A DNA stretch of 64,000 bases from contig NZ_KB894407.1 in assembly GCF_000374445.1 (NCBI RefSeq), forward strand, positions 186,001 through 250,000. The letters are read 5' to 3'. The notes below the pieces were generated by a model. It ran no database searches. It was not told the DNA's origin and saw nothing but the letters and a program-made list of their open reading frames with translations. This DNA is from Actinokineospora enzanensis DSM 44649. Lineage in GTDB: Bacteria > Actinomycetota > Actinomycetes > Mycobacteriales > Pseudonocardiaceae. Both the position numbers and the translations under genes were made by a program. Positions within the stretch are counted from its first letter, which is position 1. Each line of letters starts with the position of its first letter. Positions 1 to 64,000 of the stretch are shown one piece after another.

Positions 1-1
1 G

Positions 2-1057
2 GCGCTGCTGTTCATCCCGGAGCGCGCGCCGTTCGACCTGTACATGCGCGACCGCAAGCGCGGTGTCCAGCTCTACGTCAAGCGCGTGTTCATCATGGAC
101 GACTGCGAAGAGCTGATGCCGGAGTACCTGCGCTTCGTCAAGGGTGTGGTGGACGCACAGGACCTCTCGCTCAACGTCTCGCGCGAGATCCTGCAGCGCG
201 ACCGGCAGATCGAGCTGATGCGCAGGCGCCTGGTGAAGAAGGTGCTGTCCACGGTCAAGTCGATGCGGGCGGACCGGCCGGAGAAGTACGAGACGTTCTG
301 GTCGGAGTTCGGCCGCGCGGTCAAGGAGGGCCTGCTCGACGACACCGACAACCGCGACGCCATCCTGGACATCACCGCGCTGTCGTCCACGCACGACGCG
401 GAGAAGTCGACCACGCTGGGGGAGTACGTCTCCCGGATGAAGGACGGCCAGGACGCGATCTACTACATGACCGGCGAGACCCGCTCGGCCCTGGAGAACT
501 CCCCGCACCTGGAGGCGTTCCGGGCCAAGGGGTACGAGGTGCTGCTGCTGACCGACCCGATCGACGAGATGTGGGTCGGCTCGATCCCGGAGTTCGACGG
601 CAGGAAGCTCCAGTCCGTGGCCAAGGGCCAGGTCGACCTGGACTCCGAGGAGGACAAGGCGGAGGCCCGCCTGCGCGAGGAGGAGTTCGCGCCGCTGCTG
701 GGCTGGCTGGGCGAGCAGCTCGGCGAGGACGTCAAGGAGGTCCGCCTGTCCTCGCGGCTGACCACCTCCCCGGCCTGCGTCGTCGGCGACACCTTCGACA
801 TCACCCCGAACCTGGAGAAGATGTACCGGGCGATGGGCCAGGAGGTCCCCAAGATCAAGCGCGTGCTGGAGCTGAACCCGACGCACCCGCTGGTCACGGC
901 CCTGCGCGCGGCGCACGCCGAGCAGCAGGAGCATGCGGACCTGGCGGACTCGGCCGAGCTGATCTACGGCATGGCGATCCTGGCCGAGGGCGGCGACCTG
1001 ACCGACCCGACCAAGTTCGTCAAGCTGCTGGCGGGCAGGCTGGAGAAGGCGTTGTAA
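2..1057 (+). CDS. htpG: HtpG (Hsp90-family chaperone), C-terminal part
   Basis: Cytosolic ATP-driven Hsp90-family chaperone that acts as a dimer. The frame is already open at the left edge, so the start codon and the GHKL ATPase domain lie outside the window; the 351 residues here cover the middle and C-terminal dimerisation domains. The identifying signature is LNVSREILQ at residues 57-65 of the visible part, preceded by MPEYLRFVKGVVD, a pattern nearly invariant in bacterial HtpG. The TAA stop at 1055-1057 is followed within 20 bases by a hairpin shared with the convergent MarR gene. Nothing in the visible part suggests a defect. The family assignment is secure; only the missing N terminus limits it. 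Confidence 0.97.
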   Translation, partial: ALLFIPERAPFDLYMRDRKRGVQLYVKRVFIMDDCEELMPEYLRFVKGVVDAQDLSLNVSREILQRDRQIELMRRRLVKKVLSTVKSMRADRPEKYETFWSEFGRAVKEGLLDDTDNRDAILDITALSSTHDAEKSTTLGEYVSRMKDGQDAIYYMTGETRSALENSPHLEAFRAKGYEVLLLTDPIDEMWVGSIPEFDGRKLQSVAKGQVDLDSEEDKAEARLREEEFAPLLGWLGEQLGEDVKEVRLSSRLTTSPACVVGDTFDITPNLEKMYRAMGQEVPKIKRVLELNPTHPLVTALRAAHAEQQEHADLADSAELIYGMAILAEGGDLTDPTKFVKLLAGRLEKAL

Positions 1058-1073
1058 GGCCAGTGGGTCGTAC

Positions 1074-1111
1074 CGGGAAGCCGGATCCGCCGACGCGGGT
1101 CCGGCTTCCCG
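1074..1111. terminator. Bidirectional hairpin between htpG and MarR gene
   Basis: Perfect 12 bp inverted repeat, CGGGAAGCCGGA at 1074-1085 and its complement at 1100-1111, with a 14 base loop. It lies between two converging genes and touches the MarR stop codon at 1112. No clear U tract, as is common for high-GC actinomycete terminators. Confidence 0.75.
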
Positions 1112-1534
1112 CTATTCCGGCGTGGGCCGGGCGAGGTCGATGACCTGCGGCCGCTCGCGGAAGTGGTCCGCCAGCACGGTCAGCCGGGTCCGACTCGCCT
1201 CCCGGTGCCGCTGCCTGCCCGCGTCGGTGGCCAGCACGTCGACGATCCGCCGGTCGAACTCGCAGAGCTTCCGCTCGACCAGCCCGTCCCGCTCCAGCCG
1301 GGCGACCGTGCGGGACAGCGCGCTCTGGCTCAGGTACATGTCGCAGGCGAGGTCTTTCATCGGCCGGTACTCGGCGCCGCCGTCGATGAGCCGGTCGAGG
1401 GTCTCGAACTCGTTCATGTTGAGCCCGTGCGCGGCCTGTAACGCCTGGTCGAGCTTGCAGGCGACCCCGTTGTATGTCTGCAGCAGCGCCTTCCACGAGG
1501 CGATCACGCCCACGTCGTCCAGCCCCGCCGTCAT
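1112..1534 (-). CDS. MarR-family transcriptional regulator
   Basis: Winged-helix repressor of the MarR family, expected to bind DNA as a homodimer and to release it on ligand or redox signals. The 140 residues contain the recognition region MYLSQSALSRTVARLERDGLVER and the wing with the family's D-R-R motif (CEFDRRIVDVLATDAGR). The start MTAGLDD at 1534 is preferred over a start at 1606, because the longer version would run through the palindromic operator at 1572-1599 and adds 24 residues unlike a MarR N terminus. The gene is alone between the htpG terminator and its own operator, so autoregulation is likely. The ligand cannot be read from the sequence. Confidence 0.9.
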   Translation of the reverse strand: MTAGLDDVGVIASWKALLQTYNGVACKLDQALQAAHGLNMNEFETLDRLIDGGAEYRPMKDLACDMYLSQSALSRTVARLERDGLVERKLCEFDRRIVDVLATDAGRQRHREASRTRLTVLADHFRERPQVIDLARPTPE

Positions 1535-1571
1535 ATCGCGACGATAGCACGGCGACGTCCCCCTATGTCTT

Positions 1572-1599
1572 GACAAATGATGCTTTGACATCGTTTGTC
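1572..1599. promoter_or_regulatory. Probable MarR operator palindrome
   Basis: GACAAATGATG at 1572-1582 and CATCGTTTGTC at 1589-1599 form an imperfect inverted repeat (10 of 11 positions, 6 base centre) 38-65 bases upstream of the MarR start. This is the size and symmetry expected for a MarR dimer. It overlaps the plus-strand TTGACA box at 1585-1590. Binding by the adjacent regulator is inferred. Confidence 0.6.
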
Positions 1600-1611
1600 C
1601 TGGCATATAAT
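1585..1611 (+). promoter_or_regulatory. Sigma-70-like promoter TTGACA/TATAAT reading away from MarR gene
   Basis: TTGACA (1585-1590) and TATAAT (1606-1611) match both consensus boxes exactly, but the spacer is only 15 bases. The start point would fall near 1618. The only plus-strand reading frame directly downstream is a 20-codon one from GTG 1621 to TGA 1681-1683, and the transcript would run into the hairpins at 1665-1754. The MarR operator overlaps the -35 box. Confidence 0.4.
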
Positions 1612-1646
1612 CTGCGGTCGGTGGTTGACGAACCCGACGGTCTTTC

Positions 1647-1711
1647 GGTCATGTCCGTCTTCCGGTCATGTCCGGCCGCGTGAGCGTGCCTGGGGGTCTG
1701 CCGGACATGAC
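1647..1711. repeat. GGTCATGTCCG direct and inverted repeats
   Basis: GGTCATGTCCG occurs twice in tandem (1647-1657 and 1664-1674). The second copy, extended as GTCATGTCCGGC (1665-1676), has a perfect 12 bp inverted partner at 1700-1711. This could be a weak terminator or fold of the short plus-strand transcript; no protein-coding explanation was found. Confidence 0.5.
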
Positions 1712-1754
1712 GCGGCCCCGGGGGCACATGCCCCGCGCCCCCGGGGCCGCGTCA
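1708..1754. terminator. Strong 18 bp hairpin terminator
   Basis: Perfect 18 bp inverted repeat, TGACGCGGCCCCGGGGGC at 1708-1725 with its complement at 1737-1754 and an 11 base loop. It lies just beyond the response regulator stop (1805, minus strand) and most likely ends that operon; it would also end any plus-strand transcript from the 1585 promoter. Confidence 0.75.
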
Positions 1755-1804
1755 TCCCGCCGTCGTCCGATGAATCGGGAGATCGAGGCCGCGGGGGCCG
1801 GAGG

Positions 1805-2410
1805 TCAGAGCCAGCCGCGGGATTCGGCGAGGAGGGCGGCCTCGGCGCGGGTGCGGGCGCCGGTTTTGCCGATCGCCGAGGACAGGTGGTTGCGGACCGT
1901 CCCCTCGGACAGGTGCAGCGTCCTGGCGACATCGGCCACGGTGCCGCCGTCCCGGGCGGTGGCGAGTACCTCGCGTTCCCGGTCGGTCAGCGGGCTGGCG
2001 CCGCTGGCCAAGGACTCCGCCGCGAGCGCCGGGTCGACCACGCGCAGGCCCGCGTGCACCCGACGGACGGCCTCGACGAGCTGTTCCGGGGGTGCGTCCT
2101 TGACCACGAACCCCGACGCGCCCGCCGACATGGCGCGGGCGAGATAGCCGGGCCTGCCGAAGGTCGTGCAGATCAGCACCCGGCAGGACGGCAGGGCGCG
2201 GTGCAGCTCGGCGGCCACGGTCAGCCCGTCCGCGCCGGGCATCTGCACGTCCAGCAGTGCCACGTCCGGGCGGGTCTTCTCGGCGGCGGGCAGCACGTCG
2301 GTGCCCGTGCCGACCTCGGCGACCACCTCGATATCGGACTCCAGCCCCAGCAACGCCGCCATCGCCCCGCGCACCAGCGCCTGGTCGTCGGCCAGCAGCA
2401 CCCGGATCAC
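1805..2410 (-). CDS. NarL/LuxR-type response regulator of the ABC-exporter operon
   Basis: Two-component response regulator of 201 residues. An N-terminal receiver domain shows the acidic pair in LLADDQ, the phospho-acceptor Asp in DVALLDVQMPG and the conserved Lys in VVKDAPPEQL. A C-terminal LuxR helix-turn-helix follows (LTDREREVLATARDG...LSEGTVRNHLSSAIGKTGARTRAEA). The start is the GTG at 2410, preceded by GGAGGTGG; an upstream start at 2449 would add a Gly-rich run that is not part of a receiver. It is the last gene after the exporter ATPase, permease and histidine kinase, so it is expected to be phosphorylated by that kinase and probably to control the exporter genes. Confidence 0.93.
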   Translation of the reverse strand: MIRVLLADDQALVRGAMAALLGLESDIEVVAEVGTGTDVLPAAEKTRPDVALLDVQMPGADGLTVAAELHRALPSCRVLICTTFGRPGYLARAMSAGASGFVVKDAPPEQLVEAVRRVHAGLRVVDPALAAESLASGASPLTDREREVLATARDGGTVADVARTLHLSEGTVRNHLSSAIGKTGARTRAEAALLAESRGWL

Positions 2411-2516
2411 CCCGCCACCTCCCGCTCGACCGACGTCGCCAGTGCCCATCTCGGTGCCCGTCTCGCCGAACTCGCCTGCCGGTGCGGCATGGCACCGACC
2501 GCCCCCGCGCGCCCGG

Positions 2517-3710
2517 TCACGAGACGGCCGCCGGGGGAGTGGCGGGCACGGTGGCGGCGAGGCGGAAGCCGCCCGCCGGTAGCGGACCCGCTTCCAGCGT
2601 GCCGCCCAGTTCGGTGAGCCGTTCGCGCAGGCCGGTGAGGCCGTTGCCGCCGGGGTGCGGGGTCGCGGGACAGCCGTTGCCGTTGTCGCGGATCTCCAGC
2701 CAGGTGGGGCCGAGCCGGACCTCGCACCGGGTGGCGCCGCTGTGCCGCAGGACGTTCGTGACCGCCTCGCGCAGGACGTAGCCGAAGGCGCCGCGCAGGT
2801 CGGGGCGCACGGTGTCGACGGCGTGCGGCAGGTCGGCGGTCACCTGGGCCGCGCGCAGTGCCGCGCGGGCGCCGACCAGCTCGGCGGACAGCACCACCTC
2901 GCGGTACCCGGAGACGGTGGCGCGCACGTCCTGGGTGGCCTGCCGGGACAGCTCCTCCACCTCGCGCACCTCGGCCAGTGCCCGGTCGACGTCCTGCGAG
3001 CTCTCCAGGACGCGGCGGGCCAGGCCCGCCTTGACGGTGATCGTGGTCAGGCTGTGGCCGAGCAGGTCGTGCAGGTCGCGGGCCATCCGGGAGCGCTCGT
3101 CCGCGGCGGCCAGGGTGGCGATCTCGTCCCGGGCGGCGCGCAGCTCGCGGACGGTGCGGGTGAGCTGGCCGATGAAGCCGACGCACATCGACACCGAGAT
3201 GAGGGTGACCAGCGAGCCCCAGTCCTCGGCGAGATCGCCGGTGATCGCCATGGCGACCGCGAACACCAGGACGACCCCGCCGTCGAGGGCGAGCACCAGG
3301 CCGACCGGCAGCATCATCGCGGTCAACGCGGTCGCGTAGACCAGCAGCGCCGTGGTGGACAGGCCGATGCCGAACACCAGGGCGCAGCCCAACGCCAGCA
3401 GGCCGACGCACATGACCACGTGGCCGGTCGTGGAGAACCGACGGGAGAGGTACGGGATGCACAGGTAGGCCGCCCCGTACCCGACCAGGCCGACGATGAG
3501 CAGCGTCTTGAGCCACACCGCGCGGTCCGACCGGGCGATCTCCCACACCGTGGAGGGCAGGAACGCCAACACGAAGAACAGGCCGACGACCGACCAGCCA
3601 CGCCCGGTGCCGCGCTTGGCCGACGCGTGCCACGGGTCCGTGGCGGACCTGCGCCGCTGGTCGTCGACCGGGCCCAGGACGCCAACGGGTTCGCGGTTCG
3701 GAGTGGACAT
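2517..3710 (-). CDS. Membrane sensor histidine kinase (HisKA_3, DesK/NarX class)
   Basis: Sensor kinase of 397 residues, partner of the response regulator downstream. The N-terminal half is hydrophobic with about five to six membrane segments. The dimerisation/phosphotransfer helix follows, with the HisKA_3 H-box in RMARDLHDLLGHSL. The C-terminal HATPase domain shows the N box (LREAVTNVLRHSGA), the G1 box (IRDNGNG) and the G2 region (GNGLTGLRERL). The start ATG at 3710 (MSTPNREP) gives a short cytoplasmic leader before the first membrane segment; the frame stays open upstream but that part overlaps intergenic sequence behind the permease. No periplasmic sensing domain is evident, as in kinases that sense the membrane or an ABC partner. 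Confidence 0.92.
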   Translation of the reverse strand: MSTPNREPVGVLGPVDDQRRRSATDPWHASAKRGTGRGWSVVGLFFVLAFLPSTVWEIARSDRAVWLKTLLIVGLVGYGAAYLCIPYLSRRFSTTGHVVMCVGLLALGCALVFGIGLSTTALLVYATALTAMMLPVGLVLALDGGVVLVFAVAMAITGDLAEDWGSLVTLISVSMCVGFIGQLTRTVRELRAARDEIATLAAADERSRMARDLHDLLGHSLTTITVKAGLARRVLESSQDVDRALAEVREVEELSRQATQDVRATVSGYREVVLSAELVGARAALRAAQVTADLPHAVDTVRPDLRGAFGYVLREAVTNVLRHSGATRCEVRLGPTWLEIRDNGNGCPATPHPGGNGLTGLRERLTELGGTLEAGPLPAGGFRLAATVPATPPAAVS

Positions 3711-3805
3711 GGCGGGCTCCTCGGGTGCGGTCGTGCCCAGTATGTCCCGCTCGGCACGGCTGCCCGACCCCGCGTGCGCGCGGGGCCGGGCGAGGCGCTG
3801 GGACA

Positions 3806-4522
3806 TCAGACCCGGGCGGAGTCGGCGCGGAACCGGCGGGTGACGATCAGGGCCAGGACCACCGTCCAAGCCACCAGCACGAGCAGCGTCCGGGTGGCCT
3901 GCAGGTCGTGCGTGACCACGTCCCGGCCGATGCCGCCGTACCAGTAGCTGGGCAGCACATGCGCGACGTCGCGCATCCAGCCGGGCATCTGCGAGGGCGG
4001 GAACCACAGGCCGCCGCCCAGGCTGAGCAGCATGAACACGGCGCTGCCGATGGCCTGCACGCTGTCGCCGGTGGCCACCTGCCCGATCAGCACGCCGAGC
4101 ACCGCGAACGGGGCCAGCGCGATCCAGGTGCCCAGGATGACCTGTACCCACTGGCCCGGCTCCAGGTGCACGCCGGTGGACATGCCGATGATCGACACGA
4201 GCAGCAGCGGGCCGAGCGCGATCAGCATGCCGCACATGCCCTTGGCGAACAGGTAGCCCTGACCGGACAGCGGGGTCAGCCGCAGCTGCCGCTGCCAGCC
4301 GCTGGCGCGCTCGGCGGCGATGCGGGTGCCCGCGGACACCGTGGCGGTCATCCCGCCGAACGCCCCCATGCCCACCATGATGATCGTGCGGGCGTCCGGG
4401 TCGCCGCCGGAGATCGACGAGAACAACAGGTAGAAGATCACCGGGAAGCCCACGGTGAAGATCAGGAAGCGCGGCGCGCGGATGGTCCGGCGCAGCTCAA
4501 GGGCCAGGTAGGTGAGGTTCAT
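3806..4522 (-). CDS. ABC-2 type exporter permease
   Basis: Integral membrane permease of 238 residues with about six hydrophobic segments. A short N-terminal amphipathic stretch (MNLTYLALELRRTIRAP) before the first segment is typical of ABC-2 drug/lipid exporters. The start overlaps the stop of the ATPase gene by four bases (ATGA at 4519-4522), so the two are translationally coupled and should form one exporter. The two-component pair follows about 95 bases downstream on the same strand. The substrate is unknown; such kinase/regulator/ABC sets often respond to antibiotics or membrane stress. Confidence 0.9.
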   Translation of the reverse strand: MNLTYLALELRRTIRAPRFLIFTVGFPVIFYLLFSSISGGDPDARTIIMVGMGAFGGMTATVSAGTRIAAERASGWQRQLRLTPLSGQGYLFAKGMCGMLIALGPLLLVSIIGMSTGVHLEPGQWVQVILGTWIALAPFAVLGVLIGQVATGDSVQAIGSAVFMLLSLGGGLWFPPSQMPGWMRDVAHVLPSYWYGGIGRDVVTHDLQATRTLLVLVAWTVVLALIVTRRFRADSARV

Positions 4523-5442
4523 GACCGGGACTCCTCGGTGGCGGTCAGCGCGAGGAACGCGTCCTCCAGGCCGAGCGCGGTGATCTCGATATCGTGGACG
4601 TTCGGGTAGGTGTGCAGCAGGGCGCGCAGGGCGGCGTCGGAGTTCTCGCAGCCGAGCTCCACCCGCTCGCCGCGCACGTCGACCTCGCGCACACCGGGCA
4701 GGCGGCGCAGGTCGTCGACGACCGCGCCGGGCACGACGGCGGTCAGTCGACGCCCGGAGACGGTCGCCCGAACCTGCGCCACCGACCCGTCCGCGGCGAC
4801 CCGCCCGCTGCGCATCAGCACGACCCGGTCGGCGAAGTCCTCGGCCTCTTCGAGGTAGTGCGTCGCGAACAGGACGGTGCGGCCAGCGTCGGTGAACTCG
4901 CGCATGGACCGCCAGAACTCCCGCCGGGTCTCCACGTCCATGGCCACCGTCGGCTCGTCGAGCACCAACAGGTCCGGATTGCTGACCAACGCCAACGCGA
5001 ACCGCACCCGCTGCTTCTGTCCACCCGACAACCGCGCCGCGCGCCGCCCTGCCAGGTCCGCGATCCCGGCCCGCTCCAACGCGTCCGAGACCGACAACGG
5101 CTTCCGGTGCAACGCGGCCACCAACGAGACGGTCTCGGCCACGGTGACGTCGTCGAGCAACGTGCCCGTCTGCAGCATCGCCCCGATCACCCCGGCCGAC
5201 ACGGCATCCCGTGGCGTGCGACCGAACACCGTCACCTCACCGGCGTCCGGTTTGGTCAGTCCGAGCACCATGTCCACAGTGGTGGACTTCCCCGCCCCGT
5301 TCGGCCCGAGCAGGGCAACGACCTCCCCCGGCGCGATGACGAGGTCCACCCCGTCCACGGCGCGGACATCCCCGTAACGCTTGTGCAGGCCGGACACCCC
5401 GACCGCCGCACCGTTCTTCGTGCTGCTGTCCATCATGTCCAC
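4519..5442 (-). CDS. ABC exporter ATP-binding protein
   Basis: Cytoplasmic ATPase (307 residues) of the ABC-2 exporter. It has Walker A (GPNGAGKS), signature LSGGQKQR, Walker B (LLVLDEPT) and an H-loop His in FATHYLEEAE, followed by a roughly 90-residue C-terminal extension (VSGRRLTAVVPGA...), as in the DrrA/CcmA group. First gene of a four-gene operon (ATPase, permease, kinase, regulator). The start could be the first or the third Met of MDMMDSS; the outermost is given. A role in self-resistance or envelope stress is inferred from family behaviour, not from the sequence. Confidence 0.93.
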   Translation of the reverse strand: MDMMDSSTKNGAAVGVSGLHKRYGDVRAVDGVDLVIAPGEVVALLGPNGAGKSTTVDMVLGLTKPDAGEVTVFGRTPRDAVSAGVIGAMLQTGTLLDDVTVAETVSLVAALHRKPLSVSDALERAGIADLAGRRAARLSGGQKQRVRFALALVSNPDLLVLDEPTVAMDVETRREFWRSMREFTDAGRTVLFATHYLEEAEDFADRVVLMRSGRVAADGSVAQVRATVSGRRLTAVVPGAVVDDLRRLPGVREVDVRGERVELGCENSDAALRALLHTYPNVHDIEITALGLEDAFLALTATEESRS

Positions 5443-5584
5443 AACTCTGCCGCCCGCTCCCGCGAACTCCCTCGTCCGCGCGTCACCGCTTCGCCATGAC
5501 AGGTGTCATGGGCCCGAGGCGCACCCGTCCCGGCGACCCGGTCCGGAGCGTGCGCGCCCCATCACGGTCCGTTGCCTCGGCCGG

Positions 5585-8002
5585 TCACCGGTCGACCTCG
5601 GCGAGCAGTGCCGCTGTGCGGGCGCGGAGTCGCTGGGCCCTGGGGTCGGGGTACCGGTCGAGGATCCGGGTCGAGTCCTGCCACTGTGCGCGGGCGTCGG
5701 CGGACCGGCCGTTCCGCCGCAGGGCGACACCGAGACCGACGAGCGCGCCCGCCGTGCGCCAGTCGTCGCCGACCTGCCGGAACATCGTGGCCGCCCGCCG
5801 GTGGAACTCGGCCGCCTCGGCGAACCGTTCGAGCCGCCGGTACGCCGCCCCGGTCCCGTCCAGCGCCCTGGCCTCGTGCCGGGTGTTGCCCAGTTTCCGC
5901 TGCAGCACCGCGGCGCGCTGGAACGAGATCAGCGACTCGTCGACCCGGTCCAGGGCCAGCTGGATCTTCCCGAGCTCGATGAGGACGCAGGCCACGATCA
6001 CGTCGTCATTGAGATCGGTGGCCGTCTCCAGGGTCGTGTGCGCCGTTCCCAGGGCCTCGTCGAGCAGGCCCGCCTCGCGCAGCGCGTCGCAGAGGCTGAC
6101 CAGGGCGTCGATCTCCAGGGTCTGCTCCTCGATCCGGCGGAGCGACTCGACGGCCTCGCGCAGCAGCTCGACGGCCCGGCCGGGCAGGTCGAGCTGGACG
6201 TGGACCTCGCCAAGCAGGTGGGTGGCGAACGCCGCGTGTTCCACGTCGCCCGACGCACGGGCCGTGTCCCGGGCACGTTCCAACCGGTCGCGTGCCTCAT
6301 CCAGTCTTCGCAGGCGTTGGTAGATCTGCCCGACCCGGGTCGAGGTCTCGACCTCGCCGCGTCGATCGCCGATGTCCACCTGGATCGTCAGTGCCCGCTC
6401 GAACTCCGACAACGCGTCGCCGAGCCGGTCGGCGTGCAGCATGGCCGTGCCCAGGCCGTGCAGGAGGTAGGCCTCGGCGAACCGGTTCCCGGCTCGCCGC
6501 GCCGAGACGAGCCCGGTCCGGGTGATGGCCTGCCAGGAATCGAACGGATGCCGGAACGCGTAGACGTTGCGCAGCAGCGCCGGTATCTGCCAGCCCGGCG
6601 TGTGGAAACCGAGCTGCGCTGCGAGGGCGGCCATCGCCACGAGGTTGCCCTCCTCCAGCTCCAGCCACTCGACCGCCTCGTTGTGCCCGACGAACGCCTC
6701 GGCCTCGACCATGTCGGCGGGCGGCTCGATCTCGAACGAGCGGTCCTGGTACTGGCTGGCGGTCACCGCCGAGTCCGTGGTGTGCAGGTACCAGCTCAGC
6801 AGCCGCCCCACCGCCGCGTGGATGCCCGCCTGGTCCTCCTCGTGCTGTACCTGGTCGGACGCGTAGGCCCGCAACAGGTCGTGGAACTGGTACCGCGTTC
6901 TCGTCCGCTGTTCCAGAAGGTGCGCGGCCGACAACGCCGCCAGCGCCTGCCGTGCGGGCTGGCGTCTCATGCCCGCCAGCGCGGCGGCGGCCAGACTGCT
7001 GAACTCCGCTGTCGGGTGGAGGCCGAGCAGCCGGAACACGCGCGCCGCGTCGGGTGCCAGGGCACGGTACGACCAGGCGAAGACCGACCGGACCGCGTCA
7101 CCCTGCTCGTCGTCGTCGGAGTCCAGGAGGTCCCACAGCCCGGACTCGTCGTGCAGGTCCTGGACCAGGTCGCTCAAGGGCAGCAACGGCCTGCTCGCCG
7201 CCCGCTCGGCCGCGATCCGCAGGGCCAGGGGCAGATGGGCGCACAGCCGCGCGAGCTCGGCGATGTCCTCGTCGCTGTCGGTGGACCGGTGCCCCTGCAC
7301 GGTCGCACGAACCAGGTCGATCGACTCGGACTCGCTCAGCACACCGAGCGTGCGGCGGTACGCGCCTTCCCTGGAGACCAGTCCGGACAACAGGTTGCGG
7401 CTGGTGACCAGGACCAGACACCGGGTCGTGCCGGGGAGCAGGGGACGCACCTGGCCCACCGACGCGGCGTTGTCGAGGAGTAGCAGCATGCTCCTGTCGG
7501 CGACCAGGGACCGGTACAGCGCAGCCCTGGCCTCAAGGTCGGCGGGGATGCTGCCGCCTGCGACATCGAGCGCCCGGAGCAGCTGTTCCAGCGCGGCGGC
7601 GGCGGTCAGTGACGGGCCGGGGTCGTAGCCGTGCAGATTGATGTACAACTGCCCGTCCGCGAAGTTGTCCCGGACTCGCTGCGCCCATTCCACGGCGAGC
7701 GACGTCTTTCCCACTCCCGCTGTCCCGACCACGATGCACAATGGGCCGAACGAGCTTGCCCGTTCGGCGGGTTCCAGAATACTGTCGAGCCATTCGATAT
7801 CGGCTTGGCGGTTGACGAATATCCGGCTCCCGGTGGGCAACTGCCGTGGTATCGGACTGGCACTCGGGCCGTGCTGGTAGAAATGGACACCACCGGTGAC
7901 ATTTCCTGCCTGGACGACGCCGGAGCCGGACCCCGACCATCGGTTCTCGGCACCGGACTCGTGCGGTTCCGGCTGGTCGTCATGCTCATCGCGGGTGTTC
8001 AT
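5585..8002 (-). CDS. STAND/NB-ARC ATPase with C-terminal TPR repeats
   Basis: Signal-transduction ATPase of 805 residues. An N-terminal acidic leader carries the motif VVQAGNVTGGVHFYQ (residues 29-43), common in actinomycete STAND proteins of unknown role. The NB-ARC module has the P-loop GTAGVGKT at 93-100, Walker B LLLLDN around 173-178 and a TSRN sensor. From about residue 430 TPR-like helical pairs run to the C terminus. There is no DNA-binding domain, unlike the SARP/AfsR class. The start ATG at 8002 lies one base past the TGA of the formyltransferase gene (TGA-G-ATG), so translation is coupled. STAND proteins usually oligomerise on ligand binding; here the ligand and output may involve the formyltransferase. 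Confidence 0.88.
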   Translation of the reverse strand: MNTRDEHDDQPEPHESGAENRWSGSGSGVVQAGNVTGGVHFYQHGPSASPIPRQLPTGSRIFVNRQADIEWLDSILEPAERASSFGPLCIVVGTAGVGKTSLAVEWAQRVRDNFADGQLYINLHGYDPGPSLTAAAALEQLLRALDVAGGSIPADLEARAALYRSLVADRSMLLLLDNAASVGQVRPLLPGTTRCLVLVTSRNLLSGLVSREGAYRRTLGVLSESESIDLVRATVQGHRSTDSDEDIAELARLCAHLPLALRIAAERAASRPLLPLSDLVQDLHDESGLWDLLDSDDDEQGDAVRSVFAWSYRALAPDAARVFRLLGLHPTAEFSSLAAAALAGMRRQPARQALAALSAAHLLEQRTRTRYQFHDLLRAYASDQVQHEEDQAGIHAAVGRLLSWYLHTTDSAVTASQYQDRSFEIEPPADMVEAEAFVGHNEAVEWLELEEGNLVAMAALAAQLGFHTPGWQIPALLRNVYAFRHPFDSWQAITRTGLVSARRAGNRFAEAYLLHGLGTAMLHADRLGDALSEFERALTIQVDIGDRRGEVETSTRVGQIYQRLRRLDEARDRLERARDTARASGDVEHAAFATHLLGEVHVQLDLPGRAVELLREAVESLRRIEEQTLEIDALVSLCDALREAGLLDEALGTAHTTLETATDLNDDVIVACVLIELGKIQLALDRVDESLISFQRAAVLQRKLGNTRHEARALDGTGAAYRRLERFAEAAEFHRRAATMFRQVGDDWRTAGALVGLGVALRRNGRSADARAQWQDSTRILDRYPDPRAQRLRARTAALLAEVDR

Positions 8003-8003
8003 C

Positions 8004-8855
8004 TCAGCCGCTTTTCCGGATGGCCGGGGGCAGCGTGTCCAGGCGCACCAGGCCATCCCGCAGGGCCACGATGTAGCCCAGACCGGTGTGGCCGACGAGA
8101 GTGCCGGGTGTGTATGAGTGGTCGCATCGTGCCGCGGTGAGATGGAATGTCTTGATGGTGGTTCCGTCGGCCAGCTCGACGAAGGTGCCGAGCGCGCCGA
8201 ACTTCGTCCGAACCCGGACCGCATCGTCCACTTCGGACTGTGCGGCCACGAACGTCTTGTCCGCCTGGACATGCTCCGGCCAATACGAACCGGGGCCTTG
8301 CCCTGCCTTGCGCGAGAAATGGCGCACGGGGTCGTCGAGAAATTGATTGACCAGATGTGGTGTCTCGGCGAACAGTTGCAGGGAGAGCTCGTCGAACCCG
8401 GTGCCGTCCTCGATGGCCAGCGGGCGCTGGAGGATGATGGCACCTTGGTCGAACTCGGATGTCATCTCGTGCAGGGTTATGGCGCGCAGATCGCGGTGTT
8501 CGTCGAGTATGTAGGGCAATGGGTTCGGTCCGCGCCCGTCCGGCAGCAGCGACGGGTGGATGTTGACCGCGTAGGTCACTGCCAGCCGATCCACGGGGAT
8601 GCGCCACGCGTAGCCCGCGGTGATGAGGATGTCGACCCTGGCGTCGTTGAACGCGCGTATCGCGTTCTTCCTTGTCGGGCGGCCGAACAGGACCGGGATG
8701 CCGTGCCGATGGGCGACGTCGGTGACGTTGCTGACTGGGCCGTCCGGCTCACTGGTGAGGCAGAGCACGACCTCGGTGTCGGTGCGGGCGGTGAGGGTTG
8801 TGAGGCAGGATGAGAAGAAGTCGTGCCCGGCGAAGGCGATCCGACGCTTACTCAT
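8004..8855 (-). CDS. Formyltransferase (Fmt/PurN-like fold)
   Basis: Folate-dependent formyltransferase of 283 residues. The catalytic Asn-His-Asp triad of the family is intact: N98 and H100 in VNIHPSLLPDGRG, and D136 in SEFDQGAI. The N-terminal Rossmann-like core (residues 1-185) is followed by about 95 residues compatible with a small OB-like C-terminal domain, as in Fmt and in sugar or siderophore formyltransferases. This is probably not the housekeeping Met-tRNA enzyme, because it is coupled to a STAND ATPase gene rather than to def/rsm genes. The ATG at 8855 has AGGAG at 8861-8865 with 5 bases spacing, inside a potential inhibitory hairpin. The formylated substrate is unknown. Confidence 0.85.
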   Translation of the reverse strand: MSKRRIAFAGHDFFSSCLTTLTARTDTEVVLCLTSEPDGPVSNVTDVAHRHGIPVLFGRPTRKNAIRAFNDARVDILITAGYAWRIPVDRLAVTYAVNIHPSLLPDGRGPNPLPYILDEHRDLRAITLHEMTSEFDQGAIILQRPLAIEDGTGFDELSLQLFAETPHLVNQFLDDPVRHFSRKAGQGPGSYWPEHVQADKTFVAAQSEVDDAVRVRTKFGALGTFVELADGTTIKTFHLTAARCDHSYTPGTLVGHTGLGYIVALRDGLVRLDTLPPAIRKSG

Positions 8856-8860
8856 GGTTT

Positions 8861-8908
8861 CTCCTGGGAGGTAGCCTGTTCTCGGTAAGTCCCAGGAGCC
8901 CTGGGACT
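8861..8908 (-). promoter_or_regulatory. Leader with two mutually exclusive hairpins at the formyltransferase RBS
   Basis: On the minus strand AGTCCCAGG (8908-8900) pairs with CCTGGGACT (8896-8888) across a 3 base loop. The 3' arm of that hairpin contains CTCCTGGGA (8898-8890), which is perfectly complementary to TCCCAGGAG (8869-8861), the stretch holding the ribosome binding site AGGAG of the formyltransferase gene. The two stems cannot form together, so forming the first frees the RBS and forming the second hides it. This layout suits a riboswitch or attenuator. No known riboswitch class is recognised. Confidence 0.55.
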
Positions 8909-9082
8909 GATGTCTTGATCAAGCCGCAGGAGGCGCGTTTCCAGCTTCCGCTTTGATCATCTTGCTGCCGACCGCCGAACGGGCATGGGCGCGGGAAACC
9001 TTGTCGGCACCCCCATCGCGAGCTACCCTGGAGATCCCTGATGGGGTGACCGAGGGTTGAACAGACGGGGGTGGACCCGGCG

Positions 9083-9316
9083 ATGCAGTTGGAGCTCCTG
9101 TTCACGCAGGTCAATTCGAGCAGCTCGTGCCCCAGCGTCTACTTGGGTGACACTGGAGAGTTCGTAGTCCAGGGTCCTGCGGTGGACGAGAGCACGGCGG
9201 CCAACCTGGTCGGTGTCGACCCTGGCGAGGTCGCGGTCCGCATTCCGGCGGAGGTCCTGCTCGGCGCCGTGCTGCGATACACCGACCGTGGTGCGCGCCC
9301 TCATTCGGGTGAATGA
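9083..9316 (+). CDS. Small conserved actinomycete protein of unknown function
   Basis: Protein of 77 residues starting MQLELLFTQ. The pattern of a Cys-Pro motif (SSSSCPSVYLGDTGEFVVQGPAV) followed by an IPAEVLL-type ending matches a group of small actinomycete proteins that usually sit beside XRE regulators, DUF397 or DUF6879 genes; this match is from memory. ATG 9083 is preferred to GTG 9071 because the purine-rich GGGGGTGG at 9067-9074 is correctly spaced only for the former. No partner gene is intact nearby, although DUF5753-type remnants exist at 31 kb. Function unknown, probably cytoplasmic. Confidence 0.65.
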   Translation: MQLELLFTQVNSSSSCPSVYLGDTGEFVVQGPAVDESTAANLVGVDPGEVAVRIPAEVLLGAVLRYTDRGARPHSGE

Positions 9317-9721
9317 CCCTCGCCTTTCAGGTGGAATAGCGTCAACTCGTCACTGATCGCGACGGCGACTTACCAGTGTTGTAGGTCGAATGTTCTATCA
9401 GAGGCGACAGGGCTCCGGTCGGGCGGGTTAGCCGGTAAAGCGGTGGTTGTGGACGCGGTTCCGGAATCACGAAGTCGAGTCGGTCGGCGCCAATGTCCTC
9501 CGTAGCGTCCATGCCGCATATCGAGTGCCGCTCACTACTCCTGCCTGGGGCGGGCACACGAGCGCTGAGAACCGCACAGTTTCCGTGCGTATGCCGCTAT
9601 GGATGAAGCGGTGGGTCGGCTCGGGATCTGCCAGGGGTGGAGCCACGGAGCGGTTGCTACTGTCCGGCTCGTGTCGAACGACGGGCATGGCGCGCCGGGC
9701 CAGGGTGGGGGTGCTGACGAG
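9317..9721. other. Gene-free stretch, nothing convincing
   Basis: About 400 bases between two small plus-strand genes. Open frames on both strands lack sensible composition or a ribosome binding site. No strong hairpin or promoter pair was recognised. Confidence 0.5.
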
Positions 9722-10300
9722 ATGGGTCGGTATGTGACGGTGGCGGCTGCCATGGTCATCGAGGAAGTACGGCTGAGGAAGTTCCTCCAGGCCCCGGTAG
9801 CGCGGGCGAATACGTGGCCGGAGAACGACTGGGCGGGGATCTGCGCACCCTGGAGCGACGAGGCAGTACGGCTGGAATACCGGGAGCAGCTCACCGCCGC
9901 TATCGCCGAGTGTGATGGTTGGATCGACGGTACCTACGCCGAACTGCTGCTGGGTATCGACGAGGAGGATGGCTCGCTGTCGGTCGGTTTCGATGAGGCG
10001 AGTGGGTCGTTGGTTGTCGAGTTCGAGGCGCGGGTCGACTTCCCGGTGCCGTCGTTGATCTGGGCTCTCACGGTCTTTCGTGGCATGGCCGGATTCATGG
10101 TCGACGACGAGACGGGCATTGTCACCGTCACCGCCGACTGGGACATACAAGCGGAACTGCTGATGCTGCTGGAGCCCGGAAAGTCCGAGTTCCCCGGTCA
10201 AGCACAGCCGAAGGCCAAGGACAGGGCGTTCGACATCCGCTGCGCCGTCGGCGATTCCGACGAGTCCGCGAGCGAGCTCATCGGGCGGTTGTCCTCCTAA
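9722..10300 (+). CDS. Hypothetical acidic protein
   Basis: Unrecognised protein of 192 residues, strongly acidic (for example LLGIDEEDGSLSVGFDEASGSLVVEF) with no signal peptide or membrane segment, so probably cytoplasmic. The start MGRYVTVAA at 9722 is chosen because GGGGGTG precedes it at a workable distance; the frame is open back to 9599 but that part is unlike coding sequence. Alternating hydrophobic residues in the centre suggest a beta-rich fold. It stands alone, followed about 40 bases later by an IS remnant on the other strand. No function is proposed. Confidence 0.6.
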   Translation: MGRYVTVAAAMVIEEVRLRKFLQAPVARANTWPENDWAGICAPWSDEAVRLEYREQLTAAIAECDGWIDGTYAELLLGIDEEDGSLSVGFDEASGSLVVEFEARVDFPVPSLIWALTVFRGMAGFMVDDETGIVTVTADWDIQAELLMLLEPGKSEFPGQAQPKAKDRAFDIRCAVGDSDESASELIGRLSS

Positions 10301-10336
10301 AGGTCGCACCACTAGTGTCGCGTGATTCTGATGCCG

Positions 10337-10801
10337 TTACTTGGCGTTGTTGTCGACGAGTTTCTTGATGTTGGTTTGGACGAGTCTGACCTTGGCCAGG
10401 ATCTCGTCGGCGGTGGTTGTCCAGGTGAAGGGCTTGGCGGTGGTGTTCCAGTGTGTGATGTAGTCGCGGATCTGCGTGATCAGGACCTTGACGCTGGTGA
10501 AGGTGCCGCGGCGGATCGACTGGCGGGTGATGATCCCGAACCAGGTCTCGATCTGGTTGATCCAGGAGGAGCCCTTGGGGGTGAAGTGAAACCGCACGTG
10601 CGGGTTGTCGGCCAGCCAGGCCATGACCTCCGGGGTGGTGTGGGTCGAGAGGTTGTCCAGCACGACGTGGACATCCTTGCCGGCGTGCGGTTTCACGGCC
10701 TTCTTCAGAAACGCCAGGAAGGCCGCGCCGTCGCGGACCGGCGCGCACTCGCCCAGGACCTCGCCGTCCGGCGGGACGGTCTGGGTGGTTATCTGACGGT
10801 T
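10337..10801 (-). pseudogene. IS630-family transposase remnant (C-terminal half)
   Basis: Remnant of a DDE transposase. The frame, open from a TAG at 10802-10804, reads TVPPDGEVLGE...VHVVLDNLSTHTTPEV...HFTPKGSSWINQIETWFGIITRQ: the second Asp (VLDN) and the Glu (NQIETWF) of the IS630 DDE_3 catalytic triad, while the helix-turn-helix N terminus and the first Asp are missing. Upstream sequence to about 10860 has no in-frame continuation. A GTG at 10696 would give only 119 residues. No flanking terminal inverted repeats were found, so it is most likely a dead fragment; it marks past IS630 activity. Confidence 0.85.
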
Positions 10802-11158
10802 CTACCGTTCGCGGGCCCGCGTTTTCCGGACGCCAGGATTTCAGCGCCTGCTTAATCACTCTCCGGTCGGCCCAAGGCGTGGGTGGGGTTGGTGGTGGTC
10901 CTGGGGGTGCGGTTTTCCGCCATTGTGGTGACCGTTCCGCCATTGGTGGCGGCCGCCGTGGTGCGTTCGGTGACCCGGTCATGCTCGTCTGCTGCCTGCT
11001 CGCGGTGCTGTCTTGACCGTCGAATGTGGACGAAATGAGAGACTGTGAGTGCCGCCACGGAAATTCGGAAGCGCCGGACCGCGGTTTTGGTACCGTGGGT
11101 CAACAGACCCCTGAAACGACGGACCGATTGGGGATCGGCCCGGGAACGGGAGCTTCTG
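10802..11158. other. Intergenic stretch between IS remnant and P450 gene
   Basis: About 350 bases. Its left part may be decayed insertion-element sequence. The word TTCCGCCATTG occurs twice around 10914-10940. No clear promoter pair was identified for the P450 gene; its ribosome binding site is at its right edge. Confidence 0.4.
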
Positions 11159-12514
11159 ATGACCAGCACCACCACCAATCCGGCCGGCGAACCGGTATCC
11201 GACCCGGCGGCGAATACCGGCACCGAGCCGAAGCAGGTGCGCAGCTTCCGGGAGCTCATGTTGCCGCCGGAGCTCAGCGAGCGCGACGGTTGCCCGTTCG
11301 TCCCGCCCTCCGGCCTGCTGCGGCTGGGCGGCGAGGGCCCCGTGCACACCGTCACGCGCCGCGATGGCGAGAAGATCTGGCTGGTCACCGGCCATGCCGA
11401 GGCTCGTGCCGTGCTTTCCGACAAACGGATGAGCTCGGACTCGACCCGGTCGGAGCGGCGGATGGCCCAGCTCCCGGAGAAGCTGCGGGAGGCGCTGTCC
11501 GACCGGCGCAACCGGGCGGGCAGTTTCATCGGCATGGACGCGCCCGAGCACACCCGCTACCGCAGGCTGCTCACCGGCGCGTTCACCGTGCGGCGCATGC
11601 GGAACCTGGAGCCGGGCATCACCCGGATCGTCAACGAGCACCTGGACGCGATGGTGGCCGCCGGGCCGTCGGCCGACCTGGTGCCCGGGTTCGCGCTGCC
11701 GGTGCCGTCCCTGGTGATCTGCGAGCTGCTCGGCGTGGACTACGCCGACCGGGCGGAGTTCCAGCACCGCACGTCCCGGGTGCTCCGGCTGGACACCCCG
11801 CTGGAGGAGGTGTCCGAGGGGTTCGAGGAGATCCGCGACTTCCTGCGCGGGCTGGTGCGGGCCAAGCGGGTCGAGCCGGGCGACGACCTGATCTCCGACC
11901 TGATCCGGGCCGACCCGGACCACCCGCTCGACGACGACGAGCTGTCCGGCATGGCCAACCTGCTGCTCGTGGCGGGTCACGAGACCACCGCGAACATGTT
12001 GGGGCTGGGCACCTTCGCCCTGCTGGAGAACCCGGACCAGCTGGCCGCGCTGCGCGACCGGCCGGAGCTGGTGACCACCGCGGTGGAGGAGCTGCTGCGT
12101 TATCTGACGATCATCCACTTCGGAGTCCAGCGGATCCCGTTGGAGGACGTGGAGATCGGCGGGCAGCTCATCCCGGCGGACGCCACCGTGGTGGTGTCCG
12201 CGCAGGCGGCCAACTTCGACGGTGAGCACTTCGCCGACCCGGAGCGGCTCGACCTGTCCCGGCCGCGCAGCCCGCACCTGGCGTTCGGGCACGGCATCCA
12301 CCAGTGCCTCGGCCAGCAGCTGGCCAGGGTGGAGATGGGCATCGGCTTCACCGAGCTGTTGCGCAGGCTGCCGGGCCTGCGGCTGGACATCGACCCGGCG
12401 GAGGTGTCCGTGCGCACCGACATGCTCATCTACGGTGTCCACGCGCTACCGGTCGCCTGGGACGCCGAGGCGGCCCGCGCGGTCCCGCCCGCACCGGTGG
12501 CCGAGACGGTCTGA
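11159..12514 (+). CDS. Cytochrome P450 (CYP105-like)
   Basis: Soluble haem monooxygenase of 451 residues. It shows the I-helix oxygen-binding motif AGHETT at 272-277, the K-helix E-x-x-R at E311-R314, and the haem loop FGHGIHQCLG at 376-385 with Cys383 as iron ligand. The overall pattern (MDAPEHTRYRRLLTGAFT, RMAQLPEKLR) resembles the actinomycete CYP105 group. The start ATG 11159 follows GGGAACGGGAGC at a proper distance; an upstream start at 11045 lacks that support. The [3Fe-4S] ferredoxin gene lies just downstream on the opposite strand and is the probable electron donor. Substrate not predictable; no biosynthetic cluster surrounds it. Confidence 0.95.
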   Translation: MTSTTTNPAGEPVSDPAANTGTEPKQVRSFRELMLPPELSERDGCPFVPPSGLLRLGGEGPVHTVTRRDGEKIWLVTGHAEARAVLSDKRMSSDSTRSERRMAQLPEKLREALSDRRNRAGSFIGMDAPEHTRYRRLLTGAFTVRRMRNLEPGITRIVNEHLDAMVAAGPSADLVPGFALPVPSLVICELLGVDYADRAEFQHRTSRVLRLDTPLEEVSEGFEEIRDFLRGLVRAKRVEPGDDLISDLIRADPDHPLDDDELSGMANLLLVAGHETTANMLGLGTFALLENPDQLAALRDRPELVTTAVEELLRYLTIIHFGVQRIPLEDVEIGGQLIPADATVVVSAQAANFDGEHFADPERLDLSRPRSPHLAFGHGIHQCLGQQLARVEMGIGFTELLRRLPGLRLDIDPAEVSVRTDMLIYGVHALPVAWDAEAARAVPPAPVAETV

Positions 12515-12522
12515 AGTCGACG

Positions 12523-12590
12523 GCCGGGGCTGTTCACCGAAACGGCCCCGGCGACCGGGAAGCCTCGGGTCCGACCGGACCCGAGGCTTC
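12523..12590. terminator. Two consecutive hairpins between P450 and ferredoxin
   Basis: GCCGGGGC (12523-12530) pairs with 12545-12552. A stronger perfect 14 bp stem follows, GAAGCCTCGGGTCC at 12559-12572 with 12577-12590 and a 4 base loop. They lie between convergent genes and should end transcription from both sides. Confidence 0.8.
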
Positions 12591-12611
12591 GCCGCATGGT
12601 CGGAGAGCCCG

Positions 12612-12803
12612 TCAGGACACGCTGATGACCTGTGCCGGGCAGAGCTGGACGGCGGTGCGGGCGGCCTCCTCCTGGTCGGCCGCGGGCTCGTCGTGCAGCA
12701 GCAGGACCGTGCCGTCGTCCTCGCTCTGGTCGAACAGGGCGGGTTCGGTGAGCACGCACATCCCGGAGCCGACACACCGCGTGCGATCCACGGTGATCTT
12801 CAT
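12612..12803 (-). CDS. [3Fe-4S] ferredoxin, probable P450 redox partner
   Basis: Small soluble ferredoxin of 63 residues. It has three cluster cysteines, C10 and C16 in CVGSGMC and C55 in LCPAQ, in the spacing of actinomycete [3Fe-4S] ferredoxins serving P450s; the fourth ligand of [4Fe-4S] types is absent. ATG 12803 (MKITVDRTRC) gives the usual length; the upstream in-frame extension is not ferredoxin-like. It converges with the P450 gene across two terminators, so the two are separately transcribed despite the likely partnership. No reductase is encoded nearby. Confidence 0.92.
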   Translation of the reverse strand: MKITVDRTRCVGSGMCVLTEPALFDQSEDDGTVLLLHDEPAADQEEAARTAVQLCPAQVISVS

Positions 12804-12893
12804 GGCGTCCCCCTCGTCGTCGGTGGATGTACCTCCATCATGCACCCACCGCGAGCGAGCCCGCACGCGGTGTGCGGGCGGGCGCCCGGCGGC

Positions 12894-13346
12894 TCACCAG
12901 CTGCCCGCGACCTGGCGGGTGGCGGCGTTGATCCGGTTCCACGAGTTGATGGCCGCGACGGTCACCAGCAGCGCCGAGACGCCCCGGTCGTCGTAGTGCT
13001 CGCGGACCCGCGCCCACAGCTCGTCCGACACCGGGTCGCCCTTGTCGGCCATCCGGGTCAGTACCTCGGTCAGCTCCAGCGCGACGCGCTCGGCGTCGGT
13101 GAAGAACGGGGCCTCGCGCCACGCGGCGACGGTGAGCAGCCGCTCGTCGGTCTCGCCCGCCTTGCGCATGTCCGTGCCGTGCATGAGGGCGCAGAGGCTG
13201 CACCCGTTGATCTGGCTGGCGCGCAGCTTCACCAGCTCCAGCGTGGTGTCCGGGACGCCCTTGCCCTTGGCCGCGTTGCCGAACGCCACCAGGGTCTTCA
13301 TGGCCTCGGGGATGACGATGACCGGGTTGTCCATCCGAGCCTGCAT
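12894..13346 (-). CDS. AhpD-like carboxymuconolactone decarboxylase family protein
   Basis: Protein of 150 residues with the AhpD-type redox motif C-x-x-C followed by His (NGCSLCALMHG), supporting a peroxidase or thiol-disulfide activity. The rest is the all-helical CMD fold, trimer-forming in the family. ATG 13346 (MQARMDNPV) fits the usual length; the longer frame to 13445 adds Pro-rich residues. It lies about 90 bases upstream of the ferredoxin gene on the same strand and may be co-transcribed, but the functional link is unclear. Confidence 0.85.
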   Translation of the reverse strand: MQARMDNPVIVIPEAMKTLVAFGNAAKGKGVPDTTLELVKLRASQINGCSLCALMHGTDMRKAGETDERLLTVAAWREAPFFTDAERVALELTEVLTRMADKGDPVSDELWARVREHYDDRGVSALLVTVAAINSWNRINAATRQVAGSW

Positions 13347-13419
13347 TGCGGTCCCTCCACTGTTCTCGTCGGTTACAACAGCAGGACGAGGGACCGGGTC
13401 GGGATGTGACAGCCGGGGC

Positions 13420-14010
13420 TCAGTTCGGGGTGTGATCCACGGCACCCCCGCGCGGGGCGGCCTTCGGGTCGTCGACCGGGTAGGGCACGAGCGTGCCGAG
13501 CTTGCGCGCCGTCCGCGACTGCCGGACGTCCGCGTGCGGGAAGACCCAGCGCTTGAACGCCCACCAGCGGAACAGCATGGCGATCACGGTGCCCACGATG
13601 GAGCCGAACAGGAAGTCGGCGACCTCCTGGGTGAACGGGCTGACATTGGGCACCTGGAGGTCGAGCACGTAGCGGGAGAGCGCCAGCGGGCCGGTGTAGA
13701 AGAGGATCGAGATCCCGCTGATGACGAAGAACAGCGCCGCCTCGTGGTGCCGCTCGCGGCCGCCCCTGGTGTCGAAGGACCATTCCCGGTTGAGGATGTA
13801 GGACACGATGGTGGCCAGGATGACGCCGATGGTCTTGGCCACGATCGGCTTGGGTTCCAGGATGGTCAGCTTCAGCAGGTACCAGGTGCCGTTGTCCACG
13901 ACGTAGGCGATGCTGCCCACGATCCCGAACTTCAGCAGCTCCCGGTGCTTCACCGCGAGCGGCCGCAGCCTGGGCGGCAGGGCGCGCAAGGCGATATCGC
14001 GAAACGGCAT
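13420..14010 (-). CDS. GtrA-like membrane protein
   Basis: Small integral membrane protein of 196 residues with four predicted membrane segments. The GtrA signature region is LLKFGIVGSIAYVVDNGTWYLL in the first, with NREWSF between the second and third. GtrA proteins are linked to moving polyprenyl-linked sugars or to arabinogalactan/teichoic acid decoration. A cytoplasmic basic C-terminal tail of about 45 residues follows the last segment. ATG 14010 (MPFRDIAL) is used because the upstream in-frame part is unlike a membrane protein leader. No glycosyltransferase lies alongside. Confidence 0.85.
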   Translation of the reverse strand: MPFRDIALRALPPRLRPLAVKHRELLKFGIVGSIAYVVDNGTWYLLKLTILEPKPIVAKTIGVILATIVSYILNREWSFDTRGGRERHHEAALFFVISGISILFYTGPLALSRYVLDLQVPNVSPFTQEVADFLFGSIVGTVIAMLFRWWAFKRWVFPHADVRQSRTARKLGTLVPYPVDDPKAAPRGGAVDHTPN

Positions 14011-14163
14011 GGGGCCCAGGCTAGCCGATCCGGGCGTGGCGGTGATCACGCCCGGAACGGCCCGTTCCGTTTGTCCGGTGTGCACCCGGGCGTTCCTCGG
14101 CCGCCGAACAACGTGTCCGCGCCGGTCATCGCGGGCGTCGTGATATCGGATATCCGGTGGTCG

Positions 14164-15285
14164 TCAGCCGCGGCGGAAGAACTCGACCTCACCCAACGCG
14201 ATGTGTTTGCCGGGTCCCAGTCCGGCCGCCGCGCGCACGGTCAGCTGGATCTTCACCACATCGCTGATCGCGGTGTCCTGCTGCTGCGGACCGGGTTCGT
14301 CGGCCAACGGGATACTGAACGACTGCGTGGTGCCGTCGGCGGTGGTCACGGTCGCGTCCAGCAGGGTGGGCCGCGCCTCGGTGGCGAACTCCTCCGGCTT
14401 GGCCGACGGGCCGGTGTGCGTGACCACGGTCAGCAGCCGGATCGGCTGGTCGAAGGTGGCCTCCAGCGAGGCGCCCACGGCCGGTGACCCCCAGTACTTG
14501 TTGGTGGCACCGTCGGTGGCCGCCTTGGCCGGGTGACCGGGCAGTTCCGCGGTCGCGGACACCGAGACCGGCACCGCGGGCACGGTCTTGGACGTCTTGT
14601 CCAGCACGTCCTGCACCAGCCGCTTGCCCAGCGGGTACAGCGCGATCCCGGCGATCACCAGGGCTATCAGCAGCGCCAACAGGATCAGCCTGCGGGTCAG
14701 CGCGCCCGATCCGCCTGCCTTGCGCGACTTCTGCGCGGTCCTGGTCTCCTCGGCCGTCTCGGTCAACGGGGTGGCGCAGCGGCGACAGAACTTCCGCCCC
14801 GGCGGGTTGGGTGTGCCGCAGTTCGGGCACGGCGGGCCTTCGACCGCGGTGTCGGCGATCTCGACCCGCTTGGCCGGACGGGGCGCGACCGGCCGCGCGG
14901 GCTGTACCGGCCGCGGGTCGGTGTCCTCGGGGTCGGGACCCGCGGCGGGTGACGCCTGCGCGGGTTCGGACGGCGGCCTGGCGGGCGGTTGGACGAGGGC
15001 GCTACCCCGCGCCGGAGTCGGTTTTCCCCGGTCCGGGGCTTGCGGCGAGGACGGCTCCGCCGCTTGCGGCGAGGCGGGCGACTCGGCTTGGGGGGAGGTC
15101 GGTGGCTGGGCCGGTGACTCGGCGCCGGGCGGCGTGCCCGGTATGTCGCCGGGGGGCTCGGGTGTGGTCCGAGGTGTGACCGCCTGCTGGGGAGCGCCGG
15201 TCTCGCCCCAGCCCAGATAGGTGCCGCAGTTGCCGCAGAAGTCGTCGGTCGGTCCCACGGCCGCCCCGCACACCGGACATGTCAT
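14164..15285 (-). CDS. Zinc-ribbon, single-pass membrane protein at the end of the CIS operon (CisA-like)
   Basis: Protein of 373 residues built from an N-terminal zinc ribbon (CPVCGAAVGPTDDFCGNCG, residues 3-21), about 120 residues of Pro/Ala/Ser-rich disordered linker, a second zinc ribbon (CPNCGTPNPPGRKFCRRC), a basic stretch, one membrane helix (LILLALLIALVIAGIALYPL), and an extracytoplasmic beta-rich C domain of about 150 residues resembling F5/8-type carbohydrate-binding modules. Last gene of the injection operon; its ATG overlaps the preceding stop (ATGA 15282-15285). The architecture recalls the membrane protein CisA of Streptomyces contractile systems, proposed to connect the particle to the membrane; this identity is inference from layout and position. 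Confidence 0.8.
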   Translation of the reverse strand: MTCPVCGAAVGPTDDFCGNCGTYLGWGETGAPQQAVTPRTTPEPPGDIPGTPPGAESPAQPPTSPQAESPASPQAAEPSSPQAPDRGKPTPARGSALVQPPARPPSEPAQASPAAGPDPEDTDPRPVQPARPVAPRPAKRVEIADTAVEGPPCPNCGTPNPPGRKFCRRCATPLTETAEETRTAQKSRKAGGSGALTRRLILLALLIALVIAGIALYPLGKRLVQDVLDKTSKTVPAVPVSVSATAELPGHPAKAATDGATNKYWGSPAVGASLEATFDQPIRLLTVVTHTGPSAKPEEFATEARPTLLDATVTTADGTTQSFSIPLADEPGPQQQDTAISDVVKIQLTVRAAAGLGPGKHIALGEVEFFRRG

Positions 15286-15827
15286 GGCCGAGCCCTCCCG
15301 TCCGCCACCGCCACCGACCACCGCACGTGCAGCGGGCACGCGGTGGCCACGATCGAGCGCACCAGGTCCAGGTCGACCTCGCCGCCGTCCGACCACACCC
15401 GCACCGTGACCTCGCCGCCGCCGTCCAACCCGGCCCCGGGCGTCGCCGACCAGGTCGCGCCGGGCCCGTCCGAGACCTCGGCCCGCACGCCCGCGCACAG
15501 CCACAGCCGGGCGACCAGCCCGCGCGCCGTCCCGCGCCACCGGTGTGCGTCGGCGGCGCCCGCGACCGCAGCTCTGCGAACCGACTCCGGCCACCCGTCG
15601 GACATGTCCGCCGCCACCCAGGAGCCCAGCCACGCCACGAAGTCGGCGGGTGTGCACTCGGGCGCCAGGTAGGCAGCGAAGTTGTCCAAAGTGGACAACA
15701 AGGGTGCGAACACCACGTCGAGCCCGCCGGTGAGGCGTTGGACGAACCCGTCCGCCGCGTACACCGCCGGCAGGCTGTCGCCGAGCGGTCGGCGGGTGGG
15801 CAGGTCGGGGACGGCGGCACGGGTCAT
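15282..15827 (-). CDS. Phage tail protein I-like baseplate component of the CIS
   Basis: Protein of 181 residues similar in layout to P2 gpI-type proteins: MTRAAVPDLPTRRPLGDSLPAVYAADGFVQRLTGGLDVVFAPLLSTLDN, followed by the acidic FVAWLGSWVAADM region. It is expected to sit at the baseplate rim beside the J-like wedge protein. The gene overlaps both neighbours by four bases (15824-15827 upstream, 15282-15285 downstream), so its dosage is tied to theirs. The in-frame part upstream of ATG 15827 overlaps the J-like gene and is rejected as a start. Confidence 0.82.
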   Translation of the reverse strand: MTRAAVPDLPTRRPLGDSLPAVYAADGFVQRLTGGLDVVFAPLLSTLDNFAAYLAPECTPADFVAWLGSWVAADMSDGWPESVRRAAVAGAADAHRWRGTARGLVARLWLCAGVRAEVSDGPGATWSATPGAGLDGGGEVTVRVWSDGGEVDLDLVRSIVATACPLHVRWSVAVADGRARP

Positions 15828-17752
15828 GGCTGCTCCACCGCCACCTGGTGCTGGTGCGAGAAGACCAACGCGTTCGGCTCCAGCTCCACCCGTTCGGTCG
15901 CCGTGCCCCGCCGCCCGGTGATCGGGTCGGCCGGGAACAGCCGCACACCCTCGACGCTGTCCACGCCCGGCAACCGTTGCAGCACCGCGAACACCGCTCC
16001 GTAGTGGACGGACTTCCCGAACGGCCACCCGCGACCGTCGTCACCGCCCCGCAACGGGTCCAGGTAGTGATACAGCGCGTCCAACGCGTCCCGCTCGGCG
16101 TCCGGATCGGACGATCGGATTCGGGCGACCACCGTGACGCCCTGGTAGAACGGCGGTTCCACGGACACCCTGGTCCCGATCAACCGGCGTTCGTCCAACC
16201 GTGCCGCGATCGTGGCCAGCAGCTCGTCCGGCGGGATCAACTGCTCGAACCGCAGCCGCTCGTCCCCGCCGCCGACCGCCACGTTCGGCACCACCACGAC
16301 CCGTGCCGCCCCCGCTTCCTCGGGCATGCACCGGATCCGCGCGGCCGACGGCGCGGCCAGCCGGGCGAAGTGCTCGTAGTCCTCGGCCGTCACCGCGCGC
16401 TCCTGCACCCGGAGCTGGTGTGGCGCGCGGACCTTGGCCTCCGCGACCGTCTCACCGTCCACACCGCCCTGCGCCCCTTCGCGATTCTCCACCGACGCCA
16501 CATACGGCACCGAGCTGCGCAACACCGAGATGGCGCCTCTGGCCACGTTCCCCGCGCGTCCGCCGCCGGTGCGATAGCGGGGGACGCGCACGTGCGCGCC
16601 CTTCGTCGGCACGGCCCCGTAGGCGCGCATCGACCCGTCCGCCTCCCGCACGCTCGGCGGGAACTCCACCTCGCCGGTGGTGGCGTCCAGGGTCACGTGC
16701 CGGTCGTCCGGGCCGGAGGTCCCGAAGTGCTCGACCACCGTCCACTCCGCCCAACCGTCCGTGGTGGACACCTCGACCACTACCGGCGGACCGCCCGGCA
16801 GCACCGGCACCCTGGCCAGCCGCAGCCGCTGGCCGGGCACGCCGGTGGCCAGACCGAGGCCGGTGTCGACGATCGTCTCGGCGTGCTCGACCGCGGTCCA
16901 GCCCCCGATCGTGTCCACCTCGGCCACCCGCACGGTCGGCGACTCCGAGTAGAACGGCTGCCCCTCCGCCGGTTCGACCGCCCGGCAGCGCAACCAGCCC
17001 GCGCGCACCCCCGCCGACACCGACTCCACGTGCCCGGCCGGGATCCGCAGCACCACCTCGCCGGGCCGGTTCAACCCGCCCGTCGTGTCCTCGAACGCCT
17101 CGCAGACCTGCCAGCCGTCCGCGGTCCACGCCTCCCACACCAGCGGTGGCTGGCGCGGGTCCACGCCGATGCCCTCCACCCGGCTGTCCAGCCGGACCGC
17201 CACCACGCACCGCGGCACCGCGTCGGTCAGCCCGAACAGCAGCACGTCCCCGGGCGCGGGCCGGGCCTGGAAGCACGGCACGTCGTGGCCCGCGGCCAGG
17301 TCGTTGGTGCGGTCGGTGTGCTCGCCGGACGCGCTGGAGGTCACCAGCCGGTCCAACGCGCACGGCACGACCGGCAGCTCCTCGACGGTGGCGAACACGA
17401 CCGCGTCGCCCGCCTCGGTCTGCTGGGTCGCCACCTCGGTGCCCGCCGCCAGCGTCACGGTCTCCTGCCGGGCCGCCGACAGCCAGAACACCACCTCCGC
17501 GCGCGCCGCCGTCGGCGGGAACAGCCGGATGCCCAGCAGGTCCAGGAATGCCAGGTAGTGCCGCTCCGGCACCCGGTTGAGCCGGTAGATCGTCTGGTCG
17601 ACCATGTGCGCGAACGTCTCGATCAGCGTCACCCCGGGGTCGGACACGTTGTGGTCCGTCCACTCCGGACTGCGCTGCTGTACGTAGCGCTTGGCCTCGT
17701 CCACCAGCTGCTGGAAGCGGCGGTCGTCGAGGTTCGGGGCGGGCAGCGCCAT
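15824..17752 (-). CDS. Baseplate wedge protein J-like (CIS)
   Basis: Large baseplate protein of 642 residues, gpJ/Afp11-12-like. The N terminus (MALPAPNLDDRRFQQLVDEAKRYV...WTDHNVSDPGVTLIETFAHMVDQTIYRLNRVPERHY) is diagnostic of putative baseplate assembly proteins in actinomycete and cyanobacterial injection systems. Middle beta-rich domains and a C-terminal region follow (TAEDYEHFARLAAPSAARIRC). The start ATG 17752 overlaps the TGA of the gp25-like gene (TGATG); a GTG one codon earlier is also possible. It should form the wedge that links spike hub to sheath and triggers contraction. Confidence 0.9.
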   Translation of the reverse strand: MALPAPNLDDRRFQQLVDEAKRYVQQRSPEWTDHNVSDPGVTLIETFAHMVDQTIYRLNRVPERHYLAFLDLLGIRLFPPTAARAEVVFWLSAARQETVTLAAGTEVATQQTEAGDAVVFATVEELPVVPCALDRLVTSSASGEHTDRTNDLAAGHDVPCFQARPAPGDVLLFGLTDAVPRCVVAVRLDSRVEGIGVDPRQPPLVWEAWTADGWQVCEAFEDTTGGLNRPGEVVLRIPAGHVESVSAGVRAGWLRCRAVEPAEGQPFYSESPTVRVAEVDTIGGWTAVEHAETIVDTGLGLATGVPGQRLRLARVPVLPGGPPVVVEVSTTDGWAEWTVVEHFGTSGPDDRHVTLDATTGEVEFPPSVREADGSMRAYGAVPTKGAHVRVPRYRTGGGRAGNVARGAISVLRSSVPYVASVENREGAQGGVDGETVAEAKVRAPHQLRVQERAVTAEDYEHFARLAAPSAARIRCMPEEAGAARVVVVPNVAVGGGDERLRFEQLIPPDELLATIAARLDERRLIGTRVSVEPPFYQGVTVVARIRSSDPDAERDALDALYHYLDPLRGGDDGRGWPFGKSVHYGAVFAVLQRLPGVDSVEGVRLFPADPITGRRGTATERVELEPNALVFSHQHQVAVEQP

Positions 17753-18162
17753 CACAGCTCTCCGGCGGGCTCGGACGGGATGGTGTAGAAGGGGAACACC
17801 AGGTTGCGGGGGTCGTTGGTGGAGCGGATCGAGTAGCGGATGTCGATGTAGAGCACGCCCGCGTCGACCGTGTCGAAGGCCACCACCACATCGGTCACCT
17901 CGATCCGCGGCTCCCAGCGCTCCAGCGCGGCCCGCACCTCGAACCCGATCCGCCCGGCGGTGGCGCCGTCGCTGGGGGCGAAGACGAACTCGTGGATCCC
18001 GCAGCCGAACTCCGGCCGCATCGGCCGCTCGCCCGGGGCGGTGCCCAGGATCAGCCGGATGGCCTGCTCGATCTCGCGCTCGTGCCCGACCATGGCGATG
18101 CCGCCGGTGGTGGACACCCCGGTCGGGAAGGCCCAGCCGCGCCCGATGAACCGATCGCTCAC
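17752..18162 (-). CDS. GPW/gp25-like baseplate protein (CIS)
   Basis: Protein of 136 residues of the GPW_gp25 family (MVGHEREIEQAIRLILGTAPGERPMRPEFGCGIHEFVF, then ALERWEPRIEV), the inner baseplate wedge that nucleates sheath assembly in T4, T6SS and eCIS. The start is the GTG at 18162, overlapping the PAAR stop by four bases (GTGA, 18159-18162). Its length is normal for the family. The next gene, the J-like wedge, overlaps by one base. Confidence 0.92.
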   Translation of the reverse strand: MSDRFIGRGWAFPTGVSTTGGIAMVGHEREIEQAIRLILGTAPGERPMRPEFGCGIHEFVFAPSDGATAGRIGFEVRAALERWEPRIEVTDVVVAFDTVDAGVLYIDIRYSIRSTNDPRNLVFPFYTIPSEPAGEL

Positions 18163-18479
18163 GGCCGCTCCCCGATGATCACGTTGAGCGCGCCGGTGAG
18201 GATGGTGCCACCGCACGCGGTCGGGTCGCCCACACACGCCAGCGGCAACCCGCCCACCAGCACCATCCGCGGCCGCGGCGTGGCGATGACGCGGTTCACC
18301 GGGGTCATCGCGTAGTGGATGGCGCACTGGTGCAGGGAAGTGGACACGACCGGCGTGCGCCCCGCGATGAACACCGTCGCCAGGCGCGGCGACATCGGCA
18401 TCGGCGGGAACAGGACCCCGGTCGGGGGAGGGGTGCGGGTGTGCGTGGTGGTGTCGCCGATGCGGGCCGCGGGTGGCAT
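18159..18479 (-). CDS. PAAR-domain spike tip protein (CIS)
   Basis: Protein of 106 residues with the PAAR-like pattern MPPAARIGDTTTH near the N terminus and glycine-rich turns ending in GGTILTGALNVIIGE. PAAR proteins cap the VgrG trimer as a metal-stabilised cone that pierces the target membrane. No C-terminal effector extension is fused. It lies 126 bases downstream of the VgrG-like gene, and an inverted-repeat element occupies most of that gap, so its expression relative to the spike may be altered. Strong overlap with the downstream gp25-like gene. Confidence 0.9.
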   Translation of the reverse strand: MPPAARIGDTTTHTRTPPPTGVLFPPMPMSPRLATVFIAGRTPVVSTSLHQCAIHYAMTPVNRVIATPRPRMVLVGGLPLACVGDPTACGGTILTGALNVIIGERP

Positions 18480-18517
18480 GGCTTCCCTCCTTGTCGGTTC
18501 CGGACTGGCTGATGGGC

Positions 18518-18607
18518 TAGGCGCTGTCCGGTAAGTCTGGTGCGCGGGATCCGTGATCCGCCGCGCGGGCGCGGATAGCGTGTGCCGGACTTGCCGGACA
18601 GCGCCTA
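18518..18607. mobile_element. 90 bp TA-flanked inverted-repeat element (MITE-like)
   Basis: The ends are inverted repeats of 21 bases with one mismatch, 18517-18537 against 18588-18608; the outer 15 are perfect (CTAGGCGCTGTCCGG and complement). Both ends carry TA, the duplication typical of IS630/Tc1-like insertion, and an IS630 remnant exists at 10.3 kb. It contains no reading frame. The TAG stop of the VgrG-like gene is made from the element's TA. It could also fold as a long hairpin and act as an internal terminator or processing site of the operon mRNA. Movement is inferred from structure only. Confidence 0.55.
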
Positions 18608-20371
18608 GTTGATGCGGACCACGCGGCCCGCCAGCGAGGCCGTCAGCCCACCGTCGATATCCACGCTCCGCTGGCCGTTGATGGACACCGCCCCACCGAA
18701 CAGCGCCAGCTCACCCGATCCCGCGTCCAGCGTGATCCCCCGCGGCGTGAGCTGGATCGAGGCGAGCGAGCCGCGCCCACCCGGTCCGTGCACGGTCACG
18801 TCGATGGTGCTCGCGGTCTCGTTCATCCGGATCTCCAACCGGTCGTTCCCGCTGGCGATCCGTACCCCGGGCGGCCCGGTGAGCCCGTCGATCAGCTCCA
18901 GCCGGTGGCCCTTGCGCGACACCACCGACCGCCGGTTGACCCGCCCCGACCGGTCCACCAGCGGCATCGAGTGCGGCGACGGCACGTCCCGGCCGTTGTA
19001 GAGGCCGCCGATCACATACGGCTTGTCCAGGCAGCCCTGCTCGAAGGCGACCAGCACCTCGTCGTCGACCTCGGGGCTGAACACGCCGCCGCCACCCTGG
19101 CCGCCCCACTGCACGGTGCGCACCCAGTCGGTCTCGTAGGTGTCGTCCAGCCAGGGAAACGACAGCTTGACCCAGCCGCGCTGCCTGCCGCCGAGCTCCT
19201 TGACGTCGGTGACGATGCCGGACACGACGCCCGGGATGCGCGGTCCCCGGTCGATGTGCGGGGCGCTCGACGTGAGCGCGGCGAGCGAGCGGTCCGGGGT
19301 GGCGCTGACCATGACGGTCGTGCGGTAGCCCTGCTCGGGTTCGAGGGTGTGGTGCACGGCGGTGGTGGTGTACTTGCCGGAGAAGTCCGGGCCGACGTTG
19401 CCCAGGGCGATCGGGATCCCGGCGCGCAGCTGCGGGTCGCCCTCGGCGACGGCCTCGATCTCGCCGACGCCGGTGCTCACCGACTCGGCGCGGGACCTGG
19501 CGGTGGTCCTGGCCTCGGCCTGGTTGCCGTGCGGGATGTCGGTGACCAGCGCGGTGGCCTTGCCGAACGCGTTGGCCACCTTGGCGCCGGACATGCCCGG
19601 CTTGACCGTCTTGCTGGTCCCGGTGGTCTCGTAGGCGAGCACCTTGAGCTTGGTGTCGACGTTCCAGCCGCGCACGCGCACCGAGTTGGCCTGGTCGGAC
19701 GCGGTGAGCACGGCCCGCAGCGCGAGCAGGTTGCGCCCGTACTCCAGGACGAACCGGTTCTGCGCGGCCCGGGTGGTCGGCGCCGGGGCGGCGGTGGCCT
19801 GCTTGGGTCGCACGAACTCGATGTTGCCCTGCCGGTCGGCGCGCACCACGGCGCCGTGCTCGCGGGCGAGGTCCGCCAGGAAGTCCCAGTCGGACACCCC
19901 GCCCTGGGTGCGCTGGGTGTAGACGACCCGCTCCGCCTGCACCCGGCCCACGCCGAGTCCGGCACCCTTGGCCACCTCGGCCACGATCGTCTGGGCGGTC
20001 GCGTTCCGGAACGCCTTGACCCGCTTGCCCCGGGTGAGCCGGTGCACCTTGCTCAGCGCCCGCACGATGGTGAACGACCCGGTGCCGTCGGTGTCCAGTT
20101 CGAGCGCGGTCACCTCGCCGCTGAACAGCAGCTCCTGGGCGCTGCCGTCGGACAGGGCGACCGACACCTGCAGTGGCTTGCCGATGGTGATCCCGGTGTC
20201 CACCAGCAGCTGGTGGTACGGGTCGCGGAAGGTCAGCGTGGCGGCGTCGGGCAGGCCCACGTTCTCGTCGACCACCGTCCGCACCAGCATCACCTGCCAC
20301 GCCTGGGGCAGCGGCCCGGGAATGGCCACGATCGGGTCGGCCGCGTACGCGCGGGCCGCGCGCCCGGTCAC
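18605..20371 (-). CDS. VgrG-like spike protein (CIS)
   Basis: Central spike of 588 residues, combining gp27-like hub domains (residues 1-360, with a phage late control D-type pattern, SDWDFLADLAREHGAVVRADRQGNI) with a gp5-like OB domain (GIVTDVKELGGRQRGWVKLSFPWLDDTYETDWVRTVQWGGQGGGG...SPEVDDEVLVAFEQG) and a C-terminal beta-helix. No effector domain is attached. Start GTG 20371 overlaps the LysM stop (GTGA 20368-20371). The last codons read into a TAG contributed by the inverted-repeat element at 18518-18607, so the native C terminus may have been a few residues different. Confidence 0.93.
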   Translation of the reverse strand: MTGRAARAYAADPIVAIPGPLPQAWQVMLVRTVVDENVGLPDAATLTFRDPYHQLLVDTGITIGKPLQVSVALSDGSAQELLFSGEVTALELDTDGTGSFTIVRALSKVHRLTRGKRVKAFRNATAQTIVAEVAKGAGLGVGRVQAERVVYTQRTQGGVSDWDFLADLAREHGAVVRADRQGNIEFVRPKQATAAPAPTTRAAQNRFVLEYGRNLLALRAVLTASDQANSVRVRGWNVDTKLKVLAYETTGTSKTVKPGMSGAKVANAFGKATALVTDIPHGNQAEARTTARSRAESVSTGVGEIEAVAEGDPQLRAGIPIALGNVGPDFSGKYTTTAVHHTLEPEQGYRTTVMVSATPDRSLAALTSSAPHIDRGPRIPGVVSGIVTDVKELGGRQRGWVKLSFPWLDDTYETDWVRTVQWGGQGGGGVFSPEVDDEVLVAFEQGCLDKPYVIGGLYNGRDVPSPHSMPLVDRSGRVNRRSVVSRKGHRLELIDGLTGPPGVRIASGNDRLEIRMNETASTIDVTVHGPGGRGSLASIQLTPRGITLDAGSGELALFGGAVSINGQRSVDIDGGLTASLAGRVVRIN

Positions 20372-21066
20372 GCCGGGCTCCCGGCGGTGATCGGGATCAG
20401 GATCTCGGTGCCCGGCGGCAGGTCCTGCGGGTCGTCGATGTCGTTGGCCTCGGCGATCGCCCGCCAGGCGCCCGGGTCGCCGTACTCCTGCCAGGCCAGG
20501 TGCGCGAGGGTGTCGCCCGCGATGACGATGTGCGTGCGGCTGGGCTCCGGCGTGCCGGAGGTGGGGTTCTGGTTGGCCGTGTCGGCGGTGGCCTCCTCGA
20601 TGCCGATCGAGCAGGTGGCGCGCAGCGGGGTGCCGTCGGTGTCGAACAGCGTGTACTCCACCGAGAACCGGGAGAGCACCCCGTCGAACGAGGTGGTGCG
20701 GGCGCTGCCCCACTCGAACCGCACCCACGGGCTGGCGGGCTTCTTCGCGCGCAGGCTCTTCGGCGTCGGCACGCACCCGGTCATCAGCTGTTCGATCTTC
20801 TGCTCCACGGACTTGTCGTGCGTGTCGGTGGCGTCCAGGAGGATGTCCACCGACAGCGAGCGCGGCCCGGAGCCGACGAACTCCGGGGTGGACGACTGCG
20901 GCGCCATCCGCGCCGGGCTGCGCCGCCACTCGGTGCTCTTGGTCATCGACAGCTTGTTCGGGTTGAACTGGAACCTGACCGTCTCCAGCGTCGCCCCCGG
21001 TTTCGCGCCCACCTTCGGCGGCGGCTCCATGATCAGCAGCTGCGCCCGCGCCATGCCCCGGCTCAC
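20368..21066 (-). CDS. LysM-containing CIS tube/baseplate connector (Afp7-like)
   Basis: Protein of 232 residues. The first 165 resemble the CIS tube-associated family (VRFQFNPNKLSMTKSTEWRRSPA...PEFVGSGPRSLSVDILLDATDTHDKSV), and a C-terminal LysM domain follows (THIVIAGDTLAHLAWQEYGDPGAWRAIAEANDIDDPQDLPPGTEILIP). In eCIS this protein joins the inner tube to the hub, and LysM may touch peptidoglycan. The start is GTG 21066, since it overlaps the upstream stop (GTGA) like its neighbours; ATG 21054 is the alternative. Conserved position directly before VgrG. Confidence 0.9.
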   Translation of the reverse strand: MSRGMARAQLLIMEPPPKVGAKPGATLETVRFQFNPNKLSMTKSTEWRRSPARMAPQSSTPEFVGSGPRSLSVDILLDATDTHDKSVEQKIEQLMTGCVPTPKSLRAKKPASPWVRFEWGSARTTSFDGVLSRFSVEYTLFDTDGTPLRATCSIGIEEATADTANQNPTSGTPEPSRTHIVIAGDTLAHLAWQEYGDPGAWRAIAEANDIDDPQDLPPGTEILIPITAGSPA

Positions 21067-21488
21067 GACGCCCGCAGTCCCTCGTGCGCGATCTCCAGCG
21101 TCTCCACCGCCGCCTGTGGCGACCCCGGGTCGAACGACGGCCCCTGCCAGCTCACCGGCACGATGCCGAGCACCTGCCAGCGCGCGATCGGGGTCAGGTT
21201 CGGCTCCAGCGCCACGATCTCGCCGTTCTTCCGTTCGACCTTGCGCATCAGCTGCTCCAACCAGCGCGAGACTTTCGTGGTGTCGGCGGTGACCGGCCGG
21301 GACAGCGTGATGTTCGTCCAGCTGATCCGGGTCGGCAGCGCCCAGGTGAACCCGTTGTTCCCGCCCTCGGCGAACTGCTCCACCTCCACCTGGGCGCCCA
21401 GGCCCGAGCAGGTGTGGAACGCGCCGAGGTCGTCGCCGCCGATGGCGAGCCGGAAGAACATGCTGCTGGCGAAGATGCGGTCGGTCAT
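21063..21488 (-). CDS. Inner tube protein 2 (Hcp/gp19-like, CIS)
   Basis: Tube protein of 141 residues, phage T4 gp19-like family: MTDRIFASSMFFRLAIGGDDLGAFHTCSGLGAQVEVEQFAEGGNN. In Afp/PVC-type systems a second, less abundant tube protein forms the initiating ring between the baseplate hub and the main tube; its place beside the LysM and VgrG genes fits that. It lies nine bases after the long disordered gene and overlaps the LysM gene. The main tube is the paralogue at 24920-25360. Confidence 0.92.
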   Translation of the reverse strand: MTDRIFASSMFFRLAIGGDDLGAFHTCSGLGAQVEVEQFAEGGNNGFTWALPTRISWTNITLSRPVTADTTKVSRWLEQLMRKVERKNGEIVALEPNLTPIARWQVLGIVPVSWQGPSFDPGSPQAAVETLEIAHEGLRAS

Positions 21489-21497
21489 CGCTGGTTC

Positions 21498-24284
21498 CTA
21501 ACGGTCGTACGGGCGGCCCGCCCGGTCCCGCGACTGCCGCAGGTCGGCGCGCAACATCCGGCTGAGCGGGTCGAACAGCCTTCTGGCCAGCTCGTCGATG
21601 TGCTGTGGGGTCGGGGGTTCGGGTTCCGGTTCGCTCTTCTCGTCCTTGGCGTTCTTGCCGTCCTTGTCGGACACCGAACGCAGGTTGCCGCGCTCGGGCG
21701 GGTTGTGCGGGAGATCGGCGGCGGTGAACGGCATGAACGCGCCCGGGTGCGGTGGCGTGCGTTGCACGGGAGCCTGCCGCCCCGCGCTCCGGTCGGGGAG
21801 AGGTCGAATGGTCAGTCCGTCCTGTGTGGACGGTATTCCTGGGGCTGCGGGTGGGTTGATGTGCGGGACGAGCGGGGTGTGCCGTGGTCGGCGGTGGACC
21901 GGACGGACCACTGTGGACTGTGTGGTCCGTTGTGCCGGTACCTCGCCGGTCGACATGGGCCGGATGGATCGCTGGATCATCCCGACCGGCGGCAGTGCCT
22001 GCGGCGCCTCGGGGGCGACTCGCGCGGGCGGCTCGGACGACGGCGAACCCGGCTGTCGCGACGACGGGACGGGCATATCCGGGGTCGTCCGCCGCTGCGT
22101 GCTCGCCGCCATCCGAACCGGCGTGTCCGCCGCCTGAGTCGTGCCGGGGGTCGAGTGGGTCGGTGCATCCCCGAGCAGCCGGGTCACTGTGCTCACCGGG
22201 TGCATCGGCATGTCCTGGTCGGGGCGCATCCACGCTTCCACGGCCGGTGGGCTCGTGGTCACCGCTTGGAGCGGCATGTCGGGCGGGGCTGCCGTGTTCG
22301 CGGCCCGCTGTAGTGACGCGCCGGTCTGGTGGACCGGTGTGTGCGGGGTGGTGTCGGCCGACAGGGGCGGCTTCCTGACCTGGGTGTCCGGTATGGAGAC
22401 CGCCGTGCTCGACGTGGTGCGGACCAGCGGGGTCGTGGTGCCCTGGGTCGGTGTGTTCGTCGTGTGCAGGTTCGGCGTTGTGGGGGCTGGTGACTCGACG
22501 GCCCTCTGCACCGGTGCGGTCGATGGAGTCCGGGGCGGCTCGTCTGGTGTCGGTCGGACCGAGGTGGACGGTGGCAGCGCGGGTACCCAGATCTGGCGCG
22601 TGGTTCGTCCGGTGGGCTGTGATCCGGGCGCGTTCGGGATGGCCATGCGCGCGAACGGCCCCACATCGCCGCGTGGTGGCGCGGTGGCGGTGGCAGGCAG
22701 CTCGGACAGTGGCTCGCCCAAGCCCTGCCTGGACCGCTGCACCCGCACGACCGGCCTGGCAGAACTGTCCTGTTCGGACTCGGTCGCGCGCTGGACCAGG
22801 CCGTGGCTCGTGCTGCTCGCGGATATGTCCGGCTGCTCGGTCGGCTCGACTGCCGGACGGTCGAAGCCGCGCAGCGGTGGGCGCTCGACAGGCTCGGGAC
22901 CGGCAGGTGAGCTGTCACGCCGGACATCAGGCAGAGCTGATCGAGGGGCCGATGAGCTGGGGCGCAGGGGAGCAGGCGAACCACTGTCCGGCTGCCGCGT
23001 CGACGAGACGACAGGGCGGGGGGAGTCCGCCGGGGCGCTTGGCCGCGAAGTGTTCTGGATCGCCCGATTCGGCCGCGCGACCTGGTGGATTGCCGGTGCG
23101 GTGGTGCTCGGGGGAGTCGACAGCACCGGACGTTCGACGTCCGCGTCCCGCTGGATCGCCTGCCGCGCGTCGGGCGACTCGATCGACACCACTGGATGTT
23201 CGGGGATCGCCGGGATCATCTCGGCAGGCGCGCCACGCGACTCAGGCGAAGACGGCCGCGGCGCTCGCTGAACAGCGGGTGCCCCGTCCACCGACGTCAC
23301 GGTCCGATGCGGTGCGGCTTGCCTGCGGGACCCTTGCTGCTCCGGTGTTGCGGCGCGCTGGATCGCTGCCTGCTCGACGCTCGATATCGGCCGGACGACC
23401 GGCTGGTCCACAGCGTCGTGCGACGGAGCAGAGGGGGCGACCGGCGGCTGTTCCGTGTCGCTGTCACCGATCACCGGATGGGAGTCCATCGGGGCAGCAG
23501 GGGACTCGCTTGTCGTGCCTGCCAGGGGAGTCCGCTGCGCCACCGGCGGCGTGGCCTCAGGCGAGTGAGTATCTTGCCGAACCGAGTCCGCCCGGTTGAT
23601 GGGCGCCTCGGACCCCGGGCTCGTCGAAGGGCTGACGACCGGCCGCCGATCTGGGCGAACGACTCGTTGGATCGCGGCCGACTCGCCGCCGGAGGTCTGC
23701 TTGCCGGGACTCTGGCTGCCGGATACCCGGTCGTCTGAGGCTCGGCCGTTCGACGTCCGAGGACCCGGGGGCGTCGGACTCATGGGAGGAGTCCGACGAA
23801 CCACAGGAGACTCGGCCACCGGCGGCGACTGAGGCTGGTCCGCGTACCCGGCCGTGGACCGTCGGATCTCGGCCGGGCGTGACCCGGTGGCTTGCGTGGC
23901 CCGAACCGGACGACTCTGCTCGACCGCCGCCGCCGAGTCCGATGTGGACACGTGGTCCGATGTGGACACGGAGCGGAGTCGGTGCACCGGGACCAGGTCC
24001 TCACCGGAGGGCGGCGTGGACCGGGTGACACCCCGCATCGTCCCCGCGGGCGCGTCCGCCGTGACCCCGTGCCCGATCCCGGTCATCAGCCCCGCCGACC
24101 GCCACGAGGCCAGCGTGCCGCGGAAGTCCGAGGCGGGCGGACGCGGCCGGATCACCGTCGGCATCGGACCGGTCTGCCGCCACTGGTCGACCGGCGCGGC
24201 CGGGACGGGCGGCACCGGGGCGCCCTGCATCGCCCCGGTGCGCGCCGCGGCCGTGTCCCGCTCGCGTCTGCGCCACAGCCGCAT
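21498..24284 (-). CDS. Long disordered QR-motif protein of the CIS
   Basis: Protein of 928 residues, almost wholly low-complexity Pro/Ser/Thr/Ala sequence. The dipeptide QR after a small or aliphatic residue (IQR, VQR, AQR, LQR) recurs 13 times, near residues 206, 250, 309, 339, 378, 498, 516, 592, 659, 730, 771, 785 and 841, mostly spaced 30-80 apart. A folded-looking basic C terminus follows (residues 896-928, ELARRLFDPLSRMLRADLRQSRDR). No catalytic domain is visible. It lies between the DUF6760 microgene and tube 2. It might be a tape-measure or tube-filling protein, or carry a loading signal; QR motifs of this kind also occur near DUF4157 domains, including the one encoded at 27103. Function unproven. 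Confidence 0.8.
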   Translation of the reverse strand: MRLWRRRERDTAAARTGAMQGAPVPPVPAAPVDQWRQTGPMPTVIRPRPPASDFRGTLASWRSAGLMTGIGHGVTADAPAGTMRGVTRSTPPSGEDLVPVHRLRSVSTSDHVSTSDSAAAVEQSRPVRATQATGSRPAEIRRSTAGYADQPQSPPVAESPVVRRTPPMSPTPPGPRTSNGRASDDRVSGSQSPGKQTSGGESAAIQRVVRPDRRPVVSPSTSPGSEAPINRADSVRQDTHSPEATPPVAQRTPLAGTTSESPAAPMDSHPVIGDSDTEQPPVAPSAPSHDAVDQPVVRPISSVEQAAIQRAATPEQQGSRRQAAPHRTVTSVDGAPAVQRAPRPSSPESRGAPAEMIPAIPEHPVVSIESPDARQAIQRDADVERPVLSTPPSTTAPAIHQVARPNRAIQNTSRPSAPADSPRPVVSSTRQPDSGSPAPLRPSSSAPRSALPDVRRDSSPAGPEPVERPPLRGFDRPAVEPTEQPDISASSTSHGLVQRATESEQDSSARPVVRVQRSRQGLGEPLSELPATATAPPRGDVGPFARMAIPNAPGSQPTGRTTRQIWVPALPPSTSVRPTPDEPPRTPSTAPVQRAVESPAPTTPNLHTTNTPTQGTTTPLVRTTSSTAVSIPDTQVRKPPLSADTTPHTPVHQTGASLQRAANTAAPPDMPLQAVTTSPPAVEAWMRPDQDMPMHPVSTVTRLLGDAPTHSTPGTTQAADTPVRMAASTQRRTTPDMPVPSSRQPGSPSSEPPARVAPEAPQALPPVGMIQRSIRPMSTGEVPAQRTTQSTVVRPVHRRPRHTPLVPHINPPAAPGIPSTQDGLTIRPLPDRSAGRQAPVQRTPPHPGAFMPFTAADLPHNPPERGNLRSVSDKDGKNAKDEKSEPEPEPPTPQHIDELARRLFDPLSRMLRADLRQSRDRAGRPYDR

Positions 24285-24285
24285 G

Positions 24286-24444
24286 TCACCCGCCCTCGTT
24301 CATCCGCTTGTTGATCCGCGCGATCTCGCGCACCCACGACCGCCGCTCGTCGTGCGTCAGGTCGAGGATGTCCGCGCGCGGCCAGTGGAAGTGGTAGGCG
24401 ACGTACGCGACCTCCTCCAGCAGCCGGTCGGCCGCGTACGTCAC
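24286..24444 (-). CDS. DUF6760-like microprotein of the CIS
   Basis: Microprotein of 52 residues starting at GTG 24444 (VTYAADRLLEEVAYVAYHFHW), with the pattern of small DUF6760 proteins found in phage tail-like injection loci: aromatic helix, ILDLTHDERRSWVREIARIN, short acidic tail. The start overlaps the upstream stop (GTGA 24441-24444) and its stop is one base before the next ATG (TGA-C-ATG), so it is embedded in a coupled gene chain. Its size makes it easy to miss. Its exact role is unknown; proximity to tube and sheath genes suggests tube or baseplate assembly. Confidence 0.8.
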   Translation of the reverse strand: MTYAADRLLEEVAYVAYHFHWPRADILDLTHDERRSWVREIARINKRMNEGG

Positions 24445-24923
24445 GATTCCCCCAGGCGCCCACCGGCCAGCTCGACCTCGAACTCGGTCTCGCAGGTCGG
24501 GCAGCGCACCCCGGCCCGGGTGTGGCCCTCGCTGTTGACCCGGCGGTAGAACTCCTGCAGGAACGCGATGTCCGTGGCATACATGCGTTCCACCACGCCC
24601 GGGTGGATGTCGGTGATGGTGCCCAGCCTGGTGATCACCTGGGCGAGCAGCACCACGCTCAGGTAGCCGGGGTTCTCCTTGACCCGCACGTCGACCTGCG
24701 GGCGCAGCTCGTCGCGCGCGGTCGCCAGCCGCATCCGGCCGGTGCGGTGCAGCCTGCCCTGCTCGTCCAGATAACCGCGGGGCAGCTCGAAGTCGAACTC
24801 GGTGCGCAGGCCGCCCGGCTCGGCGGACTGCTCCGGGATGGCGGGCGCCGACCGGGCGGTGTCCGGGGCCGACTGGGCCGCCAGGGCGTCCAGGTCGGCC
24901 ACCGACACCGTCCGGCGCCTCAC
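24441..24923 (-). CDS. CIS assembly protein with C-terminal C-x-x-C motif
   Basis: Protein of 160 residues: a disordered Ala/Pro-rich first 35, then a conserved region (TEFDFELPRGYLDEQGRLHRTGRMRLATARDEL...YLSVVLLAQVITRLGTI...ATDIAFLQEFYRRVN), and a C terminus with C-P-T-C (RCPTCETEFEVEL) that looks like half of a metal knuckle. Proteins of this kind follow the tube gene in many actinomycete and cyanobacterial CIS loci and may be tail assembly chaperones; that role is inferred. Start GTG 24923 overlaps the tube 1 stop (GTGA); a GTG at 24908 is less likely. Confidence 0.8.
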   Translation of the reverse strand: MRRRTVSVADLDALAAQSAPDTARSAPAIPEQSAEPGGLRTEFDFELPRGYLDEQGRLHRTGRMRLATARDELRPQVDVRVKENPGYLSVVLLAQVITRLGTITDIHPGVVERMYATDIAFLQEFYRRVNSEGHTRAGVRCPTCETEFEVELAGGRLGES

Positions 24924-25360
24924 TCCACCTCGATTCGCTCGAAGGTGACCGTGGCCTTCTCGTCCGCGCCGGAGGACTGGGTGGCGTTCAGGCCGGGGCC
25001 CTCCCACTTGCTGACCCAGGCGTCGAACAGCTGCATCCGCCGCACGGTGTCGCCCTTGGTGTCCATGACCTCGATGGTCAGGTTCTGCCGCGCGTCCTCG
25101 ACATCGCCGTTGAGCAGCGTCTTGTTGATCCACTCGGTGAACTCGGGGCTCTTGTCCATGCCCCGGGTGATGGTCACCTCGCCGCCCTTGTGCCCGCCCG
25201 GCTGCTTCTTGTTGATGGGCTTGCCGCGGTCGGTGACCTGCATGCTCTCCACCACGTCCTGCTCCACCACCAGCCCGCTGACCTCCTTGATCGACTCGAC
25301 GGTCACCCCGCCGAGCTGGACGCCGAACCGGTGTGTGGCAAGCGTGTCGCCCTCGGCCAT
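24920..25360 (-). CDS. Main inner tube protein (CIS)
   Basis: Tube protein of 146 residues in the gp19/Hcp-like family: MAEGDTLATHRFGVQLGGVTVESIKEVSGLVVEQDVVE with the conserved tail FDAWVSKWEGPGLNATQSSGADEKATVTFERIEVE. Hexameric rings of it stack inside the sheath and form the conduit for cargo. It follows the sheath gene after 16 bases, the usual order, and is the paralogue of the tube protein at 21063-21488. Confidence 0.94.
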   Translation of the reverse strand: MAEGDTLATHRFGVQLGGVTVESIKEVSGLVVEQDVVESMQVTDRGKPINKKQPGGHKGGEVTITRGMDKSPEFTEWINKTLLNGDVEDARQNLTIEVMDTKGDTVRRMQLFDAWVSKWEGPGLNATQSSGADEKATVTFERIEVE

Positions 25361-25376
25361 GTGCTGTCCTCCCCAC

Positions 25377-26903
25377 TCACTCGCTGATCAGGCTGGTGCT
25401 GTCGCTGAACTGCGCCAGCCGGAAGATGACGAACTCGGCGGGCTTGACCGGCGCGACGCCGATCTCGCACACCACCTGGCCCAGGTCGATCGACCCCTGT
25501 GGGTTGTTCTCCCGGTCGCACTTGACGTAGAAGGCCTCCTCGGCGGTGCGGCCGAACAGCGACCCGCGCCGCCACTCCTCGTGCAGGAAGGCCCCGATGT
25601 TGCGGCGGATGCTCGACCACAGCCGGTCGTCGTTCGGCTCGAACACCACCCACTGGGTGCCGACCAGGATCGACTCCTCCAGGTAGTTGAACAGCCTGCG
25701 CACGTTCAGGTAGCGCCACGCCGGGTCCGAGGACAGCGTCCGCGCGCCCCACACCCGCACGCCGCGCCCGGCGAAGGTGCGCAGGCAGTTGACGCCGATC
25801 GGGTTGAGCAGGTCCTGCTCGCCCTTGCTCAGCGAGATCTCCAGGTCCACCGCGCCGCGCACGACCTCGTTGGCGGGGGCCTTGTGCACGCCCCGCTCGG
25901 TGTCGCTGCGCGCCCAGATGCCCGCCACGTGCCCGCTGGGCGGCACGAAGGTGTTGCGGCCGGTCGGCGGGTCGAACACGCGGACCCACGGGTAGTAGAC
26001 GGTGGCGTAGCGGGAGTCGTAGCCCGCCTCGTCCTGCCGCCACTCGCGCACCCGCTGCGCGCTGAGCCCGGGGGGCGCGTCCAGGATGGCGACCCGGTCG
26101 CCCATCTGCTCGCAGTGCGCGATCGCGGCCAGCTGCACGGTCTTGACGCCCTCGGCGTCGATCAGGCCGCGTTGGTGGGCGCTCATCAGGTCGGGCACCG
26201 CGACCATGGTGATCTCGTCGATGGTCTCCAGGCCGCCGAACCCGGTGCGGTCGGCCAGGTCGCCGACGTACTCCTGGGCGTCCAGCGGCGCGTCCGCGGC
26301 CCCGGCGGGCGGCACGGTCACCGACTGCTTGTCCGGCCTGGTCAGCGCGGTCCCCGGCGCCTCGGCCACCTCGACCAGCTTGGACCGCTCGGCGACCTGG
26401 GTGACCACGTAGCTCTTGATGTTGCGGCGGGTGGACACGTCGTGTGTCTCCACGACCTTGCCGTCCTGGCTGACCAGCAGCCTGAACCGGTCCTCCGGCG
26501 GGTTCTCGCCGTCCGCGTCGGCCACCTGCACGGTGATCTCGCCGGTGGCGCCGGGACGCGCGGTGATCCGCAGCCCGCCGAGGCGCACGGACTCGCCGCC
26601 GCTCGGCCGGGACTTGCCGGACAGCACGGTGTCGGTGGACCGGCCGCCGATGCGCACCACGTACGCGGCGCCGCCGCCGTTGGCGAAGTAGCCGTAGATC
26701 GCGTGCGCGAGGTAGGTGTGCTCGGTGAAGCCGCCGAACGTCTGGACGTACTGGTTCCAGTTGGTCACCAGGGTCGGCCGGTGGAAGGGCCCCTCCTCGG
26801 CGAACCCGACGAAGGCGGCCACCGCGGTGCCGACCCCCTCGATCGGCCTGGCCCCGGTCTGGACCTCCTCCACGTACACGCCAGGGGAGAGGTAGGACGG
26901 CAT
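25377..26903 (-). CDS. Contractile sheath protein (CIS)
   Basis: Tail sheath of 508 residues. The N terminus MPSYLSPGVYVEEVQTGARPIEGVGTAVAAFVGFAEEGP is the hallmark of phage sheath proteins; the C-terminal domain (RNTFVPPSGHVAGIWARSDTERGVHKAPANEVVRGAVDLE...LRTFAGRGVRVWGARTLSSDPAWRYLNVRRL) contains the handshake region that drives contraction. First gene of the main minus-strand CIS operon. ATG 26903 is certain from the conserved N terminus. About 200 bases separate it from the divergent DUF4157 gene, so its promoter must lie there. Confidence 0.96.
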   Translation of the reverse strand: MPSYLSPGVYVEEVQTGARPIEGVGTAVAAFVGFAEEGPFHRPTLVTNWNQYVQTFGGFTEHTYLAHAIYGYFANGGGAAYVVRIGGRSTDTVLSGKSRPSGGESVRLGGLRITARPGATGEITVQVADADGENPPEDRFRLLVSQDGKVVETHDVSTRRNIKSYVVTQVAERSKLVEVAEAPGTALTRPDKQSVTVPPAGAADAPLDAQEYVGDLADRTGFGGLETIDEITMVAVPDLMSAHQRGLIDAEGVKTVQLAAIAHCEQMGDRVAILDAPPGLSAQRVREWRQDEAGYDSRYATVYYPWVRVFDPPTGRNTFVPPSGHVAGIWARSDTERGVHKAPANEVVRGAVDLEISLSKGEQDLLNPIGVNCLRTFAGRGVRVWGARTLSSDPAWRYLNVRRLFNYLEESILVGTQWVVFEPNDDRLWSSIRRNIGAFLHEEWRRGSLFGRTAEEAFYVKCDRENNPQGSIDLGQVVCEIGVAPVKPAEFVIFRLAQFSDSTSLISE

Positions 26904-27102
26904 GCTCGCTCCTTCGTGTGCCCGGTTGGCTGTGCTCCACCCTGGTCGCCCGCGCGGGCCCGGCGGCAGGGCTCGCGGACCCCAGTCGTGGGCAACGCGG
27001 TTGCCTCTTCGGCCACGTTCCCGGCCGGGGAAACCGGGTTGCCCGGCCGTGTGCCCGGCGGTCCCTGGGGCTCGGCGGGTGCGTTCCAGTAGGACTGGTC
27101 GT

Positions 27103-27615
27103 ATGCGCGAACACTCGCGGGACAGGCAGGTCGGCGACCAGGTGCGCGTCCCGTCGCGGGCGAGACCCGCACGGACCCAGGCCGACGAGATCCTGCGCCT
27201 GCAACGCGCGGTGGGCAACCAGGCGCTGGCCGAGGGAGACCTCGTGCACTCGGTACTGTCCGAGTCGGGGCGGCCGCTGGACACCCCGGTGCGCGAGGAG
27301 ATGGAGTCCCGGATGGGTGAGGACTTCTCGGATGTGCGCGTACACACCGACACCTCCGCGCAGCGCTCGGCGGAGGAGATCGGTGCTCGCGCCTACACCT
27401 CCGGCAACCACGTGGTCGCGGGCGCGGGCGGGCTGGACAAACACACCCTGGCACACGAGCTGACACACGTGGTGCAGCAGCGCTCGGGTCCGGTGGCGGG
27501 CACCGACAACGGCTCCGGACTGTCCATTTCGGACCCATCGGATGCGTTCGAACGGGCCGCCGAGGCCAACGCGCACCGGGTGATGTCCGCCGCGCACGAG
27601 GAGCTGCCCGAGTAG
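27103..27615 (+). CDS. DUF4157 eCIS-associated protein (metallopeptidase-like)
   Basis: Protein of 170 residues with the DUF4157 domain found across eCIS loci. The N terminus carries LQRAVGNQAL (33-42), a motif typical of these proteins. The domain core follows, MESRMGEDFSDVRVHTDTSAQRSAEEIGARAYTSGNHVVAGAG, then the HELTH (118-122) VVQQRSG motif, a zinc-peptidase-like H-E-x-x-H. DUF4157 proteins are often fused to or encoded beside toxin modules and are thought to assist loading or release. This one is divergent from the sheath gene and 7 bases upstream of a P-loop kinase gene. ATG 27103 is used; the preceding frame is open but unlike protein. Confidence 0.88.
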   Translation: MREHSRDRQVGDQVRVPSRARPARTQADEILRLQRAVGNQALAEGDLVHSVLSESGRPLDTPVREEMESRMGEDFSDVRVHTDTSAQRSAEEIGARAYTSGNHVVAGAGGLDKHTLAHELTHVVQQRSGPVAGTDNGSGLSISDPSDAFERAAEANAHRVMSAAHEELPE

Positions 27616-27622
27616 GCTGCGC

Positions 27623-28174
27623 GTGGTGACCGCGACCCACGAGCAGGCCATCATCCTGATCACCGGCATCCAGGCGGCGGGCAAGTCCACCGTTGCCCAG
27701 CTGCTGGCCGAGCGCCTCCGCAACTCCGTACACCTGCGCGGCGACGTGTTCCGCCGGATGGTGGTCAACGGCCGCGCCGAGATGACCCCGGACCCGTCCC
27801 CGGACGCCCTGCGCCAACTGCGGCTGCGTCACCGGCTGACCGCGACGGTGGCGGGGGAGTACTTCCGGTCCGGGTTCACGGTGGTCGCCCAGGACGTGGT
27901 GCTCGGTCCGCATCTGGGCGAGCTGATCGGCGCCATTCACTGGCGGCCGCTGCTGGTGGTGGTACTGGCACCGAGAGCCGAGGTGATCGTCGCGCGGGAG
28001 GCCGCGCGGGCCAAGGACGCCTATGACGAGTGGACGGTGGCGGCGCTGGACCAGGGGCTGCGCACGGAGACGCCTCGGCTGGGGTTGTGGCTGGACACCT
28101 CGGACCAGACGCCTGAGGAGACGGTCGAGGAGATCCTGACCCGCGCGTGGAGCGAGGGGGCGATCGGGGGCTGA
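27623..28174 (+). CDS. P-loop kinase/zeta-like ATPase (AAA_33 family)
   Basis: Protein of 183 residues with a Walker A in ITGIQAAGKST and a following pattern (HLRGDVFRRMVVNG) like the AAA_33 small-molecule kinases, chloramphenicol phosphotransferase and zeta toxins. An acidic residue in the second strand (VVAQDVVLGPHL) could be catalytic. No partner antitoxin is recognised. It begins 7 bases after the DUF4157 gene and is therefore co-translated; this could make it a CIS-associated effector, or a housekeeping kinase that happens to sit here. Start GTG 27623 or 27626. Confidence 0.8.
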   Translation: MVTATHEQAIILITGIQAAGKSTVAQLLAERLRNSVHLRGDVFRRMVVNGRAEMTPDPSPDALRQLRLRHRLTATVAGEYFRSGFTVVAQDVVLGPHLGELIGAIHWRPLLVVVLAPRAEVIVAREAARAKDAYDEWTVAALDQGLRTETPRLGLWLDTSDQTPEETVEEILTRAWSEGAIGG

Positions 28175-28495
28175 CGGCTGTGTCGGAGTTCGAGGGGTCG
28201 GGTGGTGTGGTCGGGTCATTCGTCGGGTACCACGACCGCGCGCCTGCCGCGTAGGCCTGCGCGTGTTCCACTCTCGTCCCGTCGGGTTCCGACCGGGCCC
28301 GGGTTCAGGGTGGTCCAGGGTCACCTGTCGTTCCGGCGGGTACCTGGTCGGCCTGGTGCACCCGCCGGGATGCCTGCAGGCTGACGGTCCGCTCCGCGCG
28401 CGGTCGGATATGGACCTGCTCGAAGTGTTCGAGGCGGGTTCGCCACGGTCCGGGTGGAGTGTGTGTTTCGGTCATCTCCCGTTAGGCTTCCGGCC
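28175..28495. other. Gene-free stretch before the phosphatase gene
   Basis: About 320 bases after the kinase gene. Open frames here have no supporting composition, and no hairpin or promoter pair stands out. The right end contains TTAGGCTTCCGGCC just before the GTG start at 28496, possibly a promoter for a leaderless transcript. Confidence 0.4.
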
Positions 28496-29704
28496 GTGTC
28501 ATCGTCCGCTGCCTCCGACGACCGGCTCCGGGTGCTGGAAGCCGTCACCGACAGCGCCCTGGAGCATCTGGAGCTGGACGAGTTCCTGCGGGCCATCGTG
28601 GAGCGCGCGCGGGCCCTGTTCGACGTCGACACCGCCACCGTCCTGCTCTACGACGCGACCACCGGCCTGCTGCGGGTGTCGGCGTCGGTGGGCATCGAGG
28701 ACGAGGTGTTGCAGGGTGTCACCGTGCCGCTCGGCGCCGGGTTCGCGGGCGTGGTGGCGGCCACCCGGGAGCCGCTGCTGCTCGACCGGGTCGACCGGGA
28801 CACCGTGGTCAGCCCGGTGCTGTGGTCGCGCGGGATCAAGGCGTTGCTGGGCGTGCCGATGCTGGCCCGCGGCGAGCTGGTCGGGGTGCTGCACGTGGGC
28901 AGCACCGGCGACCGCCGCTTCGGCGACACCGACGTCGACCTGCTGCGCCTGGTCGCCGACCGGGTCGCGCTGACCGCCCGCACCGAGGTCACCCGTGCCG
29001 AACGGGCCGCGGCGGTCGCCCTGCAGCACAGCCTGCTGCCCGCCCGCCTGCCCGACGTCCCCGGCCTGGCACTTTCGGCCCGCTACGTCCCCGCCACCCG
29101 CACCGCGGTCGGCGGCGACTGGTACGACGTGTTCCCGCTGCCCGGCGACCGCTTCGGCATCGTGATGGGCGACGTCGCGGGCAACGGCCTGCCCGCCGCC
29201 GTGGTCATGGGCAGGCTTCGCAGCGCACTGCGCGCGTACGCGCTCGACCACGAGAGCCCGGCCCGGGTGATGACCAAGCTCAACCGCAAGGCCACCCACT
29301 TCGAACACGGCAGCATGGCCACGGTGAGCTACGCGGTCGTGGAAGCCGACCGCACCCGCGTCACCCTGTCCCTGGCGGGCCACCTGCCCCCGGTGCTGGC
29401 CGCTCCCGGCCGGTGCGCGGAACTCGTGTCGGTCCCCGTCGACCCCCCGATCGGCCTGTCGCTGGCGGGCGACCACCCCCGCCGCGACACCGTCATCGAC
29501 CTGCCCCCGGGCGCCGCCATGGTCTTCTACACCGACGGCCTCGTCGAACGCCGCGGCGAGTCGATCGACGACTGCCTCGCCCGCCTCGCGAGTGCGGTCA
29601 CCCCCGAGGACCCCGACCCCCTGTGCGCCCGCATCATGTCCCGCCTGATCGGCCACCAACCCACCCGCGACGACGTCGCCCTCCTGGTCGCGCGCCGCCG
29701 ATGA
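28496..29704 (+). CDS. GAF-SpoIIE (PP2C-type) phosphatase
   Basis: Regulatory Ser phosphatase of 402 residues: an N-terminal GAF sensor (residues about 15-170, LRAIVERARALFDVDTATVLLYD...LLGVPMLARGELVGVLHVG), a linker helix (AERAAAVALQHSLLP), and a SpoIIE/RsbU catalytic domain with metal-binding acidic residues (GGDWYDVFPL, VMGDVAGNGLPAA, MVFYTDGLVERRGESIDD). Such enzymes dephosphorylate anti-anti-sigma factors. An anti-sigma-type kinase gene follows at once. GTG 28496 starts a protein without the odd N terminus of the longer frame; no good RBS is present for either. No anti-anti-sigma factor is encoded in this window. Confidence 0.9.
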   Translation: MSSSAASDDRLRVLEAVTDSALEHLELDEFLRAIVERARALFDVDTATVLLYDATTGLLRVSASVGIEDEVLQGVTVPLGAGFAGVVAATREPLLLDRVDRDTVVSPVLWSRGIKALLGVPMLARGELVGVLHVGSTGDRRFGDTDVDLLRLVADRVALTARTEVTRAERAAAVALQHSLLPARLPDVPGLALSARYVPATRTAVGGDWYDVFPLPGDRFGIVMGDVAGNGLPAAVVMGRLRSALRAYALDHESPARVMTKLNRKATHFEHGSMATVSYAVVEADRTRVTLSLAGHLPPVLAAPGRCAELVSVPVDPPIGLSLAGDHPRRDTVIDLPPGAAMVFYTDGLVERRGESIDDCLARLASAVTPEDPDPLCARIMSRLIGHQPTRDDVALLVARRR

Positions 29705-29730
29705 CCGGAACCGGTGCCGAAGGAGGCACG

Positions 29731-30177
29731 ATGAGCGCGAGCCACCAGCCCGCCACCACAGTGGACGAGGCGAGCCTGCGGGTAGAGGTCGCCGCCAACC
29801 CGGAGGACATGGCCGTCATCCGCTCCGCCCTCCGCACCTGGCTCACCACCCACGGCGCCTCCGACACCCGCACCGACGAGATCCTGGTCGGCATCGGCGA
29901 AGCGGTGGCCAACAGCGTCGAACACGCCTACCGCGACGGCTCCCCGGGACGGGTGAGCGTGGCCGCCCGCTCCGGCGCGAACTCGGTGACGATCACGGTC
30001 ACCGACCAGGGCCACTGGCGAGAGCCCCGATCGCCCGGCTCCGACGGCTATCGCGTCCCGCTGCGAGGACGTGGCCTCGCCATTCTCCGAACGGTGTCCA
30101 GCCAGGTCGACATCAACCCGGGCGTGGATGGCGACCTGGGCACGATCGTGACCGCCACTTTCCCCCTCATCCCCTGA
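29731..30177 (+). CDS. RsbW-like anti-sigma kinase (HATPase_c_2)
   Basis: Serine kinase of 148 residues with a single GHKL ATPase domain: N box EILVGIGEAVANSVEHAYRDG, G1-like VTDQGHW, and G2 RGRGLAILRTV. It fits the partner-switching kinases that bind a sigma factor or phosphorylate an anti-anti-sigma protein. ATG 29731 is fixed by an excellent GAAGGAGG ribosome site; an ATG at 29701 overlapping the phosphatase stop (ATGA) would only add 10 residues. It forms a two-gene unit with the GAF-SpoIIE phosphatase, placed inside the CIS locus. Confidence 0.88.
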   Translation: MSASHQPATTVDEASLRVEVAANPEDMAVIRSALRTWLTTHGASDTRTDEILVGIGEAVANSVEHAYRDGSPGRVSVAARSGANSVTITVTDQGHWREPRSPGSDGYRVPLRGRGLAILRTVSSQVDINPGVDGDLGTIVTATFPLIP

Positions 30178-30431
30178 CCTCCCCTTCCCCGCCCTGCGCT
30201 CGCCATGATCATCGAGTCCGGCGCGAGACATGCCCCTCCCGCCCGGGGGCCGGCCAGCGCGTGAGTCTATCGCCGCAGGTCAGGGGCTTGAAAGAGGTGC
30301 CATCGGGGCTGCGGATGATTTCGCGGGGTGCACTGTTGTCGATGTTGATCGTCGAGCCTGCGTCCATGAGAATGGCTGAGGTACGGTCGTCGACGTCGAG
30401 CGTGATCGTGTGAAGCGAGGAAGGCGGCCCG

Positions 30432-30728
30432 GTGGGTGAGCAGGCTGGCCCTTACAGTATCGGCAGCGACGTGTGGCCGGGCGCCAGCAGGCTTATCGAA
30501 GAATGCGGCGAACTCATGCAGGTACTCGGCAAGCTCATCGGCTCCGGCGGCGCGACGGCCCATTGGGACGGGACGGACCTCCGCGCGAGGCTGACCGATG
30601 AACTGGCGGACGTGCGAGCCGCGCTCGACTATTTCATATTCGCCAACTCGATGCCGGACGCCGCTATCGCTGACCGGGCCGACAAAAAGCGCGCACAATA
30701 TGAGCGCTGGCATCACGGCGACAACTGA
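30432..30728 (+). CDS. MazG-like nucleotide pyrophosphohydrolase family protein
   Basis: Small all-helical protein of 98 residues. It has the acidic metal-binding motifs of the MazG/dUTPase-like superfamily, EECGELMQVLGKL and, after a spacer, DELADVRAALDYF, matching the E-x-x-E...E/D-x-x-D pattern that binds magnesium. It would hydrolyse nucleoside triphosphates to monophosphates; the substrate cannot be told. GTG 30432 is preceded by GAGGAAGG at a good distance. Its TGA ends 4 bases before the end of a minus-strand gene remnant. Confidence 0.78.
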   Translation: MGEQAGPYSIGSDVWPGASRLIEECGELMQVLGKLIGSGGATAHWDGTDLRARLTDELADVRAALDYFIFANSMPDAAIADRADKKRAQYERWHHGDN

Positions 30729-30732
30729 CCGG

Positions 30733-31050
30733 TCACACGTTGAGCGCGGCCCGGATCTGTGGCCGCAGCTCCCGAATGATCGACGAGTTGAGGCGGTTTG
30801 TCTTCGTCAAGAACAGGGTCAGTTGCGTATTGACTCGACTCGACATCACACGTGTGTGAAGAATGCGTCGCGCGACTACGCTTGCTTCTTCGAGTCGATC
30901 CTGCTTTATGTACAGACGGGAGAGCATGCCCAGGTACAGCACAAGGTCTCTGGAGTCTTCCAGACGCGCGATTGATACTGCGGCGGAGAGGTACTTCTCC
31001 GCGAGTTCGAAGTCGCCCACATCCTTGTAGGAGATCCCGGCGTTTCCGTC
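30733..31050 (-). pseudogene. TPR-type regulator, C-terminal remnant
   Basis: The last roughly 105 codons of a TPR regulator (NAGISYKDVGDFELAEKYLSAAVSIARLEDSRDLVLYLGMLSRLYIKQDRLEEASVVARRIL...LRPQIRAALNV), similar to the C ends of actinomycete XRE-TPR proteins. Upstream of about 31050 the frame continues but no longer resembles TPRs, and no N-terminal helix-turn-helix is present. The break coincides with the beginning of an oppositely oriented DUF5753 remnant. Probably inactive. Confidence 0.7.
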
Positions 31051-31071
31051 ACCGAACTCTCCCCCAGTTGC

Positions 31072-31590
31072 ATCCCACCTCTGCTGCGCACCCGCGACAC
31101 CGCCGCACGCATCGCCCGCGCCGGAGAAGCCCCCGCCGACCAGGTCGATGTCCACCTTGACGCGCTACGGGAACGTCAACGCATCCTGTTCAACCAGAAG
31201 GCCGCCGACATGGCCGTCCTGCTTGGCACCGACGCGCTCACCCCACCGCCCAGCGACCTCGACATCTTCGGCGCTCAACTCGAATACCTGCTCAGACTCG
31301 CCACACATCCTCGCCTCGACATCCGCCTCACTCCCATCGTCCACGCGCCGGACCGACCGTTCACCCTGACCCGAACCCACAACACCACCCTCGCCGTCAT
31401 CCACACCCGGCGAAGCACCCTCTGGTTTCATCGGCGAGAAGAACTCGACAACCTCTCCCGCGACATCGACCGGGCCCGCGCGTCGGCGCTCAGCCCCGAC
31501 GACACCATCACCCATATCACCGACACTCTCCAACGACTCCGCGCCGAGAACGACCACAACACCGCCTATGACCTGGTCCGAGCCGGCTGA
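31072..31590 (+). pseudogene. DUF5753 (Scr1-type) regulator, C-terminal remnant
   Basis: The frame reads IPPLLRTRDTAARIARAG...ALRERQRILFNQKAADMAVLLGT...DIFGAQLEYLLRLATHPRLDIRLTPI...RSTLWFHRREELDNLSRDIDRARASALSPDDTITHI, the DUF5753 domain that follows an XRE domain in many actinomycete regulators. The helix-turn-helix and about the first 100 residues are missing, and no start with an RBS is near. An internal ATG at 31210 gives 126 residues without the first part of the domain. Together with the minus-strand remnant it marks a rearrangement. Confidence 0.7.
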
Positions 31591-31684
31591 CCAGCAGATG
31601 CCATGACCACGCCTACCGTGGTTGTGCGCGGAGCTGTCCACAGCAAGCCGTGGTGTGCGGTCTGTCAAGTGTCACTGCGCACCT

Positions 31685-31728
31685 GGGGCCCCTCCGGCGG
31701 GTTGTGGACAACTCGCCGGAGGGGCCCC
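31685..31728. terminator. 15 bp hairpin terminator
   Basis: GGGGCCCCTCCGGCG at 31685-31699 pairs perfectly with 31714-31728 across a 14 base loop. It lies between the plus-strand DUF5753 remnant and the end of the minus-strand AAA+ ATPase gene (31834) and can serve both. Confidence 0.8.
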
Positions 31729-31833
31729 CGATTTCCATTCTACCTGGGCAAATGGTCGGACGGGACAGTGGTTGATCTTGCCTGTGGACAACCTGGAGCC
31801 CGGATCCGCCCAGGCATCGGCTCGACTTCGGGT

Positions 31834-33741
31834 TCATGGGGTGGAGAGCCAGGGGTGGAATTCCGTGTCCCGGATGAGGTGGCCCTGTTTCAGGTGTTCC
31901 TCCCGGATCGACAGCATCAGGTCCCGCATCGTCACCGATCTCCCGGCTGCTGCGGCGAGGTAGGCCGCGCCGACGGCGCAGGCGCGGATGGCGCCGCCTG
32001 CCAGTTCGAAGCGGTCGGCGCAGGTGGTGAGGTCGACGTCGGCTGCGCGGGGCAGGTCGGGGCCCAGGCATGTCTCCCACAACAGCCTGCGGTGTGCGGC
32101 GTCCGGTACCGGGAAGGCGGCGATCACGTCCAGGCGACGGGTGAAGGCCTCGTCCAGGTTGGCGCGGAGGTTGGTGGTCAGTACGGCGATTCCGTCGAAG
32201 GATTCCATGCGCTGCAACAGGTATGCGGATTCCATGTTCGCGTACCGGTCCCGCGAGTCGCTCACCGCCGAGCGTTTGCCGAACAGGGCGTCGGCCTCGT
32301 CGAACAGCAGGACGCCGTTGACGCCCGCCGCTTCGGCGAATACCCGGTCGAGGTTCTTCTCCGTCTCGCCGATGTACTTGTCCACGACCGTCGACAGGTC
32401 GACCACGTACAGGTCCATGCCCAGGTCCGCCGCCACGACCTCGGCCGCCATCGTCTTCCCGGTGCCCGACTCGCCCGCGAACAGCGCCAGCACGCCCCGT
32501 CCGCGTCCGCCGCCGGGGCGCATTCGCCACGTGCCCAGGACCGTGTCCCGGAATCGTGCCCGTGCCGCCAGTTCCCGCAACTGGTTGCGTGTCCGTTCCG
32601 GGACGACCAGGTCGTCCCAGCCGACCGCGGGCGTGATCCGTCGTGCGAGGCGGGACAGTCCGGCGCCGTTCTGGCTGCGGATGCCCTCCCGCAGGTCGGC
32701 CACGGTGATCGCGCGCCCGTCCCGTTCCGCCAACCGGGACGCGACCGAGACGGCCGCGCGCATCTGGCCGCCGGTCAGTCGGAACGCGGACAGCTCGTTC
32801 TCCGGGAATCCGTCCAGCACGGTCGCCCAACTCGGGGCGGGACCGGCCTCGACCGGCACCGGTGTCACCGGTGCCCATTTCGGGTCCCACGCGCCGGAAC
32901 CGTGCAACACCAGCGATACCTCGTGCGTCAACAACTCCCGCAACGCCGCGGGCGGCATCTCGTCGGCCGGTCCCACGACCAGGCACGCCCGCCGCAACCG
33001 GGCCTCCCGCACCAGCAACGGGACAAGTTCCACCGCGTTGCTCACCCCGCCGAGTGCAACAACCACCGCCGGGCCTGCAACTTCCGGTTCTCCGCGTACA
33101 TAGACCGGCATTCCCGGCCGCACCGTGGCAATCGACAGCTCACAGCCGGAATCCGGGACTTCCCGCGGGCCGGGCAGGCCCGGCTCGATCCGGGCGCATC
33201 GGGCCAGTCGCGGGTCCAGGTCGTGCGATCCCAGCAGGTGTGCCGACACGGTGTCGGGTACGCGCAACTCCCGGGCCAGGAAAGGTTGATCCTCGGCGAG
33301 TACCTCCACCAGCCCGCCCGCCACCAGTGGCGCGTGTGGGAGGAAACGGAACCGTCCGGGACCGGCCTGGGACTGTCCGCACAGCGACAACGCCAGCCCG
33401 ATCGTCGGTCGCCTGCGGGTGACGTCGTCGTTGAGGTAGCCGTAGAGCCGCTCGAACCGCGCGTCCAGGTCGGGGGCCAGGGCGACCAGCAGGAACTCCA
33501 GGTCCAGGCCGGTCAGCCCGAACGCGGCCGCCAGCTCGCCGTCCACCGCGTCCGGGATGTCGATCTCGGCAGGCACGTCCGGCGGCCCGGCCAGCAACTC
33601 CCGGACCGTCTCGTCCGTCAGGTACAGGCCGCGGTACGGGTCGGTCAGGCCGGGATCCCGGGCCGACCGGTCCGCCACGGCCTTGCGGACGCGGTGTTCC
33701 ACCGCGCCCAGGCGGTGCCACAGACGGGACAGCTCGGTCAT
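31834..33741 (-). CDS. AAA+ ATPase of the CIS (Afp15-like)
   Basis: Protein of 635 residues: an N-terminal non-catalytic half with a degenerate first ATPase-like region, then a full AAA+ module with Walker A (GESGTGKT), Walker B (GVLLFDEADALFGKR), sensor 1 (VLTTNLRANLDEAF) and an arginine finger region (TRRLDVIAAFPVPD). Each eCIS carries one such ATPase, believed to help assemble or recycle the particle. Start ATG 33741 overlaps the DUF4255 stop (ATGA 33738-33741). It is the last gene of the second CIS operon. Confidence 0.93.
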   Translation of the reverse strand: MTELSRLWHRLGAVEHRVRKAVADRSARDPGLTDPYRGLYLTDETVRELLAGPPDVPAEIDIPDAVDGELAAAFGLTGLDLEFLLVALAPDLDARFERLYGYLNDDVTRRRPTIGLALSLCGQSQAGPGRFRFLPHAPLVAGGLVEVLAEDQPFLARELRVPDTVSAHLLGSHDLDPRLARCARIEPGLPGPREVPDSGCELSIATVRPGMPVYVRGEPEVAGPAVVVALGGVSNAVELVPLLVREARLRRACLVVGPADEMPPAALRELLTHEVSLVLHGSGAWDPKWAPVTPVPVEAGPAPSWATVLDGFPENELSAFRLTGGQMRAAVSVASRLAERDGRAITVADLREGIRSQNGAGLSRLARRITPAVGWDDLVVPERTRNQLRELAARARFRDTVLGTWRMRPGGGRGRGVLALFAGESGTGKTMAAEVVAADLGMDLYVVDLSTVVDKYIGETEKNLDRVFAEAAGVNGVLLFDEADALFGKRSAVSDSRDRYANMESAYLLQRMESFDGIAVLTTNLRANLDEAFTRRLDVIAAFPVPDAAHRRLLWETCLGPDLPRAADVDLTTCADRFELAGGAIRACAVGAAYLAAAAGRSVTMRDLMLSIREEHLKQGHLIRDTEFHPWLSTP

Positions 33742-34403
33742 CGGCCGCCCCGACGTCGGCGGATCGGGACCCGGGGACGGGACGCGGCGAAACCGTCGGA
33801 CGGGGCGGAACCCTCGTAGCGCAGGCGACGGTCCGGGTCGGCGCCGGTGCGGACCACCAGGCCGTCGGTGACCGGCGGGCCGACCGGCTTGCGTTCGCGC
33901 GCCAGCGGTGCGACGACCCGCAGGTTCACCGCCGCCTTCAACCGGCCCTCCAGTGCCGACCACACCTCGGTCGCGGCCTCCCCGTCGGTCACCGGGCCCG
34001 CCGACTGGAACAGCACCGACCGGCCGAGCTCGGCCAATGACCCGGTCAACCACCGAGGTTGCAACACGTCCCGACCCGCGACCGCTCGGAGTACATCGGC
34101 GAGCAATCGGTGCTCGTCGCGTGGTCGCGAGGTCCACACCGTGGCCAGGTAGGACAGCTGGAACCACAGCGGCGGCTCGCGACGGCCGAGCGTGGTGCCC
34201 TCCTCGTCCACCTCGTCCTGGGCGCCGGTGAGTCTGCGCGTGGTGTCCTCGCGCAGGTCGTAGAGAAACACGCTGATCGTCGGCGAGGTCAGCTTGGCCG
34301 CCCACTCCTTGGTCGGCGCCTCGAAGTCCAGGTCGACGCCCTCGGCGGGCAGGCCCTCCTCGGCCAGCATCAACCGCAGCGCCTCGTCCACCTCGTCGAT
34401 CAT
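33738..34403 (-). CDS. DUF4255 (Pvc16-like) tail terminator/cap protein (CIS)
   Basis: Protein of 221 residues with the DUF4255/Pvc16_N pattern: MIDEVDEALRLMLAEE...LDFEAPTKEWAAKLTSPTISVFLYDLREDTTRR, then PPLWFQLSYLATVWTSRPRDEHRLL. In eCIS this protein caps the distal end of tube and sheath. A basic, disordered C-terminal tail (from about residue 190) is extra relative to the core. Start ATG 34403. It is 16 bases behind the secreted propeller gene and overlaps the ATPase gene, so the three form one operon. Confidence 0.9.
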   Translation of the reverse strand: MIDEVDEALRLMLAEEGLPAEGVDLDFEAPTKEWAAKLTSPTISVFLYDLREDTTRRLTGAQDEVDEEGTTLGRREPPLWFQLSYLATVWTSRPRDEHRLLADVLRAVAGRDVLQPRWLTGSLAELGRSVLFQSAGPVTDGEAATEVWSALEGRLKAAVNLRVVAPLARERKPVGPPVTDGLVVRTGADPDRRLRYEGSAPSDGFAASRPRVPIRRRRGGR

Positions 34404-34419
34404 CGCGGCTCTCCCCGGC

Positions 34420-37400
34420 TCATCGGCGGCTCACCACGCCCGGCGGCGCGATCGTGCCGCTGACCACCAGGAACGGTGTCGTCACCGGCCCGAACCCCGG
34501 CCCGCTCGCGGTGATGACGCGCGGCCCGGTCTGGTCCTTGGCCAGGATCAGCAGCTGGGCGGTGAACCTCCCGTCACCGCGCGGGAACGTCGGTGCTGCG
34601 GCGGCCGTGATGCCCGGCGTCCAGGTCAGCACCACCGGCGCGCCCGGCGGGAAGTCCTCGCCGCGCACCGACGTCACGAATCCGGGTTTACCGATCGGCG
34701 GCACCGCGACAATGCGCGGCAACAGCACCCGCAACGTGGTGCGGGCCTGGTTGTCCCGTCGGTCGTTGTCGGAACCGGTGGTCTGCAACGTGGCGGTGAT
34801 CGTCGCGGTCAGCGGCGTGTTCGGACGCAACAGCACCTGCGTGACCGAGGTGGCGCCCGGGGCAAGATCGGGCACCGGGCACCCGGCCACGGCACAACCC
34901 GGTGGCAGTGCTCCGATCGGGATCTGCGGGGGCAATCCGAACCCGAGCCGCAGTCCGGTCGCGATGGACCCGCCGGTGTTGCGCACCGTGTAGGTCACCA
35001 CCGTCGAACCGCCCACATAGGACGGATTCGGCTGCGCGACCACCGCGACACCGGGCCCGGCGGGCGGTGGTGGTGCCGGTGCGGGCGGTGGAGGCGGCGG
35101 GATCGTCGGCGGTGTCGTGGGTGGCGGCGGCGGGGGCGGGACGTCGACCGGGACGAGGGTGCTGTCCGAGTTGTCGCCCGGCCGGGTGTCGAGCACGCTG
35201 CCCGTCACCGTCCAGTCCAGCACGTGCGTCCCGGGGCCGACCGGCGCCAGATCGGCGGTCACGGTGACCGCGGCGCCCGGTTGGAGCAAGCCCAGATCGC
35301 ACCGAGGCAGGTCGGAGGAACACGCGCCGCGCAATCGGATCAATCGGAGCCCGTCCGGCACCGCGACCTGCACGATCGTGACCGGCGACGGCCCGGGTCC
35401 CCGGTTGGTCACGGTCACCGTCACGGAGGTGTCGGTCCCGACCGTCGCGCGCGCGGCGACCGGCGGCGCGGTGAGGTCGAGATCGACCGCCAGCTGCCAG
35501 GTCGGCTCCTTCTGCCGTCCGGGCAGGTGCTCGCCCAGCCGGGTCAGCTTCCGGGTGGTCAGGTCGAAGATCACCAGCGACTCGGCCGAGTTGGGGTCAC
35601 GCGCCCGCCGTTTGGTCAGCACGGCCTGGCTGCCGTCCGGCGAGAACGAGATGTCGCGCGGCTGGAACGGGCCGTTCGGCGCGGTCAACGGACCGGCGCA
35701 CGAGGTCTGGTCGGTCGGCAGCAGCACCTCGCAGCCCAGGTTCGACAGGGTGACCCGCACCAGCCCGTCGTTCTCCCGGTTGAACACGACCGTGCGCCCG
35801 TCGGGGGCGAACGCGGGACTGTCGTCGGTCGTGTCGCACGCGAACCCGCACACCGCCGCGCTGATGTCCCGCTGCCGGTCCAGCCCGTCCGCCCGCGCGG
35901 TCCACACGTGCTGCGTGCGCGGCTGCCCCTGCGGCCCGCCCGCCACCGTGCCCCGGCTGAACGCCAGCACCTTCCCGTCCGGCGACCAGGCAGGCTGCGC
36001 GTCGTCCTCGTCCGCGGTCGGGTCCGGGTTCCGCAGCCGGGCCAGCACCTGTCCGTCGTCGACCCGCACGATCAGGATCCGGCCCGGCCCGCCCTCGCGG
36101 TTGGGCGCGCCGGGGGAGCGGCGCGCGATCGCCACCTTCGTCCCGTCCGGCGACCACGCGGCGTCGGTCTCCCAGTCGCCGGGTTTGCGATCGGCGAGCG
36201 GCAGCGGCGCGGCGTTGGAGCCATCGGCGTCGGTGAGCCAGATCCGCTGCACCCGCCTGCCGTCGATCGTCTCGAACCGGCTGACCGCGATCCGCCGCCC
36301 GTCCGGCGAGAAGCTCTGCCGCTGCGTCCACGGGTCGAACCCGTCGCCCGGGTCGAACAGCTTGCTGCTGTCGGTGCGCGCGGCCGGATCCTCGGTGAGT
36401 ACGGGGATGCCGAAGTCGCGCGGATCGGCTCCGTCCGGCCGGATGTCCTGCATCGTGGCGACGTTGCGGGTGATCGGGTCGGTGCGGGTGACGACGAGCT
36501 TGCCGTCGAGCCAGGTGGGCGAGTCGACGCGGCGGTCCTCGGTGAGGAGGACCACCGGGTCGGCCTGGGTCGGGAAGGCGGCCTGGACTCGGTAGACGAT
36601 ATCGACCGTGCCGCGCGGTTCCGGATCGCCGGGACAGCCGCAGACGTGGTTGAGACTGAGGAAGAGCAGTGTCCGACCGTCGGGCATCCAGACGGGCCAA
36701 CGGGTCTGCCAGCCCGCGCGGGTGCCGGTGAAGAGCGGGCCCGCGGTGGAACGGATGGTCTGGTCGTCCTCTGTGGACGGATTGCCGTCGGTGTCGAGGG
36801 TGTAGGCGATGATGTCGTCGGTGGGGTTCCAGGCCGGTTGGATCGCGCCGCCGACGGGCTCGTTCGTGACCTGGGCGGCCGCGAGGTGGGAGACCGGGGT
36901 GCGATAGACCTGCCAGTTCCCGTTGGCGTCACAGGAATAGGCGATCTCGCTGCCGTCGGGGGAGAAGCTGGGCCACTCCTCGTTGTCCGGGGTGTCGGTC
37001 AGCCTGCGCAGGTCGGTGCCGTCGGTGCGGACGAGCCAGAGGTCCCGCTGGTCGTCACCGGCCGCGTCGAAGGCCACCCACCGGCGGTCGGGGGACAGGT
37101 GCGGGTGCGCGGCGTCCATGCCCGTGGTGAGCCTGCGGATGTCGCCGTCGGCGGTCCGCAGGTAGACCTGCGGCTTGGCCTCGTCGCGGAGGCTGGTGAA
37201 GACCAGGAGGTCGCCGCTCGCGAACGAGTTCTGGTCGTAGTGCGCGGGAACCGTGTCGAAGATCGGATCCGAGTGCTCGGTCGACACCGCGACCCCGATG
37301 CCCCGGTGCTCGGTCCCGGCGTACGCGATCCGCTCGGTCGGCGCGGCCACAGTGGACGGAACCGGCCCCTGCCCCGCGGCGGGCACCTCGCACAGCGCCA

Positions 37401-37452
37401 TCACCGCGACGAGCACGGCCCCCAACCGGACAAGCCCTCCACGTCGCTCCAC
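34420..37452 (-). CDS. Secreted WD40-like/TolB beta-propeller with C-terminal CARDB/DUF11 domains
   Basis: Exported protein of 1010 residues. GTG 37452 gives a basic N terminus plus hydrophobic signal peptide (LVRLGAVLVAVMALCEVPAAG); longer starts spoil it. Many PD40/TolB repeats follow (for example DAAHPHLSPDRRWVAFDAAGDDQRDLWLVRTDGTDLRRLT, EEWPSFSPDGSEIAYS) over about 650 residues. Two CARDB/DUF11-like Ig domains are joined by a Pro-rich linker, and a last beta domain follows (residues about 920-1010). Not a standard structural CIS part, yet it begins the operon with DUF4255 and the AAA+ ATPase. It may act as an exterior receptor or envelope component; that is inference. Confidence 0.85.
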   Translation of the reverse strand: MERRGGLVRLGAVLVAVMALCEVPAAGQGPVPSTVAAPTERIAYAGTEHRGIGVAVSTEHSDPIFDTVPAHYDQNSFASGDLLVFTSLRDEAKPQVYLRTADGDIRRLTTGMDAAHPHLSPDRRWVAFDAAGDDQRDLWLVRTDGTDLRRLTDTPDNEEWPSFSPDGSEIAYSCDANGNWQVYRTPVSHLAAAQVTNEPVGGAIQPAWNPTDDIIAYTLDTDGNPSTEDDQTIRSTAGPLFTGTRAGWQTRWPVWMPDGRTLLFLSLNHVCGCPGDPEPRGTVDIVYRVQAAFPTQADPVVLLTEDRRVDSPTWLDGKLVVTRTDPITRNVATMQDIRPDGADPRDFGIPVLTEDPAARTDSSKLFDPGDGFDPWTQRQSFSPDGRRIAVSRFETIDGRRVQRIWLTDADGSNAAPLPLADRKPGDWETDAAWSPDGTKVAIARRSPGAPNREGGPGRILIVRVDDGQVLARLRNPDPTADEDDAQPAWSPDGKVLAFSRGTVAGGPQGQPRTQHVWTARADGLDRQRDISAAVCGFACDTTDDSPAFAPDGRTVVFNRENDGLVRVTLSNLGCEVLLPTDQTSCAGPLTAPNGPFQPRDISFSPDGSQAVLTKRRARDPNSAESLVIFDLTTRKLTRLGEHLPGRQKEPTWQLAVDLDLTAPPVAARATVGTDTSVTVTVTNRGPGPSPVTIVQVAVPDGLRLIRLRGACSSDLPRCDLGLLQPGAAVTVTADLAPVGPGTHVLDWTVTGSVLDTRPGDNSDSTLVPVDVPPPPPPPTTPPTIPPPPPPAPAPPPPAGPGVAVVAQPNPSYVGGSTVVTYTVRNTGGSIATGLRLGFGLPPQIPIGALPPGCAVAGCPVPDLAPGATSVTQVLLRPNTPLTATITATLQTTGSDNDRRDNQARTTLRVLLPRIVAVPPIGKPGFVTSVRGEDFPPGAPVVLTWTPGITAAAAPTFPRGDGRFTAQLLILAKDQTGPRVITASGPGFGPVTTPFLVVSGTIAPPGVVSRR

Positions 37453-37865
37453 AGCTCTCGATCCTGGCGGCCGGGTGGGTCCTGGCCGAGGAGCGCGGGG
37501 GCATGTCCGGGGGAAGGTGGGGGAGGGGGATCGGGCAAGGCGCGGGCCGGGTTGTGCACAACCTCGCCGATTCATGCACAGCTCACGGTCGGGGGATATC
37601 GACAGCTTTCATGATCGCCTAGGGTTCCTCGTATAGGGCGGGTTTGCCCCCGGGTGGGTGGGGGCGTGTCGTGGGGTGGGATGCGGGGGAGTGCGGGCAT
37701 TCCGCGGTGTGGCGGGGATTTCGGGTGCCCGTTTCGCGTGGGGTGGAATCAAGGGAGTCGCGAAGGCATCTCGTGCACGGCACGCTCCTACCGGCCCGGA
37801 GGTGGTCGGCGTCGGCAGGGGGTGGCAGGGGTTGTGCAGGGCCGGTGGGGATCGGGGTGCGGGGA
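37453..37865. other. Intergenic region upstream of the second CIS operon
   Basis: About 410 bases between the propeller gene start and the LuxR gene stop. It must hold the promoter of the propeller/DUF4255/ATPase operon, but no convincing -35/-10 pair or operator was recognised. GGCGATCATGAAAGC-type AT-richer sequence near 37600-37640 (minus strand) is the most promoter-like part. Confidence 0.35.
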
Positions 37866-38531
37866 TCAGATCAGGCCCTGGCGGAGCGCGTAGCCGACGG
37901 CGTGGGCGCGGTTTCGGAGGTGGAGACGGGTGGTGATCTCGTGCAGGATGTTCTTCACCGTCCGTTCCGAGTAGGACATCTTGTCGGCGATCTCGCCGGT
38001 GTCGAAACCCTCCGCGATCAGGCGCAGGACGTCGACCTCGCGGGCGGTCAGCGTCGAGAGGGTCAGGCCGCGCGGGTCGAGTACCTCGCGCTGGAGGCGG
38101 CCGACGTGGTCGATGAGCTGGCCGAGGAGGTCGCCGGGGAGGACGCCCTCGCCGCGGGACATGGCGGTGACCATGTCGGTGAGGCGGTCGGCGCTGGCCG
38201 TGGCGCGGCGCAGGACGGCCGCGACGCCGCATTCCAGGGCGGTCTGCAGGGCGGTGCGTTCGAAGCGGCCGACGACCAGGCCGACGCGGGAGGTGGTGTG
38301 CCGGAGTTTGCGCAGGACCTGGACCGCCGAGTCGTCGACCTGGTCGACCACCACGAGGGCGACCGCGGCGGTGTGCGCGTCGGTGTCCGCGAGCAGCTCG
38401 ACCGTCGGCTGGTGGCGGAGCTGGTGCACGACGCCCGCGCGCAGGATCGGGTCCTCGGCGTGGACGGCGACGGCGACCCGGTGCGTCGGGCCGCCGTAGG
38501 TGGTGGTGATCGGTTCGATCGTGGTGGTCAT
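37866..38531 (-). CDS. LuxR-family regulator with atypical receiver domain
   Basis: Regulator of 221 residues: an N-terminal receiver-like domain and a C-terminal LuxR helix-turn-helix (LTAREVDVLRLIAEGFDTGEIADKMSYSERTVKNILHEITTRLHLRNRAHAVGYALRQG). The receiver looks degenerate: the usual switch Lys is replaced by Arg (AAVLRRATAS), and the expected phosphorylation site reads VVVDQVDD. It may thus work without phosphorylation. ATG 38531 is preceded by GGAGGGAGAG. No kinase is adjacent. It sits between the second CIS operon and a divergent membrane protein gene and is the best candidate for a pathway-specific regulator of the locus. Confidence 0.88.
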   Translation of the reverse strand: MTTTIEPITTTYGGPTHRVAVAVHAEDPILRAGVVHQLRHQPTVELLADTDAHTAAVALVVVDQVDDSAVQVLRKLRHTTSRVGLVVGRFERTALQTALECGVAAVLRRATASADRLTDMVTAMSRGEGVLPGDLLGQLIDHVGRLQREVLDPRGLTLSTLTAREVDVLRLIAEGFDTGEIADKMSYSERTVKNILHEITTRLHLRNRAHAVGYALRQGLI

Positions 38532-38622
38532 GTCTCTCCCTCCAAGGCAGGGCAATCGGTGTGCCCCGGCTGTGCCCGCGCGCCCCTGCCCGCCTCCACG
38601 GCACGGGCCTAGCGTTTCGCGG

Positions 38623-39891
38623 GTGACGACTTCAGCTGAGTTGGAACTCGCGACGGTGGCCGTCGCCCCCGGCGGCGAGGCCACCACGACGCTGACCGTG
38701 CGCAACGACACCGACATCGTCGAGGCGTACACGTTCGAACCGGTCGGGCCGTGCGCGCCGTGGACCACGGTCGAGCCGGACCGGTTGTCGCTCTACCCGG
38801 GTACCGCCGAGACGGTGGTCGTCCACCTGCGTCCGCCGCGCTCGGCCGAGGTGCGCGCGGGCGAGACGCCGCTGGGCATCCGGGTGCTGCCGGTGGAGCG
38901 TCCGGACCTGGTGACGGTGCCGGAGACCACGGTCGTGATCGAGGCGTTCGGGCAGCTCGACGCCGCGCTGCGGCCGACCCGGCGGCGTACCTGGAAGTCG
39001 GCCCGGTTCCAGGTGGAACTCGGCAACCGGGGCAACACGCCCACCACGGTGACCCTCGTGCCCGTCGACACGGGCGACGATCCGCGCATCCGGGTCGACC
39101 CGACGACCGTCGACCTCGGACCCGAGGCTACCGCCTCGGCCGGTGTGCGGGTGCGAACGCGAGGGATCGTCTGGTTCGGCAAGAACACCAGCTTCCCGGT
39201 GCCGATCACCGCCACCACGGCCGAGGGCGAACGCCACGAGCTCGCCGGTGAGCTCGTGCGCATGCCCGTGCTGCCGCGTTGGCTGCTGGCCCTGCTCGCG
39301 CTGCTGGTGGCGTTGCTGCTGCTGTGGTTCACGCTGGTCCGCCCGGCCGTGCGCAGTTCCGCGCGGGAGGCGGCGGAGACCAAGGCGAAGGAAATGGTGC
39401 AGGATGGCCAGATCCAACCCGGACCGTCCAACACCGCCGCCCCGCGCCCCGGCGGCGGTCAGCCCCAGCCCGGTGGCGGCGGCGGGGGCGGTGACGGCCA
39501 GGGCGCCTCGCCCGGCACCGGTGGCGGGGTCAGCAAGCAGAGCTCCGGCACCATCGAGGTGCGCACCGGCGGCGGCCAGCCCGGCAGCGGCACCTACGTG
39601 GTCCCGCCCGGCAAGACCTTCCTGATCACCGACCTGGTGCTGGCCAACTTCCAGGGCGACGAGGGCACCCTCACCGTGGTGTTCGGCGACCGGGTGATCA
39701 CCACCATCGCGCTGGAGACCTTCCGCAACCAGGACTACCACTGGGTGACCCCGATCGAGATCACCGAGAACGGGGCCGTGACCGCCAACGTCACCTGCGA
39801 CCGCCCCGGCACCCCCGCCTCCGGCAAACAGGCCGAGACCTGCACGGAGGTGCTGAACGTCAGCGGCGAACTGCGCGATCTGCCGCGTTAG
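38623..39891 (+). CDS. Single-pass membrane protein with N-terminal Ig-like domains
   Basis: Protein of 422 residues with no signal peptide. Two Ig-like/CARDB-type domains (residues about 1-215, LATVAVAPGGEATTTLTVRNDTD...FQVELGNRGNTPTTVTLVPVDTGDDPRIRVDP), one membrane helix (LPRWLLALLALLVALLLLWFTLV), a charged stretch and a Gly/Pro/Gln-rich linker come before a C-terminal beta domain with two cysteines (NVTCDRPGTPASGKQAETC). The N-terminal domains should be cytoplasmic and the C domain outside. GTG 38623 gives a sensible N terminus (VTTSAELELATV). It flanks the CIS locus, divergent from the LuxR gene; an anchor for the particle is possible but unproven. Confidence 0.75.
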   Translation: MTTSAELELATVAVAPGGEATTTLTVRNDTDIVEAYTFEPVGPCAPWTTVEPDRLSLYPGTAETVVVHLRPPRSAEVRAGETPLGIRVLPVERPDLVTVPETTVVIEAFGQLDAALRPTRRRTWKSARFQVELGNRGNTPTTVTLVPVDTGDDPRIRVDPTTVDLGPEATASAGVRVRTRGIVWFGKNTSFPVPITATTAEGERHELAGELVRMPVLPRWLLALLALLVALLLLWFTLVRPAVRSSAREAAETKAKEMVQDGQIQPGPSNTAAPRPGGGQPQPGGGGGGGDGQGASPGTGGGVSKQSSGTIEVRTGGGQPGSGTYVVPPGKTFLITDLVLANFQGDEGTLTVVFGDRVITTIALETFRNQDYHWVTPIEITENGAVTANVTCDRPGTPASGKQAETCTEVLNVSGELRDLPR

Positions 39892-40122
39892 CCCAGCCCC
39901 GCCCGGTGTCCCGATCACGTCATCGAGGGAACCACCGGCTGCCCCCGGGCACCAGGAAGTTCCACTCACAGGATTGGATGTGGATTTCTGCCGAACCGCG
40001 TTGCTCGTTCACCCGTGTAGGTCACAGGCGGCGCCGCCCGGATGGGGGTGTGGCGTCGTCGCCCGCCTTCGGCACGATCGTGTCCGGGCGCAGCGGCGAG
40101 GGAACGAGCAGGGGGTTTCACA

Positions 40123-42528
40123 GTGGTGGACAGGGCGTACGCGGTGTTGCTCGCCCGACACCGGCGCGCGGCAGGGCTGACGCAGGAGGAACTGGCCGAG
40201 AAGTCCGGGGTCAGTGCCCGTGCGATCAGCGACCTGGAGCGCGGCCGGGCACGCAGGCCGCAGCGACGGACCTGTCAGGCGCTGGCCTCGGCGTTGGCGC
40301 TGGCGGGCGATGAGCTGGCGGAGTTCCTGGGCACCGGCGGGTTCCAGCAGATCCACACCGAACCGGAGACGGAACCGGACCAGCCCGCGCCGGACCGGCC
40401 GATGCGCGAGCTGCCGCCGGTCGTCGAGCTGGCCGGTCGCGACGAGGAGCTGGACCGCGTGCTGCGGCTGGCGGACGGGGCCTCCGACACCCAGCACACC
40501 GCCGTCGTGGTCGGCGTGCACGGGGCGCCGGGGGTCGGGAAGACGGCGTTCGCCGTGCACGCGGGACACCGGCTGGTCGAGCGCTACCCGGACGGCTGCC
40601 TGTTCGTGAACCTGCGCGGCACCGACCCCGACCAGCTCACCGCCGACCAGGCGCTGGCCCGGCTGCTGGTCGCGCTGGGCACCAACGAGGCGCGACTGCC
40701 GACGGGGGTGGAGGAACGGGCCGGACTGTACCGGGCCTTGTTGCGGGACAGGCGAATCCTGCTCGTGTTGGACAACGCCGCCGACGAGGCCCAGGTCCGG
40801 CCGCTCATCCCGAGCACGCCCGGTTGCCTGGTGCTGATCACCAGCAGGCGGGTGCTGTCCGGTCTGGAGGCCGTCGCCCGGGTCCCGCTTGAGGTGCTCC
40901 GGCCGGTCGCGGCGGTGCGGCTGCTGACCTCGATCGTCGGCGAGCACCGCGCGCAGGCCGAACCGGACGCGATCACCCGGGTCGCGGAACTGTGCGGGAA
41001 CCTGCCGCTGGCCCTGCGCATCGCGGGCAACCGGCTGGCGACCCGGCCGCGCTGGCGGATCGGGCACCTGGTCGGGCACCTGGAGGACCAGCGGCGCAGG
41101 CTGACCACGCTCACCGCCGGGGACCTGCAGGTGCGGTCGGCGTTCGAGGTGTCCTATCGGATGTGCGATCCCAGTACCCGTGCGGTGTTCCGGCTGCTGT
41201 CGCTGGTGCCGCCGCCGGAGGTGCACGCGGACCTCGTGGCGGTGCTGGCGGGCACCGACGTGGACACCGCCGAGCGCAGGCTGGAGGAGCTCGTCGACGT
41301 CAGCCTGCTGGAACCCGGCGTCCTGCCCGACCGCTACACCCCGCACGACCTGCTGCGCGTGTTCGCGGCCGAACGGTTGGCGCTGGAGGACTCGCCGGAC
41401 CGGGTGCGCGCGGCGGAAGTACGGATGATCAGCTGGATGCTCGGCACGGCCACCCGCGCCGGGATGCTGCTGTGCCCGCCCGGATCCGGACCGGACGAGC
41501 CCCCGGCCGGACCCGACGTCGTGTACACGGCGGCGGAGGCGATCGAGTGGCTGGACGTGGAACGCCCGCGCTGGCTGGCGGCGGTGCGCGCGGCGGCCCG
41601 GATGGGCAGGCATGAGGAGGTGCTCGCGTTCAGCCGCGCCATGCACTGGTACTCGGAGATCCGCGCCTACGCCGACCTGTGGCGCGAGATCTTCGGCCTG
41701 GGCGTCGCGTCGGCGCAGGCGCTGGGCAGGCGCCGGGACGAGGCGGTGCAGCTCAACTTCCTCGGCTGGGCACTGACCCTGACCCGCACGCGCAACGCGG
41801 AGGCCCTCGCCGTGCACGAGAAGGCGTGGCGCGCCGCCCGGGAGACCGGCGACCGCAACGAGGAGGCGTGGGCGCTGCAGTACTGCGGCCGCACGGAGCT
41901 GGTGCAGGGGAAGGCGGCGGAGGCGGCCGAGTACATCCGCCCGGCCATCGCCCTGTTCGACGAGCTGGGCGACGACCTGGGCAAGTACGTGACGCTGTCG
42001 ATCCTGGGCATCGCCCTGCACAAGCTCGGCGACTACCCGGCAGCGATCGACGCGCACGGGCAGACCGTGGCCTTCTTCCGCACCCCGGAGATGCGCCCGC
42101 ACGGCAACCTGCTGGCCATCGGCCTGCTCCGGCTCGCCGACACACTGGAGGCCGCGGGCGACGTCCCGGTCGCGGAGGAGACGTTCCGGGAGGCCCAGGA
42201 ACTGGCGAACGCGGCCAACTACCCGCAGGTGGAGGGCCTGGCCGCGTTCGGCCGCGCCCGCTGCGCCACCGACGACCCGATCGCGACCCGGCGCCATCTG
42301 GAGACGGCTCGGGCGGTGTTCCGGCAGGCGGACGAGCCGTGGCACCACGCGCAGGTGCTGGATCTATTGGCCGAGGCGGTGGTGGCGGCCGAGCCGGGGC
42401 TGGCGGCCGAGCATCGAGCCCAGGCGGCGGAGCTGTGCGCGCGGGTCAACACGCCGGAGGCACGGGCGTTGATGGAGCGGCTGGAACAGGGAGACTCGGC
42501 CCTGGTCACCGACACCCGCACCGGCTGA
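40123..42528 (+). CDS. XRE-HTH / NB-ARC / TPR regulator (STAND)
   Basis: Regulatory STAND protein of 801 residues: N-terminal Cro/C1-type helix-turn-helix (LARHRRAAGLTQEELAEKSGVSARAISDLERGRARRPQ, residues 11-48), NB-ARC ATPase with P-loop GVHGAPGVGKT (131-141), Walker B (RRILLVLDNAADEAQ) and sensor (LITSRR), a winged region, and TPR-like repeats from about residue 490. It is a direct DNA-binding relative of the HTH-less protein at 5585-8002. GTG 40123 follows GGGGG at 7 bases. It stands alone, and its stop lies inside the first unit of a 17 bp tandem repeat. Confidence 0.92.
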   Translation: MVDRAYAVLLARHRRAAGLTQEELAEKSGVSARAISDLERGRARRPQRRTCQALASALALAGDELAEFLGTGGFQQIHTEPETEPDQPAPDRPMRELPPVVELAGRDEELDRVLRLADGASDTQHTAVVVGVHGAPGVGKTAFAVHAGHRLVERYPDGCLFVNLRGTDPDQLTADQALARLLVALGTNEARLPTGVEERAGLYRALLRDRRILLVLDNAADEAQVRPLIPSTPGCLVLITSRRVLSGLEAVARVPLEVLRPVAAVRLLTSIVGEHRAQAEPDAITRVAELCGNLPLALRIAGNRLATRPRWRIGHLVGHLEDQRRRLTTLTAGDLQVRSAFEVSYRMCDPSTRAVFRLLSLVPPPEVHADLVAVLAGTDVDTAERRLEELVDVSLLEPGVLPDRYTPHDLLRVFAAERLALEDSPDRVRAAEVRMISWMLGTATRAGMLLCPPGSGPDEPPAGPDVVYTAAEAIEWLDVERPRWLAAVRAAARMGRHEEVLAFSRAMHWYSEIRAYADLWREIFGLGVASAQALGRRRDEAVQLNFLGWALTLTRTRNAEALAVHEKAWRAARETGDRNEEAWALQYCGRTELVQGKAAEAAEYIRPAIALFDELGDDLGKYVTLSILGIALHKLGDYPAAIDAHGQTVAFFRTPEMRPHGNLLAIGLLRLADTLEAAGDVPVAEETFREAQELANAANYPQVEGLAAFGRARCATDDPIATRRHLETARAVFRQADEPWHHAQVLDLLAEAVVAAEPGLAAEHRAQAAELCARVNTPEARALMERLEQGDSALVTDTRTG

Positions 42529-42609
42529 CCGCGCCGCTCGACTGACCGCGGAGCTCGACTGACCACGGAGCTCGGCTGACCACGGAGCTCGACCGACCGA
42601 GGCACTAGG
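42525..42609. repeat. 17 bp tandem repeat, about five copies
   Basis: Consecutive units are CTGACCGCGCCGCTCGA (42525), CTGACCGCGGAGCTCGA (42542), CTGACCACGGAGCTCGG (42559), CTGACCACGGAGCTCGA (42576) and a diverged CCGACCGAGGCACTAGG (42593). The TGA of the first unit is the stop codon of the XRE-STAND gene. The inner copies contain the palindrome GAGCTC. No secondary role is evident. Confidence 0.8.
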
Positions 42610-42878
42610 CCCCCGACCGACCTCGGCACTCCACCGAGCAATGGCGGCCGCGGGCACCGAGGCCGACACCGACCACGTGCGGCGGTCGCTCGCCGGGTAC
42701 CTGGCCCCCGCCCGGGGCAGGCCCTGCTTCGACCCTATCGGTGCTGGTCAGGTCGGGGAAGGCGGGCGCGTAGGGCTGTGGATGGATCCGGGGGCGTGGA
42801 TGAGCGGGTGTGGGCAGGGAGCGACCACACCCGCTCGATCACCTGCCTGTGGCGCCGTCGTCATCGTGCATAGAGAAG

Positions 42879-42932
42879 CGCTCCGCACTTGCCGTGTCGG
42901 TCTCGTGACCGACCGTGAGCAAGTGCGGAGCG
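42879..42932. terminator. Two-part hairpin between XRE-STAND and amidohydrolase genes
   Basis: CGCTCCGCACTTGC at 42879-42892 pairs perfectly with 42919-42932. Inside the loop, GTCGGTC (42896-42902) pairs with GACCGAC (42907-42913). The stem lies between two converging genes and probably ends both transcripts. Confidence 0.7.
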
Positions 42933-42988
42933 ATTCCCGGGTGTCGACTATGCGCCGCCTGTGCGCGGGTTATGGGAAGATCACACAC

Positions 42989-44329
42989 TCACCGCTCGAA
43001 GACGACCCGGCCGTCCACGATCGTCATGGCCACGCCGACACCGGGCAGGTCGGCCGGGGCGAGGGTGAGCGGGTTGGCCTCCAGCACGGTCAGGTCGGCG
43101 ACCTTGCCCACCTCGATCGAGCCCTTCCACGACTCGGCGCCGTCCTGCCTGGCCGCGTTGACCGTGTAGCCGCGCAGCAGCGTGCGCATCAGCTCCGGCG
43201 ACGGCTCGGCGCCCATCCACTCGGCCGCGGCCGCGATCCACTGCCGCCAGTCCGGGCCGATGACCGGCGCGTCCGAGCTGAGACAGACCGGGATGCCCAG
43301 GTCGAAGGCGTCGCGCAGCGGCCAGGCGGCGCGCACGACGTCGTCGCCGAGGGCGGCGGCCAGCCACGGGGCGGTGGTCACCGAGATGCCCGGCTGGGTG
43401 TTCAGGCCGATGCCCAGCTCGGGCAGCCTGGCCAGCACGTCCTTGGCGACCAGGTCGCCGTGGATCAGGTAGTGCCTGCCCGCCGGGCCGTGCGCGGCGA
43501 TCGCGTCGGCCATGGCCGAGACCACGACCTCGATCGTCCGGTCGCCGGTGGCGTGCACGCCGATCTGCGCGCCCGCCCGGTGCGCCAGGTCGATCATGCG
43601 GCGCAGGTTGACCTCGCGGTCGGCCAGGTCGTCGCCGTCGACCAGCAGGTGGCCGGAGGTGCCGTCGGCGTAGCAGTGGTGGATCCAGGCCGAGCGCATC
43701 GGCGGGATGCCGTCGGCGAAGATCTTCACGCCGTTCACGTTCAGCCAGCGCGGGTCGCCCTGCGGGGCGGGGGAGCCGAGGCCGCGCTCGAAGTCGGCCA
43801 GCGTGCTCGGCCCGTCGAGCTCGCCGAACAGCCGCAGCACGGTGACCCGGGCGCGCAGCAGGCCCTCGGCGGCCAGCGCGGCGTACTCGTCCAGGACCGC
43901 GGCGGAGAAGCAGCCGGTCTGCCCGGCGTCCTCGCCTGGGCCGAGGCCCGGTTCGGTGTAGCTGGTGATGCCCAGCTCGGCGACCACGTCGCCGGTGCGC
44001 AGGATGGCCGCCCGGCGCGCCTGGGCGTCGGGCAGCAGCGGGCCTGCCGGTGCCTCGCCCTCGATGCCCGCCATGCCGGTGAGCAGCGTGTTCGGCCACA
44101 TCGCGCCCAACCAGGCGCCGTGCAGGTGCGAGTCGTTGATGCCGGGCAGTACCGTGCGGCCGTAGAGGTCCACCACGTGGGTCTCGGGGCCGACGAGGTG
44201 GTCGACGTCACCGACGGCGACGATCTCGCCACTCGCGACGGCGACCGCGGTCGCCTCGGTGTCGCGGTCGTCGAAGGTGAGCACCGTGCCGCCGGTGAGT
44301 ACGAGATCGGCGGTGGAAGCTGTGACCAC
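42989..44329 (-). CDS. Amidohydrolase (YtcJ-like, amidohydrolase 3 family)
   Basis: Metal-dependent hydrolase of 446 residues. It carries the metal-binding H-x-H (residues 68-70 in GINDSHLHG), a carbamylatable Lys region (NGVKIFADG), the later His (VHATGD, IHGD) and the final Asp (LSSDAPV) of the TIM-barrel superfamily, plus the composite beta domain at both ends (VVDLYGRTVLPG, TIVDGRVVFE). GTG 44329 follows GGAGGAC. No signal peptide, so cytoplasmic. It is divergent from an aldo/keto reductase gene across a 133 base region with a TetR-like operator; joint use in one catabolic route is inferred. Confidence 0.9.
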   Translation of the reverse strand: MVTASTADLVLTGGTVLTFDDRDTEATAVAVASGEIVAVGDVDHLVGPETHVVDLYGRTVLPGINDSHLHGAWLGAMWPNTLLTGMAGIEGEAPAGPLLPDAQARRAAILRTGDVVAELGITSYTEPGLGPGEDAGQTGCFSAAVLDEYAALAAEGLLRARVTVLRLFGELDGPSTLADFERGLGSPAPQGDPRWLNVNGVKIFADGIPPMRSAWIHHCYADGTSGHLLVDGDDLADREVNLRRMIDLAHRAGAQIGVHATGDRTIEVVVSAMADAIAAHGPAGRHYLIHGDLVAKDVLARLPELGIGLNTQPGISVTTAPWLAAALGDDVVRAAWPLRDAFDLGIPVCLSSDAPVIGPDWRQWIAAAAEWMGAEPSPELMRTLLRGYTVNAARQDGAESWKGSIEVGKVADLTVLEANPLTLAPADLPGVGVAMTIVDGRVVFER

Positions 44330-44402
44330 GGTGTCCTCCGTCAACGGATGTAGATGATGCGGCCCCAGTATAGGTGCCACGTGGGATATCTCCCGGTTTT
44401 TC

Positions 44403-44418
44403 GTCTATGTATGTAGAC
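44403..44418. promoter_or_regulatory. Candidate TetR operator between amidohydrolase and AKR genes
   Basis: GTCTATGTATGTAGAC has 5 bp arms GTCTA/TAGAC around 6 bases. It shares the pattern GTCTA-N4-TGTAG with the site upstream of the TetR gene (46395-46408). It is placed about 74 bases from the amidohydrolase start and 45 from the reductase start, able to control both. Confidence 0.55.
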
Positions 44419-44462
44419 TAAACCAATCTCATCACCCACCACTAGCCGGCAAGGAGTGCCCC

Positions 44463-45431
44463 GTGGGCGATTCCCCTCGCATCCCGGTCCGCCAGCTCGG
44501 CCCCGGCGGGCCGACCGTCTCGCTGTTCGGGCTCGGGTCGTGGAACACCTGGGACCGGATGGAGTTCGAGGACGCGGTCGCGCTGCTGCGGCGCGCGGTC
44601 GAGGCGGGCGTCACGCTGTTCGACGTCGCGCACTACAACATGGGCCCGCACGCCGAGCAGGCCCGCACCGACATCATCTTCGGCGAGGCCGTCCGCGCGG
44701 CGGGCATCGCGCGCGACGACTACCACCTCTGCGGCAAGCTGTGGTTGTGGGAATACCCCACCACCACGTTCGAGCAGCAGATGGTCACCTCGCTGGAGCG
44801 CATCGGCATCGAGCGCGCGGACAGCGTCGTGGTCGGCGACTACATGTCCCCGCCGGACATCCCGGCAATCGTCACCGACGTCGCCGAGCAGATCGAGAAG
44901 GGCCGCTTCAGCGTCTGGGGCGTGAACAACTGGATCGCCGCCGACCTGCAGACCGCGCTGGACTTCGCCGCGAAGGAGGGGCTGACCCCGCCGAGCTTCG
45001 CCCAGCTGAAGTACAGCATCGCCCGCCGGACCATGGCCGAGGGCCCGTACTACCAGCCGCACTTCACCGAGGGACGGCTGGTCATGCAGGCCTCGGACAT
45101 CTTCGAGGGCGGCATCCTGGCCGGGCGCAAGTTCCCCGAGCGCAAGATCGGCGCCGACCCTGGCGGCATCCGGGACGCCATCCGGGAGGCCGCCGACGTG
45201 GTGGCCGAGGTGGCCGCCCGGCACGACGCCAGCGCCGCGCAGGTGGCGATCGCCTTCTGCCTGACCAACCCGGCGGTGGCGAACGTCCTGTTCGGCGTGA
45301 GCCGGATCGAGCAGCTGGAGGACAACCTCGGCGCGCTGGAGCTGGTCCGCGACCACGGTGCCGAGCTGAAGGCCGCGCTCGATCCCCTGTGGGCGGACAA
45401 GGCGGTCAACGCCGACGGCTCCTGGATGTAG
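44463..45431 (+). CDS. Aldo/keto reductase family protein
   Basis: NAD(P)H-dependent reductase-like TIM barrel of 322 residues. D54, Y58 (LFDVAHYNMG) and K92 (CGKLWLWE) occupy three positions of the catalytic tetrad, but the usual His at the end of the next strand is absent: the sequence reads SVVVGDYMSP (about 121-130), so G/D replaces it. The C-terminal nucleotide-binding region is present (LFGVSRIEQLEDNL). It could be a divergent reductase or have lost activity. GTG 44463 follows AAGGAG. It probably shares the TetR-like operator with the divergent amidohydrolase. Confidence 0.87.
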   Translation: MGDSPRIPVRQLGPGGPTVSLFGLGSWNTWDRMEFEDAVALLRRAVEAGVTLFDVAHYNMGPHAEQARTDIIFGEAVRAAGIARDDYHLCGKLWLWEYPTTTFEQQMVTSLERIGIERADSVVVGDYMSPPDIPAIVTDVAEQIEKGRFSVWGVNNWIAADLQTALDFAAKEGLTPPSFAQLKYSIARRTMAEGPYYQPHFTEGRLVMQASDIFEGGILAGRKFPERKIGADPGGIRDAIREAADVVAEVAARHDASAAQVAIAFCLTNPAVANVLFGVSRIEQLEDNLGALELVRDHGAELKAALDPLWADKAVNADGSWM

Positions 45432-45486
45432 GAAAGCCCGTCGCCGACCGGTGCCCACCGGGAGCCTCCCCTCGTTGTCGGCCCGC

Positions 45487-45527
45487 GATGTCCGGCCGTT
45501 CGTCCTGCCGGAATCCTGCCGGACATC
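45487..45527. terminator. Hairpin after the aldo/keto reductase gene
   Basis: GATGTCCGGC at 45487-45496 pairs with GCCGGACATC at 45518-45527 across a 21 base loop, about 55 bases beyond the reductase stop. Confidence 0.6.
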
Positions 45528-45682
45528 GGGCGGGTCGGCACGGAGGGGTCCTGGGTGGGCGGAGTACCCGCAGCCTCCTCTGTGGAACGCGGGGTCCGAA
45601 CCTGGCGACCATGTTGTTCTACCCGGGAGACATGGTGTTTACATCGTCTCGCGGGTGTCGCATGGGGACTCGGGGGCAAACG

Positions 45683-45723
45683 AAACGGGTGGGGTGGTCC
45701 GGTGCGGACCACCCCACCCGTTT
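45683..45723. terminator. Perfect 18 bp hairpin between AKR and TetR genes
   Basis: AAACGGGTGGGGTGGTCC at 45683-45700 is perfectly complementary to 45706-45723 with a 5 base loop, and T residues follow on the plus strand. It should end transcription of the plus-strand reductase and of the minus-strand TetR gene (stop 45781). Confidence 0.85.
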
Positions 45724-45780
45724 GCTTCGCCGGTGAGGAACCTCGGAAGTCTTGCCCTGGCGCGGGTTCTTAAGGAAGCG

Positions 45781-46374
45781 TCATGGCTGCGTGATCCGGT
45801 CGAAGAAAGACTCCAGGTGTTGGCGTTGCAGCTTCCGGGTGGAGTAGCGGGGACCGACCAGGCTCATCACGTTGGCACCCACGTTGATCAGCACCATCTC
45901 GTCGACTAACTGCTCGTCCGGGGTGTCGGTGTGGATGTCGCCCTCGGTCCGGCCGCGCCGGATGTACTCGTGCAGCAGCGATCGCCAGGACCTCAGGTGT
46001 ACCAGGTAGCGGTCGTGCAGCCGCTTGTTGGACAGCGACATCTCCCAGAACGCCAGCAGCACCCGGCCCGCGGTGATCCGCTTGGCGTCCAGCGGCATCG
46101 TCGCGGTGCACAGCGTGCGCAGCGCCTCCAGGCCGGACTTGCCTGCGGTGACCGCCGTGATGTGCGTGTGCATCATCGACAGCGCGCGCTCGAAAGTGGC
46201 CTCCACCAGCAGGTCCTTGCTGGCGAAGTAGCGTTTGAGGGCGCCGTTGGCGAACCCGGCCGCCTCGGCGATCTCGCGCATCGTGGCCGCCTCCAGCCCA
46301 CCGCGCACGATCAGGCCCCAGGTCACCTCCACGATGTGCGCCCGACGCTCGTCGTGGTCGATGACCTTGGGCAT
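45781..46374 (-). CDS. TetR-family transcriptional regulator
   Basis: Repressor of 197 residues. The N-terminal helix-turn-helix (VIDHDERRAHIVEVTWGLIVRGGLEAATMREIAEAAGFANGALKRYFASKDLLVEATF) is complete; the C-terminal ligand-binding domain is about 130 residues, of the BetI/TetR_C6-like type. ATG 46374 is preceded by AAGGAGCACG. Its own upstream region holds the palindrome CTACACGTGTAG, related to a site at 44403 before the amidohydrolase and reductase genes, so autoregulation and control of those genes are likely. Ligand unknown. Confidence 0.92.
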   Translation of the reverse strand: MPKVIDHDERRAHIVEVTWGLIVRGGLEAATMREIAEAAGFANGALKRYFASKDLLVEATFERALSMMHTHITAVTAGKSGLEALRTLCTATMPLDAKRITAGRVLLAFWEMSLSNKRLHDRYLVHLRSWRSLLHEYIRRGRTEGDIHTDTPDEQLVDEMVLINVGANVMSLVGPRYSTRKLQRQHLESFFDRITQP

Positions 46375-46394
46375 CGTGCTCCTTAGGGTGTAGC

Positions 46395-46408
46395 GTCTAC
46401 ACGTGTAG
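46395..46408. promoter_or_regulatory. Candidate TetR autoregulatory operator
   Basis: GTCTACACGTGTAG contains the perfect 12 bp palindrome CTACACGTGTAG (46397-46408), about 21-34 bases upstream of the TetR start. It shares GTCTA-N4-TGTAG with the site at 44403-44418. Confidence 0.6.
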
Positions 46409-46481
46409 TGTATCCGACGAGGTGGGGACGACCGGGCGGAACCATGCCGCCCCGGGCGACCATGATGACGCCTGGGCGCGA

Positions 46482-48401
46482 TCATGGCGATGATTCGCGC
46501 GATCGCGTCGGGATTTCGCCGACACTGTGACGGTATCGGGAGAACGTCGTCTCCAACACCCCTTCGCCACTGGTCAGGGCCGGGAGACGGCGTTCAAGGC
46601 GGTGCACCTCGGCGGCCGGGATCTCGCCGGTGAGCACGGTGGACTCGCCCTGTGTGGCGGGTGGTCCGGGCACCGCGCGCAAACCGGTCAGCACCGGCAG
46701 CACCGCGCCGAGCGCGTCGGTGGGGATGTCGAGTGTGAACCCGTGAACGGGTTCCTCGACCCGCGTCCCGGCCGCGCTTAGCGCGCGGGCCAGCAGCAGC
46801 GCGGTCAGACCGCGGAAGTCCCCTGCGGTACTGGACATGCTCTTGTCGAACTTGGCGCCGGAGTGGCTTTGTCTGGCCAGGTAGCCGCACTCGGTCAGCA
46901 CCACCCGGCAGTCCGGCACCCGCCAGCCGTGCGGGCCGCGGCCGAGGCCCACGCGGACGGTCTCCTCGATCGCGGTGAAGAACGCGGGCGGCATCGAGCC
47001 CGGCTCCACTTCCAGGTCGAACCGCATTCCACTGTCCACAAGGGAGGGTTCGACCCGGATCCCGACGCAGGCCAGGTACGGGTTCGTCTCCGCGTGCAGC
47101 CGTTCCGCCGCGTGGCCGATGCCGATGAGCCGTTCGATGTGGATGGTGGTGGTCTCCCGGAAAGCGACGGCCACGCCGAACTCCTCGGCCAGGGTGGCCT
47201 CGATGACCTCCTTCTGCACCTCGCCATAGAGCGAAAGGCGGATCTCGCCCTCGTCCTGGCGCAGGTCGACCAGCGGATCCTGTTCGGCCAACCGGGTGAG
47301 CGCCGCGTGCACCCTGGCCCGGTCGGCCGGGTTCCGGGGCACCACCGCGGTTTCCAGTGTGGGCGGGGCGAAGTGGTGTTCGGCCAGGTGCGGGGGCCGG
47401 GCGCCGACGACGTCGCCGACGCGGACATCCCCGAGGCCCCACAGTTTCCCGATCCGCCCGGCATCCAGGGCGTCGCGGCGGGTAGCGGTGCCGCGGTCGA
47501 ACACGTCTATCCGGGTGACCCGGTTCGGCCGCCCGGGGTGTGGCTCGCCGACGCGGTCGCGGGTGCGCAGTGTGCCCGCGAACAGCCGCAGGTACGCGAT
47601 CTTCTCCCCGGCGTCGCCGCGCTCGACCTTGAACACCGTGCCGGACAGCGGCGCCGTCGGGTCGCCCGCGGCGGCGGGCAGGAACTCGCGGATGCCCGCG
47701 CACAGGTCGTCCACGCCCGCGCCGGTGGCGGCCGAGCCGAAGTACACCGGGTGCGCCGCCGCCGACCGGACCTTCGCGGCGAACCGGGCGCGCAGGTCGG
47801 GGTAGTCGGTGGTGCCGTCGAGGTAGTCGGCCAGCAGCGCGTCGTCGGCGAGCACGTCGACCAGGTCGGGGACGAGGTCGTCGAGCGGCCGCGGTCGTCG
47901 GTCGGCGCCCGCCGTGCCCTGGGCCTCCGGTACATCGATGGCGACGGCGGCGGGGGTGAGCCGCGCCCGGATGGCGCGCAGCACGCGCTCGCCGTCCGCG
48001 CCCCGGCGGTCGATCTTGTTCACGAACAGCAGGGTGGGAATGCCCAGCCTGCGCAGGGTGCGGAAGAGGACGCGGGTCTGCGCCTGGATCCCCTCGACCG
48101 CCGAGACGACCAGCACGGCGCCGTCCAGCACGCCGAGCACCCGCTCCACCTCGGCGATGAAGTCCGGGTGGCCGGGGGTGTCGATCAGGTTCAGCACCCG
48201 CCCGCCGAGCGCGAACGACACCACCGCCGCCTTGATCGTGATACCGCGCCGCCGCTCCAGCTCCAGCGTGTCGGTGCGGGTACTGCCGTCGTCGACGCTG
48301 CCGACCTCGTCGATCACGCCCGCCGTGTACAGCAGGCGCTCGGTCAGGCTGGTCTTGCCCGCGTCAACATGGGCGAGCACGCCCAGGTTCGTCATGCCCA
48401 T
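46482..48401 (-). CDS. Tetracycline-resistance-type ribosomal protection GTPase (TetM/OtrA-like)
   Basis: Translational GTPase of 639 residues, in the EF-G-like TetM/OtrA group. G1 (AHVDAGKTSL), G2 (RRRGITI), G3 (DTPGHPDF) and G4 (NKID) motifs are complete. Domains II-V follow with the expected total length of about 640, and it lacks the EF-G G' insertion. Such proteins release tetracycline from the ribosome; actinomycete homologues occur as intrinsic resistance or as translation factors of unclear role. No tetracycline biosynthesis genes are present. ATG 48401 with GAGGA upstream is used; an ATG at 48395 is also possible. Confidence 0.88.
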   Translation of the reverse strand: MGMTNLGVLAHVDAGKTSLTERLLYTAGVIDEVGSVDDGSTRTDTLELERRRGITIKAAVVSFALGGRVLNLIDTPGHPDFIAEVERVLGVLDGAVLVVSAVEGIQAQTRVLFRTLRRLGIPTLLFVNKIDRRGADGERVLRAIRARLTPAAVAIDVPEAQGTAGADRRPRPLDDLVPDLVDVLADDALLADYLDGTTDYPDLRARFAAKVRSAAAHPVYFGSAATGAGVDDLCAGIREFLPAAAGDPTAPLSGTVFKVERGDAGEKIAYLRLFAGTLRTRDRVGEPHPGRPNRVTRIDVFDRGTATRRDALDAGRIGKLWGLGDVRVGDVVGARPPHLAEHHFAPPTLETAVVPRNPADRARVHAALTRLAEQDPLVDLRQDEGEIRLSLYGEVQKEVIEATLAEEFGVAVAFRETTTIHIERLIGIGHAAERLHAETNPYLACVGIRVEPSLVDSGMRFDLEVEPGSMPPAFFTAIEETVRVGLGRGPHGWRVPDCRVVLTECGYLARQSHSGAKFDKSMSSTAGDFRGLTALLLARALSAAGTRVEEPVHGFTLDIPTDALGAVLPVLTGLRAVPGPPATQGESTVLTGEIPAAEVHRLERRLPALTSGEGVLETTFSRYRHSVGEIPTRSRESSP

Positions 48402-48614
48402 CGGTCCTCGTGTCCAGGATGTTCGAAACGGTGGTCGCGACTGACGCGACAGCCGTGCGGACGCGGTGGATCACAAGGGCAGGACGGCGCATGGGCACTC
48501 CACGGAACTGGTCACTGGTCGGTGTATTCCCGACCAGCACAACATTGTCCGCGCGGCGGTGGCAACCCGATTACCGGTCGTGGTCGCCATCCGGGTGTTC
48601 GTTAACCTGGCCCG

Positions 48615-49151
48615 GTGGCGAAATTGGGGTTCACCTGCTCGTGCTGCGGCGAACGGCACGACGACCTGCCGTTGGCGTTCGGGGCGCCCGCGCCCGCGTA
48701 CTGGATGCCGGAGCACGCGGAGGATCCGCGGTCATCGCTGGATTCGGACCTCTGTGTGATCGAGTGTGAGCATTTCTTCGTGCGGGCCACTATCGAGATC
48801 CCGATCCGGGACTCGGCCGAGGTGTTCTCCTGGGGCGTCTGGGTGTCGCAGAGCCAGGAGAGCTTCGAGCGGGTCGTCTCCCGTTGGGAGAGCGAGGGGC
48901 GCGAGCACGACGAGTCGACCTTCGGCTGGCTGTCGTCGGTGCTGCCGATGTACCCGGAGACCATCGGTCTGGCGACCCGGCTGCATCAGCGCCCGGTCGG
49001 CGAGCGGCCGGTCGTGCAGCTGGAGCCGACCGACCACCCGCTGGCCGTCGAGCAGCGCGAGGGCATCACCCGGGACCGGGTGGTCGAACTCGTCGAACTG
49101 CTGCTGCACCCGGCCGGTTCGGCGGCGCCCGACGGCACAGCCGGGAGCTGA
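48615..49151 (+). CDS. DUF2199 protein
   Basis: Protein of 178 residues of the DUF2199 family: an N-terminal Cys cluster (FTCSCCGERHDDLPLAFGAPAPAYW, C8/C10/C11) and a conserved centre (SWGVWVSQSQESFERVVSRW...FGWLSSVLPMYPETIGLATRLHQRPVGERPVVQLEPTDHPLAVEQREGIT). Soluble and likely metal-binding. GTG 48615 comes directly after a promoter-like stretch and may be leaderless. Divergent from the ribosomal protection gene. Molecular function unknown. Confidence 0.88.
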   Translation: MAKLGFTCSCCGERHDDLPLAFGAPAPAYWMPEHAEDPRSSLDSDLCVIECEHFFVRATIEIPIRDSAEVFSWGVWVSQSQESFERVVSRWESEGREHDESTFGWLSSVLPMYPETIGLATRLHQRPVGERPVVQLEPTDHPLAVEQREGITRDRVVELVELLLHPAGSAAPDGTAGS

Positions 49152-49178
49152 CCGCCTGCCCGGACCGGCGGCATGGGC

Positions 49179-49856
49179 TCAGCAGCCGATGCGGATGTCG
49201 AGGATGCGGACCGGGTGCTTGGGGGCGCCGTCGGTGGCGCCGTCCGGGGTGATGCCCGCGGCCACGATGCGGTCGAGGACGTCCATGCCGCGGGTGACGT
49301 GGCCCATGACCGTGTACACCGGGCTGATGTCGGCGACGGAGTGAACGATGAACCACTCGCTGCCGTTGGTGCCCGGCCCCTGGTTGCCCATGGCGATGGT
49401 GCCGCGTGGGTACGTCTCCTTGCCGGTCACCTCGTCCGGGAACTTGTAACCCGGGCCGCCCTCCTCGGCACGGTGGATGTCGCCGCACTGCAGGACGCCG
49501 AGGCGGGGGCTGTCGGTCAGGCGCCAGCACTGGGAGTGGTCGTAGAAGTCGGACCGGGCCAGGTGCACCAGGTTGTGCACGGCACAGGGGGCGTTGGCCC
49601 GGTCGAGGACGAGCTGGATCGTGCCGTAGTTCGTGCGGATGCCGGCATAGACCGTGCCGCGCGCCTCCGCCTTGCCCCGGGGCGGGTGCACCGGTCGGGC
49701 CGCGGGGTTCTCCGGGGTCGGGGTGAACTCGCAGTGGACGTGGTGGTCGCGGGAGGTCTCCTGCGCGCTCGCGGTGGGGGCAGGCAGGGCGCTCGCGGCC
49801 AGTGTCGCCGCCGTGCTCAGGAACAGGGTGGTGGACAGTCTGAAGGATCGCCTCAT
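49179..49856 (-). CDS. Secreted cyclophilin-type peptidyl-prolyl isomerase
   Basis: Exported cyclophilin of 225 residues. A signal peptide (residues 1-31, basic RRSFR, hydrophobic core, cleavage after ASA) is followed by the cyclophilin core with YGTIQLVLDRANAPCAVHNLVHLARSDFYD and TIAMGNQGPGTNGSEWFIVHSV. The usual active-site F-H-R is degenerate here (QCWRLTD for the F-H-R-V region), which may weaken activity. It converges on the DUF2199 gene. Confidence 0.9.
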   Translation of the reverse strand: MRRSFRLSTTLFLSTAATLAASALPAPTASAQETSRDHHVHCEFTPTPENPAARPVHPPRGKAEARGTVYAGIRTNYGTIQLVLDRANAPCAVHNLVHLARSDFYDHSQCWRLTDSPRLGVLQCGDIHRAEEGGPGYKFPDEVTGKETYPRGTIAMGNQGPGTNGSEWFIVHSVADISPVYTVMGHVTRGMDVLDRIVAAGITPDGATDGAPKHPVRILDIRIGC

Positions 49857-50183
49857 CCCCGCGACGTTAGCGGCTGGTTGCCCGCTCTCCCAAGGGGACG
49901 CTAGAGTCGACGTCGTGACTGCCGGGTCGGCCTTGGGCCACGAGCGAGAGAGTCACCCGGCCGTCGCGTGACCGCCGGGCGGGCCCGTGGCCCGCCGCGC
50001 ACGCGTTTCCGGGACTTTCCCACACCACCGCGTCGAGCGTTCCCGCTCCGCGGTATCCACGCGACTTCCGGCGCTGCCGCGCGTCGCGCACACCACCCAC
50101 ATCCCGCGTCCCACCGCGCGCGTTTCCGCTCGCGGTGCGCTGGACGCTGCCCATGAACGACCCATGACATCAGGAAAGAGCGC

Positions 50184-51002
50184 ATGCCCAACGACTTCAA
50201 CCAGTCCGTGATCGACGAGTTCCGCGCCAACCGCGGCCGCGTGGGCGGCTATTTCGAGGGAGGCCGACTGCTGTTGTTGACTACCATCGGCGCCCGCACC
50301 GGGGAACGGCACACCACCCCACTGGGATATCTCACCGACGAGACCGGTTCGCGGGTGTTCGTCATCGCCAGCGCGGGCGGATCGCCGAAGAATCCCGACT
50401 GGTACCACAATGTCCTCGCGGACCCGGCGGTGACGATCGAGGACGGGATCTTCACCCACCCGGCGCGGGCGAGTGTGCTCGCGGGCGCCGAGCGGGACGA
50501 GGTCTTCGCCCGCGCGGTGGAGGCCGATCCGGGGTGGCTGGACTACGAGTCCAGGTCCGGGCGCGCGCTGCCGGTCGTGGCGCTGGCCGTGCGGCCGGGG
50601 CCGCCCACCGCCGGGTCGCTGGGGGAGACCCTGGTGCTGCTGCACGACTGGTTCCGGCGCGAGCTGGAACTGATCCGGGCCGAGATCGTGCGTTCCGGCG
50701 CGGTGCTCGGCGCGCAGCTGCGGATCAACTGCCTGGTGCTCTGCCAGGGGTTGGGCAACCATCACCAGGGCGAGGACCAGGCGTTGTTCCCGATGATCGC
50801 CCGGCAGCACCCGGAGCTGGCGGACGTGGTGACCCGCTTGGGGGAGGAGCACGCGAAGGTCGCGGAGACGGTCGACCGTCTCCGCGACCTCCTGCGCGGC
50901 CGGGACACCGCGACCCTGCTGCCCGAGTTCGATCGGCTGGCGGCCGAGCTGACCGCCCATCTGTCCTATGAGGAGGAGCAGCTGCTGCCCGCGCTCAGCT
51001 GA
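50184..51002 (+). CDS. F420-dependent nitroreductase (DDN)-like / hemerythrin HHE fusion
   Basis: Two-domain protein of 272 residues. The N half (1-130) is a DDN-type deazaflavin-dependent oxidoreductase: FEGGRLLLLTTIGARTGERHTTPLGY and SAGGSPKNPDWYHNVLADPAVTIED. The C half (about 145-272) is a hemerythrin-like four-helix bundle with histidines and glutamates of a di-iron site (LLHDWFRREL, LGNHHQGEDQALFPMI, EEHAKV, LTAHLSYEEEQLLP). AGGAAAGAG precedes ATG 50184. Its TGA overlaps the stop of the facing monooxygenase gene by 8 bases (50995-51002). Confidence 0.9.
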   Translation: MPNDFNQSVIDEFRANRGRVGGYFEGGRLLLLTTIGARTGERHTTPLGYLTDETGSRVFVIASAGGSPKNPDWYHNVLADPAVTIEDGIFTHPARASVLAGAERDEVFARAVEADPGWLDYESRSGRALPVVALAVRPGPPTAGSLGETLVLLHDWFRRELELIRAEIVRSGAVLGAQLRINCLVLCQGLGNHHQGEDQALFPMIARQHPELADVVTRLGEEHAKVAETVDRLRDLLRGRDTATLLPEFDRLAAELTAHLSYEEEQLLPALS

Positions 51003-52044
51003 GCCGCGGCCACACCGGGTCCGGGATCTCGCGGTCGAGCACCGGGGCGACGTCCGAACGGAACAGTTCCAGGGTGTCCCGGTGCTGCCGCGCGGTCAGC
51101 CCGTCCCGGTCGGCGCTCAGGTGCAGCACCTGGTGGCCGAACTCCTTGTGGTAGCGGCCGATCTTGTCGATCGCCTGCTGGGGGCTGCCGATGACCGCCG
51201 AGCTGCGTTCGACGAAGTCCTCCAGCGTCGGGAACACCGGTTCCACGCCGAGTCGCAAGTGGAGGTTCAGCCTGGCCTCGTAGATCGGCCGATAGGTGTC
51301 CAATGCCTCCTGGGAGGTCCGCGCCACGTAGAAGCCCGCCGTGCCCGCTCCCACCAGGGCGTCGGCGGGCTTGTGGCCGTGGAACTCCCAGCGCTCGCGG
51401 TAGTACCGGATCAGGTCGGCGTAGGGCTCGATCGGGTTGGTCACGTTCGCCGAGAACAGCGGGTCGCCCCATTTCGCGGCCAGTTCCACCGAGTCCCGGC
51501 TGGTCGCGCTGCCGTGCCAGACCCGGATCGGCCGCTGGAACGGCCTCGGCCACACCTCAGCGTCCACAAGCGACGGTCTGAACCGGCCGGACCAGGTGAC
51601 CCTGTCCTCCCGCCAGAGCCGCCGGAACAGCTCGTAGCCCTCGGCGTTGCGCGCCCACTGGTCCTCGGGCGTGACGTGGAACAGCTCCCGCTGGGCGCTG
51701 CCGTTGCCCTTGCCGATGATCAGTTCGAGCCGTCCACCGGACAGGTTGTCCAGGGTCGCGTAGTCCTCGTAGGCGCGCACCGGGTCGAGCAGGCTCAGCG
51801 TGGTCACGCCGGTGAACAGCCGGATGCGCGAGGTGCGGGCGGCGATGTGGCCGAGCACGACCGGCGGCGAGGAGGAGATGAACGGCCGCTCGTGCCGCTC
51901 GCCCACCGCGTAGCCGTCGAAGCCGAGCTCCTCGGCCAGCACGGCGCTGTCGACCACCTCGCGCAGCCGGTCGTGGGTGCTGGCCTGGATGCCGGTGACC
52001 GGGTCGGCGGTGTGCGTGATCAGGCTGATGAGCAGGTACTTCAC
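50995..52044 (-). CDS. Luciferase-like flavin monooxygenase 1 (CE1758-like)
   Basis: Flavin-dependent monooxygenase-like TIM barrel of 349 residues, with the family signatures LAEELGFDGYAVGERHERPFISSSPPVVLGHIAARTSRIRLFTGVTTLSLLDPVRAYEDYATLDNLSGGRLELIIGKGN. Its length and pattern match the CE1758 group of actinobacterial LLM proteins. The start is GTG 52044, overlapping the upstream stop (GTGA 52041-52044). Last of three LLM genes on the minus strand. Substrate unknown; organosulfur or nitrogen heterocycle oxidation is typical of the family. Confidence 0.9.
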   Translation of the reverse strand: MKYLLISLITHTADPVTGIQASTHDRLREVVDSAVLAEELGFDGYAVGERHERPFISSSPPVVLGHIAARTSRIRLFTGVTTLSLLDPVRAYEDYATLDNLSGGRLELIIGKGNGSAQRELFHVTPEDQWARNAEGYELFRRLWREDRVTWSGRFRPSLVDAEVWPRPFQRPIRVWHGSATSRDSVELAAKWGDPLFSANVTNPIEPYADLIRYYRERWEFHGHKPADALVGAGTAGFYVARTSQEALDTYRPIYEARLNLHLRLGVEPVFPTLEDFVERSSAVIGSPQQAIDKIGRYHKEFGHQVLHLSADRDGLTARQHRDTLELFRSDVAPVLDREIPDPVWPRLS

Positions 52045-53387
52045 CGTGGTTCCCCGATTCCCAGGTGATCGCGCAGGGTCGTGCCGGAGTACTCGGTGCG
52101 GAACACGCCGCGTTCCTGCAACAGCGGCACGACCTTGTCCGCGAACTCGTCCAGGCCGCCGGGCGTGACGTGCGGGACCAGGATGAACCCGTCGCTCGCG
52201 TCGGCCTGGACGAGGTCGTCGATCTGGCCCGCGACGGTGGTGGGGGAGCCGACGAAGGTCTGCTCGCCGTTGACCTGGATGATCAGCTCGCGGATGGAGA
52301 GGTTCTTCTCCTCGGCCAGCGCCCGCCACTCGCGGCCCTTGGCCACCGGGTCGCGGTGCATGCGCACGCTGGCCCGGCCGCGGGCGATGGTGTGCTCGCC
52401 GACGAGCGGGTCGAAGTCCGGCAGCGGGCCGTCCGGGTCGTAGGCGCTCAGGTCCGCGTTCCACAGCTGTTCCAGCAGCTTGATCGCGGTCGGCCCGCTG
52501 ACCTGCTGGTGGCGCACCACGTCGGCGCGCTCGCGGGCGTCGGCGTCGGTGTCGCCCAGCACGAACGTGGCCGCGGGCAGCACAACCAGCTGGTCGGGCG
52601 TGCGGCCGTACCCGGCCAGCCTGCCCTTGACGTCGGCGTAGAACGCCTGGCCCTGTTCCAGCGACCCGTGCCTGCTGAAGATGGCGTCGGCGGAGGAGGC
52701 GGCGAACTCCCGGCCCTCGTCGGAGTCGCCCGCCTGGAGGATCACCGGCCTGCCCTGCGGGGAGCGCGGCACCGGGAACCGGCCCTCGATGTCGAAGTGC
52801 GCGTCCCGGTGCCGGAACGCGCCCGCGTTCCCGTCCCGGAGGAACACCCCGGACTCGCGGTCGGCCGCGACCTCGTCGCCGCGCCAGGAGTCGAACAGTT
52901 CCGCCGCCGTCGACAGGAACGTCCTGGCCCGCTCGTAGCGCTGGTCCTGTGGCAGGAACCCGCCCCGGCGGAAGTTCTCGCCGGTGAACGCGTCCCACGA
53001 GGTCACCACGTTCCACGCCGCCCGCCCGGCGGACAGGTGGTCGAGCGAGGCGAACTGCCTGGCCACCTCGAACGGCTCGTTGAACGTGGAGTTGATCGTC
53101 CCGGCGAGTCCCAGCCGCTCGGTCGCCGCGGCGAGCGCGGCCAGCACGGTGAACGTGTCGGGCCTGCCCACCACGTCCAGGTCGTAGATCTCCCCGCCCT
53201 GCTCGCGCAACCGCAGCCCCTCGGCGAGGAAGAAGAAGTCGAACTTGGCCCGCTCCGCGGTCTGTGCCAGCTTCACGAACGAGCTGAACTCGATGTGGCT
53301 GCCCGCCGCCGGGTCGCTCCACACCGTCGTGTTGTTCACGCCGGGGAAGTGCGCGGCCAGGTGCACCTGCTTGATCGGCTTGCTCAT
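52041..53387 (-). CDS. Luciferase-like flavin monooxygenase 2 (NtaA/SnaA/DszA family)
   Basis: Protein of 448 residues in the NtaA/SnaA/DszA/DmoA branch: VHLAAHFPGVNNTTVWSDPAAGSHIEFSSFVKLAQTAERAKFDFFFLAEGL, then DHLSAGRAAWNVVTSWDAFTGENFRRGG and the late PQGRPVILQAGDSDEGREFAASSADAIFS. These FMNH2-dependent enzymes oxidise nitrilotriacetate, dibenzothiophene sulfone, dimethyl sulfide or related small compounds, using a separate flavin reductase that is not encoded here. AGGAGAGG precedes ATG 53387. Middle of the three-gene LLM unit, 12 bases behind LLM 3. Confidence 0.92.
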   Translation of the reverse strand: MSKPIKQVHLAAHFPGVNNTTVWSDPAAGSHIEFSSFVKLAQTAERAKFDFFFLAEGLRLREQGGEIYDLDVVGRPDTFTVLAALAAATERLGLAGTINSTFNEPFEVARQFASLDHLSAGRAAWNVVTSWDAFTGENFRRGGFLPQDQRYERARTFLSTAAELFDSWRGDEVAADRESGVFLRDGNAGAFRHRDAHFDIEGRFPVPRSPQGRPVILQAGDSDEGREFAASSADAIFSRHGSLEQGQAFYADVKGRLAGYGRTPDQLVVLPAATFVLGDTDADARERADVVRHQQVSGPTAIKLLEQLWNADLSAYDPDGPLPDFDPLVGEHTIARGRASVRMHRDPVAKGREWRALAEEKNLSIRELIIQVNGEQTFVGSPTTVAGQIDDLVQADASDGFILVPHVTPGGLDEFADKVVPLLQERGVFRTEYSGTTLRDHLGIGEPR

Positions 53388-53399
53388 CTCGCCCTCTCC

Positions 53400-54596
53400 T
53401 CAGGCCGCGTAGCGGTTCGCCGGGCGGGACAGGCCGAGCAGCCCGCGCAGGGTGGAAGCCTCGTAGCCGGTGCGGAACCGGCCGCGCCCGCGCAGTTCCT
53501 GGACCAGGCCGCCGGTGATCCCGGCCAGGTCGTGCGGGACGGCTCCCGGTCGCAACCGGAACCCGGACAGTCCCGTGGTGTGCCAGTCGAGCACCAGGTC
53601 CGCGAGCTCGGCGGGGGTGCCGACGAAGATCTCGGCGTCCGAGGCGTACCCGGCGCCCGCCAGGTCGTCCAGGCGGTTCTTGTGGTCCCGGGCGGCCGTG
53701 CCGGTCTCGCCCAGGAAGACCACGAGGTCGGCGAACACGTGCAGGGTCTCGTGCTCGCGTCCGGCGGCGGCCTGCTCGGCGCGGACCTCGTCCAGGATCC
53801 GGGTGGCGTCGGCGCGGTCGGTCGGGGTCACGTGGACGAGGTCGGCGGCGCGCGCGGCCAGCCGGGTGGGGATGATCGCGTGCGAGAGGGTGCTCACGAT
53901 CGGCTGGCCCTGCGGCGGGCGCGGGGTGATCGACGGGCCCTTCACCGCGAACCAGCGGCCCGCGAAGTCGATGTAGTGCAACTTGTCCCGGTCGACGAAC
54001 CGTCCCGTGGCCACGTCCCGGATCTCCGCGTCGTCCTCCCAGCTGTCCCACAACCGGCGCAACACCTCGACGTAGTCCGCGGTCTCGTCGAACAGGTCCG
54101 ACAGCGGGCTGGTCTTGTCGCCGTGGTGCGCGTCGGCGAGGTCGGTGGCGCCGATGTCCCGCCTGCCGAAGTGCCGGTTGTCCGCCTGCTCCCAGGCGAT
54201 GCGCACCCGTACGCCCGCGCGGCCCGAGCTGACGTAGTCCAGGGTGGCGATCGCCTTGGACAGGTGGAACGGCTCGGTGTGCGTGGCGACCGCGGTGGGG
54301 ATCAGGCCGATGTGCGAGGTGAGCGGCGCCACCCTGGCGGCGAGCAGTACCGAGTCCACCCGGCCCTGCACCCGGTCGGTGTTCCCCCGTTGCGACGGGT
54401 TGAACGGGTCGTGCTGCAACGCCAGCGTGTCCTCGAAGGTGACGAAGTCCAGCGCGGCGGCCTCCGCCGCGCGCACCTGTTCCACCCAGTACCGGGCGGT
54501 GAGCACCTCGTCGGGGCGAGCCTCGGGCAGGCGCCAGGCCGCCGGGTGCCACCCGGCGGAGTCCAACGCCACGGCGAGATGCGGTCCGGTGGTCAC
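53400..54596 (-). CDS. Luciferase-like flavin monooxygenase 3
   Basis: Protein of 398 residues in the same fold: VEQVRAAEAAALDFVTFEDTLALQHDP...GLIPTAVATHTEPFHLSKAIATLDYVSSGRAGVRVRIAWEQADNRHFG, then PQGQPIVSTLSHAIIPTRLAARAADLVHV. First gene of the unit. GTG 54596 is chosen, with GGAAGGGAG upstream; an ATG at 54671 would add a non-conserved leader and place the palindrome at 54692 too close. An operator-like palindrome lies about 96-113 bases upstream. Substrate unknown. Confidence 0.87.
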   Translation of the reverse strand: MTTGPHLAVALDSAGWHPAAWRLPEARPDEVLTARYWVEQVRAAEAAALDFVTFEDTLALQHDPFNPSQRGNTDRVQGRVDSVLLAARVAPLTSHIGLIPTAVATHTEPFHLSKAIATLDYVSSGRAGVRVRIAWEQADNRHFGRRDIGATDLADAHHGDKTSPLSDLFDETADYVEVLRRLWDSWEDDAEIRDVATGRFVDRDKLHYIDFAGRWFAVKGPSITPRPPQGQPIVSTLSHAIIPTRLAARAADLVHVTPTDRADATRILDEVRAEQAAAGREHETLHVFADLVVFLGETGTAARDHKNRLDDLAGAGYASDAEIFVGTPAELADLVLDWHTTGLSGFRLRPGAVPHDLAGITGGLVQELRGRGRFRTGYEASTLRGLLGLSRPANRYAA

Positions 54597-54691
54597 CGGC
54601 GGCTCCCTTCCTCGTGATCGGCCGTGACCGGATTGTGCGCCGGTGGACCGGGTCGAGGTCGGGATGGCCAAGTGCTGGGACGGCGCCGAAA

Positions 54692-54709
54692 CCCGGGAAT
54701 ATTCCCGGG
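54692..54709. promoter_or_regulatory. Perfect 18 bp palindrome CCCGGGAATATTCCCGGG
   Basis: Perfect two-fold symmetric 18-mer lying between the LLM 3 start (54596) and the stop of the hypothetical gene (54722). Its core GGNAATATTCC recurs at 55277-55287 (GGTAATATTCC). The AT-rich centre in GC-rich DNA suggests a protein-binding site rather than a terminator. No cognate regulator is recognised. Confidence 0.55.
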
Positions 54710-54721
54710 GTGGCCGCTCCG

Positions 54722-55075
54722 CTACAGCGACAGACCTGCGTACAGGAGGGTGCCGGGGCGTGCGGGGTCGGCTACGAGTACGACGCTTTCGCCGGGGCGG
54801 GGCACCGAGATGCGCGGGACGGCCGTGCGCAGTCGCACCGGGTGGCGGTAGCCGTCGACCCGCAGCACGAGGTCGACCACCGGGTCGTACTCGATGGCGT
54901 GGCCGGTGTCCATGACCCCCTCCACGCGCGCCAGCGTGGCGGGCACCCCGGACGACAACAGCTGTTGGGCGGTCCGGTTCGCGCCCGGCGCGGCCGCGTC
55001 GATGGCGATCGCGCCGCCGCCGAACCTGTCCGCTTCCTGTCGCGCGCGGCCCTTGCCCTTGCCGAACAACCCCAT
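54722..55075 (-). CDS. Hypothetical protein with GHAIEYDPVV-type core
   Basis: Unrecognised soluble protein of 117 residues. A basic N terminus (MGLFGKGKGRARQEADRFGGG) leads into a beta-rich core (ATLARVEGVMDTGHAIEYDPVVDLVLRVDGYRHPVRLRTAVPRISVPRPGESVVLVADPARPGTLLYAGLSL), a pattern seen in small actinomycete proteins related to YajI-like or SHOCT-adjacent domains. ATG 55075 has GAGGGAGAG upstream. It is between the LLM unit and the ABC importer operon, with the same orientation. Function unknown. Confidence 0.75.
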   Translation of the reverse strand: MGLFGKGKGRARQEADRFGGGAIAIDAAAPGANRTAQQLLSSGVPATLARVEGVMDTGHAIEYDPVVDLVLRVDGYRHPVRLRTAVPRISVPRPGESVVLVADPARPGTLLYAGLSL

Positions 55076-55314
55076 GGCTCTCCCTCGACTCGCCGTCCGA
55101 CCACAGTGGCCCGACCGGGTCTCCCGCCCGGCCGGGCCGTGGTCCGGACCACAGCGCCTGTTCGGCAGCAGCCTACGACGTTCGCGTGGCGAACAGAGGT
55201 GGGGTGGTATTCGGTGATGTCCGGCGGGTGTCGTTGTGGTGAACGGGATCCGGGAGTCCCAGTTGGACCCGTCGCCGGTAATATTCCGTACAGCGTCCAC
55301 CTGGCACGGCAGGC

Positions 55315-56208
55315 TCAGCCCTTGACCGATCCGGCCAGCCCGCTCACCAGCCGACGCTGCACGAACACGAAGAACACCAGCACCGGGATGGTCATCAGGG
55401 TGGCGCCCGCCATGATCGCGCCCCAGTCGTTCTGGTCCGGCCGCACGAACACCTGCAGGGCCAGCGGCAGCGTCTGGTTCTCCGCCGCCGAGATGATGAA
55501 CGTCTTGGCGAACAGGAAGTCGTTCCAGGCGTGGATGAACGACAGCACGCTGGTGGCCACCAGCCCCGGCGCGACGAGCGGGAACAGCACCCGCCACAGG
55601 AACCGGAACCGGCTCGCCCCGTCGAGGGTGGCGGCCTCCTCCAGCTCCTTGGGCACGGCGGCGACGAACCCGCGCAGCATCCAGATGGCGAACGGCAGGC
55701 TGAACGCCAGGTGCACCAGCACCAGCGAGCCCAGGTGGTTGAGGCCGAACGCGGGCACCGACTGGCCCACCGAGCGCATCAGGAAGAACAGCGGCACGGT
55801 CAGCGCCTCGACCGGGACCATCTGGACCACCAGCAGCATGATCAGCATGGTGGTGCGGCCGCGGAACCGGAACCGGGTCAGCGCGGCCGCCGCCAGGAAC
55901 GCGACCAGCATGCTCAGCAGCACCACGGCCAGCGCCACGATCACGCTGTTGAGGAAGTAGCGGCCGAAGTTCTGCACGGTCAGTGCCCGCACGAAGCTGT
56001 CGAACGTGGGGCGCAGCGTCCACGGTTTCGGGTCGGCGGACAGCACCTCGTCCTCCGGCTTGATCGCCGTCAGCACCATCCAGAACAGCGGGAACGCCAC
56101 CACCCCGGCGACCACCATGGTGACCGCCTCGGCCCGGCCCCGGCCCGCGTTCCGGCCGTTCCGCCTGTCCCGTTTCGCCTGCGTGTTCCCGGTGCGCACG
56201 GCCGTCAC
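55315..56208 (-). CDS. Carbohydrate ABC importer permease (MalG/UgpE-like)
   Basis: Inner membrane permease of 297 residues with six membrane segments and the EAA loop (ELEEAATLDGASRFRFLWRVLFPLVAPGLVATSVLSF) that docks the ATPase. GTG 56208 overlaps the first permease stop (GTGA 56205-56208). With the first permease and the binding lipoprotein it makes an importer of the sugar type. No ATPase is encoded here; such actinomycete importers often share a general MsiK-type ATPase. Confidence 0.93.
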   Translation of the reverse strand: MTAVRTGNTQAKRDRRNGRNAGRGRAEAVTMVVAGVVAFPLFWMVLTAIKPEDEVLSADPKPWTLRPTFDSFVRALTVQNFGRYFLNSVIVALAVVLLSMLVAFLAAAALTRFRFRGRTTMLIMLLVVQMVPVEALTVPLFFLMRSVGQSVPAFGLNHLGSLVLVHLAFSLPFAIWMLRGFVAAVPKELEEAATLDGASRFRFLWRVLFPLVAPGLVATSVLSFIHAWNDFLFAKTFIISAAENQTLPLALQVFVRPDQNDWGAIMAGATLMTIPVLVFFVFVQRRLVSGLAGSVKG

Positions 56209-57113
56209 AGTTCCTCCCCGGAGCGGCGCAGGGCACGCAGGTAGACCACGGTGATCGCGAGCAGGACGAGCGTGGTCACCACGCCGATCGCGGCGCCCAG
56301 CCCGTACTCGGAGGCGGCGAACGCCTGCTGGTAGGCGTACACGTTGAGGGTCAGGTTCCGCCCGGCGATGCCGCCGCCGTTGGTCATCACGTAGATCTGG
56401 GTGAACACCTTGAAGTCCCAGATCACCGACTGGATGGTCACCACGGCCAGCACCGGCCGCAGCAGCGGCAGCAGTACCGAGGTGGCGATCCGCCTGGTCG
56501 ACGCACCGTCCAGGGCGGCCGCCTCCAGCACCTCGCCGGGGATGGCCTTGATCCCGGCGTAGAGGGTGATCATGGCGAACGGGAACGAGCACCAGACCAC
56601 CTCGGCGGCCACCAGTCCGAACGCCGTCCACTTGCCATAGGTCCAGGAGAAGCCGTCCAGGCCCAGAACGTTGTTCACCAGGCCGAGGTTGGCGTCGAAC
56701 AGGAACAGCCAGACCGTCGAGCCCGCCACCGCCGGTGTCGCCCAGGCGCCGAGCGCCGCCAGGAACAGGCAGGTCCGCGCCCACGGCCGGACCCGGGTGG
56801 CCAGGACCGCGAGGGCGGCCCCGGCCAGCAGCGTGCCCGCGACGCAGACGGCCGCGAACCCGACCGTCTGCGCCAGCACCGCCCAGAACCGGGAACCGGA
56901 GAACAGGGTCGTGTAGTTGCCCAGCCCGAGGAACTCCAGCGGGGCGCCGCCGCTGACCTGCTCCTGCCCGTAGTCGTAGAACGAGATGACCACGAGCTGG
57001 TAGACCGGGTAGGCCAGCAGCGCGCCCAGCACCAGCAGGGCGGGGGCGAGGTAGGCGAGCGCGGTCCGCCCCTCGCCCGACCTCGCCCGCGCCCGCCGGG
57101 TCGCGGTGCTCAC
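56205..57113 (-). CDS. Carbohydrate ABC importer permease (MalF/UgpA-like)
   Basis: Permease of 302 residues with about six membrane segments and an EAA loop (VLEAAALDGASTRRIATSVLLPLLRPVLAVVTIQSVIWDFK). Start GTG 57113 overlaps the stop of the binding protein gene (GTGA 57110-57113) and its own stop overlaps the MalG-like gene, so expression of the three is coupled. The N terminus is basic and cytoplasmic (STATRRARARSGEGR). Confidence 0.93.
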   Translation of the reverse strand: MSTATRRARARSGEGRTALAYLAPALLVLGALLAYPVYQLVVISFYDYGQEQVSGGAPLEFLGLGNYTTLFSGSRFWAVLAQTVGFAAVCVAGTLLAGAALAVLATRVRPWARTCLFLAALGAWATPAVAGSTVWLFLFDANLGLVNNVLGLDGFSWTYGKWTAFGLVAAEVVWCSFPFAMITLYAGIKAIPGEVLEAAALDGASTRRIATSVLLPLLRPVLAVVTIQSVIWDFKVFTQIYVMTNGGGIAGRNLTLNVYAYQQAFAASEYGLGAAIGVVTTLVLLAITVVYLRALRRSGEEL

Positions 57114-58402
57114 GAGCCGAAGGCCGCGTTCATCGCGTCGGCGGCCGACTTCGTCGCGGTGTCCACGTCCTTGGCGCCGCTGGCGATCTCCTGCAACATG
57201 GTCGGGATCACCGCCTGCGAGTCGATCTTCGCCCAGGCCGGTGTGTTGGGCACGAACCTCGCACCCGAGGCCAGAGTGGCGGTGAACGGTTGCAGCGCGG
57301 GCTCGCTTTCCGCCAGCTCACGCTGCAGGCCCTGGTAGGTGGGCAGGTTGCCCATGGCGTCGAACATCTTGCGCTGGTACTGCTTGCCCGCCAGCAGCTG
57401 CACGAACTCGAACGCCAGTGTCCGGTGCTTGGTGCCCGCGAGCAGGCCGAGCAGGTTGCCGCCGCCGAACGCGGGCGCGATCGTGCCCGCAGCCTTGCCG
57501 GGCAGCGGGACCACCGCGTACTTGCCCTTGACCGAGCTGGCCTCCACCGACTTGCGGTTGAAGTCGCCGCCGATGGTCATCGCGGCCTTGCCCGCGCGGA
57601 ACGCCTCCACGCTCGCGTCGCCGCCGTTGCCCGCGCACTGGGCGGGCGGACAGATGTCGTCGCGCAGCAGCTCGGTGTACCTGGCCACGCCCGCGCGCGC
57701 CTGCGGGGAGTCGATCGCTGCGCTGAACTTGCCGTTGAGGCTGGTGGCGATCTCGCCGCCCTCGCCCCAGACGAACGGCAGCGCGCCGTAGGTGTACTTG
57801 CCGCCGACCGAGATGCCCAGCAGGTCGGGGTGCGCGGCCCGGATCCGGCGGGCGAGCGGGGCGATCTCGTCCAACGTGGACGGTGGCTGCACGCCCAGCT
57901 CGGTGAAGACGTCGGTGCGGAAGTACAGCGCGCGCACGCCGATGTACCACGGGATCGCGTAGACCTTGGTGTCCACCTTCGTGGCGTCCAGCGCGGCGGG
58001 GAGCATGTCGTGCACGTCCGCCCAGTTCAGCGCCGGGTTGCTGATATCGGCCAGGCCGCCCGCGGCGACGAAGCCGGACAGGTCGGTGTTGCCGAACTCG
58101 GCCACGTCGGGGGCGCTGGCCGGGTCGCTGAACGCGGCCTTGAACCGTTCGGCGCGGGTGGCGACCTGGATGTACTGCACGTCCACGGTCACCCCGGGGT
58201 GCTTGCCCTGGAACTCGGCGACCGCGTCGGCCACCACCTTCTCCTTGGGCGCGCGGTTCACCTCGTCGAACAGCCACACCCGGACCTGGCCCGTGGTCTC
58301 GTCCCCGCTCGACTGGGCGGGCCCGGACTGCACCGGCGCGCATGCCGTCGCCACGACCAGGGAGACCACCGGTAACGCACCGGCCAACCACCGCTTCCGC
58401 AT
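57110..58402 (-). CDS. Sugar ABC importer binding lipoprotein (family 1)
   Basis: Extracellular solute-binding protein of 430 residues anchored by a lipid-modified Cys: leader MRKRWLAGALPVVSLVVATAC, lipobox VATAC. The mature part reads VRVWLFDEVNRAPKEKVVADAVAEFQGKHPGVTVDVQYIQ and continues with typical SBP_bac_1 features (WYIGVRALYFRTDVFTELGV, FWGEG-like VWGEGGE, AFRAGKAAMTIGGDF). The sugar-type family suggests an oligosaccharide or polyol. ATG 58402 is preceded at 21 bases by the palindrome TTGCGCTGTGCGCAA. First gene of the importer operon. Confidence 0.93.
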   Translation of the reverse strand: MRKRWLAGALPVVSLVVATACAPVQSGPAQSSGDETTGQVRVWLFDEVNRAPKEKVVADAVAEFQGKHPGVTVDVQYIQVATRAERFKAAFSDPASAPDVAEFGNTDLSGFVAAGGLADISNPALNWADVHDMLPAALDATKVDTKVYAIPWYIGVRALYFRTDVFTELGVQPPSTLDEIAPLARRIRAAHPDLLGISVGGKYTYGALPFVWGEGGEIATSLNGKFSAAIDSPQARAGVARYTELLRDDICPPAQCAGNGGDASVEAFRAGKAAMTIGGDFNRKSVEASSVKGKYAVVPLPGKAAGTIAPAFGGGNLLGLLAGTKHRTLAFEFVQLLAGKQYQRKMFDAMGNLPTYQGLQRELAESEPALQPFTATLASGARFVPNTPAWAKIDSQAVIPTMLQEIASGAKDVDTATKSAADAMNAAFGS

Positions 58403-58422
58403 CTCTCGACCCCGTCCCTGAT

Positions 58423-58439
58423 GTTGCGCTGTGCGCAAC
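58423..58439. promoter_or_regulatory. Operator-like palindrome GTTGCGCTGTGCGCAAC upstream of the importer operon
   Basis: Perfect 7 bp arms around TGT, centred about 28 bases upstream of the binding protein start. It shares the frame TTGC-N7-GCAA with a palindrome before the divergent XRE-cupin gene (58813-58827). The position suits repression by blocking transcription. Binding by the XRE-cupin regulator is inferred. Confidence 0.55.
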
Positions 58440-58799
58440 TATCGTTTCATGGAGAGCAACGTGCAGGCGATCGTAGAAGCGCGCCGCGATTGGGGCAAGG
58501 GTCCGGCACCTCGGCGCGGACCGGGGTCGGCACCCGATCGAGCACCGCCGACTCGCCCGGTCCGACCAGTCGGCGCGTCTGGTCGCGGGCGCCCCGCCGT
58601 GGCACGATGGGAGATCGGGATTGTCGGGTCCACCGGACCCGCGCGCGCCCGCTCGGCGATCCCGGGCACCGCGCGTCCCCGGGCGGCCCGACCGGCGCCG
58701 CCCGCGCACCCGGGTGTCGATCCCACCCGGCGAACAGTCGTCGCGAGTCCCCGCGGTGAACCGGGCACCGATTCACCCTGGCCATCGGAAGCCGTGGAC

Positions 58800-58829
58800 T
58801 TGACAACTCGCGTTGCCGCAACGGCAAAT
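58800..58829 (+). promoter_or_regulatory. Probable promoter and operator of the XRE-cupin gene (leaderless)
   Basis: TTGACA at 58800-58805 and the weak -10 GCAAAT at 58824-58829 (18 base spacer) put a start at about 58836, the GTG codon itself, hence a leaderless mRNA. Between and across them lies the palindrome TTGCCG-CAA-CGGCAA (58813-58827), the same TTGC-N7-GCAA design as before the importer operon, consistent with autorepression. Confidence 0.45.
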
Positions 58830-58835
58830 GGACCG

Positions 58836-59444
58836 GTGAGCGATTCGGCGAACGACGAGGCCCCCGAACTGGACGCCGTCCTGGACGCGGTCGGCCCGCG
58901 GCTGCGGTCGCTGCGCCAGACCCGCAAGGCCACGCTCGCCCAGCTGTCCGCGACGACCGGCATCTCGGTGAGCACGCTGTCCCGGCTGGAGTCCGGCCAG
59001 CGCCGCCCCACCCTGGAACTGCTGCTGCGGCTGGCCCGCGCGCACCAGGTGCCGCTGGACGAGCTGGTCGGCGCCCCGGTCACCGGCGACCCCCGGGTGC
59101 GCCCGGACCCGGTCGTCCGCAACGGGGTCACCTACCTGCCGCTCACCCGGCGCCCCGGCGGGGTCCGCGCGTACAAGCTGATCTACCCGGCGAAGCCGGA
59201 GGCGGCGCCGGAACCGAAGGCGCACGAGGGTTACGAGTGGCTCTACGTGCTGTCCGGCCGGATGCGGCTGGTGCTCGCCGAGCACGACGTGGTGCTGGCC
59301 ACCGGCGAGGTGGCCGAGTTCGACACGCACATCCCGCACTGGTTCGGCAACCCGGGGCCGGGCACGGCCGAGGTGCTGAGCCTGTTCGGCCCGCAGGGCG
59401 AGCGCATCCACATCCGGGCCCGCTCCCGCGGATCCGCCCGCTGA
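58836..59444 (+). CDS. XRE-family regulator with C-terminal cupin domain
   Basis: Regulator of 202 residues: helix-turn-helix (LRSLRQTRKATLAQLSATTGISVSTLSRLESGQRRPTLELLLRLARAHQVPLDEL, residues about 25-80) and a small-molecule-sensing cupin (APEPKAHEGYEWLYVLSGRMRLVLAEHDVVLATGEVAEFDTHIPHWFGNPGPGTAEVLSLFGP). The cupin His-x-Gly and Glu residues could bind metal or a small ligand. GTG 58836 is supported by the leaderless promoter placement. It is divergent from the sugar importer operon, and matching palindromes sit at both, so it probably regulates the importer and itself. Confidence 0.9.
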   Translation: MSDSANDEAPELDAVLDAVGPRLRSLRQTRKATLAQLSATTGISVSTLSRLESGQRRPTLELLLRLARAHQVPLDELVGAPVTGDPRVRPDPVVRNGVTYLPLTRRPGGVRAYKLIYPAKPEAAPEPKAHEGYEWLYVLSGRMRLVLAEHDVVLATGEVAEFDTHIPHWFGNPGPGTAEVLSLFGPQGERIHIRARSRGSAR

Positions 59445-59485
59445 ACGACCGCACTGACCCACACACTGAACAGAGGGAGTCGCCT

Positions 59486-59908
59486 GTGTCGGCGGTGAGC
59501 AGCTACACCCGGGACTACGTCGACTCCTGCCGCGCCCGGGTGGATGCCCACGTGGAGACCTACCGCGCGCTGGCCGGGTCCGGTTCGGGCCCGGTGTTCA
59601 CGGCCGCAGTGGCCGCGTTCGAGCCGGTGTTCTTCAACAACCTGGTGCTGGTCCTGGAGCAGTCGTTCGTGCACCGGCTGCGCGACAAGGAGCTCGGCGA
59701 CGGCAACCCGCTCAACGAGGTGCGCCTGCTGGCCGCGTCGTTGCTGGGCAACGACGGCAGGCTGGTCAGCGACCCGGGGATCCGGATGAACCCGGCGCGG
59801 TCGGTGTTGAAGTACCAGGTGGGCGACGAGATCGCGGTCCGCGAGGCGGCGTTCCAGGAGCTGGCCGCGGCCTTCTTCGCCGATCTGGAACGCAAGTACA
59901 GTGTCTAA
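59486..59908 (+). CDS. Hypothetical helical protein downstream of the XRE-cupin gene
   Basis: Protein of 140 residues, soluble, mostly helical: VSSYTRDYVDSCRARVDAHVETYRAL...AFEPVFFNNLVLVLEQSFVHRLRDKELGDGNPLNEVRLLAASLLGNDGRLVSDPGIRMNPARSVLKYQVGDEIAVREAAFQELAAAFFADLERKYS. No domain is recognised with certainty. GTG 59486 is well served by GAGGGAGT 6 bases upstream. It follows the regulator after 41 bases in the same direction and is probably co-transcribed. A link to the regulator's stimulus is possible but unproven. Confidence 0.8.
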   Translation: MSAVSSYTRDYVDSCRARVDAHVETYRALAGSGSGPVFTAAVAAFEPVFFNNLVLVLEQSFVHRLRDKELGDGNPLNEVRLLAASLLGNDGRLVSDPGIRMNPARSVLKYQVGDEIAVREAAFQELAAAFFADLERKYSV

Positions 59909-59941
59909 TTCCTCCCACCACCCGCCCCCTCATCCCCACCC

Positions 59942-60131
59942 GGCATCGTTCCCGGCTTGGCAGTTGGATCGTCCGTCTGGGTGCGGGAAGGTCGAGGGAC
60001 GTGGTGTGGTGGTTGGCTGTCGCGCTTTCGTGATGAGGCGTAGGTGCTGTGGTTGTAGGTGTCGCTTGCTCGCGCGTGCCTGCCGGGCATCGTTCCCGGC
60101 CTGGCGGTCGGATCGCCCGTCTGGGTGCGGG
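59942..60131. repeat. 46 bp imperfect direct repeat pair
   Basis: A 46 base unit at 59942-59987 recurs at 60086-60131 with 4 mismatches (it begins GGCATCGTTCCCGGC in both). The repeat is followed in both by GTGGTGTGGTG-type sequence. This noncoding interval between two convergent genes has no reading frame support. Confidence 0.7.
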
Positions 60132-60211
60132 GTGGTGGTGGGGCGTGGTGTGGTGTTCGGCTGGCGCGGTGTGGTGGCGGGACGTGGCGTCGTGATCGAT
60201 CGGGCGGGCGG

Positions 60212-61009
60212 TCAGCGCTTGTCGGCGCGGTCGCCGAGGAGTCGTTCCAGTTGTTGTTCGGCCCACCGGTCCTCCTCGATCTCCCTGGCGTTGGAGCCGA
60301 TGCCCACGGCCAGCAGGGACACCGCGGTGACCACGCCGAGGACCATGGCCAGCGGCCCGAAGAACGAGTAGGCCTCGACCCCGCCGACCGGGGTGGGCTG
60401 CCCGTTGAGCGCGTTCACGACCATGGCGGCCATGCCGGTGTAGTGCATGCCGTTGACCGCCACCCCCATGATCAGTGCGGCGGCCACGGTCGCGAGCACC
60501 CCGCGCACGTTCAGCGCCGCCCACAGCGCCGCGGTGGCCGCGACGACCGCGATCACCACCGACAGCACCACCAGCGGCACGTCGTAGTCGACCTCGGCGC
60601 TCATCCGCATCGCGGAGATGCCCAGGTAGTGCATGGACGCCACGCCGAGGCCGGTGACCGGCCCGGCGACCAGCAGCCGCTGCCAGCCCGCCGAGCCGCG
60701 CGAGACCACGGTCAGGCCGAGCCACACGATGCCGACCGCGACGACCAGGCTGACCAGGGTGCGGAGCAGGTCGTAGCGGATGGCCGTGCCGTCCACCGAG
60801 AAGCCCATCATGGCCACGAAGTGCATGACCCAGATGCCGGTGCCGCCGATGGACACCGCGCCGAGCGCCAGCCACCGCCGCCGCGGCCACCCGTGCTGGG
60901 CGCGGGCGCGCTGCATGCTCAGCAGGCCGAGCGCGCAGCCCAGGCAGGAGATCAGGTAGGACAGCGCGGGCGTGACGGCGCCGACGGAGAAGTGGTGTAC
61001 GTGGTTCAT
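60212..61009 (-). CDS. MHYT-domain membrane protein
   Basis: Integral membrane sensor-like protein of 265 residues with seven or so membrane helices. The MHYT motifs occur as WVMHFVAMMGF, ASMHYLGISAM and NGMHYTGMAAM, the His/Met sites thought to bind copper or haem and to sense oxygen, CO or NO. No GGDEF/EAL or kinase domain is attached; the charged C tail (AREIEEDRWAEQQLERLLGDRADKR) is short. ATG 61009. Separately transcribed from its neighbours. Confidence 0.92.
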   Translation of the reverse strand: MNHVHHFSVGAVTPALSYLISCLGCALGLLSMQRARAQHGWPRRRWLALGAVSIGGTGIWVMHFVAMMGFSVDGTAIRYDLLRTLVSLVVAVGIVWLGLTVVSRGSAGWQRLLVAGPVTGLGVASMHYLGISAMRMSAEVDYDVPLVVLSVVIAVVAATAALWAALNVRGVLATVAAALIMGVAVNGMHYTGMAAMVVNALNGQPTPVGGVEAYSFFGPLAMVLGVVTAVSLLAVGIGSNAREIEEDRWAEQQLERLLGDRADKR

Positions 61010-61646
61010 GGCCCATCCGCGGTCGTCCCTCGACAGTCGAGGGACCTTGCCCGGCAGCAGATCACGCCGGGTGCCCCCGGGCCAATGCCGCGGCGTGAGA
61101 GATGAGTCGCACTCGTTTCTCCTTGTCCGGCACGGTGAACAGCGGTTATGGGGAGATCTTTACCTTGCGCGCGCCGGATCGTGTGCGCAGAGTGACCGGT
61201 GGCGCGGCTCGCCTTTTTTGATCCGCCGGGCGGGCGGAGTGTGATTTCACCGGATTCGACAGTGTCGAACTGGTGATTTCCCGGAGATTTCCGGAAACGG
61301 GTCGTCGATACCGACCGTGCCCACCTCGGATTGTCGGATGCGCACTTGTTGATGGTTCCCGGCGTTGTCCGCGGCGGATTCCGGCCGGCCTTCCCGGTGC
61401 GGCTCCGGTCGTCCCGACGTGGGCGGACAGGCCGCGTGTCAAAATCTGTTTGCCTGTTGGCAACGTGGAACGGCACTGCTAGCGTTCGCGGCGCCCGTCG
61501 GACGCGCGGCCCTCGGAAAAGCGATCCGACCGGTGAGGAGAACGCCACCCGGCGCGCGTTGCCTCGATTCTCTAAATGTTGTCACGGTGCGTCGGGAGTG
61601 GCCGCCGGGCGCTGTTTCCCGGCCGGTTCGGAAAGGAGGACGCGAG
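61010..61646. other. Long intergenic region with palindromes and a promoter
   Basis: About 640 bases between the divergent MHYT and small secreted protein genes, less GC-rich than its surroundings. It holds the palindrome TTCGACAGTGTCGAA (61255-61269), TTTCCGGAAA (61288-61297), and TTGCCTGTTGGCAA (61450-61463) overlapping the -35 of a promoter: TTGGCA 61457-61462 and TAGCGT 61480-61485 with a 17 base spacer, reading towards the small secreted protein gene. Confidence 0.45.
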
Positions 61647-61883
61647 GTGCGCGTACCCGCTGCCCGGACTCTCGCGCTGGTGACGACGCTCGGCCTGGTG
61701 CTCGGCACCACCGCGGCCGCCGCGACGCTGCGCGGCCTGGCCGACCCGCTGCCGGACGGACCACAGGTGCGCCTGTGCGCGGCGCACCGGGCCAGGCCAT
61801 CGCTCGTCCCCGGCCCGCCGGTCGCCCGACCGAAGCCGCCGCCCCCGGCCACCGGCACCACCCGCGTGCCGTCCCGCTCCTGA
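61647..61883 (+). CDS. Small secreted protein, Pro/Lys-rich
   Basis: Exported peptide-sized protein of 78 residues. GTG 61647 is supported by a strong AAGGAGGA 7 bases upstream. The N terminus is a signal peptide (RVPAARTLALVTTLGLVLGTTAAAA). The mature part is short and Pro-rich (PDGPQVRLCAAHRARPSLVPGPPVARPKPPPPATGTTRVPSRS) with one Cys. Function unknown; it precedes a lipoprotein gene by about 85 bases and may be co-transcribed with it. Confidence 0.7.
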   Translation: MRVPAARTLALVTTLGLVLGTTAAAATLRGLADPLPDGPQVRLCAAHRARPSLVPGPPVARPKPPPPATGTTRVPSRS

Positions 61884-61967
61884 CCGGTGGGTCGCACCAC
61901 CAGGCAGGCGGGCCCGCGCGCCCGCCTCGGATGCAACGCGGCCACACGGATCCCCCGTCCTCCCGGC

Positions 61968-62717
61968 GTGATCGTCAGATGGCTCGGGGCGGCGGCGACC
62001 GCCGTCCTGCTCGCGGGCTGCGGCACCCCGCCCGCCCTGGCGAGCCCGCCCGAGGGACTCGTCCTGCGCCTGGACGAGTACCACGGCCCGGTGGCGGTTC
62101 CCGGCCGTGTCGAGCTGCCCCGGTACGCCCTCTACGGCGACGGCACCCTGGTCGCGGCCGTCCCGGGTCCGGTGCTCACCGCCCGCGTCTACCACCTGAC
62201 CCCGGGCGCGGTGACCCGCCTCTACCAGCGTGCCCTGGTCGCGGGCCTGGGCACGCCGCGCCGGATCGACGCCGACGGCGTGCTGGACGCCTCGGTCTGG
62301 GTGGTCACGGTGGGCCGCATGACCGGACCGGCGCGCACGACCATCGCCGCGCCCGACCCGACCGCGGGCGACCAGGGCGGCAGCGCGGCCCGAGGCGCCG
62401 ACCTCGACCCGGGGTCGCTGGGCGACCGCGACCTCACCGCGCCACCCGCGTCGTACGAGCCCACCCGCTACGCGGTGATCGCGGCGGCCACCTCCGCCCC
62501 CGCGACGCGCGGCTGGCCGCTGCGGCCGCTGACCCCGGGCGTCGAGGTCTTCGACGCCGAATGCGAGGTCTACGCCGCCGCGGACATCGCCAAGCTGGGA
62601 CCGCTGCCGGAGGCCGGATCGGTGTGGAGCACCGGCGGCCAGTCCTACCGGGTGCTGGTCCGGCCCATGCTGCCGGACGAACGGGACTGCGCGGAGCTCA
62701 ACCGCTACCTGCCCTGA
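61968..62717 (+). CDS. Putative lipoprotein of unknown function
   Basis: Lipoprotein of 249 residues: leader VIVRWLGAAATAVLLAGCG with lipobox LAGC. The mature part (PPEGLVLRLDEYHGPVAVPGRVELPRYALYGDGTLVAAVPGP...YQRALVAGLGTPRRIDADGV...YAVIAAATSAP) is a beta-rich region seen in uncharacterised actinomycete lipoproteins. GTG 61968 keeps a proper lipobox leader; the longer in-frame start would bury it. Its stop overlaps the end of the convergent acyl-CoA reductase gene by 13 bases. Confidence 0.8.
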   Translation: MIVRWLGAAATAVLLAGCGTPPALASPPEGLVLRLDEYHGPVAVPGRVELPRYALYGDGTLVAAVPGPVLTARVYHLTPGAVTRLYQRALVAGLGTPRRIDADGVLDASVWVVTVGRMTGPARTTIAAPDPTAGDQGGSAARGADLDPGSLGDRDLTAPPASYEPTRYAVIAAATSAPATRGWPLRPLTPGVEVFDAECEVYAAADIAKLGPLPEAGSVWSTGGQSYRVLVRPMLPDERDCAELNRYLP

Positions 62718-63931
62718 CCCAGCACGGTCTTGGTCTCCAGCAGGAAGTCCGCCAGCTCGCCGTCGTGCGGCAGGATCGGGTGGAAGGCCGTGGTGGGCCG
62801 GTCGACGTGCACGTTCCGGATCGACGGCTCGCGGGCGCAGCGGTCGACCAGGTCCGGGTCGTCCAGACACAGCCCGAGCACCAGCGTGTCCCGCAACGAC
62901 TCGACCGTCCCGTCCCACCGTCGCACCCACACGCAGGGGAACGGGACCTCGGTGGGATCGCCTTCGCGGAGCACGGTGGGGTGCAGGACCGCGCTGCCGT
63001 CGCCGAGATCCGTGCAGACCTCGGCGCCCAGCCGGGCCGCGTGCCAGCGGGCCTCGGCCAGCGGGAGTCGCGGGAGATCGGCGCGGGGGAGTGCGCGCAG
63101 GCGGGCGGCGAGGGCGTCGGCGAGGTCGTCCGGGTCGGCGTCCACGAGGATCGTGGTGGTGTTGAGGCACTGCACGCCGCCGTCGGCGCTGACGGAGTCC
63201 ACCAGCAGGTCGAGGCGGGACTCCCAGTCGGGGCCGACGAGGATCTTGGCGCGGCCCGGTCCGTAGACCTTGACCGTGCGGCTGTCGCGGTGCCGGGCCA
63301 CGGTGTCGTCGTCGCCGTAGATCAGGGCGAGGTCGGCGGCGGTGACCAGCCGGTCGGCGGTGTCGTGCGTGGTGGGCAGCAGCACGGCGTGCGTCTCGGG
63401 CAGGCCCGCCAGGTGCAGGGCGCGCACCAGCCGGGCCGGGGTCAGCGGGTCGCGTGTGGACGGTCGAACGAGCACGCGGTAGCCGAGCGCGACGGCGATC
63501 AGCCATTCCACGTGCGGGAGCGGGTGGTTGCCCGGCGCCAGCACGGCGAGCAACCGTCCTCTCGGGACACGCCGGGTGTCCGGTCCGGTCGGGCGTGCGG
63601 CGGGTGGGGTGAACTCGCCCAGCACGCGCAGAGCCCGCCGGGCCGCGTGGACCGGGACACCGGTGAGGTCCGCGTGCAGGCGGGTGTAGTCCGCGGGCGA
63701 AAGACTGTCCACAGTGGTCTCCGCGAACAGCTTTCCTGCCGTGGAAACCAGTTCTGCCGCGTTGGGGACGTCCGGGGCCGCGCGCATGGCGCGGGCGACA
63801 CGGCCCACGAGCAGGGCGGGCGCCAGGCCCAGGTCGATCGCGGCCGCGCCGGTGACGGCGGGGATCACGATCCGGTCGAGCGAGCGATGCCCCGCCGCGC
63901 CCGGCCGAATCGGGTCGATGTCGACCGGCAC
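62705..63931 (-). CDS. LuxC-like acyl-CoA/acyl reductase (aldehyde dehydrogenase superfamily)
   Basis: NADPH-dependent acyl reductase-like protein of 408 residues. It has an N-terminal helical region, then a Rossmann-type nucleotide-binding part (LLAVLAPGNHPLPHVEWLIAVALGYRVLVRPSTRDPLTPARLV), the catalytic Cys in SADGGVQCLNTTTILV, and the late conserved region (DLVDRCAREPSIRNVHVDRPT) expected in LuxC relatives, which reduce acyl groups to aldehydes. GTG 63931 follows the upstream stop by one base (TGA-G-GTG); GTG 63949 would add six residues. It is coupled to a gene running off the window, possibly the LuxE-like acyl donor. Confidence 0.82.
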   Translation of the reverse strand: MPVDIDPIRPGAAGHRSLDRIVIPAVTGAAAIDLGLAPALLVGRVARAMRAAPDVPNAAELVSTAGKLFAETTVDSLSPADYTRLHADLTGVPVHAARRALRVLGEFTPPAARPTGPDTRRVPRGRLLAVLAPGNHPLPHVEWLIAVALGYRVLVRPSTRDPLTPARLVRALHLAGLPETHAVLLPTTHDTADRLVTAADLALIYGDDDTVARHRDSRTVKVYGPGRAKILVGPDWESRLDLLVDSVSADGGVQCLNTTTILVDADPDDLADALAARLRALPRADLPRLPLAEARWHAARLGAEVCTDLGDGSAVLHPTVLREGDPTEVPFPCVWVRRWDGTVESLRDTLVLGLCLDDPDLVDRCAREPSIRNVHVDRPTTAFHPILPHDGELADFLLETKTVLGQGR

Positions 63932-63932
63932 C

Positions 63933-64000
63933 TCAGTACACGCCCTCACGCACCGGCTCGCCCGCCCGAGGCAGTGGACGCACGTCGGCCAACCCGTCCA
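63933..64000 (-). CDS. C-terminal end of an upstream gene (partial; possibly LuxE-like)
   Basis: Only the last 22 codons are in the window (DGLADVRPLPRAGEPVREGVY, then TGA at 63933-63935). Its stop lies one base before the GTG of the acyl reductase gene, so the two are coupled. The residues look like the end of an acyl-protein synthetase, which often accompanies LuxC-like reductases; the fragment is too short to be sure. Confidence 0.55.
   Translation of the reverse strand, partial: DGLADVRPLPRAGEPVREGVY

Follow-up and report, generated by a model that had tools for sequence, protein, structure and literature searches.

Do the tail-like genes of this Actinokineospora locus encode a contractile injection system (CIS), a prophage remnant or a T6SS and, if a CIS, of which kind? 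The locus was examined within a window of 64,000 nucleotides, by which we mean the whole stretch of DNA analysed. It is an intact Streptomyces-type CIS, ordinary in kind. The best explanation of the cluster as a whole, to which we give a probability of roughly 0.8, is a cytoplasmic CIS of the Streptomyces kind that would dock and fire under envelope stress. The machine type itself is known; little seems to have been described of its common switch, of the partner protein that is exported and of a candidate disordered ruler.

The contractile core and the machines it could belong to

Every core part named in the first-pass annotation was found by Pfam with a score above the curated cut-off: sheath, two gp19-type tube proteins, CIS_tube/LysM, VgrG-like hub/spike, PAAR, gp25, Baseplate_J, Tail_P2_I, Pvc16_N (DUF4255) and AAA ATPase (Table 1). 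As that annotation had proposed for an apparently complete system, the parts fall into a sheath/baseplate operon and a cap/ATPase operon. Four genes had not been named in it, namely those for the CisA-like, stand-alone eCIS_core, tail-assembly-chaperone-like and Ig-TM proteins. Missing or frameshifted core genes, which had been named as what would count against completeness, were not encountered, and no internal stop interrupts any of the 23 frames examined, which run from the CisA-like gene through an NB-ARC regulator. Nor did these 23 genes contain a TTA codon, and bldA/TTA control was rejected on this ground. No known RNA family was found at gathering scores within the window.

Table 1. Features of the cluster, with positions in the window and the basis of each assignment
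Feature	Positions	Strand	Basis
CisA-like bitopic protein, 373 aa: two zinc ribbons, one TM helix near residue 200, C-terminal NADase_discoid/F5-8-type domain	14164..15285	-	NF047619 and position
Tail_P2_I baseplate wedge	15282..15827	-	Pfam; PDB 9gtp_E, E 1.4e-30
J-like baseplate wedge	15824..17752	-	Pfam; PDB 9gtp_1K, E 6e-265
gp25 baseplate wedge	17752..18162	-	Pfam
PAAR tip	18159..18479	-	Pfam
VgrG-like hub/spike	18605..20371	-	Pfam; PDB 9gtr_q, E 7e-122
CIS_tube + LysM connector	20368..21054	-	Pfam, run on frame 20368-21063
Second tube protein, tube initiator position	21063..21488	-	Pfam
Disordered 928-aa protein, conserved ends, [VIL]QR motifs; candidate length ruler	21498..24284	-	Family comparison
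DUF6760, 52 aa	24286..24444	-	Pfam
155-aa protein, tail-assembly-chaperone family phrog_508	24441..24908	-	PHROG match
Tube protein	24920..25360	-	Pfam; PDB 8bl4_v, E 9e-23
Sheath	25377..26903	-	Pfam; PDB 8bky_A, E 8e-221
Operator-like dyad of sheath promoter	26990..27006	-	Motif search
Stand-alone eCIS_core (DUF4157) adaptor, 170 aa, HELTH motif	27103..27615	+	Pfam
P-loop kinase (AAA_33/CPT-like), local insertion; possible cargo	27623..28174	+	Pfam
GAF-SpoIIE phosphatase, local insertion	28532..29704	+	Pfam
HATPase anti-sigma-type kinase, local insertion	29731..30177	+	Pfam
AAA+ ATPase with WHD domain	31834..33741	-	Pfam
Pvc16_N (DUF4255) cap	33738..34403	-	Pfam; PDB 9gts_0A, E 5e-46
Propeller protein	34420..37452	-	Start codon uncertain; 37452 picked for signal-peptide-like N-terminus
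LuxR-type (GerE) regulator, presumed cluster regulator	37866..38531	-	Pfam and synteny
Operator-like dyad between LuxR and Ig-TM gene	38550..38566	.	Motif search
Ig-like/TM/beta-domain membrane protein, Sco4256-like by architecture	38623..39891	+	Profile, architecture

The earlier placing with eCIS/CIS rather than phage or T6SS could be narrowed to the Streptomyces kind. The top PDB matches of the sheath, cap, P2-I, J, VgrG and tube proteins were chains of 8bky, 8bl4, 9gtp, 9gtr and 9gts, which we take to be the S. coelicolor particle, and the next structures, where there were any, lay far behind. The sheath, J, VgrG, P2-I and cap proteins align over most of their length with entries 8bky, 9gtp, 9gtr and 9gts. 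All parts of the class IId core are present at the locus (sheath, two tube paralogues, hub, gp25, J, P2-I, Pvc16-type cap and AAA ATPase); the class label itself follows published work on the closest relatives. The genome has three sheath loci in all, and the window sheath and its two paralogues fall on separate branches of a sheath tree, which was used for this purpose only; seven of its rows drew a warning for unusual composition, and most of these sat on very long branches; they are probably wrong frames produced by the longest-frame rule.

The baseplate genes are directly followed by a gene whose product, with its zinc ribbons, single TM segment and C-terminal domain, matches the description of SCO4242; CisA is encoded after the baseplate genes in S. 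coelicolor as well (PMC12237407). It matched NF047619 with 42.3 bits (cut-off 38). Of the 626-residue frame 14164-16044, which is not a single gene, only 14164-15285 is genuine; the P2-I gene at 15282-15827 comes before it. The protein is probably of the CisA type, a homology that rests on architecture, position and co-occurrence. By analogy with S. coelicolor CisA, envelope stress would lead the particle to dock at the inner membrane via this protein and then to fire. The sources conflict on CisA in purified particles, which is reported as present in an excerpt of PMC10020575 and as absent in one of PMC12237407.

The tail parts are all phage-derived and match PHROG tail families, which is what a prophage or tailocin remnant would show. 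We give that origin next to no weight. Pfam annotation of 30 proteins encoded at 9.75-45.4 kb revealed no gene for a terminase, portal, capsid, lysis or Tss membrane protein, as the first-pass annotation had stated; its claim that integrases are lacking needs the qualification that there is one integrase-like match, a transposase fragment at 10337-10696. Better prophage matches had been named as grounds for doubt, and the phage relatives of the parts proved remote or absent: the best phage sheath among the matches listed shares 26% identity, and a search of 50,697 phage records gave no match for J. The cluster also contains CIS_tube, Pvc16_N and eCIS_core genes, and the gene organisation is conserved over several families, which argues against a remnant. 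A contractile prophage was rejected on these grounds, as was a T6SS, since neither a TssJ/L/M complex nor ClpV was found among the same 30 proteins. Release of the particle against other organisms, as in AFP and PVC, was also considered. The core parts and the eCIS_core cargo family are common to extracellular CIS, the 42 eCIS_core proteins scanned include three matches to Endonuclea_NS_2, one to ACD and one to Ntox11, and many Actinobacteriota systems carry fibre genes, so that the phylum does not settle the role (excerpt of PMC12923769). Such release is nevertheless improbable: no fibre-like gene was found among the proteins scanned, the gene next after the baseplate genes encodes a membrane-anchored protein of CisA-like type, and the sheath matches to Pvc2 and Afp2 score 178 and 150 bits against 737.

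A shared dyad and possible envelope partners

Of 80 loci, 79 have the dyad RGGCA-N7-TGCCY upstream of the sheath gene, and in 44 of 49 it lies upstream of the Ig-TM gene. The counts are not independent, since many of the 80 loci are close relatives. With a 9-base spacer it occurs upstream of 7/80 sheath and 1/49 Ig-TM genes. Of all 159 dyads in the 80 loci, 35 lay elsewhere, against about 14 expected (Markov control, 3 in 0.32 Mb), and 26 of the 35 were in loci without a complete Ig-TM frame. The dyad is not unique in the genome (50 strand matches, 31 for the reversed control), and the three matches in the window were equalled by 6 of 100 shuffles. Upstream of the sheath genes at the genome's two paralogous loci, the search did not find it. 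The conserved dyad before the sheath and Ig-TM genes is new here, as is the disordered protein in the tape-measure slot. The LuxR regulator of the cluster may bind both sites, and the question of which DNA site turns the cluster on thereby becomes testable in Streptomyces.

The propeller, which had been listed as an unusual local part, is nothing of the kind: it lies codirectionally between LuxR and cap in all 64 loci in which the three were matched. Its C-domain is not universal, occurring in 15 of 22 lineage genomes and weakly in two others. The Ig-TM protein is 51-60% identical to 35 homologues across its length. At E 0.001 its profile matched 24 of 61 genomes, 23 of them at E under 1e-20; 22 of the 23 are exactly the genomes with a sheath of the window lineage, a line (E under 1e-130) drawn after the list was seen. 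The remaining strong match is an 82% complete genome in which no sheath was found (G049), and the 24th is weak (8e-4), in a genome without a sheath (G033). None of the seven genomes among the 61 with distant sheaths only was matched. The protein may be of the Sco4256 type, which its architecture and co-occurrence fit. The Ig-TM protein and the exported propeller could act as partners in the envelope and perhaps make up the outer half of the docking site; whether they form the envelope half of a CisA docking site can now be tested.

That the Ig-TM protein is instead injected cargo, as proposed for Sco4256-4258, is a serious alternative that falls somewhat short of an even chance. Deletion of Sco4256-4258 left about 85% of tube lumens empty and abolished stress death (excerpt of PMC10066040), and purified particles contain Sco4256 (excerpt of PMC10020575). 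The conservation of the protein, the lack of a second copy within the loci and the single TM-like segment in 47 of 49 members are unlike variable cargo, and SCO4256 appears as a membrane glycoprotein in a listing (PMC6593405). A second cargo candidate, the P-loop kinase, lies in the variable slot between the AAA and sheath genes, immediately downstream of the eCIS_core adaptor (7 bases away), and adjacency to DUF4157 is described as an effector feature (excerpt of PMC11297309). An adaptor/effector pair like Sle2/Sle1 is unlikely all the same. The kinase was matched at 18 non-own places in relatives, up to 72% identical, and no other cluster gene was matched at the nine fetched with 1.5 kb flanks; the CIS copy has no N-terminal extension, since its best homologue aligns from residue 3; and the 4.2 kb insert that holds the kinase and the partner-switch pair also contains regulator-like fragments. 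The first-pass annotation was right that the kinase and the SpoIIE/HATPase pair are local, as they match in 0 of 80 named loci and are missing from the slot in the two closest same-genus loci; no tie to the machine was found. The pair was also rejected as a conserved CIS regulator: among five SpoIIE homologues from relatives, retrieved with 1.5 kb flanks, only one had a HATPase match beside it, in opposite orientation. On firing, the particle would release cargo, which the small eCIS_core protein may couple to the tube initiator, as Sle2 of S. lividans suggests.

A disordered protein in the tape-measure slot

Neither a typical tape measure nor a conventional tail fibre was found among the proteins scanned with Pfam and PHROG. 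The gene at 21498-24284 lies after the chaperone-like gene and before the hub genes, the position that the tape-measure gene has in phages. The chaperone assignment is consistent across its family (phrog_508 in 27 of 28 members scanned). The disordered protein itself has no Pfam or PHROG match, and neither tape-measure homology nor a helical or coiled-coil character was seen. Its family, of about 1000 residues, is rich in Ala, Pro, Gly, Arg and Ser, and has kept both ends and repeated [VIL]QR motifs; one paralogue in the genome carries an AHELTH motif. The motif is no proof on its own: it exceeds shuffles in the AAA (68 vs 20), LuxR (121 vs 16) and propeller (51 vs 31) families as well, and the disordered paralogues of contigs C3 and C1 have 0 and 9 copies, respectively. 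In the AAA and LuxR families the copies fall into a handful of alignment columns, whereas those of the disordered proteins are numerous in the poorly aligning middle.

By homology, the tail would assemble in the cytoplasm from the chaperone, the disordered protein and the tube initiator on the hub and baseplate, followed by tube, sheath and Pvc16-type cap. We tentatively suggest, with the balance of probability against it, that Streptomyces-type CIS have their “missing” tape measure in the form of an intrinsically disordered ruler, about 1000 residues long. Its middle would be nearly free to evolve, whereas the approximate length, both ends and about nine [VIL]QR motifs would be conserved. The ruler would be handled by the adjoining phage-type chaperone and anchored at the tube initiator by a C-terminal amphipathic segment, with [VL]QR in eCIS_core adaptors as a common docking motif for tube or hub. 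If so, the length of a contractile tail could be controlled without a helical tape measure. How a 230-300 nm CIS sets its length without a typical one becomes a testable question in Streptomyces.

Comparison with known systems

PVC, AFP and AlgoCIS are alike in their core tail parts, whereas their fibres and typical tape measure were not found here. The S. davawensis CIS with Tme also has a very long, mostly disordered protein just before the baseplate genes (excerpt of PMC11126660); the searches of the protein at 21498-24284, unlike Tme, revealed neither a domain nor a TM-like segment nor an HExTH motif. In SLP of Streptomyces lividans, a small eCIS_core gene, Sle2, likewise adjoins the sheath gene divergently (excerpt of PMC13277306), but its neighbour is a coiled-coil Sle1-type protein and not a P-loop kinase. 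CIS-Sc of Streptomyces coelicolor (SCO4242-4260; class IId) differs in being under bldA control, whereas the window cluster has no TTA codon, and in the PAAR gene, which is present here and in S. venezuelae and absent from S. coelicolor (excerpt of PMC10066040). The single Ig-TM gene, divergent from LuxR, and the kinase/partner-switch insertion also set the window apart from it. Both systems do without a fibre and a typical tape measure, and CIS-Sc, which provides the closest solved structures, shares the sheath, two tubes, hub, wedge, cap, AAA and CisA-type protein.

Gene content and conservation of the cluster

Genes in the window were called from codon usage and inspection of the reading frames. 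All of the contractile injection system (CIS) parts listed by the first-pass annotation were present, every one above its Pfam cut-off, and frameshifted core genes were not seen: none of the 23 frames checked contained an internal stop or a TTA codon. A strong hairpin (z-score −3.9 for 18470–18620) lies between the VgrG and PAAR genes in the tail operon, and there were no Rfam matches in the window.

Features of the window, with strand where assigned
Feature	Position	Strand	Remark
DDE transposase-type protein fragment	10337-10696		left of cluster
CisA-like protein	14164-15285		not named in first-pass annotation
P2-I	15282-15827		above Pfam cut-off
J	15824-17752		above Pfam cut-off
gp25	17752-18162		above Pfam cut-off
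PAAR	18159-18479		above Pfam cut-off
Hairpin	18490-18600
VgrG	18605-20371		above Pfam cut-off
CIS_tube/LysM	20368-21054		above Pfam cut-off
Tube 2	21063-21488		above Pfam cut-off
Disordered protein	21498-24284	-
DUF6760	24286-24444	-
Tail-assembly-chaperone-like protein	24441-24908		not named in first-pass annotation
Tube 1	24920-25360		above Pfam cut-off
Sheath	25377-26903		above Pfam cut-off
eCIS_core protein	27103-27615		not named in first-pass annotation
Kinase	27623-28174	+
GAF-SpoIIE	28532-29704	+
HATPase	29731-30177	+
G+C-poorer stretch	30180-31833
AAA	31834-33741		above Pfam cut-off
Pvc16_N cap	33738-34403		above Pfam cut-off
Propeller	34420-37452	-
LuxR	37866-38531	-
Ig-like/TM (Ig-TM) protein	38623-39891		not named in first-pass annotation
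AfsR-like HTH/NB-ARC/TPR regulator	40123-42528		adjoins Ig-TM gene

The cluster was compared across 83 loci, comprising the best 80 of at least 571 confirmed relatives and three short stretches of the source genome, one of which is part of the window itself. The gene counts are lower bounds, because contig ends or the 10 kb flank truncate many loci. The sheath, tube 1, 155-aa and DUF6760 genes were each found in all 83, AAA in at least 71, cap in at least 69, LuxR in at least 71, Ig-TM in at least 66, eCIS_core in at least 42, and the CisA-like gene, positioned mostly beyond the compared range, in at least 8. The propeller, which had been described as an unusual local part, was found in at least 72 loci, and the order LuxR, propeller, cap, all in the same direction, was kept in 64/64 loci with all three matched. 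The Ig-TM gene was divergent from LuxR in 64 of 65. The same description did hold for the kinase and the SpoIIE/HATPase pair, which matched in none of the 83 loci. The AfsR-like regulator is kept in place in the closest same-genus genomes, G010 (78%) and G003 (71%), and was matched in three of the 83 loci.

Between AAA and sheath, the cluster has a cargo slot. Where AAA lies upstream and on the sheath strand (55 loci), the gap measured between 0.14 and 7.0 kb; the cap operon was reversed in 16 others. Sheath-near eCIS_core proteins of relatives are mostly long (median 575 aa, n = 41 extracted, three under 200 aa) with variable ends, and a domain scan of 42 found Endonuclea_NS_2 in three, ACD in one and Ntox11 in one. 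In G010 (sheath 89% identical), the eCIS_core gene and the AAA gene end lie within ≈40 bases, and G003 (also 89%) gave no eCIS_core match at the corresponding place. In the window, 4.2 kb separates the two, occupied by the kinase, GAF-SpoIIE and HATPase genes and a G+C-poorer stretch at the insert edge. The latter, with G+C down to 57%, is a mosaic of gene fragments, candidates for MazG-like, DUF5753-like and TPR-like remnants as read from frames without profiles. The kinase, which starts seven bases after the eCIS_core (adaptor) gene, may itself be CIS cargo; however, the 1.5 kb flanks of nine kinase homologues from relatives held no other gene of the CIS cluster.

The disordered protein between DUF6760 and tube 2

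In 66/66 loci with tube 2 matched downstream of DUF6760, the space between the two genes is filled by an open frame that averages 994 residues (sd 124), with a single outlier of 487; one tube 2 cross-match, in locus L055, was not counted. Adding the members from the window and from three loci of the same genus brings the set to 70 proteins. Ala, Pro, Gly, Arg and Ser are abundant in this family. Neither Pfam nor PHROG gave a match for the window member, which is only 29–34% identical to its counterparts in the closest relatives, whose tube 1 proteins are 97% identical to that of the window. The C-terminal segment carries LARxL (69/70) and R[ED]RxG (70/70). With 60 residues trimmed off either end, the middles of 69 proteins contained 647 [VIL]QR motifs, at least four in each, where shuffles averaged 25 and reached 41 at most.

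The disordered protein could be a tape-measure-like length setter. Phage genomes have the chaperone gene ahead of the tape measure gene, and the chaperone binds the tape measure. Here, 28 of the 81 available members of the upstream 155-aa gene were scanned, and 27 matched a tail assembly chaperone family, with modest E-values (2e-6 best, 7e-5 for the window member). A 1000-residue chain over 230–300 nm would rise by a calculated 2.3–3.0 Å per residue, feasible for an extended proline-rich chain. These lengths are those of non-contractile mutant particles (~230 nm; contracted sheaths are uniform, ~140 nm) in part of PMC10066040, which describes the system as lacking a typical tape measure, and of particles (300 nm) in part of PMC10020575. 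An excerpt of PMC13277306 describes no apparent defect in particles without Sle1/2. Against a length setter, the unknown proteins of purified particles in part of PMC10020575 (sco4242, sco4256, sco4251) do not include the homologue, presumably SCO4249 or SCO4250; the lumen of the Sco4256–4258 mutant looked mostly empty (PMC10066040, in part); and the paralogue on contig C3 of the source genome has no [VIL]QR motif.

This paralogue (726 aa, likewise between DUF6760 and tube 2) has AHELTHAAQQR near its C-terminus, resembling the eCIS_core (DUF4157) motif, a hint that the disordered protein is linked to DUF4157 proteins. The open-access literature, excluding supplementary files, yielded no paper on DUF6760 and, in the parts seen, no description of the disordered protein.

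A candidate switch upstream of the sheath and Ig-TM genes

Promoter comparison gave a dyad, RGGCA-N7-TGCCY, counted when at most 220 bases upstream of a gene. It preceded sheath in 79/80 loci, Ig-TM in 44/49, LuxR in 48/61 and eCIS_core in 18/41, many of these sharing the sheath intergenic region, and was absent upstream of propeller (0/62), AAA (0/63) and cap (0/67). Spacers of 5, 6, 8 or 10 bases did not occur among sheath or Ig-TM upstreams, and a 9-base variant was present in seven sheath upstreams and one Ig-TM upstream. The 80 sheath-side dyads have 60 different spacers. From the dyad centre to the start codon, the median distance is 95.5 bases for the sheath gene; for Ig-TM it is 64.5 bases, and 40 of 44 Ig-TM dyads have a third half-site one turn further. 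Within the window, the dyad occurs in exactly two places (26990–27006 and 38550–38566), before sheath and Ig-TM; genome-wide it is not specific.

Part of PMC2000904 places the start of the S. coelicolor sheath transcript 32 bases ahead of the start codon and reports that the transcript requires the LuxR protein SCO4263. By analogy, the dyad centre would fall near −63, an activator position. The dyad was not described in the parts seen of PMC2000904 and PMC8505568 or found by an open-access literature search.

Putative envelope proteins, sister loci and type of system

The CisA-like protein combines two zinc ribbons with one TM segment and a C-terminal NADase_discoid domain, the same architecture as SCO4242 in part of PMC10020575. 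An Ig-TM profile matched in 24 of 61 relatives' genomes, the 23 strong matches being 22 genomes with a sheath of the window lineage and one incomplete genome. The propeller is predicted to be TolB-like, scoring under the TolB equivalog cut-off; 53 of 62 homologues have a hydrophobic N-terminal segment. In paralogous loci, both other loci of the source genome included, the C-terminal domain of the propeller is encoded close to Ig-TM, but it was found in only 15 of 22 lineage genomes; the propeller is therefore a frequent, not universal, partner. The genes of this probably cytoplasmic machine thus often accompany those for three proteins of the membrane or the space outside it. Part of PMC6593405 tabulates SCO4256 as a membrane glycoprotein, more in keeping with a location in the envelope than with one solely in the lumen, but effector data in part of PMC10066040 speak against this. 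A non-exhaustive search of open-access literature, seen in part and without supplementary files, found little on the propeller; PMC12923769, in the part seen, deals with tail fibres.

The window comes from contig C5, and the 8.1 Mb genome holds three sheath-family matches; Actinokineospora is among the genera with several eCIS operons (PMC8213781, in part). A second CIS locus (C1:402000-421000, L124) and a third (C3:14800-34200, L126 and L127) each encode a separate set of CisA-like, Ig-TM, LuxR and propeller-C-domain proteins, and sheaths 67% and 61% identical to that of the window, respectively. Plasmids of Streptomyces and Streptantibioticus (NZ_CP108387, NC_016113 and others) carry close sheath relatives (61–75% identity in the eight rows listed of 186), and the cluster may therefore travel.

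The sheath matched 8bky_A over nearly its full length (E 8e-221), J matched 9gtp_1K (6e-265), VgrG 9gtr_q (7e-122), the cap 9gts_0A (5e-46), P2-I 9gtp_E (1e-30) and the tube 8bl4_v (9e-23), entries that we take to be the S. coelicolor CIS. Phage sheaths reached 26% identity at best among the matches listed, and J had no match among phage records, bearing out the initial assignment to CIS rather than phage. From these structure matches and the remote or absent phage relatives, the cluster is, on sequence grounds, a Streptomyces-type CIS. The machine type is already known, and it is on its conserved accessories that little was found in print (open-access literature without supplementary files). 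As described in parts of PMC10066040 and PMC12237407, the Streptomyces-type CIS is cytoplasmic, is fired by stress and needs the membrane protein CisA.
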